NCBI RefSeq assembly: GCF_019037185.1 | Contig: NZ_JAHHXM010000034.1 | Location: 1 to 32,097 of the forward strand | Reading direction: 5' to 3' | DNA from: Oceanobacillus caeni | Lineage (GTDB): Bacteria; Bacillota; Bacilli; Bacillales; Amphibacillaceae | DNA length: 32,097 nucleotides | In this document: positions 1 to 32,097 of the stretch, in pieces | Position numbering within the stretch: position 1 is the first letter of the stretch | Layout: each line of letters opens with the position of its first letter | The notes under the pieces: generated by a model | The model's input: the letters and a program-made list of their open reading frames with translations, nothing else | The model's database searches: none | Told to the model about the DNA's origin: nothing | Program-made: the position numbers and the translations under genes

Positions 1-76
1 CGAACACAGAAGTTAAGCTCTCCAGCGCCGATGGTAGTTGGGGGTTCCCCCTGCGAGAGTAGGACGCCGCCAGGCA
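1..76 (+). rRNA. rrf: 5S ribosomal RNA, 5' end cut by window edge
   Basis: The first 76 bases match the 3' two-thirds of a Bacillus-type 5S rRNA: the CGAACACAGAAGTTAAGCTC block, the central GCCGATGGTAGT block and the 3' GCGAGAGTAGGACGCCGCCAGGC-like end are all visible. About 40 bases of the 5' end lie outside the window. An intrinsic terminator follows at once, so this is the end of an rRNA operon read on the + strand. That suggests (inference) that the + strand runs co-directionally with replication here. Confidence 0.95.
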
Positions 77-82
77 AATAAA

Positions 83-117
83 AAACATCTAGGATAATCC
101 ACCTAGATGTTTTTTTG
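83..117 (+). terminator. Intrinsic terminator of the rRNA operon
   Basis: AAACATCTAGG (83-93) pairs with CCTAGATGTTT (102-112) as an 11-bp stem, followed by a T run to 116. It starts only seven bases after the 5S end. Confidence 0.9.
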
Positions 118-125
118 TTCCATAA

Positions 126-196
126 AGAAAGATCCGATAAATCGACTAACCATTATTCGGGGATGAAGGAATCCCACTGCTGGAAGTCTTCTTTAT
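126..196 (+). repeat. TTTAT-bounded repeat, copy A (5'-truncated)
   Basis: The right half of the dispersed element is present: a version of the conserved GGTCCGATAAGTGCGACTAA core, the GGGGATGAAGGA loop of hairpin 2 and the end GGAAGTCTTCTTTAT (182-196). The left hairpin is missing; the element starts abruptly just after the rRNA terminator. Hairpin 2 is degraded compared with copies E to G. Confidence 0.8.
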
Positions 197-282
197 AGAA
201 ATACGAACTCAATAAATGCAAGTTTGTTAAATATTAAGATATGGTTATGTTATATTAAAAGAGAATTATAAGAAGAAAAAAG

Positions 283-459
283 ATGGTGTTATTTATCCCA
301 CTTAAACGGATGGAAGTCTTCTTTATAAAATTAATTTGGACAAATAACTCTTTTTATTTTAGGTATAGTTTAGTGCTAGGCTTGTTAATTATTGTCCTTC
401 TTTTGACACATGACCAAGTAAATAACTTCCTTTTTTTAGTTATAATATTAATAGGATGA
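283..459 (+). CDS. Possible small two-helix membrane protein
   Basis: An ATG at 283 opens 58 codons that are very hydrophobic from about residue 26 on, with two possible membrane segments around residues 29-41 and 49-58. The upstream AGAAGAAAAAAG is only a weak ribosome binding site. The 30-bp mini-repeat copy B lies inside it and would encode about residues 6-15. After the TGA the same frame stays hydrophobic for 12 more codons (SLGLLVFSTIQN), so this may be a decayed longer gene. I do not recognise the family. It could equally be chance coding in AT-rich repeat debris. Confidence 0.22.
   Translation: MVLFIPLKRMEVFFIKLIWTNNSFYFRYSLVLGLLIIVLLLTHDQVNNFLFLVIILIG
297..326 (+). repeat. TTTAT-bounded repeat, copy B (30-bp deletion form)
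   Basis: TTTAT at 292-296 is followed by the element's left end CCCAC, a 9-10 base joint, then the right end TGGAAGTCTTCTTTAT (311-326). Both hairpins and the whole core are gone, leaving only the two termini. It looks like an internal-deletion product of the family. Confidence 0.7.
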
Positions 460-610
460 TCTCTAGGATTACTTGTTTTTTCGACCATACAAAATTAAAA
501 CGTAATCTTTGGATATCCCATACATCCACGGTTTCCTGGAATCATTCTAGTTATATAAAAAAAGAAAACATTGAATGATTTTACATAAGTACGGTTTCAG
601 GGGGGATTAA

Positions 611-1120
611 ATGAAAAAAATTATATTGGTAATTATTATTGTAGGGATGCTAGGATGGGCTGTTTATGACTTTGTTATAAATCGTGATTCAACGGAAGTC
701 GGTACATCTGTAGGAGATATGGCTCCAGATATCGAATTGACAACGTTAAACGGAGAAACGGTGAAATTATCTGATTATCGTGGAAATAAGGTATTTGTTA
801 ATTTTTGGGCTACGTGGTGTCCACCATGCCGTGCAGAAATGCCAGACATACAGAAATTTGATAACGATGAAGATGTTAAAATTTTGGCAGTTAATTTAAC
901 ATCAACTGAAAAGAGTGTTGATGATGTACAGAAATTTGTTGATGAGCTTGGTTTGACTTTCCCGATTTTAAAGGATGAAAAGGGAAAGGTAGAACAAATG
1001 TATAAAGTAAATGCTTATCCAACTTCTTATCTTATTGATTCTGATGGAGTGATAAGGAAAGTAGCCCTAGGAGCAATGAATTATGAAATGATGGTTCAGG
1101 AATTTGAGAAAATTAAATAA
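611..1120 (+). CDS. Membrane-anchored TlpA/ResA-like thiol-disulfide oxidoreductase
   Basis: The 169-residue product starts with an uncleaved-looking membrane anchor (about residues 3-22). A thioredoxin-like AlkC/TSA-TlpA fold follows, starting near MAPDIELTTLNGETVKLSDY. The active site is WCPPC (about residues 69-73), preceded by VNFWATW as in ResA and StoA. The cis-proline region is AYPTSYLID (about residues 134-142). Family members act outside the membrane, usually reducing disulfides in apocytochrome c or in spore-cortex enzymes; which applies here cannot be told from sequence. A GGGGGG ribosome binding site (600-605) precedes the ATG. No ccdA or resBC genes are adjacent, so it stands alone. 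Confidence 0.85.
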   Translation: MKKIILVIIIVGMLGWAVYDFVINRDSTEVGTSVGDMAPDIELTTLNGETVKLSDYRGNKVFVNFWATWCPPCRAEMPDIQKFDNDEDVKILAVNLTSTEKSVDDVQKFVDELGLTFPILKDEKGKVEQMYKVNAYPTSYLIDSDGVIRKVALGAMNYEMMVQEFEKIK

Positions 1121-1258
1121 AATCTGGTGGTTTCCTTCCCGCTAAATAAAAGCGTCCTTTTTGCTTTGAGAAACAATTTAGTTTATTGTAAATAGCACGG
1201 ATTAAATTAGAAAATCAAAAAATATAAAAGACATTATAAATAGAACGGAGTGGCTTTA

Positions 1259-1549
1259 ATGGCATTACAAGTATCTAAAGATGCAGCAAAATGGTTCATA
1301 GATGAAATGGGATTAGAAAAAGGGGAATTGGTTCAATTTTATTTAAAAATATATGGCGGTATTCCTACTGTGCATTCGAATTTCTTTCTAGGATTATCAG
1401 TTGGAGAAAATGGAAAAATTGCTATAAAAACAGAAGTAGAAGGTATTACTTTCTATATTAATGAAAAAGACGCTTGGTTTTTAGATGAATATAATATGAA
1501 AGTGGAGTTAGGAAAGGAAGAGCCTGAATATCATTTTGAAGAAAAATAA
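1259..1549 (+). CDS. HesB/YneR-like protein of the iron-sulfur biosynthesis fold
   Basis: The 96-residue protein resembles YneR-type HesB-like proteins: an N-terminal VSKDAAKWFIDEMGL helix, a central LGLSVGE strand pair, and a GITFYINEKDAWFLDEYNMKVE segment. It has no cysteine, so it lacks the metal or cluster ligands of true IscA/SufA carriers; scaffold function is therefore doubtful and its role is unknown. A GTG at 1250 in the same frame gives a longer form. However, the GGAG at 1247-1250 is properly spaced (8 bases) only for the ATG at 1259, which I chose. A terminator follows. Confidence 0.75.
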   Translation: MALQVSKDAAKWFIDEMGLEKGELVQFYLKIYGGIPTVHSNFFLGLSVGENGKIAIKTEVEGITFYINEKDAWFLDEYNMKVELGKEEPEYHFEEK

Positions 1550-1579
1550 AAGTTTTTGTTATTAATATGATAAGGTGAG

Positions 1580-1607
1580 AAAACCACGGACGGGTTTGTG
1601 GTTTTTT
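1580..1607 (+). terminator. Intrinsic terminator after HesB-like gene
   Basis: AAAACCAC (1580-1587) pairs with GTGGTTTT (1598-1605) and is followed by a T-rich run. Confidence 0.75.
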
Positions 1608-1692
1608 CTTTTTTTAAAATATTTCCTGGGCATTTATTTTGATTTATTTGGTATGATTAAGAAAAATGGATTTGCAAGTCTTGGGGTGAGGT

Positions 1693-2484
1693 ATGAATAG
1701 ATTAAAAGATAAAATAATAGTGATTACAGGGGCGTCATCAGGTATTGGAGAAAAACTCGCTATAAAGGTAGCTGAAAAAGGAGCGCATCCCATTTTATTG
1801 GCAAGATCTGAGGTGAAATTAAAAACAATCTCTGAGAAAATTAAAAAAGAAACTTCGGTACAACCTTACTATTTTAAACTTGATGTTAGTGATAGGGATG
1901 CAGTAGAAAGGGTATTTGTTGAAATAATTAAAGATATTGGGAACATCGATGTGTTAATAAATAATGCTGGATTTGGTGTTTTTGATGCTTTTCATGAGGC
2001 TAATTTAGATGATTTGGAAAAGATGTTTCATGTTAATGTCATTGGATTAATGAATTGTACAAAACAAGTAATTCCTAGTATGATTGAACGCAACATGGGC
2101 CATATCGTCAATATAGCGTCTCAGGCAGGTAAACTAGCGACGCCAAAAACAAGTGGATACGCAGCTACAAAACATGCCGTTCTCGGTTTTACCAATTCGT
2201 TAAGGCTTGAACTTAGGAAAACAAATATTCATGTATCTGCTGTAAACCCTGGGCCAATCGAAACCAACTTTTTTGAAAGTGCGGATCAATCCGGAACTTA
2301 TGTAAAAAATGTGAAAAAATATATGTTGCAAGCGGACACGGTCGCTGAAAAAATTGTATATTTAATGGAGCGACCAAAAAGGGAGCTAAATATTCCTTAT
2401 TGGATGAATATAGGAAGTAATTTATATAATATGTTTCCGCGTCTAGCCGACAAATTGGCAGGCCCTTTTTTAAATAAAAAATAA
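1693..2484 (+). CDS. Short-chain dehydrogenase/reductase (YqjQ-like)
   Basis: The 263-residue protein is a classical SDR. It shows the cofactor motif TGASSGIG (12-19), NNAG (90-93), catalytic Ser at about 143 and the YAATK pair Tyr156/Lys160, then NPGPIET (185-191). An Arg at 38 after the second strand (LLAR) suggests NADP(H) rather than NAD(H) (inference). Its closest match in my memory is B. subtilis YqjQ. The substrate cannot be read from sequence. The start is supported by TGAGG ahead of the ATG. It is monocistronic: a terminator precedes it and the lysine riboswitch follows. Confidence 0.85.
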   Translation: MNRLKDKIIVITGASSGIGEKLAIKVAEKGAHPILLARSEVKLKTISEKIKKETSVQPYYFKLDVSDRDAVERVFVEIIKDIGNIDVLINNAGFGVFDAFHEANLDDLEKMFHVNVIGLMNCTKQVIPSMIERNMGHIVNIASQAGKLATPKTSGYAATKHAVLGFTNSLRLELRKTNIHVSAVNPGPIETNFFESADQSGTYVKNVKKYMLQADTVAEKIVYLMERPKRELNIPYWMNIGSNLYNMFPRLADKLAGPFLNKK

Positions 2485-2595
2485 ACGCATGCAATATTAA
2501 ATGAAGAACTCTAAATTATGCTTGTTTTATATGTGGTTATTTGATACATTGGTAGTAATAATTAAATAAACTCTTATTTTATACTTATTAAAGTA

Positions 2596-2765
2596 AGGTA
2601 GAGGTGCAAAGACCATCAGTACTTATGTAGAGGAGAATGAGATCTGACGAAACATAAGGAAAGGGGAATTTGCCGAAGCGGAGGGATTCTCATTATCCCA
2701 ACGTTGGGTCTGTATTGAAGAAGTACAGAACTGTCATATAGGGGACTATATGGGGGGCTATCTAG
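2596..2765 (+). promoter_or_regulatory. Lysine riboswitch (L-box) controlling dapA
   Basis: The conserved lysine-aptamer blocks appear in order: GTAGAGGTGCAAAGACCATCAGT (from 2598), AAGGGGAATTTGCCGAAGCG (about 2660-2679), ACGTTGGGTCTG (2701-2712), ACTGTCATA (2730-2738) and the closing GGGGGGCTATC (2752-2762), which pairs with the 5' GGTAGAGG side. A terminator hairpin follows at 2792. Lysine binding is expected to favour that terminator, so dapA is repressed when lysine is plentiful. Confidence 0.95.
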
Positions 2766-2791
2766 CTAAGAACTTTTACTAAAAATGTTCT

Positions 2792-2831
2792 AGCAACAAC
2801 GAGCTCTCTAAGAATTCGTTGTTGCTTTTTA
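2792..2831 (+). terminator. Riboswitch-controlled terminator before dapA
   Basis: AGCAACAACGA (2792-2802) pairs with TCGTTGTTGCT (2816-2826), followed by TTTTT. Upstream, GAAC and CTAG segments (2761-2793) can pair among themselves as the competing antiterminator. Confidence 0.9.
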
Positions 2832-2885
2832 AATGAGTCCTCCACACTCGTACGGCCGAAAAATAAAAAAGAGGGTGTGAAGTTT

Positions 2886-3779
2886 ATGAATTTTGGTAAT
2901 GTATTAACGGCAATGGTGACTCCATTCAATCAAAATGGAGAAATCGATTATGAAGCAACAAGAACTTTAGTAAATCACTTAATTGAAAATGGTTCTGATG
3001 GGTTAGTTGTAGCTGGAACAACAGGTGAATCCCCCACATTAACTCATAAGGAAAAACTTGATTTATTTAAGTTTGTAATGGAAGTGGTAGAAGGGAGAGT
3101 ACCTGTTATTGCTGGAACAGGTTCAAATAATACTAGCGCATCCATTGAGCTAACGAAAGAAGCTACGGAACTTGGTGTAAACGGAATTATGCTTGTAGTT
3201 CCTTATTATAATAAACCATCACAAGAAGGTATGTATCAGCATTTTCGTGCTATTGCAGAAAGCACAAAGCTTCCAATTATGCTATACAATATCCCTGGAC
3301 GAAGCGTTGTAAATATGGAGCCATCAACGGTTATTCGCTTGGCTCAAATTGAAAATATTGTATCTATTAAAGAGGCAAGTGGAGATTTAGATAATGTATC
3401 TAAAATTATTACAGATGTTCCAGACAATTTCAGCGTTTATACTGGTGACGATAGTATGACTTTACCGACATTGTCTTTAGGTGGAGCTGGTGTAGTGTCT
3501 GTTGCGTCTCATGTAATTGGTAATGAAATGCAAGAAATGGTAACTCGTTTTAAAGACGGCGATGTAGCTTATGCAGCATCTCTTCATCGTCAGCTTTTAC
3601 CATTAATGAAAGCATTATTCACTTCACCAAACCCAACACCAGTGAAAGAAGCATTAAATCATATAGGTGTACAAGTTGGCGGTGTGAGATTACCATTAGT
3701 ACCTTTAAACGATACGGAACGTGCTGCTCTTTATAAAGTGATAACGAGTCATGAGGAAAGAAAAGCAGTAGGGTATTAA
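2886..3779 (+). CDS. dapA: 4-hydroxy-tetrahydrodipicolinate synthase
   Basis: DapA condenses pyruvate with aspartate semialdehyde, the first committed step to diaminopimelate and lysine. In this group it also supplies spore dipicolinate. The 297-residue protein has the family blocks GTTGESPTL (substrate loop), AGTGSNNT, VPYYNKPSQEGMYQHF with its catalytic tyrosine, YNIPGRSV, and SIKEASGDL containing the Schiff-base lysine. Length and the MNFGNV start match B. subtilis DapA. A GTG at 2877 in frame sits on the GAGGG site itself, so I use the ATG at 2886. It is alone here, under a lysine riboswitch and followed by a terminator, not in an asd-dap cluster. Confidence 0.96.
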   Translation: MNFGNVLTAMVTPFNQNGEIDYEATRTLVNHLIENGSDGLVVAGTTGESPTLTHKEKLDLFKFVMEVVEGRVPVIAGTGSNNTSASIELTKEATELGVNGIMLVVPYYNKPSQEGMYQHFRAIAESTKLPIMLYNIPGRSVVNMEPSTVIRLAQIENIVSIKEASGDLDNVSKIITDVPDNFSVYTGDDSMTLPTLSLGGAGVVSVASHVIGNEMQEMVTRFKDGDVAYAASLHRQLLPLMKALFTSPNPTPVKEALNHIGVQVGGVRLPLVPLNDTERAALYKVITSHEERKAVGY

Positions 3780-3790
3780 TTTTAAGTGGG

Positions 3791-3821
3791 AAAGAACAAG
3801 CTTATTCGCTTGTTCTTTTTT
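3791..3821 (+). terminator. Intrinsic terminator after dapA
   Basis: AAAGAACAAGC (3791-3801) pairs with GCTTGTTCTTT (3808-3818) around a short loop, then a T run. Confidence 0.9.
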
Positions 3822-3837
3822 ATATGCCTTGATTTTT

Positions 3838-3965
3838 CCCACCTCAAGCTTTTGGAGAACAAAGAAGGTAGGTGGGAGATCAACCGCCCGTAAAGGTCCA
3901 ATAAGTGCGACTAACTATCTGTAGGGGATGAGAGAAAAAAACCAACTGATGGAAGTCTTCTTTAT
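3838..3965 (+). repeat. TTTAT-bounded repeat, copy C
   Basis: A full-length copy. Hairpin 1 is CCCACCT...AGGTGGG with inner CTTTT/AGAAG pairing. The core is CCGTAAAGGTCCAATAAGTG. Hairpin 2 is a weakened form with loop GGGGATGAGAGA. The right end is GGAAGTCTTCTTTAT (3951-3965). The left flank is TTTTT rather than TTTAT. It fills most of the dapA to XRE-DUF1232 intergenic space. Confidence 0.9.
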
Positions 3966-4042
3966 TTAATCCGTTGAAACCAATGTTGACGTAGTGGAAC
4001 CAATTTGGTATGGTAATGGAAACATAATGGATTTGGAAAGGT

Positions 4043-4693
4043 ATGATTGATTTGGAAGATTTTAATCATGAAAGATTTGGAGTGTTTTTATCGAAAATTT
4101 TACAAGAAAGAAATTTATCGATAAGAAAATTGAGTAAGCTATGCGGTATAGATCATGCTACCATTTCTAAAATTATGAACGGGAAACGTAAAATTAACTT
4201 AAAACATTTGGAGAAGTTTTCTATGGGGCTAGATATAGAACTCCCTACTTTAATAAAAGCCGCCGGTTATAATATGGCGACGAAGAAAGAAAAAGCTGCA
4301 GATATTCAAGTTGCATTAGAAAAAATCCAACAATTAATAGAATCTTCTAACCTGTATCATGAAAATTTCACATTGGAAAAAATGGAACAGGAAATAGTTA
4401 ACTATAAAATTTATAGTCAGACAGATGAAGGGAAAAATACTATATTTAATCAATTTAATGAAAAACTAAAAAAAACAGGCGGAATTGGTCCGTTTATTGA
4501 AAATTTGAAATGGATGTATCATAGATTTATAGAGGAAAATGGAACTTCATTTCAAATCGGGTTAATGGGTGGTGCTCTACTCTATTTTATTGTTACAACC
4601 GATTTACTTCCTGATTATCTATTTCCAATCGGCTACTTGGATGATGCACTTGTCGTTCAAACCGTTTACCAGCAATTAAATATGAAAAGTTAG
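4043..4693 (+). CDS. XRE-family HTH protein with C-terminal DUF1232 (YkvA-like) domain
   Basis: The 216-residue protein joins two domains. Residues about 11-66 form a Cro/C1-type helix-turn-helix (LSIRKLSKLCGIDHATISKIMNGKR). Residues about 170-210 form a DUF1232 segment with the hallmark DLLPDYLFPIGYLDDALVV, including hydrophobic stretches that could insert in or lie on the membrane. A linker with helical, charged character lies between. The fusion suggests a DNA-binding protein tethered to, or sensing, the membrane (inference). The start is the first ATG after an in-frame stop; the ribosome binding site GGAAAGG is close to it. Target genes are unknown. Confidence 0.75.
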   Translation: MIDLEDFNHERFGVFLSKILQERNLSIRKLSKLCGIDHATISKIMNGKRKINLKHLEKFSMGLDIELPTLIKAAGYNMATKKEKAADIQVALEKIQQLIESSNLYHENFTLEKMEQEIVNYKIYSQTDEGKNTIFNQFNEKLKKTGGIGPFIENLKWMYHRFIEENGTSFQIGLMGGALLYFIVTTDLLPDYLFPIGYLDDALVVQTVYQQLNMKS

Positions 4694-4857
4694 AAGGGCG
4701 AAAACAAATAACATGTGGGAAAAGCATATGATGAATTATTTGAGAAGTATGCACTTGCTCTTAACGCAATGAAGTTAATTTCAAATATTAGTGTACAGTT
4801 ACAATTCAACAATTATATGTTTAGTGAAAGTATTGTTCAGGAGAAAGGAAACTACCA

Positions 4858-6018
4858 ATGAAATCCATGTTAATCCGAAAAATAAAACAATTTGATTACT
4901 CATTAATAATAATTACTTTACTTTTAACGGGTTTTGGATTAATGATGGTATACAGTAGTAGTTATGCCGTTGCTTATATCCATTATGATAACCCTACATA
5001 TTTTTTTACAAAACAATTGAAATGGTTCATCATTGGATTATTTTTCTTTATAATTGCCACCTTTGTACCCTATCGTATCTATAGTAAACTAAGTCCATTA
5101 TTAGTAATGGTATCAATCGTAATGCTAGTAATGGTGTTAATACCTGGACTGGGAACGGAGAGAAATTATTCTCAACGATGGATTCAATTAGGCCCCATTT
5201 TGCTTCAGCCTACAGAATTAATCAAATTATTTATGATCATGTATTTTGCTTCTTTTTACGCTAAAAAGCAAGAGACGATTAATCAATTTAAAAATGGGGT
5301 TTTGCCGCCTTTAATTATATTAGGGATTATTTTTCTTTTAATCTTAAAACAACCTGATCTAGGATCCGCGGGACTTATTTTACTTGCTTGTTTAACGATT
5401 GTCATATGTTCAGGAGTAAAGAAAAGACATTTATTCATGCTTGGAACTGTCGGGCTGGCAGGTATCATTTATTTTTCCATTACTTCTTCCTATCGTATGC
5501 AAAGAATAGTCTCATTTATTGATCCTTTTGCAGATCCTTTCGGTGAAGGGTATCAGTTAGTAAATGGTTATATTGCTATTGGGACAGGGGGAGTAATGGG
5601 AAATGGTTTAGGTAATAGTATTCAGAAGTTAGGATTCCTACCAGAAGCCCATACTGACTTTATTATGGCAGTAATTATTGAGGAACTAGGTGTTTTGGGA
5701 TTGATTATAGTTATTAGTGCATATATTTTCATTATGTTCCGTGGTGTACAGATTGCAAGAGAATGTAAGGATAGGTTTGCCAAATTACTTGCAATTGGAA
5801 TTACCTTTCAAATTATAGCTCAAGCATGTATAAATTTAGGAGCTGTTTCTGGACTACTTCCAATAACTGGCGTAACATTACCTTTCATTAGTTATGGTGG
5901 GTCTTCCTTAGTTATTACAATGGTTTCTTTAGGAATTTTGATTAACATATCATCCTATAGGGAAAATACTAAGTCAGTCCCAGCGAATCGAGAGGCGAGA
6001 ATGATTCACCAAGTATGA
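4858..6018 (+). CDS. SEDS-family peptidoglycan polymerase (FtsW/RodA/SpoVE type), FtsW-like
   Basis: The 386-residue integral membrane protein has about ten hydrophobic segments and family signatures MVYSSS near the N terminus, LQPTELIKL, GYQLVNGYIAIGTGG, LPEAHTDFI and the near-C-terminal NLGAVSGLLP-ITGVTLPFISYGGSS. SEDS proteins polymerise lipid II glycan strands with a partner class B PBP. Sequence feel is closest to B. subtilis FtsW (YlaO), but SpoVE or RodA paralogues cannot be excluded and no division-gene context is present. The ribosome binding site GGAGAAAGG precedes the ATG. The 160 bp upstream shows no repeat or riboswitch. Confidence 0.85.
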   Translation: MKSMLIRKIKQFDYSLIIITLLLTGFGLMMVYSSSYAVAYIHYDNPTYFFTKQLKWFIIGLFFFIIATFVPYRIYSKLSPLLVMVSIVMLVMVLIPGLGTERNYSQRWIQLGPILLQPTELIKLFMIMYFASFYAKKQETINQFKNGVLPPLIILGIIFLLILKQPDLGSAGLILLACLTIVICSGVKKRHLFMLGTVGLAGIIYFSITSSYRMQRIVSFIDPFADPFGEGYQLVNGYIAIGTGGVMGNGLGNSIQKLGFLPEAHTDFIMAVIIEELGVLGLIIVISAYIFIMFRGVQIARECKDRFAKLLAIGITFQIIAQACINLGAVSGLLPITGVTLPFISYGGSSLVITMVSLGILINISSYRENTKSVPANREARMIHQV

Positions 6019-6061
6019 TAAAAGGTATTTTAGCCATAATATCTCTTGGGAGGTGTTTTGG

Positions 6062-6208
6062 ATGGCTAATAAAAATAAACAAAATAGTTTTAGCGATGAG
6101 CAAAGAGTGAGAAAAAATTTATCTAAGGAATTTGATCATGAATTTGCCAATGAACCATTAACAGCAAATGAAAAGTATAATAATAAAAAGACGAAAAAAC
6201 GCCAATAA
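6062..6208 (+). CDS. Small SspO-like spore protein candidate
   Basis: A 48-codon frame starts at an ATG eight bases after a good GGGAGGTG ribosome binding site. It ends just before a terminator, so it is very likely a real gene. The product is hydrophilic and rich in Asn and Lys. Its C-terminal half (HEFANEPLTANEKYNNKK) resembles the C terminus of small acid-soluble spore protein O, which typically ends in an ANE-LT-ERQNNKK pattern and is also about 48 residues long. The N-terminal half does not match what I remember of SspO. A spore-core role is therefore inference from half the protein. Confidence 0.55.
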   Translation: MANKNKQNSFSDEQRVRKNLSKEFDHEFANEPLTANEKYNNKKTKKRQ

Positions 6209-6219
6209 TTATCGCCTAT

Positions 6220-6246
6220 CCCCTTTGACCAAAAGGGGTTTTATGT
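6220..6246 (+). terminator. Intrinsic terminator after SspO-like gene
   Basis: CCCCTTT (6220-6226) pairs with AAAGGGG (6232-6238), followed by TTTTATGTTTTT. Confidence 0.8.
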
Positions 6247-6360
6247 TTTTAAGATACTTTATTTTATGGACGATTGATGCGATAAGTTATAAATTGGAAG
6301 GAATTCAAACGGAACGTGTAGAAATTTAAACATATAGGAAAAGGAGGGGGGTTTTAAAAA

Positions 6361-7320
6361 ATGAAAGAAGTACATAATATATTTCCTATCATGGTGGATG
6401 CTCCAGCCAATTTGAAAACAGTAAATTTTTATATAGTGAAAACAGAGCAATCATTAAGCTTGGTCGATGCCGGATTTAATAATAAAGAGTCTTACAAAGC
6501 ATTAGAACTTACATTACAGGAAAATGGCTTTTCTACAGGTGACTTAACAGAAATTATTTTAACCCACAATCATTATGATCATGTCGGGCTAGTAAATCCA
6601 ATTACTAGAAAGCATCCAATTCCTGTATATGCGCATAAGGATGCTATTCCACGATTGAAAAGAGATCCTCGTTTTTTAGAGATGAGAGTAGACTTTTATG
6701 CGAAATTATATGAAGAAATGGGTTGTGGAGACGCAGGAGATAAACAAATTTCCTTTTTGAAAAAGTCTATTGAAAGAAATAGCAATCAGCAAGTCGAGTC
6801 TGAAATTATTCCAATAGGTGCTAAACATCTTCATTTTGATGTTATAGAAGTTCCAGGGCATGCGCCAGACCAAATTGCATTACACAGTTTAGAAAACAAA
6901 GAAATGATAGCAGGCGATTTAATGATCGAACATATCTCAAGTAATGCTCTTGTGGAGCCTGATTTTAATGGAAAAAAACTCCCGACACTACTTCAACATA
7001 AACAATCCCTTGAAAAGGTTCAAAAGTTGGATATAGAACGAATCTATTCAGGACATGGAAATATCATTCAAAATCCCAGTTCATTAATAAGGAAGAGAAT
7101 AGATGGTATTGAGCTTAAAGCAGAAAAAATAAGAAAAGTAATAGAAGAAGGGACAACAACTGGAGACGAAATCGCAAGGAAGTTTTATAAGAAAAGCTAT
7201 CATAGTCAATTTTCTTTGGTAATGTCCGAAATCATCGGTCATCTTGATTATCTTGAGATAAGTGGAAGAGTATCAAAAGAAATGAAAAATGGAATATGGC
7301 ATTATTATATAGAAAAATAA
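6361..7320 (+). CDS. MBL-fold metallo-hydrolase with C-terminal winged helix
   Basis: The 319-residue protein has the binuclear metal site of the metallo-beta-lactamase fold: THNHYDH (His69, His71, Asp73, His74), GHAPD (His167), GDL (Asp186) and SGHG (His232). The C-terminal region of about 80 residues (TTTGDEIARKFYKKSYHSQF onward) looks like the winged-helix extension found in LACTB2-type and YqjP-type hydrolases, which can act on thioesters, lactones or RNA. The substrate is not predictable. A strong AGGAGGGGGG site precedes the ATG. It is not obviously co-transcribed with its neighbours. Confidence 0.85.
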   Translation: MKEVHNIFPIMVDAPANLKTVNFYIVKTEQSLSLVDAGFNNKESYKALELTLQENGFSTGDLTEIILTHNHYDHVGLVNPITRKHPIPVYAHKDAIPRLKRDPRFLEMRVDFYAKLYEEMGCGDAGDKQISFLKKSIERNSNQQVESEIIPIGAKHLHFDVIEVPGHAPDQIALHSLENKEMIAGDLMIEHISSNALVEPDFNGKKLPTLLQHKQSLEKVQKLDIERIYSGHGNIIQNPSSLIRKRIDGIELKAEKIRKVIEEGTTTGDEIARKFYKKSYHSQFSLVMSEIIGHLDYLEISGRVSKEMKNGIWHYYIEK

Positions 7321-7347
7321 TATAGTGCAAAAAAATGGATTCAACAA

Positions 7348-7378
7348 TTGGAATTGTTTGTAGTAGCTCTAGTATAAT
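7348..7378 (+). promoter_or_regulatory. Probable sigma-A promoter of the DinB-family gene
   Basis: TTGGAA (7348-7353) and TATAAT (7373-7378) are separated by 19 bases. The -10 is perfect, the -35 is weak and the spacing is long. Confidence 0.5.
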
Positions 7379-7420
7379 AGAATTACAAAAGAATTTTAAC
7401 AAGATGAAGGAGTAATCGTT

Positions 7421-7900
7421 ATGTATAGAAAAGTGGAAGACTTTTTATTAGATTGGTCACATGCATCTCATGGTACCATTCAAGTTCTTGAATCATTAAC
7501 AGATGATACATTAGGACAGGCTATTGTCGAAGGTCATAGTACATTAGGATGGTTAGGCTGGCATTTAGCAACAGCTCCTGCGTATTTCTTAGGGTTAGTT
7601 GGGTTAAACGTTGAGACAGGAGATCCTCAAGCTGTTCCTCATAAAGCTAGTGAAATTGTGGAGGCATATAAAAAGGTTGCTTTAGCGGTTGAACATGAAG
7701 TAAAAGAAAATATGACCGATGAGAAATTTGCCGAAGAAGTCGAAATGCATGGACACACATCTCCAAGGGGTGCAGTATTAAGACTTTTCATTGATCATCA
7801 AACACATCATCGTGGACAAATGACTGTGTTACTTCGCCAGGCCGGTCTACCGGTTCCCGGTGTGATGGGGCCTACAAAAGAAGATCGTGAAAAAGCCTAG
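7421..7900 (+). CDS. DinB-family (four-helix, metal-binding) protein
   Basis: The 159-residue protein fits the DinB/YfiT-like superfamily: a helical bundle with three spaced histidines, here His48 (GWLGWHLA), His126 and His130 in DHQTHHRGQ. Members bind zinc or nickel. Some are thiol-dependent S-transferases (bacillithiol in Bacillota), and many are uncharacterised despite the DNA-damage-derived name. Length is usual for the family. GAAGGAG precedes the ATG. The gene converges on ykoC, with a repeat and a large palindrome between. Confidence 0.85.
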   Translation: MYRKVEDFLLDWSHASHGTIQVLESLTDDTLGQAIVEGHSTLGWLGWHLATAPAYFLGLVGLNVETGDPQAVPHKASEIVEAYKKVALAVEHEVKENMTDEKFAEEVEMHGHTSPRGAVLRLFIDHQTHHRGQMTVLLRQAGLPVPGVMGPTKEDREKA

Positions 7901-7920
7901 TCTCCTCAAGTTTTCTTTAT

Positions 7921-8027
7921 CCCACCTCAGGTAGGTGGGAGTGTTATTGTCCGTAAAGGTCTGATAAGTGTGACTAACCATCAGTAGGGGATGAAGGATC
8001 CCCCTTTCTGCTGGAAGTCTTCTTTAT
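7921..8027 (+). repeat. TTTAT-bounded repeat, copy D (short hairpin 1)
   Basis: It begins right after TTTAT (7916-7920) and ends GGAAGTCTTCTTTAT (8013-8027). Hairpin 1 is cut down to CCCACCT-CAGGT-AGGTGGG, so the inner loop was lost while the outer stem was kept. The core is CCGTAAAGGTCTGATAAGTG. Hairpin 2 keeps ACCATCAGTAGGGGATGAAGG but its 3' arm is altered. Confidence 0.9.
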
Positions 8028-8048
8028 AAAAGTGCTTGGAAAACAGAA

Positions 8049-8203
8049 GGAGCTGGGACAAAAGTATTTCAGTCATGAAAAAACCGAACTTTCACCTGAA
8101 ATTCTAATTTAAAGTTTCCTAATAGTTTGTTTTTTTATTATATTGTTCATTAAATTAGAAAATATTCGGCTTTATGAATAGCAATTTAGTAATGTCCCAG
8201 CCA
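8049..8203. repeat. Large imperfect palindrome between convergent genes
   Basis: AGCTGGGACA (8051-8060) faces TGTCCCAGCC (8194-8203). Further in, TCATGAAAAAACCGAA faces TTCGGCTTTATGA (8165-8177). The ~155-bp element ends two to five bases before the ykoC stop. Sequences with GCTGGGACA termini and internal CCG/CGG arms are common intergenic inverted repeats in low-GC Gram-positives. It could serve as a bidirectional terminator or be a MITE-like relic. Confidence 0.7.
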
Positions 8204-8207
8204 TTTC

Positions 8208-8987
8208 CTAAACCTTTTTTCCGAATATATTTAGATACCCCAAATTATACGAAAATACAACTATTATAATAAATCCCCCGACAATAAAGGAAAAAAAGAT
8301 CCAGTCTTTTTTTTCGATGGTCATCTGATGATAGTGGGTACGATCTGTATCTCCAGTAAACCCCTTTGATTCCATAGCAATAGCTACTCGTTCCGCCTTG
8401 CGAATCCCATTAGCTAGTAGCGGAATTGCATATCTACGGAATTGATTTATTTTTCCTTTTAACCCTTTTGTTCTTCCTACACCACGGATGCGATGTGCCT
8501 GTCTTAATATCTGTAATTCCTGTTGAAATAAAGGTAAAAACCGATATCCAGCTAAAATACCATATGTGATTTTAGGTGGTACTTTACATTGTTGCATAAG
8601 GCTAAGCATAAATTTAGTGGAATCCGTTGTTAAAGCGAATAATAGAGACAATGCCACAAAGCAAAGAGACCGAAGTGCGAGACTAGTCCCTGTAAGTATA
8701 CTGCCAGTAGTTATTTCAAACCTCCATAATGTAAACATAACTTCTCCATAGGAAAAGGTTTGATTTGTATAAAGAATCGTCATCCAAGCAAAGCTTAATG
8801 CAACGAGAAAGAACGGACTGAAGAATTTGAGCCATTTTATAACCGAGATATCCCCCATAGTAAAGGTTACGAATAGAATAAATATAAAATAGGAAAGTGG
8901 TGTAAATACATCAAAAGTAAAACTAAGTAAAATGCCTGGTATTAATACCGCTATTGCCTTTATAGATGGATTAATAGACGAGATCAT
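8208..8987 (-). CDS. ykoC: ECF transporter T component of the thiamine-precursor importer
   Basis: The 259-residue membrane protein is an EcfT (CbiQ-like) subunit with several hydrophobic helices. It has the coupling-helix motifs expected for the family, including AHRIRGVGR (first Ala-Arg-Gly-type box) and RAERVAIAMESKGFTG (second box), which contact the two ATPase domains. Its start codon overlaps the ykoD stop by one base (TAATG), and AAGGTG inside ykoD serves as ribosome binding site, so the two are translationally coupled. As last gene of ykoFEDC it completes the transporter. Confidence 0.92.
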   Translation of the reverse strand: MISSINPSIKAIAVLIPGILLSFTFDVFTPLSYFIFILFVTFTMGDISVIKWLKFFSPFFLVALSFAWMTILYTNQTFSYGEVMFTLWRFEITTGSILTGTSLALRSLCFVALSLLFALTTDSTKFMLSLMQQCKVPPKITYGILAGYRFLPLFQQELQILRQAHRIRGVGRTKGLKGKINQFRRYAIPLLANGIRKAERVAIAMESKGFTGDTDRTHYHQMTIEKKDWIFFSFIVGGFIIIVVFSYNLGYLNIFGKKV

Positions 8988-10561
8988 TAAACAGCACCTT
9001 CTTCATGATTGTTTCGGATTCGATAAGGCAAGCGTAATCTTGCTTTTTTCAAAATCTTTTCCTGTTGCCAGAGCTTTTCAGGTTCGCCATTATAGACAAT
9101 GTTCTGTTTGTGTAATACAATTGCGCGATTTGTTATATCCACAATGTCCATATCATGGGTAACAAAGACAATGGTTGTCCCACTTTCTCTTAGTCGTTCA
9201 ATCATGTTCATGAATTCCCTTGTTGTTCGAGCATCTTGACCAAACGTTGGCTCATCAAAAAATAAAATATCTGGTGTCTCATCCACCATTGTTGCAACAC
9301 TTAAACGTCGTTTTTGTCCACCGCTTAAGGAGAAAGGATTACTAAATCGATGTTTTTCTAGGTGAAATTCCCTCATAAGTTTGGTTGCTGTAGAATTTAT
9401 TTTTTTCTCCGAATATCCATTTAATTTCAAGCCAAATGTTAACTCCTCCAACACGGTGTCCGTAATAAATTGATGTTCTGGATTTTGAAAAACGTATCCC
9501 ATTCGTTTTCTAAGTTCTTTTTGGTCCCAATGTTCCATTGGTTTATCGAAAAAGTAAATATTTCCTTTAAATGGGGTTAATAATCCAGCCATTAATTGTA
9601 GTAGTGTAGACTTACCAGCTCCGTTTTCTCCAATAATTGCGATGAATTCCCCGCTCCGTATGTTTAAATTTATTTCATTCAAAATGATTTGTTTCTTTCG
9701 ATAGAAACTCATGTCTTTTACAGTTAAAATCACATCTTCTGAAGGGAGGATACGATGGTTGAAGTTGCGAAAGGAATCAGCAGTATTGGAAAATCGTTTT
9801 GGTAAAAATACGCCTTCTTGCTCCAATAATGTTTTCTTTTCCATAAAGATAGAATTCACATTTCCATCCGCAATCAGTTCGCCACTTCTTCCCATCACAA
9901 GGACTCTGTCTACGATATCTAGCCAATCATCTGCTTGATGCTCAATAATAAGAACGGCTAATTGATGTTTTTCCTGAACACATTTAATTAACTGAATAAA
10001 CTCAAGACTAGAAACAGGGTCCAAATTTGCTGTAGGCTCATCTAAAATTAACATATTAGGTTCAAGCAGAAGAACAGATGCTAGGGCGATCTTCTGCTTT
10101 TGTCCACCTGATAACTCATGAATTTTTCTATTCTGTAACCCATCCATTCCGACTAATTTTAATACCTCCGAGATGCGCCGAGCCATCTCGGAAGGAGGGG
10201 TCTTAATGTTTTCCAACGTGAACGCGAGTTCATCTTCTATTGTAATCATACAAAATTGGCTTTCAGGATCCTGAAAAACAATCCCGATTTCCTGATTTAA
10301 TTCTCCTTTTTTGAAATCACGTATGTTTTTTCCACGATAATAGATTTCACCGGAAGAAACACCTTCAACGGCATCAGGGTACAATCCATTTAAACAAAGG
10401 GCGAGGCTGCTTTTCCCAGAACCGCTAGACCCCATAAGAATAGTCGTCTCATTTTTATTCAACGAAAATTGGATTCTATTAATTATTGGTTGGTCTAAGC
10501 TTTCATAGTCAAATGAAAAGTTTTCGATAAGAAGTAGAGGTCTACGCTGCTCCTGTTTCAC
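8987..10561 (-). CDS. ykoD: ECF transporter ATPase, two nucleotide-binding domains fused
   Basis: This 524-residue protein carries both ABC ATPase halves in one chain. Half one has Walker A GSSGSGKS (44-51), signature LSGGQKQK (150-157) and Walker B LILDEP (171-176). Half two has GENGAGKS (311-318), LSGGQKRR (412-419) and FFDEP (434-438). The two halves replace the usual EcfA1/EcfA2 pair, as in B. subtilis YkoD. The start is GTG at 10561, inside ykoE (20-base overlap), with AAAGGAG 13 bases upstream. It powers uptake of a thiamine precursor through YkoC and YkoE. Confidence 0.94.
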   Translation of the reverse strand: MKQEQRRPLLLIENFSFDYESLDQPIINRIQFSLNKNETTILMGSSGSGKSSLALCLNGLYPDAVEGVSSGEIYYRGKNIRDFKKGELNQEIGIVFQDPESQFCMITIEDELAFTLENIKTPPSEMARRISEVLKLVGMDGLQNRKIHELSGGQKQKIALASVLLLEPNMLILDEPTANLDPVSSLEFIQLIKCVQEKHQLAVLIIEHQADDWLDIVDRVLVMGRSGELIADGNVNSIFMEKKTLLEQEGVFLPKRFSNTADSFRNFNHRILPSEDVILTVKDMSFYRKKQIILNEINLNIRSGEFIAIIGENGAGKSTLLQLMAGLLTPFKGNIYFFDKPMEHWDQKELRKRMGYVFQNPEHQFITDTVLEELTFGLKLNGYSEKKINSTATKLMREFHLEKHRFSNPFSLSGGQKRRLSVATMVDETPDILFFDEPTFGQDARTTREFMNMIERLRESGTTIVFVTHDMDIVDITNRAIVLHKQNIVYNGEPEKLWQQEKILKKARLRLPYRIRNNHEEGAV

Positions 10562-11147
10562 GTCGTTTTTGCAGCTCCTTTCCTAATGCATATCCACGTA
10601 GTACATCTGTTTTTGCAAGTTGATCACTTATCCATTTCCCTAGAACCCCTGCAAGGAGTGCTCCGCTGATTACACGCACAACTAATGTAGCAACAAGTAA
10701 CCATGGTGTTAATGTAATGTTTCCAGCGTAAAATAGGTGCCATACAAAACTAATCAGCGCTGCGGACATACCGGAAAATATTAACACGCGTAATCGATAA
10801 TCTTTCCATTTTGTCAAAGCAAATGCGAGTTCTGCACCTGCACCTTGGACCGCAGCAGAAAGAATAAGTCCCGGTCCTGCAGTAGTTCCTAGTAACACTT
10901 CGGTAATTCCTGCAATTACTTCTGCGGTAAAGGCAACTCCTGGTTTACGCAATATGTAAGCCGCCACGATAGAAACAATAAACCATATTCCAAAAATAAT
11001 CTCATAACCAAATGGAGCTAGACCAAATGGGGCAAGAATATTTTGGATAACCTGACCAACTAAGAAAAAGGCTAAATATATAATCCCAAATACGACACCT
11101 AATATGGACATAAGAACTATTTCTTTTAATTTCCACTGATTTGTCAT
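10542..11147 (-). CDS. ykoE: ECF transporter substrate-binding membrane subunit for a thiamine precursor
   Basis: The 201-residue hydrophobic protein has about six membrane helices and is the S component that captures the substrate in the membrane. Family identity rests on sequence character (LMSILGVVFGIIYLAFF, PGVAFTAEVIAGITEVLLG, PGLILSAAVQGAGAELAFAL) and on its place between ykoF and ykoD behind a TPP riboswitch. Hydroxymethylpyrimidine is the proposed cargo of YkoE systems. AAGGAG overlaps the ykoF stop, giving tight coupling. Confidence 0.93.
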   Translation of the reverse strand: MTNQWKLKEIVLMSILGVVFGIIYLAFFLVGQVIQNILAPFGLAPFGYEIIFGIWFIVSIVAAYILRKPGVAFTAEVIAGITEVLLGTTAGPGLILSAAVQGAGAELAFALTKWKDYRLRVLIFSGMSAALISFVWHLFYAGNITLTPWLLVATLVVRVISGALLAGVLGKWISDQLAKTDVLRGYALGKELQKRRETGAA

Positions 11148-11159
11148 TTTACAAACTCC

Positions 11160-11750
11160 TTATGCTTGATTCGTTGGACTATTCGCAGAAAGACTAAATG
11201 TCATCGTAACATGAGAAACTTGATCCTGAATAAGTTTAAAAGATTCATATAATGCTTGAAAGAGATTATGCACATCTCCATCCAATCTTGTAGCATAATG
11301 GGTAGATATTACTTTAACGTTACGGTGTTTGGATAAATCGATTTGTTCATAGATTTTATCCATATAATCTTCTCTTCCTAACGGATAAAGAGAAAATTTA
11401 CAACCAGCGACTTGGGAGATGGACTTCACCTTTTCTTCGTTCAACGGGGTATCTGTTTCATCCATGTACACATCGGCATCTGAATCCCCCGGGCAACCAA
11501 TAGAAAAGGTTCCGTTCATAGCAACATGCTCTCCCGTTTTTGCTGCATGAAGGAAAATGGCCTTTGTTACATCAAAAACATGAACCATTTTCCCCCGAAT
11601 ACATGTGCTCACATCATCTGTATTCTTCCATACTTTTGATGTATCGACCTCTTCCAGTGTTGATAGAATAATATCTACAAACCGGTCACTCATCGGATGT
11701 AGACTAAACTGACATCCTGCAATTCTACTTGTCCCACAATAGTTGCTCAT
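11160..11750 (-). CDS. ykoF: YkoF-family thiamine/HMP-binding protein
   Basis: The 196-residue soluble protein shows a clear internal duplication. GCQFSLHPMSDRFVDIIL (about 13-30) matches GCKFSLYPLGREDYMDKIY (about 116-134), corresponding to the two ferredoxin-like halves known in B. subtilis YkoF. The known protein binds thiamine or its pyrimidine part and may pass it on from the transporter. It is the first gene of the TPP-controlled operon. An AGGAGG site precedes its ATG. No secretion signal is visible, so it is cytoplasmic. Confidence 0.93.
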   Translation of the reverse strand: MSNYCGTSRIAGCQFSLHPMSDRFVDIILSTLEEVDTSKVWKNTDDVSTCIRGKMVHVFDVTKAIFLHAAKTGEHVAMNGTFSIGCPGDSDADVYMDETDTPLNEEKVKSISQVAGCKFSLYPLGREDYMDKIYEQIDLSKHRNVKVISTHYATRLDGDVHNLFQALYESFKLIQDQVSHVTMTFSLSANSPTNQA

Positions 11751-11774
11751 AAAATCTCCTCCTAAAATAATAAT

Positions 11775-11807
11775 AAAAAAACTGCACTCCGTATGGGAAT
11801 GCAGTTT
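11775..11807 (-). terminator. TPP-riboswitch-controlled terminator before ykoF
   Basis: Read on the minus strand, AAACTGCATTCC pairs with GGAGTGCAGTTT and a T run follows. It lies between the TPP aptamer and ykoF, as expected of the expression platform. Confidence 0.88.
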
Positions 11808-11839
11808 ACATGTATGTATTTAAGTTTCATTGAATCATA

Positions 11840-11935
11840 CAGTGAACCGCACTTCCCCACGCTAGTATTATCTAGATCGGGTAATAAGGGTCAGATTTCT
11901 CTTCTCAGCCACACACCGTAGCTCCCCTAGTGCTA
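11840..11935 (-). promoter_or_regulatory. TPP (THI-box) riboswitch controlling ykoFEDC
   Basis: The minus strand carries the conserved THI blocks in order: CACTAGGGGAGC, GGCTGAGA, GACCCTTATTACCCGATCT, AGATAATACTAGCGTGGGGAAGTG. This is the canonical thiamine pyrophosphate aptamer. TPP binding is expected to promote the downstream terminator and shut the importer off. Confidence 0.97.
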
Positions 11936-12018
11936 ACTTTCGGATATGCAATTTTTCTTCTATTATGAATAAAACATACTTTATGATTTTTGTAAAGGGC
12001 TCATCTGTTGGTAAATAA

Positions 12019-12042
12019 AAAGGTGGGAGACTATCCCACCTT
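12019..12042 (-). terminator. helD terminator overlapping the stop codon
   Basis: On the minus strand AAGGTGGGA pairs with TCCCACCTT around a short loop that contains the helD TAG stop, followed by TTTTATTTACC. The stem equals the outer stem of repeat hairpin 1 (TCCCACCT/AGGTGGGA). Confidence 0.8.
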
Positions 12043-14343
12043 AAACGTATCGTTATCCGCTTCTTTAATAAACAAGCAAGGTTCCCCTGGTGAGACCATT
12101 GTTAAATCATGCATGGCCCTAGTGCATGCTGTATAGAATAACGCTCGCTCAGATTCCCGATTGTATTGATTACTTGATGCATCTGGAATAATAACTGCAT
12201 CAAATTCAATCCCTTTTGCTAAATAGACAGGAAGTACCAAAATGCCTTTTTCAAAAGAAAAAGTTTCTTCATTAATTGGATATAAATCAATTTCTTTCCG
12301 TAGTAATTCATAAATCTGATTTGTTTCCTCCATTGTTTTACAAATTAGTGCGATGGTTTCATGACCATATCTACGTAGTTTTTCAATTTCCAATAACAAT
12401 GTTTGAACTAAGTTATTTTCAGTTTGAAGCAGGGTAGGTTTTTTTCCTTCCCGTTCAAAAGGTTCAATAATGGAATGACCGGGAGCAAAGTGTTTTGAGA
12501 ATTCTACAATTTCTTTTGTTGATCGATAACTTTTTGTTAAGGTAATTCGTTCATGGTTACTTTCCACCGCATCCGGGATAAGAGGATTTTCACTTGTCGT
12601 ATGAGCGTATATTCCCTGGTTAACATCGCCTAGAAGTGTCATTCTCGTATAAGGGAAAATATGTCTTATAAATGCAAATTGGAAAGCAGAATAATCCTGT
12701 GCCTCGTCAATAAATAAATGACGTATAGAACGGTCTGCATCGTGTCCAAGAATTTTTCCTTTGAAATATACATATGGTGTAGCATCTTCCCACGTTAAAT
12801 AGCGCTTGTTTAAATGTTTTACAGTAAATGTAGCGATTGTTTCCCAATTCTTTGGTTTTAGATTTGGTTCCCATTTTTCAAAAAGGTTCCTGTACGTGGC
12901 AAGCACATGGACAAACTTCAATCGTTTAATTTGTTTTTTAATTGGGGCAAATGCCCGCTGAATCACTTCTTTACGCAAAAACATTTCTTCTTGAAGCGGG
13001 TCATCTTCATCACCATACATATCCTGACTATAAGTGAATGCCTTCTGGTAATCTTCTTTGTCTAATAATTGCATTTCTTCCAAAACCCAGTCTTCAGAAA
13101 CTTCCTTTTGTTGGATATGACGAATTTCCTTTAAAAGCCATTTAGAAACAAGTTCCAATTTATTTGGAATAGAAATGCTAGAATCAAGTGCATAAAAATA
13201 TCGAGTAATTTCCTCTTTTGATAGGATAATTTCGTTTCTAAATTTAATGTTTTTAAAAAGAATTCCAGTATGGTTTAAATAAGAAATATAGGAATCAATC
13301 ATCTGTTTAAAATATAAGCTTGATTTATAGTCCATATTTATAACTCGTATATCGTTTTTATCCTTATGTCGTTCTGTAAGGGTGTACTCGATTTGTTCAA
13401 AAGGAGATTCAATTTCAATGTTTTTTTCAATCCTTTTTCTTAAAAATTGTAAGAAGGTAGATTGGCCAATATTTGTCTCTCCTAATTCCGGAAGTACATT
13501 GATGATATAACTTGAGAATAGTGGATTTGGTGAAAGAAGGAGAAGGTCATTTGCATTTAACTCTTCACGAAAACGATACATTAAATAGGCTACGCGCTGT
13601 AATGCGGCTGACGTTTTTCCACTTCCAGCCACTCCTTGCACAATTAAAAGATTACTCCGTTCGTTACGAATAATTTTATTTTGTTCCTTTTGGATCGTTG
13701 CAACGATGCTTTGCATTTTTGTGTTAGCATTATTACCAAGAGCATGCTGAAGTAGGGTATCTCCGATTGTGAGGCCGGTGTCAAACATACCTTTCATCTG
13801 ACCTTGCCTAATAATATATTGCCTTTTTAATGTTATTTCACCATTTATGGTATCTTCCGTCGATTCATATTGAGCAGGTCCTGGAGCGTAGTCATAATAC
13901 ATGCTTGATATAGGTGCACGCCAATCATATACGAGAAAATTCTCATCCTTTTCATCCATCAGAGAAGCCTTACCAATGTAGATTTTTTCCTCTTCCTTTG
14001 TCTGGTTTTCCTTAAAGTCAATTCTGCCAAAATAAGGTGAGTCTTGTAACGAATCTAATGTTTTTCTCTCATGATCTATATTTCCATGTGACCGTTCACG
14101 TTCAGCTAAAAATTCAGCTTGCTGTTTTAAACTAGCTTGTGTTTCAATTATATCGTCTGGTTCGTCTAGGTTTACCGTAACATCATCCCAAAAATCCTTT
14201 CTAAGATCGATAATACTCTCTCTTAGACCCGAGGCTTTCTCCTTCAGTGCTATTTTTTTCTTTTTAATAACCTGAATGACGTCTTCCAATCTCTGCCTTT
14301 CAGCTAATTCATCTTTTATTTGATTTTCCGATTCCTTATTCAT
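12031..14343 (-). CDS. helD: HelD, RNA-polymerase-recycling UvrD-like ATPase
   Basis: The 770-residue protein matches B. subtilis HelD in length and plan. An N-terminal charged coiled coil (first ~90 residues, rich in Glu and Lys) in the family reaches into the RNA polymerase secondary channel. Then follow YDWRAPISSMYYDY, Walker A GVAGSGKT (about 237-244), the helicase DEAQD box, TLTKSYRST and a C-terminal LPVYLAKGIEFD motif. It frees stalled polymerase from nucleic acid using ATP. A TTG at 14352 would extend it by three residues but lies on the GGGG site, so the ATG at 14343 is preferred. Confidence 0.93.
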   Translation of the reverse strand: MNKESENQIKDELAERQRLEDVIQVIKKKKIALKEKASGLRESIIDLRKDFWDDVTVNLDEPDDIIETQASLKQQAEFLAERERSHGNIDHERKTLDSLQDSPYFGRIDFKENQTKEEEKIYIGKASLMDEKDENFLVYDWRAPISSMYYDYAPGPAQYESTEDTINGEITLKRQYIIRQGQMKGMFDTGLTIGDTLLQHALGNNANTKMQSIVATIQKEQNKIIRNERSNLLIVQGVAGSGKTSAALQRVAYLMYRFREELNANDLLLLSPNPLFSSYIINVLPELGETNIGQSTFLQFLRKRIEKNIEIESPFEQIEYTLTERHKDKNDIRVINMDYKSSLYFKQMIDSYISYLNHTGILFKNIKFRNEIILSKEEITRYFYALDSSISIPNKLELVSKWLLKEIRHIQQKEVSEDWVLEEMQLLDKEDYQKAFTYSQDMYGDEDDPLQEEMFLRKEVIQRAFAPIKKQIKRLKFVHVLATYRNLFEKWEPNLKPKNWETIATFTVKHLNKRYLTWEDATPYVYFKGKILGHDADRSIRHLFIDEAQDYSAFQFAFIRHIFPYTRMTLLGDVNQGIYAHTTSENPLIPDAVESNHERITLTKSYRSTKEIVEFSKHFAPGHSIIEPFEREGKKPTLLQTENNLVQTLLLEIEKLRRYGHETIALICKTMEETNQIYELLRKEIDLYPINEETFSFEKGILVLPVYLAKGIEFDAVIIPDASSNQYNRESERALFYTACTRAMHDLTMVSPGEPCLFIKEADNDTFKVG

Positions 14344-14437
14344 TTCAATCAACCCCGTTCAAAAGCGATATAATATATTCTTATTGTTATTAAAAGACAT
14401 TTATAATATGAGTCGAAAAAAACGTTCATTATTTTAT

Positions 14438-14549
14438 CCCACCTCAAGCTTCTGGGGAAACAAAGAAGGTAGGTGGGAGATCAATTGTCCGTATACTATC
14501 TATCAGTGGTGGATGAAGGAAATCCTCCACTGATGGAAGTCTTATTTAT
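14438..14549 (+). repeat. TTTAT-bounded repeat, copy E (overlaps SLAP gene 3' end)
   Basis: It starts after TTTAT (14433-14437) and ends GGAAGTCTTATTTAT (14535-14549). Hairpin 1 is intact. The core is shortened (CCGTATACTA). Hairpin 2 is very good: ATCAGTGG-T-GGAT against ATCC-T-CCACTGAT, whose GG/CC pairs replace the AG/CT pairs of copy F. Its right half lies inside the minus-strand SLAP reading frame. Confidence 0.9.
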
Positions 14550-14927
14550 TAGTATTACCCCATTTGAAGGAATTTCTTTTTTTAATATTTGTTGTTTAGG
14601 AAAAATAAATGTCCAAGGTATACTTGTTTCTTTTTCAATAACTAATCTAGGAATGGTGAAGATATGCCCGGCAATTAATTCACCATTTGCATGATACTGA
14701 ATCGTGTCATGGTGAAAAGTGAAATCCGAATTGGAGGTATTATGAACGAGAACCGTTACTAGTAATTCCCCTTTATGATTGATTGCATGTCCCAAAGTGG
14801 TAAATTGTATTTTTTCTTCCTTTGAAAGATTCTCTTTTACCCTTATAAATTCCTGCTTTATTTTTTCTCTGTCTTTATTTGCTATCGTTTTGTCCCAAGC
14901 CGCTTCAAATTGTAATGTCTGAGTCAC
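14496..14927 (-). CDS. SLAP-domain protein, C terminus encoded by an inserted repeat
   Basis: This product of about 143 residues resembles the Bacillus SLAP-domain family: an N-terminal helical stretch (KDREKIKQEFIRV), the LVTVLVHNTSNSDFTF core strand and IPWTFIFPKQQI near the end, matching the family's PWTFIFP hallmark. Function is poorly known; surface or secretion-accessory links have been proposed for relatives. An ATG at 14942 lies in frame, but GGAGGT at 14940-14935 is correctly spaced for the GTG at 14927. The last ~17 residues (from about NKTSISGG) are encoded by repeat copy E, so the native C terminus was probably replaced. Confidence 0.7.
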   Translation of the reverse strand: MTQTLQFEAAWDKTIANKDREKIKQEFIRVKENLSKEEKIQFTTLGHAINHKGELLVTVLVHNTSNSDFTFHHDTIQYHANGELIAGHIFTIPRLVIEKETSIPWTFIFPKQQILKKEIPSNGVILINKTSISGGFPSSTTDR

Positions 14928-15089
14928 GATGATAACCTCCAATTGTATTTAAACGTATACCCATATCATACAGGATTAAACGGGAATTCCAAAATAGCTA
15001 AACTCATCCTAGCATTTTTAAAACCAGGCTATACTAATCTAATTTCAATTTGAAAAATGGTATAATAGAACGAAGGATTTATAGTTTAT

Positions 15090-15215
15090 CCTACCTCAAG
15101 CTTCTGGGGAAACAAAGGAGTAGGTGGCAGATCAACTGCCTGAAAAGGTCCGATAAGTGCGACTAACCATTAGTAGGGGATGAAGGAAAAACCCTACTGA
15201 TAGGAGTCTTCTATA
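15090..15215 (+). repeat. TTTAT-bounded repeat, copy F
   Basis: It starts after TTTAT (15085-15089). Hairpin 1 is slightly damaged (CCTACCT...AGGTGGC). The core GAAAAGGTCCGATAAGTGCGACTAA is the best preserved of the set. Hairpin 2 has AGTAGGG paired with CCCTACT. The right end is degraded to GGAGTCTTCTATAT. It lies about 70 bases upstream of sbcD. Confidence 0.9.
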
Positions 15216-15288
15216 TTAATGAAAATATAAAACTAAAAAAATGAATGAAATATATGTTAAATGAGAATAGAAGGGAGCATGGATAATA

Positions 15289-16479
15289 ATGAAGTTTTTT
15301 CATACGGCAGATTGGCATCTTGGAAAATTAGTTCAAGGGGTGTATATGACGGATGATCAGCGTTTTGTATTAAAGCAGTTCGTTGAAGCGGTAGAAGAGG
15401 AAAAGCCCGATGTGGTTATCATTGCAGGTGACTTATATGATCGTGCTGTACCTCCAACTGAAGCTGTCCATTTATTGGATGAAGTTCTTGAAACGATTGT
15501 AATAAAGCTTAATACCCCTGTCCTTGCTGTTGCGGGTAATCATGATAGTCCAGGTAGATTGAATTTCGGCAGTAGTATCATGAAGGAAAAAGGATTTCAT
15601 ATCATTGGTAACTATACAAACGACTTCACTCCAGTTGTTTTGAATGATGAGCATGGGGAGGTACATTTCCATCTTGTTCCATATTGTGACCCAAGTGTCG
15701 TACGAACAATTCTTGAGGACGATGAAATACGAAGTCATGATGATGCAACAAGGAAGACTATCGAGCATATGAACGATTCATTAGACCCTAATGTACGTCA
15801 TGTGTATGTTGGACATGCTTTTGTTACACCATTTGGAGAAGAACAAGAGAATACAAGTGAATCAGAAAGACCCCTATCTATAGGTGGTGCGGAATATGTA
15901 GATGCTCACCATTTTAAAGCTTTTCATTATACAGCTTTAGGCCACTTACACCAAGCGCACTACGTAATGGATGAAACGGTTCGTTATTCCGGATCGATTT
16001 TAAAATATTCGATTTCAGAAGAAAATCATAAAAAAGGCTTCTTAGTGGTTGATATGGATAAAGATGGGAACGTAAGTCTTGATAAGCGTCTTTTAACTCC
16101 AAGAAGGGATATTCGTACGGTGGAAGCAACGATGGAAGATTTACTAAAACATCCGGTGAATGAAGATTATGTATTCGTACGTTTACTAGACACAGCTCCG
16201 GTATTATCCCCAATGGAAAAAGTACGCTCCGTTTATCCGAATGCGATGCACGTAGAAAGAAAGAATGTCTCTTCTGGACTCTTTCCAAATGAAGAAAGGG
16301 AATATGTCGATCGTAGTAGTTTGAGTGACTTTGATCTATTTCAAGCTTTCTATAAGGAAGTAAAAGGACAAGAACCTTCAGAGGAAACGGAAAAACTATT
16401 TAAAGAAGTGTTAGACGAAATGTTAAAAGCGGATAGTGAAAGCCAAACGGTCAAAAAGAGAGAGCCAATTAGAAACTAA
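15289..16479 (+). CDS. sbcD: Exonuclease SbcCD, nuclease subunit D
   Basis: SbcD is the Mre11-like Mn-dependent nuclease that, with SbcC, opens hairpins and trims DNA ends. The 396-residue protein has the calcineurin-like phosphoesterase motifs in order: DWHLGK (Asp8, His10), GDLYDR (Asp48), GNHDS (84-88), VGHAF and GHLHQAH. GGGAG lies 12-13 bases before the ATG. The gene ends 21 bases before sbcC, with a ribosome binding site between, so the pair is an operon. Length is normal. Because this enzyme removes hairpins, its neighbourhood of hairpin-rich repeats is notable but probably coincidental. Confidence 0.96.
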   Translation: MKFFHTADWHLGKLVQGVYMTDDQRFVLKQFVEAVEEEKPDVVIIAGDLYDRAVPPTEAVHLLDEVLETIVIKLNTPVLAVAGNHDSPGRLNFGSSIMKEKGFHIIGNYTNDFTPVVLNDEHGEVHFHLVPYCDPSVVRTILEDDEIRSHDDATRKTIEHMNDSLDPNVRHVYVGHAFVTPFGEEQENTSESERPLSIGGAEYVDAHHFKAFHYTALGHLHQAHYVMDETVRYSGSILKYSISEENHKKGFLVVDMDKDGNVSLDKRLLTPRRDIRTVEATMEDLLKHPVNEDYVFVRLLDTAPVLSPMEKVRSVYPNAMHVERKNVSSGLFPNEEREYVDRSSLSDFDLFQAFYKEVKGQEPSEETEKLFKEVLDEMLKADSESQTVKKREPIRN

Positions 16480-16500
16480 TGGAAAGGGGTTAGTCATACA

Positions 16501-19500
16501 ATGAAACCACTAAAGTTAACGATGACGGCTTTTGGCCCTTATAAATATAGTGAAACCATCGATTTTACAGAATTGGATCAAAACCATTTATTTGTCATAT
16601 CTGGAAACACTGGTGCTGGAAAAACAACCATTTTTGATGGTATTTGTTTTGCGTTATATGGTAGTGCAAGTGGTTCAGATCGTGAAAACCAGACAATGCT
16701 CCGTAGTGATTTTGCGGAAGATAATACGCATACTTCTGTTGAGCTTATATTTGAATTACATGGTCGAATCTATCGTATTTTACGTCAATTAGGCCATGTT
16801 AAAAAAGGAAATAAGACGAAAACTGGGGATAAATACGAGTTTTATGAAATTATAGGAGATAAAGAAATTCCTTGTGTCGATCGGCAAATCGTTTCAGAAA
16901 TTGATAGAAAAGTAGAGACTCTTATCGGATTAACGAAGGATCAATTTAAGCAAATCGTGATGTTGCCGCAAGGGGAATTTCGTAAATTACTTACTTCAGA
17001 GACAGAAAATAAAGAAGAAATATTACGTCGGATTTTTAAAACAGAATCTTATCAACAACTAGTAGGGCAACTAAACGAAAAGAAGCAAACTGTTAAACAA
17101 TCATATAATCAAGCAAAACAAGCTATCGATCATTATATTCAAGGTATATCATCTAATCTACCAAATCGAGAGGATTCCTTATTATTTCAAGTAATCTCAG
17201 AAGAACATTTCAATGTTAATCAAGTTATTGCTGGCTTAAAAGAAGAGATGGAATTTTACATTAAGCAAATAAAAAACGATCAAAAAGAGTATGATGATGC
17301 ATATGCCATGCATAACAAGAAACAATCTGAGTATTTTCAAGCAAAAGTAATAAATGAACGATTCCAAGAGTTAGATGAGAAAAAGGCTCGACTACAGCAA
17401 TTAGAAGAAAAGAAACCTAACGTTGAAATAAAACAACGTGAACTAGAAGTGGCAGAACGAGCAGCTGCAATTGAAATATACGAAAAGCAAGTGAATGATT
17501 GGCGGCTAGATGAAGAACATAAATCGAATCTTTTGAAACAAGCAAAATTGGCCAAAAGTAAATCTACTGAACAATTCGAACAAGCACGTGACGTATTTCG
17601 AGAGCAGGAAGCTAAAAAAGACGAACGTGAACAAGTAACTAAAAAGCTGGATCATCTTAAAGATATTCTGCCAATGGTGCAAGAAATGGAAAAAACGAAA
17701 CAGCACATTGATGGACTTAAGAAACAAGTAGAAACAGCCTCTATTAATCTTGAGAAAGTTAATAAAGATGTTGTTCAAAAGCAAAAAATGAGTGATGATC
17801 ACTACCAAAAAATAAAAGAACTGGATGAAAAAACAACTCTATTGCAAGATAAACAGGAAAAATTATCGGAATTAAAGGTGAAAGGACAAGCTTTATTAGA
17901 TTACAAAAAATTACAGAAGCGAATGAATGAGTTGGAAGCGGATGTTGCTAATAAAAAGCAGGCCTATGATCAGTTAAAGCAAATCTATCAAGAACAGGAA
18001 GAAATATGGTTAAATAACCAAGCAGTTGTTTTGGCAGAGCATTTACATGATGGGGAAGCTTGCCCGGTTTGTGGAAGTAAGGAGCACCCACAAAAGGCTG
18101 TAAATAGTGGGAAAGTTGTAACTAGAGAAGAGCTCCAATCTTTGAGAATAAACCTAGATAATACAGGGGAGCTTTATCGAAAAGCGGATGGAGTATTAGC
18201 CGCTAATAAAAGCAATATGAAGGAAATGGAATCCGAATTACTGGAGCAATTTAACATTCCAAAAGAAGAAGCTATTCGTATTTATGATGAAGTGGTTATA
18301 GAAGGTAAAAGGGTAAAAGAAGAGGTAGATCAATTATTAAAGTTAGCTGAGGAATTAAGAAGTTTAAGATTGAATCATGAAAAAGAATTAACTGTTATCA
18401 GAGAGCTTCAAACGAAAAAAGAAAAGCTAGATCATATTCATGCACAGTATAAAGAGGAATATAGAACAGCTTTAACTCGCTATGAGGAAAGATTAAATCA
18501 CGTTCCCGAAGACGTAAGAAATCTAACTGTTTTAGAGAGTGAAATTGAAAGAACGGCTAATCATAAACAAAAATTAGAAAAAAGTTGGGAATTAGCTCAA
18601 AAGCAGTTAGAACAGGCAAAAGAAGAGGATACTAAGACAGATGCTAATTTGCATCATGCGATAAAACAATTAGAAGAAACAAAAGAGAAAAAGCAGAAAG
18701 CTGAAATTGAATTTAAAACGAAACTGGAAGAAGCGGCTTTCGCTAGTTTAGAAGCGTATAAAAATGCAAAAATGTCCGAAGTTGAGCAACAGAAATGGAA
18801 AGTTGCCATTCAGCAATTTAATGAAGAATTATCAACCGTAAAATCCCAGGTTCATGAATTACAGCTTTCTTTAAAGGATAAAAGAAGGCAGGATTTAATC
18901 CAGTTGGAGTCACAACTTGAACAGCTGAAACAGCAATATGAAAATAAGCTAACTCGTTTAAATCTTTCCAAGGAATATTATCAAGAGGCAGATAAATTAA
19001 TAATTCATATTTTAGATGGGCATGAGCAGGTAGTTAAATTTGAAAAAGATTTGTCTACGATTACGGATTTGCATGACATGCTACGTGGACAAAACGACAA
19101 GCGGATCTCATTCGAACGTTATTTGCAGATTGAATATTTGGAAAGAATTATTGAAGCAGCAAACCATCGATTAAAACGGTTATCCAATGGGCAATTTTAT
19201 TTAATTCGCAGTGACCGCCAAGAATCCCATGGAAAACAAAGTGGACTTGGACTCGATGTTTTCGACACGTATACTGGACAAACCCGGGATGTCAAGACAT
19301 TATCAGGTGGGGAAAAATTCAATGCTTCCTTATGTCTTGCATTAGGAATGTCAGATGTCATCCAAAGTTTCCAAGGGAATATTTCCATTGAAACCATGTT
19401 CATTGATGAAGGTTTTGGGTCATTAGATGAGGAATCCTTATTTAAAGCCATTGATACCTTAATTGAATTACAACAAACCGGTCGCATGATTGGGGTTATT

Positions 19501-19596
19501 TCTCATGTTCAGGAATTGAAAAACATGTTTCCAGCCGTTTTACAAGTTGCAAAAACAAAAGAAGGTTATAGTAAAACGAAATTTGTCTTGAAATAG
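16501..19596 (+). CDS. sbcC: Exonuclease SbcCD, ATPase subunit C
   Basis: The 1031-residue SMC/Rad50-like protein has Walker A GNTGAGKT (35-42), two long coiled-coil arms, the zinc hook CPVC (521-524) at the apex, the signature LSGGEKFNAS (from 934) and Walker B with D-loop MFIDEGFGSLDEE (966-978). ATP-driven arm movements gate SbcD nuclease. The coiled coils are strongly Glu/Lys/Gln-rich throughout 170-500 and 545-880. The start ATG follows AAAGGGGTTAG. No frameshift or truncation is seen. Confidence 0.96.
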   Translation: MKPLKLTMTAFGPYKYSETIDFTELDQNHLFVISGNTGAGKTTIFDGICFALYGSASGSDRENQTMLRSDFAEDNTHTSVELIFELHGRIYRILRQLGHVKKGNKTKTGDKYEFYEIIGDKEIPCVDRQIVSEIDRKVETLIGLTKDQFKQIVMLPQGEFRKLLTSETENKEEILRRIFKTESYQQLVGQLNEKKQTVKQSYNQAKQAIDHYIQGISSNLPNREDSLLFQVISEEHFNVNQVIAGLKEEMEFYIKQIKNDQKEYDDAYAMHNKKQSEYFQAKVINERFQELDEKKARLQQLEEKKPNVEIKQRELEVAERAAAIEIYEKQVNDWRLDEEHKSNLLKQAKLAKSKSTEQFEQARDVFREQEAKKDEREQVTKKLDHLKDILPMVQEMEKTKQHIDGLKKQVETASINLEKVNKDVVQKQKMSDDHYQKIKELDEKTTLLQDKQEKLSELKVKGQALLDYKKLQKRMNELEADVANKKQAYDQLKQIYQEQEEIWLNNQAVVLAEHLHDGEACPVCGSKEHPQKAVNSGKVVTREELQSLRINLDNTGELYRKADGVLAANKSNMKEMESELLEQFNIPKEEAIRIYDEVVIEGKRVKEEVDQLLKLAEELRSLRLNHEKELTVIRELQTKKEKLDHIHAQYKEEYRTALTRYEERLNHVPEDVRNLTVLESEIERTANHKQKLEKSWELAQKQLEQAKEEDTKTDANLHHAIKQLEETKEKKQKAEIEFKTKLEEAAFASLEAYKNAKMSEVEQQKWKVAIQQFNEELSTVKSQVHELQLSLKDKRRQDLIQLESQLEQLKQQYENKLTRLNLSKEYYQEADKLIIHILDGHEQVVKFEKDLSTITDLHDMLRGQNDKRISFERYLQIEYLERIIEAANHRLKRLSNGQFYLIRSDRQESHGKQSGLGLDVFDTYTGQTRDVKTLSGGEKFNASLCLALGMSDVIQSFQGNISIETMFIDEGFGSLDEESLFKAIDTLIELQQTGRMIGVISHVQELKNMFPAVLQVAKTKEGYSKTKFVLK

Positions 19597-19608
19597 AAAT
19601 ATAATTTA

Positions 19609-19637
19609 GTGACCCTTTTCCAGTCATGTGATATACT
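19609..19637 (+). promoter_or_regulatory. Probable vmlR promoter
   Basis: GTGACC (19609-19614) and TATACT (19632-19637) are 17 bases apart, and a TGTGA just before the -10 resembles an extended -10. It precedes the whole attenuator leader. Confidence 0.55.
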
Positions 19638-19663
19638 ACAAGAAGAATTAAATGAGAGGACTG

Positions 19664-19686
19664 ATGGGTGGACAATGAAAAATTAA
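19664..19686 (+). CDS. Tiny upstream ORFs in vmlR leader (MGGQ and MKN)
   Basis: After GAGAGGA (19654-19660) two minute frames overlap: ATG-GGT-GGA-CAA-TGA (19664-19678), and ATG-AAA-AAT-TAA (19675-19686) sharing the ATGA. Homologous leaders (Listeria lmo0919, B. subtilis vmlR) are known to use very short upstream ORFs for antibiotic-dependent attenuation. Which of the two is translated is uncertain: the Shine-Dalgarno is close to the first and far from the second. Confidence 0.5.
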
Positions 19687-19755
19687 TCTTATTTTAAACG
19701 TTTGAAATGAAATAATTTTGATTTCAACCAGGAATAAATAGGATTAGTCTGCCCA
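19665..19755 (+). promoter_or_regulatory. vmlR leader anti-antiterminator (arms 1 and 2)
   Basis: TGGGTGGAC (19665-19673) pairs with GTCTGCCCA (19747-19755), and TAATC (19684-19688) pairs with GATTA (19742-19746), with a 10-base bulge that holds the MKN start. The loop contains a small hairpin TTGAAAT/ATTTCAA (19702-19727). Arm 1 coincides with the upstream ORFs, so a stalled ribosome would block this pairing. A T run follows at 19756-19760, so this structure could also terminate by itself. Confidence 0.65.
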
Positions 19756-19950
19756 TTTTTAATTGAACGTTTCTATTTTGCATAATAAATAGATTTATCC
19801 CACCTAAACAGGAAGTAACACTCCCTCCTCCAAGCTTCTGGATAAACAAAGAAGTTAGGTGGGAGATTAACTGCTCATTAGTGGGGGATGAAGGAAAGCC
19901 TTCGCTGATGGAAGTCTTTTTATTTGTTATGTAAAGGCATGGCTAATCCT
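19740..19950 (+). promoter_or_regulatory. vmlR leader antiterminator (arms 2 and 3) with repeat in its loop
   Basis: AGGATTAG (19740-19747) is perfectly complementary to CTAATCCT (19943-19950), and GCC (19751-19753) can extend it with GGC (19936-19938). Formation would take the 5' arm of the terminator at 19945. It cannot coexist with the 19665-19755 structure, which uses the same GATTAGTCTGCCC segment. Repeat copy G lies entirely in the loop. Confidence 0.6.
19799..19923 (+). repeat. TTTAT-bounded repeat, copy G (inside vmlR leader)
   Basis: It starts after TTTAT (19794-19798) and ends GGAAGTCTTTTTAT (19910-19923). Hairpin 1 is CCCACCT...AGGTGGG with a longer loop that keeps CTTCT/AGAAG. 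The GGTCCGATAAGTGCGACTA core is lost. Hairpin 2 pairs CATTAGTGGGGG with CCTTCGCTGATG entirely through Watson-Crick or G-T pairs despite several changes. Confidence 0.9.
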
Positions 19951-19975
19951 TCCAATGATATTGGGAGGATTTTTT
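19945..19975 (+). terminator. vmlR leader intrinsic terminator
   Basis: AATCCTTCCA (19945-19954) pairs with TGGGAGGATT (19962-19971) around a 7-base loop, then a six-T run (19970-19975). It lies 70 bases before the vmlR start. GGGAGGATT can alternatively pair with AATCCTCCC (20014-20022), a second way to break the terminator. Confidence 0.85.
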
Positions 19976-20044
19976 CAATATTTTAAGTTAAATGATAAAG
20001 CTTTATATGGTGGAATCCTCCCTTACAAGGAAAGGGACGATCGT

Positions 20045-21694
20045 ATGAGAGAAATTTTGAAATTAACGAATGTGACATATGAAATAAAGGATACGGAAAT
20101 ATTTAAAAATGTAAATGCTATGGTACACGAAGGCGATATTATTGGTGTGATTGGAAAGAATGGTGCTGGTAAAACGACATTACTTGAATTAATACAAGGT
20201 GAAATTCAGCCAACAAAAGGGCAGATTACCTTTATTCATAAAAATATAAGAACAGTTATGGTGGAACAAGAAACGAAATCTTTTTCCGCTTATCATTCAT
20301 CCCCTTCTGAGGCAAAATTATTAAGTTACTGGAATGTACCGGAAAATGATTTTAGGCAATTAAGTGGTGGAGAAAGATTGAAAGCACGACTAGCAAATGG
20401 TCTTTCAAAACAAGCAGAGCTGCTATTATTAGATGAACCTACGAATCATTTAGATGAAGAAAGTATGGAATTATTAAAACAATACATGCAAGATTACGAA
20501 GGTACTATTATTTTTGTTTCCCATGATCGTCATTTTATGGATGCTGTTGCAACGAAAATTTGGTCTTTAGAAGACAAATTATTAACAGAGCATTCTGGGA
20601 ACTACTCAGGTTTTATAGAATATCGCAAAGAGAAAAGATTATCTCAGCAACGTGCATATGAAAAACAGCAAAAAATGAGGAAACGGATTGAGGGACAAAT
20701 GAACGAATTATCTTCTTGGTCCGCGAAAGCACATGCTCAATCAACGAAACAGGAAGGTCCCAAGATGGGTTCTAAAGAATACCATCGTAAAAAGGCAAAA
20801 CGAATGGATTCCCAAATTAAATCCAAGCAAAAGCGACTTGAAAAGGAGTTAGATAGAGCAAAGGTTGACTTTGTAAAACCTGAATATACCGTTCAATTTT
20901 CTATGACTGCAAACACGAAGGTTGGGAAGCGTTTTTTAGAGGTGAAAAGTCTATCAAAATCTTTTGATGGGAAAACACTATTTACAGGTGTTCATTTTTA
21001 TATAAAATACGGGGAAAAGGTGGCACTTATTGGCCCAAATGGAAGTGGAAAGACGACATTACTGAAAATGATAATGGGAACGGAACAAGCTGATGGAGAA
21101 ATATGGATTTCCCCTTCTGCAAATATTGGATATTTGACCCAAGAAGTTTTTGATTTACCCCTTGAAAAAACGCCAGAAGAGCTATTCCATACAGAAACAT
21201 TTGAGAATAGGGGGAAAGTCCAAAATGCCATGAAGCATTTAGGGTTTGAAGCATCGCAATGGAATGAACCGATTAAGTTCATGAGTATGGGGGAACGAGT
21301 GAAGTGTAAGCTTTTGGTCTATATATTAGAAGAGAAAGATGTGCTTATCTTGGATGAACCCACAAACCATCTTGATTTACCTTCTCGAGAACAATTGGAA
21401 GAAACGTTGGCACAGTATAATGGCACATTAATCGTTGTTTCTCATGATCGTTATTTTCTTGATAAAATAACGGATAGTCAATTGATTATTTCGAATCAAC
21501 GTGTTCATAAGAAATTAACTAATGAATCAAAGGAACCGGAAGATAAGGCTGAGTTGGTATTAAAATTAGAAACAGAAAGACAAGAAGTGTTGGGAAAACT
21601 TAGTCTTCTAACCCCCAATGATTCTTCCTATCCAGAGTTAGATGAACGTTTTAAAACGTTAACGAAGAAAATTCAGGACCTTAAACATGAATAA
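20045..21694 (+). CDS. vmlR: ABC-F ribosome protection protein VmlR
   Basis: ABC-F proteins bind the ribosomal E site and displace antibiotics; VmlR protects against virginiamycin M, lincomycin and pleuromutilin-type drugs. This 549-residue protein tracks B. subtilis VmlR closely over its length: Walker A GKNGAGKT and GPNGSGKT, signatures LSGGERLK and MSMGERVK, twin LLLDEPTNHLDE and LILDEPTNHLDL boxes. The long charged inter-domain linker (YEKQQKMRKRIEGQ to QIKSKQKRLEKEL) reaches the peptidyl-transferase centre. There are no transmembrane segments. An upstream in-frame ATG at 19955 lies within the terminator hairpin, so the ATG at 20045 behind AAGGAAAGGGA is the start. Confidence 0.94.
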   Translation: MREILKLTNVTYEIKDTEIFKNVNAMVHEGDIIGVIGKNGAGKTTLLELIQGEIQPTKGQITFIHKNIRTVMVEQETKSFSAYHSSPSEAKLLSYWNVPENDFRQLSGGERLKARLANGLSKQAELLLLDEPTNHLDEESMELLKQYMQDYEGTIIFVSHDRHFMDAVATKIWSLEDKLLTEHSGNYSGFIEYRKEKRLSQQRAYEKQQKMRKRIEGQMNELSSWSAKAHAQSTKQEGPKMGSKEYHRKKAKRMDSQIKSKQKRLEKELDRAKVDFVKPEYTVQFSMTANTKVGKRFLEVKSLSKSFDGKTLFTGVHFYIKYGEKVALIGPNGSGKTTLLKMIMGTEQADGEIWISPSANIGYLTQEVFDLPLEKTPEELFHTETFENRGKVQNAMKHLGFEASQWNEPIKFMSMGERVKCKLLVYILEEKDVLILDEPTNHLDLPSREQLEETLAQYNGTLIVVSHDRYFLDKITDSQLIISNQRVHKKLTNESKEPEDKAELVLKLETERQEVLGKLSLLTPNDSSYPELDERFKTLTKKIQDLKHE

Positions 21695-21697
21695 CAA

Positions 21698-21733
21698 AAA
21701 GGATTAGAGAAGTCCTCCTTCTCTAATCCTTTA
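21698..21733. terminator. Terminator shared by vmlR and the small coiled-coil gene
   Basis: AAAGGATTAGAGAAG pairs with CTTCTCTAATCCTTT. A runs on the left and T runs on the right allow function in both directions. It separates vmlR (+) from the 40-residue gene (-), whose stop overlaps its right edge. Confidence 0.85.
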
Positions 21734-21853
21734 TTGTTTATCTTGCTCTTTTAAAGATTTTATTTCATTCTCGATACGATCTAAACGGTCTAAAATTGGT
21801 TGTAATGCTTCTTGAAGCATGATACGTAATCTATCTGCTTTTTCGTTTTCCAT
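21731..21853 (-). CDS. Small coiled-coil protein, 40 residues
   Basis: An ATG at 21853 preceded by GGAGGAATAAAAA opens 40 codons ending at a terminator. The product (MENEKADRLRIMLQEALQPI, then LDRLDRIENEIKSLKEQDKQ) is all-helical. Leu and Ile recur every three to four residues, giving a plausible coiled coil, perhaps oligomeric. A proline at 19 may mark a hinge between two helices. I do not recognise the family and assign no function. Strong ribosome binding site, clean coding frame and its own terminator make it a likely real gene. Confidence 0.7.
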   Translation of the reverse strand: MENEKADRLRIMLQEALQPILDRLDRIENEIKSLKEQDKQ

Positions 21854-21968
21854 TTTTTATTCCTCCATTGAATGGGATTTGATATATAATATTTCCTATG
21901 TTCAATATTATTATATCAAATGATACCTCTAACTATTGTGATATATGTCACATGTAACCCCATTTCAT

Positions 21969-22565
21969 CTATTTAGCAAAACGATGGTTCCCTATAGTAA
22001 CGGTTGTTTCTCTTGAAAAGATCCACTTACTTGTGGAAGTTTTCGGATTGTAGAAATAGATGGATCCATCGCTTTGCCCGCGATATGCAATGGCTTCATT
22101 TACTGCTTTCATATCTTCATCTGTATAATTGCCATTAATTTTGCCGTTTTGTACGGGTGTAAACGCGTAAGCCCCACCTACTTTTTCATAAATAACCTCC
22201 CGAATCGTATCAGGGAATTCTTTATGATCCACACGATTTAAAACAACCGTAGCAACACCTACTTTGCCAGCATACGGTTCTCCTTTTGCTTCTGCATGAA
22301 CAAGCTTAGCCATCAATTCTTTGTCTTTCAAAGGAATATCGTCTGGAACTTGGATGGTTTCTCCGGCATATAAAACATTACCAGAACGTTTATTGGCAAT
22401 TTGTAAGTTTGTTATCGTTGTACTAAACTTCTTCGCAATAGAATGGAATGAATCTCCTTCTTGTATTTTGTAAGAAGCAGCATCTGCACTCATTGGTATC
22501 GTAAATAAACTAGCAATCATTGATATAGTTAATAGAAGTTTCATAATCCTATTCATCTTATTCAT
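21969..22565 (-). CDS. LysM cell-wall hydrolase of the SleB/CwlJ family (YkvT-like)
   Basis: The 198-residue protein has a signal peptide (about 1-29, ending SADA-A). One LysM domain follows (about 31-74; YKIQEGDSFHSIAKKFSTTI) for peptidoglycan binding. The Hydrolase_2 domain (about 85-198) includes LVHAEAKGEPYAGKVGVA with the catalytic-type glutamate, and YAFTPVQNG. The family includes spore-cortex lytic transglycosylases; the LysM arrangement is like B. subtilis YkvT. The start at 22565 is only three bases from GGAGG, so the ATG at 22556 is an alternative. A 115-base gene-free stretch lies downstream. Confidence 0.88.
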   Translation of the reverse strand: MNKMNRIMKLLLTISMIASLFTIPMSADAASYKIQEGDSFHSIAKKFSTTITNLQIANKRSGNVLYAGETIQVPDDIPLKDKELMAKLVHAEAKGEPYAGKVGVATVVLNRVDHKEFPDTIREVIYEKVGGAYAFTPVQNGKINGNYTDEDMKAVNEAIAYRGQSDGSIYFYNPKTSTSKWIFSRETTVTIGNHRFAK

Positions 22566-22797
22566 ACTCCTCCTATTTTTCTAGAATATATACTAGATTA
22601 CTAGTTGTAATATAACTTCGCATGATCCAAAAAATTCCATGAGAAATGGATTGACTCCTATTCTAGTACTGATCTATAGTAGGGGAGGTGTTGGAAGTTT
22701 CATCCAGTTCGATATCATTTCCATTGATTGGAATGTCAGGAATTTTCCGTTTGGAATATAACAAATGTAATAAAAATGTAATATTACATGACTTTGG
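22566..22797. other. Divergent intergenic region between ykvT-like gene and mgtE
   Basis: AT-rich spacer. It holds a small inverted repeat TCCAT-GAGAA-ATGGA (22645-22659) and CTAG-rich stretches near 22580-22605. I looked for the conserved blocks of the M-box magnesium riboswitch and did not find them, so mgtE seems to be controlled otherwise. Confidence 0.5.
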
Positions 22798-22825
22798 TTT
22801 ACACATATTTATTTAAAGCTATAAT
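22798..22825 (+). promoter_or_regulatory. Probable sigma-A promoter of mgtE
   Basis: TTTACA (22798-22803) and TATAAT (22820-22825) are 16 bases apart, about 35 bases before the start codon, leaving a very short leader. Confidence 0.65.
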
Positions 22826-22859
22826 GTTAATGGACAACTGAAGGAAGGAGGCAATTGTT

Positions 22860-24218
22860 ATGTCTCTTGAGATGACAGAAAATGAAACAACACTTGCGAT
22901 TATTCAAACCTTAAAGGATAGGAAAAAGGAACAATTTTTATCTATAATGGATGAATTGCAGCCATATGACATCGCACAACAATACTTGAATTTACCGAAT
23001 AAGCATAAAAACAAATTTATAATGTATCTCCCTACAGAGCAATTGACCTATATGATTCAAGAACTTGATAAGGAAGACCAGTTGCTTGTTCTAGAAAAAT
23101 TAGGGATTGAGCGTTCCACTCAAGTCCTCGATTTGATGGATAATGATGATCTTGTTTCTCTATTAGAAGAATTAGAACCAGAAAAAGTCGAAGAAATTCT
23201 TTCAGAAATGAAGGAAGAGGAATCCACGATTGTTCAAAATATGATGAAATATTCTCCTGAAACGGCTGGGAGAATTATGACCAACCTATATGTATGGATT
23301 CCCAAAACATATACAGTACGTGAAGCAGTTGATAAGCTAAAACACTTTGCGGAACTAGCGGAATACTTGAACTATTTGTATGTGATAGGTGAAAAAAAGG
23401 AATTAGTAGGAGTTGTATCGTATAAAGATCTACTTCTTGCTGACATGTACGAGAAAATAGAAGATATTATGTTTTCCCGTGTAGTGACAGTAGACGTCCA
23501 TACTGACCAAGAAGAAGTAGCAAAATTAATCAATCGATACGATTTTATTTCCATACCAGTAATTGAAGAAAATAATAAACTTGTCGGTGTGGTAACAGTA
23601 GATGATGTAATGGACATTATTTATCAAGAGGCTAATGAAGATATTGAAAAACTTTCAGCATCTGGTAAGGCGATTGATTTTAATACCAAACCATTTGTTG
23701 CTGCATTCCGAAGACTTCCTTGGCTTATTCTCTTATTATTTATTGGAATTGTCTCAGGAAGTATTATCGCTGGATTTGAAGAAACGTTGGATAAAGTAGT
23801 TGCTCTTGCATTCTTTATGCCAATGATTGCGGGAATGACAGGGAATACGGGAACACAATCCTTAGCAGTTGTAGTGAGAGGACTTACAAAAGATGATTTG
23901 AATGTTAAAGAAGTTATAAAATTAGTCATGCGTGAACTATGGGTTGGAATTATCATAGGTGTAACGTGTGGAATTCTTATTGCGATAATTGCCTTGTTCT
24001 GGCAGGGGAATGCAACATTGGGTTTAGTTGTTGGTGTTTCTTTATTAGTTACGTTAATCATTGGTACTTTATCGGGAACGATTATTCCGCTTATTTTATA
24101 TAAGTTTAATGTAGACCCTGCCGTTGCATCAGGGCCACTCATTACAACCATTAATGATATTATTTCTCTTTTTGTGTATTTTGGCATCGCAACGATGTTT
24201 CTTTCTAAATTAATGTAG
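22860..24218 (+). CDS. mgtE: Magnesium transporter MgtE
   Basis: The 452-residue protein has the full MgtE plan. There is an N-terminal helical Mg-sensing domain (about 1-130, with acidic repeats such as LLEELEPEKVEEILSEM). A CBS pair follows (about 135-255; GVVSYKDLLLAD and GVVTVDDVMDIIYQ). Then come a connecting plug helix and five membrane helices (about 285-452), including the pore sequence MPMIAGMTGNTGTQSLAVVVRG and GPLITTINDIISLF. Cytosolic Mg closes the channel via the N and CBS domains. GGAAGGAGG precedes the ATG. Confidence 0.95.
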   Translation: MSLEMTENETTLAIIQTLKDRKKEQFLSIMDELQPYDIAQQYLNLPNKHKNKFIMYLPTEQLTYMIQELDKEDQLLVLEKLGIERSTQVLDLMDNDDLVSLLEELEPEKVEEILSEMKEEESTIVQNMMKYSPETAGRIMTNLYVWIPKTYTVREAVDKLKHFAELAEYLNYLYVIGEKKELVGVVSYKDLLLADMYEKIEDIMFSRVVTVDVHTDQEEVAKLINRYDFISIPVIEENNKLVGVVTVDDVMDIIYQEANEDIEKLSASGKAIDFNTKPFVAAFRRLPWLILLLFIGIVSGSIIAGFEETLDKVVALAFFMPMIAGMTGNTGTQSLAVVVRGLTKDDLNVKEVIKLVMRELWVGIIIGVTCGILIAIIALFWQGNATLGLVVGVSLLVTLIIGTLSGTIIPLILYKFNVDPAVASGPLITTINDIISLFVYFGIATMFLSKLM

Positions 24219-24222
24219 AGAA

Positions 24223-24255
24223 GTGGCTTGATTCAGTATGATCAAGCCACCTTTT
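24223..24255. terminator. Bidirectional terminator between mgtE and nucleotidyltransferase
   Basis: GTGGCTTGAT (24223-24232) pairs with ATCAAGCCAC (24241-24250), then CTTTT. The T run includes the stop codon region of the convergent minus-strand gene. Confidence 0.85.
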
Positions 24256-25033
24256 AATTCTCCCATATTTTCTTTAATGTCATACGAAACAATGTGTCTA
24301 ATTTATTGGTTACTTGTATTTGTTTCGTTTTCATATGTGAGACAGACTTATCTAGAAAATCTAATTCCCTGCGTATAAATGATTGAAGCTCTCCAACTGG
24401 CAGATTCGCTTCCAATAGTTGCTTTGTTTTAACTTCCCTTAAACATTCTATAGCATTTTTTTCAGTTGGCGAAAGTAAATGAACAAGTGCTGTAAGATGA
24501 ATAGGTGGAAAGGTACTATAAGTTATAATCCATTTTGCTATCAAGATTGGCCTAACAATTTGAATATAAAGTTTAATGGTATTTGCGGTTGTTTCGTCTA
24601 ATTTACGTAAATTGCTCTTTGCCATATTTATATAATGATGGACACAGGGCTTTGGTTGAAAAAGTTGTGATTGAAAATCCATCATGTCTTTAATAGTATC
24701 GGATGGTCCAACATAAACAATTGGACTATTTAACCACTCTAGAAGCCCGGGGTTTGATTTCCGGAAAAGTCTCAATGCTTTTGTAAGTTCCCAACCATGT
24801 AAATCAAGGGTAGAATGCATTGGGACTTCAATAGTATCCCTCTTCTTACCAATTCCAACTGGATCGATACTTAAATAATAATCGGTAGGATGAATATAAA
24901 TAAAGCGGACATCATAGTCACTGTCAATTGCATGTAACCCCCAGGCTCTACTACCAGCCTCACAAGCATAAAGTACTTTAATATTTTTTTCTTTCTCTAT
25001 CTCCTTGATTTTTTTTATAATAATATCCTTCAT
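24254..25033 (-). CDS. Predicted nucleotidyltransferase (COG3541, YcgL/RlaP-like)
   Basis: The 259-residue protein has the polymerase-beta-type nucleotidyltransferase core: CEAGSRAWGLHAIDSDYDVR (about 24-43), where the GS and the DxD pair match the nucleotide- and metal-binding residues. A third acidic residue candidate lies in the STLDLHGWEL segment. The C-terminal half is helical. Relatives include B. subtilis YcgL and RNA-ligase-associated RlaP proteins, but no RNA ligase gene is nearby. Substrate unknown. GGGAG eight bases before the ATG supports the start. A possible promoter box lies at 25069-25095. Confidence 0.82.
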   Translation of the reverse strand: MKDIIIKKIKEIEKEKNIKVLYACEAGSRAWGLHAIDSDYDVRFIYIHPTDYYLSIDPVGIGKKRDTIEVPMHSTLDLHGWELTKALRLFRKSNPGLLEWLNSPIVYVGPSDTIKDMMDFQSQLFQPKPCVHHYINMAKSNLRKLDETTANTIKLYIQIVRPILIAKWIITYSTFPPIHLTALVHLLSPTEKNAIECLREVKTKQLLEANLPVGELQSFIRRELDFLDKSVSHMKTKQIQVTNKLDTLFRMTLKKIWEN

Positions 25034-25271
25034 TTAATTAACTCCCTAGATGATTGCTTTTTTCTATTATGATTAAAATAACATACTTTATGGGCTGGAT
25101 AGAAGTGAAGCATAAACGGGATTGTGGGCAGAACACGCCACTCTAATAAATATGGTAAGAAGTTCAACATATGTAATTTGCAGAAGGGGGCAAATAATTT
25201 GACTATTATATCGAATTTCAGTATAAATGATGTTACGGATTAGGATAAGGGTTAAAGGAGAGGTTAGAGGA

Positions 25272-25793
25272 ATGTCAATAGAAAGTGTGAAACGTCATTT
25301 TAAACAATTTAATCGAGAACAAGATATATTAGAATTCGATTCGTCCAGTGCCACTGTCCAAGAAGCGGCTGATACAATCGGGGTGGAACCTGCAAGAATT
25401 GCAAAAACGTTATCCTTTAGAGGAGAAGAAGAACAGGCTATTTTAGTTGTGGCAGCGGGAGATGCTAAAGTTGATAATAAAAAATTTCGTAAAACGTTTG
25501 GATTTAAAGCAAGAATGCTATCCCCAGAACAAGTATTAGAACAAACCGGACATGCAATTGGCGGTGTTTGTCCATTTGGTTTGAAAAATGATTTGGAAGT
25601 GTATTTAGATATATCCATGAAAAGATTTGACACACTTTATCCAGCGTGCGGAAGTACAAATAGTGCAATTGAATTAACAAACGATGAAATATTCACTTAT
25701 TCCCACGCAAAGAATTGGGTAGATGTCTGTAAAGGATGGGAAGAAGAGGAAAAGGGAATGGAAAAAGTAGTTCAAGAAAACCTTGGTAAATAG
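25272..25793 (+). CDS. YbaK/ProX-type aminoacyl-tRNA deacylase
   Basis: This 173-residue protein belongs to the YbaK/EbsC family of trans-editing domains that hydrolyse misacylated tRNA such as Cys- or Ala-tRNA-Pro. Visible motifs are ARIAKTLSF, LVVAAGDAKVDNKKFRK with the conserved lysine, GHAIGGVCPFG and YPACGSTNSAIEL. The exact tRNA substrate cannot be assigned. A GTG-like start at 25227 lies in frame, but AAAGGAGAGG and the match to the family's usual N terminus favour the ATG at 25272. Confidence 0.85.
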   Translation: MSIESVKRHFKQFNREQDILEFDSSSATVQEAADTIGVEPARIAKTLSFRGEEEQAILVVAAGDAKVDNKKFRKTFGFKARMLSPEQVLEQTGHAIGGVCPFGLKNDLEVYLDISMKRFDTLYPACGSTNSAIELTNDEIFTYSHAKNWVDVCKGWEEEEKGMEKVVQENLGK

Positions 25794-25802
25794 CTGAATT
25801 AG

Positions 25803-25838
25803 TAACTCAGTTCTTAACGTGACTGGGTTATTTTTTTT
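25803..25838 (+). terminator. Intrinsic terminator after YbaK-like gene
   Basis: TAACTCAGT (25803-25811) pairs with ACTGGGTTA (25822-25830), followed by eight T. Confidence 0.88.
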
Positions 25839-25863
25839 ACATAAGTATATGATTCTGCTTTCA

Positions 25864-25893
25864 TTGACTTTCCTTTTGACAATCGGTTATACT
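25864..25893 (+). promoter_or_regulatory. Probable promoter of HMG-CoA lyase gene
   Basis: TTGACT (25864-25869) and TATACT (25888-25893) are 18 bases apart. The operator-like palindrome follows at the next base. A second TTGACA at 25877 lies too near the -10. Confidence 0.6.
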
Positions 25894-25914
25894 TTATTCA
25901 ACAATGTTGAATAA
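25894..25914. promoter_or_regulatory. Perfect 21-bp palindrome, probable operator
   Basis: TTATTCAACA, a central A, then TGTTGAATAA: ten-base arms that match perfectly. It abuts the -10 box and covers the expected transcription start, the classic place for a dimeric repressor. Size and symmetry suit a TetR-type regulator of fatty-acid or branched-chain catabolism (inference). No such regulator gene is in the window. Confidence 0.65.
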
Positions 25915-25958
25915 TAATAAACGCTAGTGAATATACTGTAATACTTAAGGTGAAATGA

Positions 25959-25991
25959 ATGACTAAGACCTATGTAACACCAATTGCCTGA
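25959..25991 (+). CDS. Possible ten-residue leader peptide
   Basis: AAGGTG (25947-25952) is six bases before an ATG opening MTKTYVTPIA. It overlaps the 5' arm of an inverted repeat (CTATGT...ACATAG, about 25970-26007) in the 150-base leader of the HMG-CoA lyase gene. It may be chance. Confidence 0.2.
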   Translation: MTKTYVTPIA

Positions 25992-26024
25992 TGACCTCAT
26001 AACATAGAATATCAATGGAATGTC

Positions 26025-26048
26025 AACATTTTAAGTTATGAAAATGTT
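26025..26048 (+). repeat. Inverted repeat just before HMG-CoA lyase ribosome binding site
   Basis: AACATTTT (26025-26032) and AAAATGTT (26041-26048) form an 8-bp stem with an 8-base loop, ending about seven bases before AGGAGG. It could be a weak RNA hairpin or a second protein site. Confidence 0.4.
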
Positions 26049-26065
26049 AAAAAACAGGAGGCTTA

Positions 26066-26968
26066 ATGATGGGGAAGCTCCCTAAGTTTGTACAAATTAA
26101 GGAAGTTGGGCCACGGGATGGTTTACAAAATGAGAAAAAATGGGTATCTACTGAGTCCAAAATTGCTTGGATAAATATGTTATCAAATACAGGGATAAAA
26201 GAAATAGAGTTTAGCTCATTTGTTAATCCAAAGATGATTCCAGCACTATCAGATGCACGTGAGGTTGGAAAACAAATAAGTCGAAATCCGAATGTCGTTT
26301 ATTCTGCTTTGGTTCCAAACCAAAAAGGATTAGAATATGCACTTGAAGCAGGAATTGATGGCGCATCTGTTTTTATGTCAGCGAGTGAAACACATAATCA
26401 AAAGAATATAAATAAAACGATACAGGATACGTACCCAGTGTTAAAACAAGTAATAGAAGAGGCGAAAGCAGAGGGCAAACACGTTACGGCTTATATATCA
26501 ACTGTATTTGACTGTCCATATGAAGGGAACATGAAACCAGATGCTGTAATTTCAATATGTGAAAAATTACTAGAGTACGGTGTTGATGACCTTTCGTTGG
26601 GGGATACCATTGGTTCTGCTGTTCCATCACAGGTAGAAACATTACTGGATGACATATTGAAAAGATATCCTACTGAAAAAGTTATTCTCCATTTTCACGA
26701 TACGAGGGGAATGGCTATCGCGAATATTATGACAGCTATGAATTATGGAATTTATCGATTTGATAGTTCCATTGGAGGATTAGGTGGATGCCCTTATGCA
26801 CCAGGGGCAGCAGGGAATGTTGCGACGAATGATGTGTTATATCTCCTTCATAGGATGGGGGTTGAAACCGGTATTAACGAAAAGAGAATACAAGAAGCAT
26901 CCTTGTATATTCAAAATCAATTAGGTAAGATTTTACCTAGTAGATCATTATTGGCAAGTGGTCTTTAA
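26066..26968 (+). CDS. Hydroxymethylglutaryl-CoA lyase
   Basis: The 300-residue TIM-barrel enzyme cleaves HMG-CoA to acetyl-CoA and acetoacetate in leucine breakdown. Motifs: EVGPRDGLQNE with the metal-binding Asp, SSFVNPKMIPAL, HFHDTRGMA (two metal-ligand histidines) and SIGGLGGCPYAPGAAGN, where the glycine-rich loop carries the catalytic Cys. It matches YngG of B. subtilis. There it belongs to a leucine-degradation cluster; here it stands alone with its own promoter and operator. Two adjacent ATGs (26066, 26069) are possible; AGGAGG precedes both. Confidence 0.93.
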   Translation: MMGKLPKFVQIKEVGPRDGLQNEKKWVSTESKIAWINMLSNTGIKEIEFSSFVNPKMIPALSDAREVGKQISRNPNVVYSALVPNQKGLEYALEAGIDGASVFMSASETHNQKNINKTIQDTYPVLKQVIEEAKAEGKHVTAYISTVFDCPYEGNMKPDAVISICEKLLEYGVDDLSLGDTIGSAVPSQVETLLDDILKRYPTEKVILHFHDTRGMAIANIMTAMNYGIYRFDSSIGGLGGCPYAPGAAGNVATNDVLYLLHRMGVETGINEKRIQEASLYIQNQLGKILPSRSLLASGL

Positions 26969-26977
26969 ATGAGAGGA

Positions 26978-27013
26978 GATGTTATTTATTTAAGCGATAA
27001 ATAGCATCTTTTT
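26978..27013 (+). terminator. Intrinsic terminator after HMG-CoA lyase gene
   Basis: GATGTTATTTAT pairs with ATAAATAGCATC (one G-T pair), followed by TTTTT. Confidence 0.85.
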
Positions 27014-27048
27014 AAATGCGTTTAATGAAGCGTGTTGTATGAAGTTTC

Positions 27049-27078
27049 TTGACTATGAATCAAGTACTATTCTATGAT
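27049..27078 (+). promoter_or_regulatory. Probable promoter of XRE-cupin gene
   Basis: TTGACT (27049-27054) and TATGAT (27073-27078) with an 18-base spacer. Confidence 0.55.
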
Positions 27079-27140
27079 TAAAACATTGGTATTCGTAGGG
27101 ATTAAATGGAAAGGACTGAGTCTCTATCGATTTAAAAAAT

Positions 27141-27680
27141 TTGGGTCATAAAATAAAAGAATTAAGATTACGTCAAAAGAAAACACAACAGCAAATTGCA
27201 GACGAATGTGGAATATCTAAAAGCATGTTATCCAAAATTGAAAACGGACAAACTGCTTCTGCTGTAGCTACTTTATCTAAGATAAGTGAAGCATTACATG
27301 TTTCGTTATCATGGCTTTTAGATGATAAAATAGAGGATTCATTAGTTTTGCAGAAGAGATCACAAAGGAAATCCCAAATTGGTGATGTACATATGGGGTA
27401 TTCCTATGAGCTATTAGCAAACCGTTCTCAATTCAGTAGTATTGAACCAACCATTGTTCATGTCACTCCTAAACATAGAAATTTACGTACGGAGACTTAT
27501 ACCCATTTACAAGATGAGTTTATATATATCTTGGAAGGGTCTATCTATCTATTTTATGATGGGGAAAATTATTATATGGAAAAAGGGGATAGTGCTTATT
27601 TCAAGGGGGAAAAACCTCATCTCTTTGTGCCAGTCAATGATGAAGAAGCTCAGGTTTTAACATGCTTTATTAGCATATAG
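27141..27680 (+). CDS. XRE-family regulator with C-terminal cupin domain
   Basis: The protein of about 180 residues joins a Cro/C1 helix-turn-helix (about 5-60; TQQQIADECGISKSMLSKIENG) to a cupin barrel (about 100-178; HLQDEFIYILEGSIYLFYDG and YMEKGDSAYFKGEKPH). The cupin part usually senses a small ligand; related regulators control amino-acid, polyamine or sugar genes. The start is uncertain. TTG at 27141 is the only standard start in the frame but has no ribosome binding site nearby. GGAAAGGA at 27108-27115 is instead spaced for GTC (27120) or ATC (27126), and the sequence SIDLKNLG before residue 2 looks like protein. It precedes the methionine operon but has its own promoter. Confidence 0.82.
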   Translation: MGHKIKELRLRQKKTQQQIADECGISKSMLSKIENGQTASAVATLSKISEALHVSLSWLLDDKIEDSLVLQKRSQRKSQIGDVHMGYSYELLANRSQFSSIEPTIVHVTPKHRNLRTETYTHLQDEFIYILEGSIYLFYDGENYYMEKGDSAYFKGEKPHLFVPVNDEEAQVLTCFISI

Positions 27681-27749
27681 TTGTTGTTAGAATTTTGTTT
27701 TACCAAGTTACTAATGAATTAGGAATTGTAGAAAAATGTCGAATCTTCA

Positions 27750-27778
27750 TTGACAGTTTTACTAACTAGCCGTATAAT
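27750..27778 (+). promoter_or_regulatory. Sigma-A promoter of the methionine transport operon
   Basis: A perfect TTGACA (27750-27755), 17-base spacer and perfect TATAAT (27773-27778), about 25 bases before the SAM riboswitch. Confidence 0.93.
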
Positions 27779-27804
27779 AAATTTTAACTTAATAATTTTC
27801 ATAT

Positions 27805-27907
27805 AACTTATCAAGAGTGACCGAGGGATTGGCCCAATGACGTCCGGCAACCCCCTTATGGGAAGGTGCCAAGTCCAACAGAATGATCACATTCTGGAAG
27901 ATAAGCG
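27805..27907 (+). promoter_or_regulatory. SAM-I riboswitch (S-box) controlling metNPQ
   Basis: The S-box core is plain: CTTATCAAGAGTGACCGAGG, GGATTGGCCCAATGACG, CCGGCAACC, GGTGCCAAGTCC and the closing GGAAGATAAG. CTTATC (27807-27812) pairs with GATAAG (27900-27905) as P1. A terminator follows, so S-adenosylmethionine should turn the operon off. Confidence 0.97.
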
Positions 27908-27928
27908 GAAGATACATTGTTTGTGTCG

Positions 27929-27962
27929 ATGCTCCTTTCAGATGAATGGAGTATTTTTTTTC
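27929..27962 (+). terminator. S-box-controlled terminator before metN
   Basis: ATGCTCCTTTCA pairs with TGAATGGAGTAT (one mismatch, one G-T pair), then eight T. Confidence 0.9.
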
Positions 27963-28007
27963 GTAAAAATATGTCATATTGGCTGTAAAAAGAGCGAGGG
28001 GATATAG

Positions 28008-29021
28008 ATGATAAACATTAATCATTTGTCAAAGGTATATCAGACGAAAAAAGGAGAAGTTAGTGGCGTTAACAATGTTTCACTAACCATTAATGAAGGT
28101 GAAATCTATGGCATCGTTGGTTATTCTGGTGCTGGTAAAAGTTCCCTTGTACGATGTATCAATTTATTAGAACGTCCAACTAAAGGAAATATAACAGTAG
28201 ACGGTGTTGATTTAACTAAATTAAAAAGTGAAAAGCTGAGACAAGCTAGATTAAAAATCGGTATGATTTTCCAACACTTTAATCTGGTTAGTCAAAAAAC
28301 GGTTTTTGAAAACATTGCTTTTTCGCTAAAAGCAGCAAAAGTTCCTTCCAATCAAATTGCGTCAAGGGTAGAGGAATTATTAGCGATGGTTGGGTTAAGT
28401 GATAAGCGGGATGTTTATCCAGGCCAATTAAGTGGTGGACAAAAACAACGGGTTGGGATTGCTAGAGCACTTGCTAATGATCCAAAAGTTCTTTTATGTG
28501 ATGAAGCAACATCTGCCTTAGATCCTACAACAACGAAATCGATTCTTCAATTATTAAAGAAGATTAATAAAGAGATGAATATTACGATCGTATTAATTAC
28601 ACATGAAATGGACGTAGTAAAGGAAATATGTCATCGAATGGCAATCATGCAAGCTGGAAAAGTCGTTGAAGAAGGTGATGTGTATGAAATCTTTGCAAGT
28701 CCTAAAAATGAATTAACGAGGGAATTTATTTCAAGTGTTATTTCATTTGATTTACCAGCTCACGTATTAGAAAAGGTGACGGGTACATTAGTGAAAGTTA
28801 TTTTTAAAGGGGAAATTGCTGGGGAAAGTATTATTTCCGACATGGTACAGAAATTTAAAGTGAAAGGTAATTTTTTGCATGGATCTATCGACTATATTCA
28901 AGACGCACCGCTAGGAATTTTTGTCATGGAGCTTAATGGGGAAAAGAATGAAGTAAGCAAGGCGATCCAATATATTGAAAATCGTTCAGCACATGTGGAG
29001 GTGATAAAAGATGGAATTTGA
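28008..29021 (+). CDS. metN: Methionine ABC transporter ATPase
   Basis: The 337-residue MetN drives methionine import. It has Walker A GYSGAGKS (38-45), Q-loop FQHFNL (88-93), signature LSGGQKQR (141-148) and Walker B LLCDEATSALD (162-172). The C-terminal NIL domain (about 260-335) in this family binds methionine and inhibits transport when the cell is replete. GAGGGG precedes the ATG. It overlaps metP by 11 bases. Confidence 0.95.
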   Translation: MININHLSKVYQTKKGEVSGVNNVSLTINEGEIYGIVGYSGAGKSSLVRCINLLERPTKGNITVDGVDLTKLKSEKLRQARLKIGMIFQHFNLVSQKTVFENIAFSLKAAKVPSNQIASRVEELLAMVGLSDKRDVYPGQLSGGQKQRVGIARALANDPKVLLCDEATSALDPTTTKSILQLLKKINKEMNITIVLITHEMDVVKEICHRMAIMQAGKVVEEGDVYEIFASPKNELTREFISSVISFDLPAHVLEKVTGTLVKVIFKGEIAGESIISDMVQKFKVKGNFLHGSIDYIQDAPLGIFVMELNGEKNEVSKAIQYIENRSAHVEVIKDGI

Positions 29022-29679
29022 TGTGAATCATATTATCGAATTAATTCCCGAGCTAAACACTGCGTTTCTTCAAACACTTTATATGATATCAGTTGGATTA
29101 CTTGTAGCAGTGATTTTCGGATTGCCAATTGGAATTTTAATATTTGTAACAGATAAAGGACTATTCTTGCAAAACAGATTTGTAAATCAGATTGTAGGAT
29201 TTATCGTCAATATGATACGGTCCATTCCATTTATCATTTTATTAGTGGCACTTATTCCATTAACAATTAAACTTACAGGTTCTACGATTGGACCAAAAGC
29301 TGCATCGGTTCCATTATCGGTTGCGGCTATCCCGTTTTTTGCGAGATTAGTAGAAACATCCCTTAGAAAAATTGAGTATGGTGTGATTGAAGCCGCTATT
29401 GCAGCTGGGGGTACACCATGGATGATTATTAAAGATGTATTGTTACCTGAAGCAAAATCTGGGATTATCTCAGGGATTACGATTACTGTTGTAAGTTTAG
29501 TTGGTACATCAGCTATGGCTGGTGTTGTCGGTGGTGGAGGAATTGGAGACCTTGCCATTCGTTTTGGATACTACCGTTATGATGACACCATCATGATTAC
29601 TACCGTTGTTATATTGATTGTACTTGTTCAATTAATACAGATTATTGGCGACAAAATTGCCAAGGCTGTTAATAAATAA
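29011..29679 (+). CDS. metP: Methionine ABC transporter permease
   Basis: The 222-residue membrane protein has five to six hydrophobic helices. It carries the permease coupling motif EAAIAAGGTPWMIIKDVLLPEA (split: EAAIAAGGTPW then MIIKDVLLPEA, about 130-151), typical of MetI/MetP. It forms the channel of MetNPQ. The ATG lies inside the metN 3' end with GGAGGTGAT as ribosome binding site, giving coupled translation. Confidence 0.94.
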   Translation: MEFDVNHIIELIPELNTAFLQTLYMISVGLLVAVIFGLPIGILIFVTDKGLFLQNRFVNQIVGFIVNMIRSIPFIILLVALIPLTIKLTGSTIGPKAASVPLSVAAIPFFARLVETSLRKIEYGVIEAAIAAGGTPWMIIKDVLLPEAKSGIISGITITVVSLVGTSAMAGVVGGGGIGDLAIRFGYYRYDDTIMITTVVILIVLVQLIQIIGDKIAKAVNK

Positions 29680-29702
29680 TATAAGGGAGAAGGAAAAGAA
29701 AA

Positions 29703-30542
29703 ATGAAAAAGAAAATTTTTATACTAATCGCTCTAATCGCTATTTCTTTGCTTGCTGCTTGTGGTGGCGGTAATGGTGAAGAAAGTTCTAGCGATAGTTC
29801 TACAGGGAATTCAAAAGAAATTAAAATTGGTGCTACTCCTGGCCCGTACAGTGATATGGTAAATAAAGCGTTAAAACCAGGCCTAGAGGATTTGGGTTAT
29901 TCCGTAGAAGTGGTTGAATTTAGTGACTATATCCAACCGAACAACGCATTAAATAATGGTGATATCGATGCAAATCTATTCCAACATACTATCTATCTGG
30001 AAAACTTTGAAGCTGAGAATGATATGGATTTATCCGCATTGAAAATTGTTCCAACTGCACCAATGGGAATATTTTCTAACAAATATAATTCTATAGATAA
30101 AATAGAAGATGGTGCAACTGTTGCAGTTCCTAATGACCCAACGAATGGGGCTAGAGCATTTAATACACTTCAAGATGAAGGATTAATTAAACTAGATGAA
30201 AATGCTGATGAATTAACTGTTTCAGAAAAAGATATTAAAGAAAATCCGAAAAAACTAGTATTCCAACCAATTGAGGCTGGTCAATTACCTCGTGCAGTTG
30301 ATAGTGCTGACTTAGCAGCGGTACCAGGTAACTATGCTTTAGCGGCAGATATGGATTTACTTGATGCTTTAGCATTAGAAGATATGTTAGATCAATATCG
30401 AAATGTTATAGCTGTTAAAGCTGAAAATGAAGATAGTCAACTAGCGAAGGACCTTGTTCAGGTAGTAGAATCAGACGAATTTGAAAAAGTGATTGATGAG
30501 GAATTCGAAGGGTTTGGAAAACCAAGCTGGATGACTGAGTAA
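29703..30542 (+). CDS. metQ: Methionine-binding lipoprotein
   Basis: The 279-residue NlpA/MetQ family lipoprotein has a type II signal peptide with lipobox LLAAC (Cys20) and a short Ser/Gly linker. The binding domain begins IKIGATPGPYSDM, with DYIQPNNALNNGDIDANLFQH and VPNDPTNGARA as family hallmarks. It captures extracellular methionine for MetNP. It sits 23 bases after metP behind AAGGGAGAAGG. Confidence 0.95.
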   Translation: MKKKIFILIALIAISLLAACGGGNGEESSSDSSTGNSKEIKIGATPGPYSDMVNKALKPGLEDLGYSVEVVEFSDYIQPNNALNNGDIDANLFQHTIYLENFEAENDMDLSALKIVPTAPMGIFSNKYNSIDKIEDGATVAVPNDPTNGARAFNTLQDEGLIKLDENADELTVSEKDIKENPKKLVFQPIEAGQLPRAVDSADLAAVPGNYALAADMDLLDALALEDMLDQYRNVIAVKAENEDSQLAKDLVQVVESDEFEKVIDEEFEGFGKPSWMTE

Positions 30543-30565
30543 TGATTATTCTTATGGTTAAGAGT

Positions 30566-30591
30566 GAGGGGGCTTAAGCCTTCTCCTTTTT
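30566..30591 (+). terminator. Hairpin with T run between metQ and the dehydrogenase
   Basis: GAGGGGGC (30566-30573) and GCCTTCTC (30578-30585) pair with two G-T pairs around TTAA, then CTTTTTC. It probably causes partial termination, lowering expression of the next gene relative to metNPQ. Confidence 0.65.
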
Positions 30592-30613
30592 CATATACAA
30601 AGGAGAGAGCATA

Positions 30614-31714
30614 ATGACAAATACAATATCTGTGCATGGAGCACCAAGTGAATACATATTAGAAGAAGGAATTTTAAACGGATTAGAAAATAAATTAATC
30701 GAGCGTGGATTTCGTAAGGTACTGATTGTTCATGGAACCAAGTCTTGGGAAGCTGTTAAGCCTTACTGGAATTCTTTTTCAGAAATTTCAAGTGAAGCAT
30801 ACCTATATCATGGGGAATGTTCCTTAAATGAAATCGATACCTTATCTAACGTTATAACGGAAGCGGAAGTGGATGCTGTCATTGGTGTTGGGGGAGGAAA
30901 GGTTCTTGATCTTGTAAAATCTTCAGCCCATCTCACACATACCCCATATGTTTTAATCCCGACACTTGCATCAAATTGTGCTCCTTGGACACCGATTAGT
31001 GTGATCTATGATGATGATGGTTCCTTTGTACGTTTTGATTTATACCCTAAAAATGCAGATCTCGTGTTAATAGAACCACAGATATTATTACATGCACCAC
31101 TTGATATGTTTATTGCAGGAATCGGGGATACCCTAGCAAAATGGTATGAAGCCGAAGTACAAATAGGGAAAATGAATACAAAATCAGCGGCGTTGGAAAT
31201 TTCTTATCATGCTGCGAAACTGTGTAAAGAAAACTTGCTTGAGCATTCAGAACATGCGATTGAAGCGGTGAAGAGTGGTGTCTTGAATGATGATTTTATT
31301 AAAGTTGCTGAAACCATTATTATGATTGGTGGAATGGTTGGAGGATTTGGTGATCATTATGGAAGGGTTGCTGGTGCCCACGCCATTCATAATGGATTAA
31401 CTGCTCTCGAGGAAACACATCAAGCGCTTCATGGTGATAAGGTTGCATATGGTATTTTAATCCAACTCATTTTAGAAGATAAATGGAAGGAAATCGATGA
31501 GATATTACCATTTTATCAAAAATTACATTTACCCAATTCACTTAAATATCTAGGTGTACAAACAATAGATGAAGAGAATTTAATTCAAGTTGCTGAAAAA
31601 GCTGTTAAACCAGAAGAATCTATTCACGTCCTACCTGGAGCGATTACAAGCGATTCAGTTGTACAGGCAATGATTCAACTGGAGGAAAAAGTAAACGGCG
31701 TAACCGTTTCATGA
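30614..31714 (+). CDS. Iron-containing alcohol dehydrogenase, GldA/HcxA-like
   Basis: The 366-residue protein belongs to the GldA branch of iron-type dehydrogenases: NAD(P)-binding GVGGGKVLD (91-99), then metal ligands Asp172 (GDTLAKW), His256 (GAHAIHNG) and His273 (LHGDK). E. coli HcxA (YbdH) of this branch reduces 2-oxo acids including the methionine keto acid KMTB. Position right after the SAM-controlled metNPQ genes suggests a methionine-related 2-oxo/2-hydroxy acid reaction (inference). An AAGGAGAGAGC site precedes the ATG. Glycerol or another polyol remains possible. Confidence 0.78.
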   Translation: MTNTISVHGAPSEYILEEGILNGLENKLIERGFRKVLIVHGTKSWEAVKPYWNSFSEISSEAYLYHGECSLNEIDTLSNVITEAEVDAVIGVGGGKVLDLVKSSAHLTHTPYVLIPTLASNCAPWTPISVIYDDDGSFVRFDLYPKNADLVLIEPQILLHAPLDMFIAGIGDTLAKWYEAEVQIGKMNTKSAALEISYHAAKLCKENLLEHSEHAIEAVKSGVLNDDFIKVAETIIMIGGMVGGFGDHYGRVAGAHAIHNGLTALEETHQALHGDKVAYGILIQLILEDKWKEIDEILPFYQKLHLPNSLKYLGVQTIDEENLIQVAEKAVKPEESIHVLPGAITSDSVVQAMIQLEEKVNGVTVS

Positions 31715-31734
31715 TGAAAAAGTATACTTTCGGA

Positions 31735-31773
31735 AAAACAGGTGGAGAATCTAGATTCTTCACCTGTTTTTTG
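31735..31773 (+). terminator. Terminator at end of methionine operon
   Basis: AAACAGGTGGAGAAT pairs with ATTCTTCACCTGTTT (one mismatch region) around CTAG, then a T run. Confidence 0.88.
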
Positions 31774-31796
31774 TTATGCGCTAAAGTAGCAGCTTT

Positions 31797-31950
31797 GTCT
31801 GTGGGAAGGGTATCAAGGACAGAACTGCATTCAAAAAAATTTGAAATGTCCGTGAGGGAGGGTATCACGGATAAAACTGCCTTCAAAATAGTTCATAATG
31901 TCCATGAGATGATGCACCTGGTTCTGTCAAGTAGACAGTACTGAAGTGTC
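31797..31950 (+). repeat. Degenerate tandem repeat, period 51-52 bp
   Basis: Units start GTCTGTGGGAAGGGTATCAA (31797), GTCCGTGAGGGAGGGTATCA (31848) and, much diverged, GTCCATGAGATGATGCACCT (31900). Units one and two also share ACTGC-TTCAAAA and AATGTCC near their ends. Unit two has TCCGTGA facing TCACGGA. The open frame across this stretch is not a credible gene. Confidence 0.65.
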
Positions 31951-32097
31951 TCTAAATTTTCACCTAATACATTGTCTTACCAAATATTTGAGCTCTTATC
32001 ATATCCGCCACCCTTGCCAAGCATTTGGGTTCGTGGTGGTGAATAAAGTGGCGAATCGGGAAAAATAAAGCTATTAAAGCTCCCTATTCGCACACAC
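31951..32097. other. Gene-free window end with two palindromes
   Basis: CCGCCAC (32007-32013) faces GTGGTGG near 32034-32040. GCGAATCGGGA (32053-32063) pairs with TCCCTATTCGC (32081-32091), with one mismatch, around a ~17-base loop. The second stem lacks a T run inside the window. No reading frame of note is seen. Confidence 0.5.

Follow-up and report, generated by a model that had tools for sequence, protein, structure and literature searches.

TTTAT-bounded, replication-oriented mobile repeats with an IS605-like left hairpin in Oceanobacillus caeni and other bacilli

Repeat copies in the window

The stretch of Oceanobacillus caeni DNA analyzed here (the window; 32,097 nt, contig NZ_JAHHXM010000034.1) carries seven copies of a repeat, A to G, lying where a first, sequence-only reading had placed them, and every one of them reads on the + strand. 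Copy A (128..196; nhmmer 2.2e-11, model positions 85–156) comprises only the right half of the element and ends in TTTAT, and copy B (292..326), recognized by direct reading, consists of TTTAT and an internally deleted element with an exact right end and a left end that on its own reaches only E = 0.1. Copies C (3833..3965; nhmmer 1e-31), E (14433..14549; 7.6e-27) and F (15085..15216; 9.3e-32) are shorter forms that begin at the second CCCACCT, copy E having two minus-strand ORFs on its sides, and copy D (7916..8027; 2e-23) lacks still more of the element. Copy G (19794..19923; 2e-27) keeps the full left end, with the GGTCCGATAAGTGCGACTAA core deleted, and interrupts an ncr1575 RNA (RF02452; 19642..19976, + strand; 108.7 bits) that spans 335 nt for a 212-nt model. 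TTTAT precedes copies B, D, E, F, and G, as had been stated; the short-left copy C reads TTTTT on its left and TTTAT on its right.

The right end previously described as common to all copies is exact in A to D, carries one change in E, and is more diverged in F and G. With up to three mismatches, the right-end string occurs eight times in the window, against 0.76 occurrences expected by shuffling and a maximum of three in 100 shuffles, and seven of these eight occurrences are copies A to G. Scanned with the profile at E ≤ 5, the window yielded no significant copy beyond these seven. At least 40 copies were scored in the whole genome, where they share 79–89% identity with copy F.

Structure of the full-length element

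The copies are real, but the unit first proposed for them was too short: the full-length form, of approximately 155–157 nt, begins TTTATCCCACCTAAACGGGCAGTAAGACT and contains an outer stem, CGGGCAGT/ACTGCCCG, that had been missed and that encloses hairpin 1. The order of parts is TTTAT, the outer stem around hairpin 1, a linker, hairpin 2, and TTTAT. Among 46 distinct copies in the examined stretches of the window's genome, 26 extend to the full left end and 17 begin at model positions 20–40. Subterminal hairpins are present at both element ends, and the proposal that they are maintained by compensation was borne out in 38 copies, with double changes preserving 13 of 29 consensus pairs. GT and AC mismatches within the hairpins are similar in number (42 and 32), with no indication that either strand is selected as RNA. 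The bases immediately 5' of the hairpins are alike (TTAAC or AAAC at one, CTAAC at the other); the TAA shared by both is suggestive of a guide-like feature, with putative pairing to the cleavage site. The repeat sequences have strong predicted folds and lack terminal inverted repeats (left end TTTATCCCACCTAAACGGG, right end GAAGTCTTCTTTAT), and the copies are intergenic, non-coding and present in high numbers.

Mobility and TTTAT boundaries

The repeats are a family of mobile elements. In a sister species (G023), the element is absent from four of the five window sites examined (C, E, F, and G), each of which spans the junction in a single alignment at 81–83% identity. The empty E site retains one clean TTTAT and the empty F site reads TTTCGT; the ncr1575 RNA that houses copy G is uninterrupted in this species (132.9 bits, 207 nt). 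At the D site, the upstream flank occurs without the element and the downstream flank is unalignable at the junction. Four sites of another carrier, G107, were searched in the genomes G215 and G067. The G067 counterpart of one site is empty and reads TTCAT, site L213 retains a remnant right end in G215 and hence gives no clean empty site, and no junction was recovered for sites L206 and L210.

Twenty G107 copies, picked as full-length matches, lie in different flanks and have TTTAT at the left boundary in 20 of 20 cases and at the right boundary in 19 (TTTAG in L211). Among the distinct copies of the window's genome, the left TTTAT is present in 20 of 26 and the right one in 34 of 44. Neighboring copies have a single TTTAT in common in G282, in G228, and at two further junctions. 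Insertion takes place 3' of a fixed pentanucleotide, TTTAT, as membership in the PATEs or the IS200/IS605 group requires.

Distribution and long forms

The element is common in bacilli: within the order, 91 of 397 genomes and 48 of 135 genera have matches. It reaches tens of copies per genome in the richest carriers. G107 has 40 scored copies that are 91–100% identical to the query, G363 has 46 scored matches, five of them in one tandem array, and G333 has 31 left ends, 25 of which are identical over 27 nt under a search pattern that favors near matches. Two further carriers, G082 and G352, have two scored copies each and are copy-rich only by first-look candidates. An exact left-end scan of viral contigs, a search of phage records with the repeat, and a search of plasmids with copy F gave no matches; other plasmid searches matched a few bacilli records and one Klebsiella grimontii plasmid. 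A 16S tag for the Bacillus cereus group matched none of the 397 genomes, and names from this group are absent among the 79 listed stretches.

Longer relatives of the element carry structured inserts, including the Bacillaceae-1 RNA of Rfam (RF01690), which occurs in seven of 16 scanned long-form loci, six times in antisense and once in sense, and always occupies the same internal part of the element. This RNA has no match in the window and constitutes a module separate from the TTTAT element.

Orientation relative to replication

The orientation of the element follows the replication strand, as tested by GC skew in two genomes. In the single-contig genome G363, 43 of 45 listed copies (of 46 matches, and including the tandem array of five) agree with the skew, with 20 plus and one minus where it is positive and one plus and 23 minus where it is negative (Fisher 1.3e-10); removal of four copies located between skew samples leaves 39 of 41 in agreement (1.7e-9). 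In the window's genome, GC skew is positive in the element direction for 34 of 40 copies. In G107, 76 of 100 listed left ends (of 118 in total) fit two arcs, a fit made independently of skew and reached in none of 1000 permutations. The bias looks weaker in G408. Of 44 copies that lie between two ORFs, 18 have at least one opposed neighbor and seven have two, and orientation is therefore not simply that of the genes. Judged by GC skew, the top strand of the element is the lagging-strand template strand, which fits IS608 and ISDra2, since these act on the lagging-strand template according to PMC6006769.

Relation to IS605 and Y1 transposases

The sequence-only reading had linked the repeats to IS200/IS605 elements; a resemblance to IS605 was seen for the left end but not for the right half. 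With a profile of the element left end, 19 of 26 IS605 left ends reach 8 bits or more, as do none of 520 shuffles, and the reverse test, with an IS605-left profile, recovers 22 of 50 element left ends against none of 1000 shuffles. Random windows passing the left-end cut-off (22 and 26 of 3000) all derive from loci with such an IS605 or the repeat. Single left-end matches are weak, with a median of 13 bits; there is also kinship among the IS605 left ends. The local IS605, present in the window's genome and in many relatives, targets TTTAAC; all 26 related left ends follow this motif, which the parsing rule itself required. The suggestion that the right half echoes a guide-RNA scaffold (ω-RNA) was rejected, as the right profile reached at best 0.8 bits on nine IS605 right ends of one clade, including the stretch after tnpB, against up to 4.9 bits on shuffles.

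Neither a TnpB element with a TTTAT motif nor a tnpA/tnpB element with the ends of the repeat was found among the loci searched; the left end is similar to that of IS605 and the right end is not. The absence of such an element from the searched material counts in part against the original proposal, which had named it, together with a lack of orientation bias and permanently occupied sites, as evidence to the contrary; both orientation bias and empty sites were seen. Genomes with the IS605 clade carry the repeat more often (18 of 43 vs. 73 of 354), with a p-value of 0.003 that ignores kinship and follows a cut-off set afterwards. Y1 matches occur in 19 of 23 examined carrier genomes, the window's own genome having an intact TnpA of 132 aa, and Y1_Tnp matches are absent in G082, G333, G352, and G363, of which G363 (46 matches) and G333 (31 left ends) have many confirmed copies. 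The sole Y1 element of G107 was considered as a partner and rejected, its ends being of TTGAT type and unrelated to the repeat.

Discussion

The repeats are probably non-autonomous, single-stranded-DNA mobile elements that act like the PATEs of the IS200/IS605 group. In such a mechanism, the lagging-strand template would expose the strand reading TTTAT-element-TTTAT, and a Y1 (HUH) transposase acting in trans would bind both hairpins. Short guides at the feet of the hairpins would pair with TTTAT, placing cuts after the left and the terminal TTTAT, and the excised circle would then integrate 3' of a new TTTAT, duplicating nothing more of the target. A TTTAAC-targeting IS605 is the probable source of the left hairpin, through its own left end, unless the two ends merely have their recognition in common. 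The elements share with PATEs and with IS608 and ISDra2 a fixed left pentanucleotide, a hairpin near each end, the lack of any other duplication, lagging-strand orientation and an IS605-like left hairpin; they differ in targeting TTTAT instead of TTTAAC and in a right end unlike that of the local IS605. Against the PATE-like reading stand the failure to find an autonomous TTTAT partner and the four carriers without detectable Y1.

These Y1-free carriers are also compatible with mobility through RNA, in which a structured transcript would reinsert into the lagging-strand template at TTTAT and a reverse transcriptase acting in trans would copy it, in the manner of group II introns, with the DNA merely recording the process. 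Strong folds and long forms with modular structured inserts favor this route, and intron retrohoming also fits lagging-strand orientation; the near equality of GT and AC mismatches leaves no RNA-strand signature, however, Rfam introns matched at no scanned locus, and the left end looks like a DNA hairpin of IS605, making this explanation distinctly unlikely. Alternatively, a DDE transposase might move the repeats as ordinary MITEs: they are small, non-coding and abundant, a 5-bp TTTAT duplication is formally equivalent to insertion 3' of TTTAT, and bcr1 is itself filed as a MITE in PMC3733652. Nevertheless, the constancy of the 5-mer at differing sites, the lack of terminal inverted repeats and the strong replication-strand bias led to the rejection of TTTAT as an ordinary target duplication, and we regard a MITE as highly improbable.

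Still less probable is that the repeats are old and immobile, retained as transcript-end or mRNA-stability structures, as might be suggested by the divergence of the window genome's copies from copy F, their intergenic location and the frequency of bcr repeats in UTRs (PMC3446304): sites are empty in the sister species, G107 copies are near-identical, and such a role explains present use, not the spread. The least probable of these readings is that a RAYT (TnpA-REP) spreads the element in the manner of REP sequences. REP/BIME sequences are likewise short and palindromic and are associated with Y1 proteins. Several relatives have Y1 proteins of RAYT length (about 180–290 aa), and partial copies lie within approximately 1 kb of such a gene at L154 and L165. 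The TTTAT element, however, is larger, bounded by TTTAT and built on two different hairpins, with ends that are not REP-like. Spread by RAYT was rejected: not even a partial copy lies near any of the 11 RAYT-length loci examined in the genus, and only one-sided partial copies occur at two of six from other genera; the window's genome shows only the intact IS605 TnpA, another truncated where its contig ends, and a degraded fragment.

By description, the element resembles bcr1, which belongs with bcr2 and bcr3 to the group A repeats of Bacillus cereus, in size, TTTAT, intergenic location, tens of copies, stable fold and signs of mobility. The size of bcr1 is given as 147 in the literature and as 167 in PMC2267715, and its TTTAT motif appears in PMC6542083. 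The TTTAT-bounded form of approximately 155 bp seen here agrees with the bcr1 description, but its occurrence in many other genera does not agree with the described restriction of bcr1 to the B. cereus group. Okstad in 2004 reportedly described bcr1 as about 155 bp long with TTTAT at each end. A broader reading, which we consider unlikely, would place all these repeats, bcr1 included, in one superfamily of modular, structured mobile elements of bacilli, with nested modules, that spreads at replication forks even without Y1 by a route not yet described; if so, its modules would include Bacillaceae-1 and an RNA-like domain without an Rfam match.

Under the favored PATE-like reading, an IS605-like single-strand mechanism would account jointly for orientation and TTTAT. 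The repeat bcr1 has been catalogued as peculiar to B. cereus and as a MITE. The existence in dozens of genera of a family that is bounded by TTTAT, oriented with replication and equipped with a left hairpin like that of IS605 provides a concrete mechanism that can be tested, and the long forms suggest that at least one orphan Rfam RNA, Bacillaceae-1, is carried within mobile repeats.

Structure of the repeat and its long forms

The seven copies of a two-hairpin repeat described by the sequence-only reading were borne out by direct reading, all on the + strand (A 128–196, B 292–326, C 3833–3965, D 7916–8027, E 14433–14549, F 15085–15216, G 19794–19923), and the right-end string, at up to three mismatches, occurs eight times in the window, against 0.76 expected. 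The 3.57-Mb genome (87 contigs) yielded 181 first-look candidates and at least 40 scored copies in the repeat search. The copies are real, but the unit as first described is a shortened form: because 26 of the 46 distinct copies in the aligned stretches of this genome carry a longer, full left end (TTTATCCCACCTAAACGGGCAGTAAGACTCCCACCT...), the full unit is 157 nt, with an outer stem wrapping hairpin 1. The left start lies about 29 nt further in for 17 of the 46; within the window, the full left end is seen only in copy G, besides the internally deleted copy B. Over 38 copies from this and other genomes, 29 pairs are predicted, with double compensatory changes at 13, and hairpin mismatches are nearly symmetrical (42 GT vs. 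32 AC), a pattern that fits DNA hairpins or simple decay rather than an RNA under selection. A short hairpin resembling hairpin 1 (AAGGTGGGAGACTATCCCACCTT; 12017–12050) scores at chance level (E 1.3) and is possibly a terminator; the window also contains lysine (2591–2768), TPP (11837–11938) and SAM (27805–27907) riboswitches.

Long relatives (199–387 nt) have the same ends and extra inserts, mostly near consensus position 102. Bacillaceae-1 RNA (Rfam RF01690) was detected in 7 of 16 long-form loci scanned, antisense in six (L228, L233, L273, L288, L177, L178) and sense in L245. Several loci share an RNA-like insert some 105 nt long (GTGAGATACAGTGAAACTT...AGAACGGGACTAAC; L243:1142–1408, L268:7643–7901, L305, L306, L324), which has no Rfam match in the loci scanned. 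It has matches, several of them partial, in 18 of 397 genomes, and its GTGAAACTT is able to pair with the terminal AAGTTTCAC of the element. A further structured insert (TCTAGCTGCGGCTCCTAG...GTCGCC) is nested in the longest forms (L259:6484–6870, L293:2013–2392, L323).

Distribution

At E ≤ 0.001, the 157-nt consensus has hits in 91 of 397 genomes from the order, spread over 48 of 135 genera. A right-hairpin pattern matches at least 79 stretches in named genomes; the genera among those listed include Ornithinibacillus, Niallia, Domibacillus, Lysinibacillus, Sporosarcina, Terrilactibacillus, Psychrobacillus, Siminovitchia, Peribacillus, Neobacillus, Cytobacillus, Aquibacillus, Gottfriedia and one Paenibacillus, and no Bacillus cereus group name appears among the stretches listed. 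The B. cereus group repeat bcr1 is described as a 167-nt family (PMC2267715), is classed as a MITE (PMC3733652), and is said to bear a TTTAT motif and perhaps to move by a site-specific mechanism (PMC6542083). Literature on bcr1 structure, IS200 or transposase and on IS605-type non-autonomous Bacillus repeats, covered in part and with most subscription papers outside that coverage, yielded no tie of bcr1 to IS605 ends or replication strand. Single observations include a match on Klebsiella grimontii plasmid CP079755.1 (221561–221652), close to genes for a restriction endonuclease and a DUF262 protein, and, in genome G363, five matches in tandem at a spacing of 152 nt (C1:1671672–1672420).

Mobility and orientation

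Five window sites, joined across the repeat, were compared with 26 genomes from the genus, including the source genome. At C, E, F and G the sister species (G023) aligns in one piece over the junction, and the empty site with a single TTTAT anticipated for sister strains was found, clean, for copy E. The junction reads TTTCGT at F, GTTAC at G and a T-run at C, which can be expected at 81–83% identity; the downstream flank of D has no alignment there. Copy G interrupts an ncr1575 RNA (RF02452; 19642–19976) that is intact in the sister species. Genome G107 holds at least 40 scored copies at 91–100% identity to the query, and the 20 full-length copies fetched start with TTTAT in every case and end with it in 19, the exception (L211) ending in TTTAG. 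When four G107 sites were checked in two sister genomes, one was empty in G067 (TTCAT), one retained a remnant right end in G215 and two yielded no junction. Adjoining copies sometimes have one TTTAT in common.

The proposed orientation bias by replication strand is present. In the single contig of G363, with GC skew taken from 20 samples of 15 kb, element strand and skew switch in the same two intervals (about 0.6 and 2.95 Mb) and agree for 43 of 45 copies (p 1.3e-10), five of the counted copies forming one tandem array; without four copies lying between samples at the switches, agreement is 39/41 (p 1.7e-9). Two arcs fit 76 of 100 listed left ends in G107, judged from strand positions and not skew (matched by 0 of 1000 permutations). 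By eye, G270 shows two strand blocks and the bias appears weaker in G408. In O. caeni, skew is positive in the element direction for 34 of 40 copies, and nine of ten contigs with at least two listed copies are internally consistent, the exception being C33. Since GC skew also tracks genes, neighbouring ORFs (≥80 aa on each side) were examined for 44 of the 46 distinct copies, two being dropped: 26 agree with both ORFs and 18 oppose at least one, seven of them both. The top strand of the element lies in the lagging-strand template, the same strand that IS608 and ISDra2 use (PMC6006769).

Relation to IS605 elements

The genome encodes an intact tnpA (132 aa) located 3' of TTTAAC and followed by a tnpB running off the contig, together with a tnpA whose start is cut by a contig end and a degraded fragment. 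When tnpA/tnpB elements were compared with the two ends of the repeat, a resemblance was seen at the left end but not for the right half. An inner hairpin (AAGnCTCCC..CTTCAAGC / GGTAnGnGGGAGATnAA) within an outer stem is common to the repeat and to the left ends of such IS605 elements (30 loci, 26 parsed under a rule demanding TTTAAC); reciprocal profiles each detect the other group well above shuffles, and the random windows passing them came from loci with such IS605 elements or the repeat. No comparable match to the right half was found in nine IS605 right ends, and the left profile of the element matches a number of their hairpins, weakly (5/9 at ≥5 bits vs. 2/450 shuffles). In G011, some 0.7 kb separates one copy (L056:2523–2676) from a tnpA of IS200 type.

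Y1 hits were obtained in 19 of 23 copy-bearing genomes and were absent from G082, G333, G352 and G363. Copy number is certainly high in G363, with 46 scored matches, and in G333, where 25 of 31 left ends are identical, though neither has a Y1 hit; copy-richness in G082 and G352 comes from first-look candidates only. The sole Y1 element of G107 is TTGAT-type. Because of these Y1-free carriers and the TTGAT-type Y1, we stop short of calling the family a proven PATE, and regard it, with somewhat more confidence than doubt, as a non-autonomous single-stranded DNA element like the PATEs of the IS200/IS605 group, presumably mobilised in trans by a Y1 transposase. Since the target of IS608 is chosen by guides inside the element itself (PMC5934647), the same transposase could act on a changed target.
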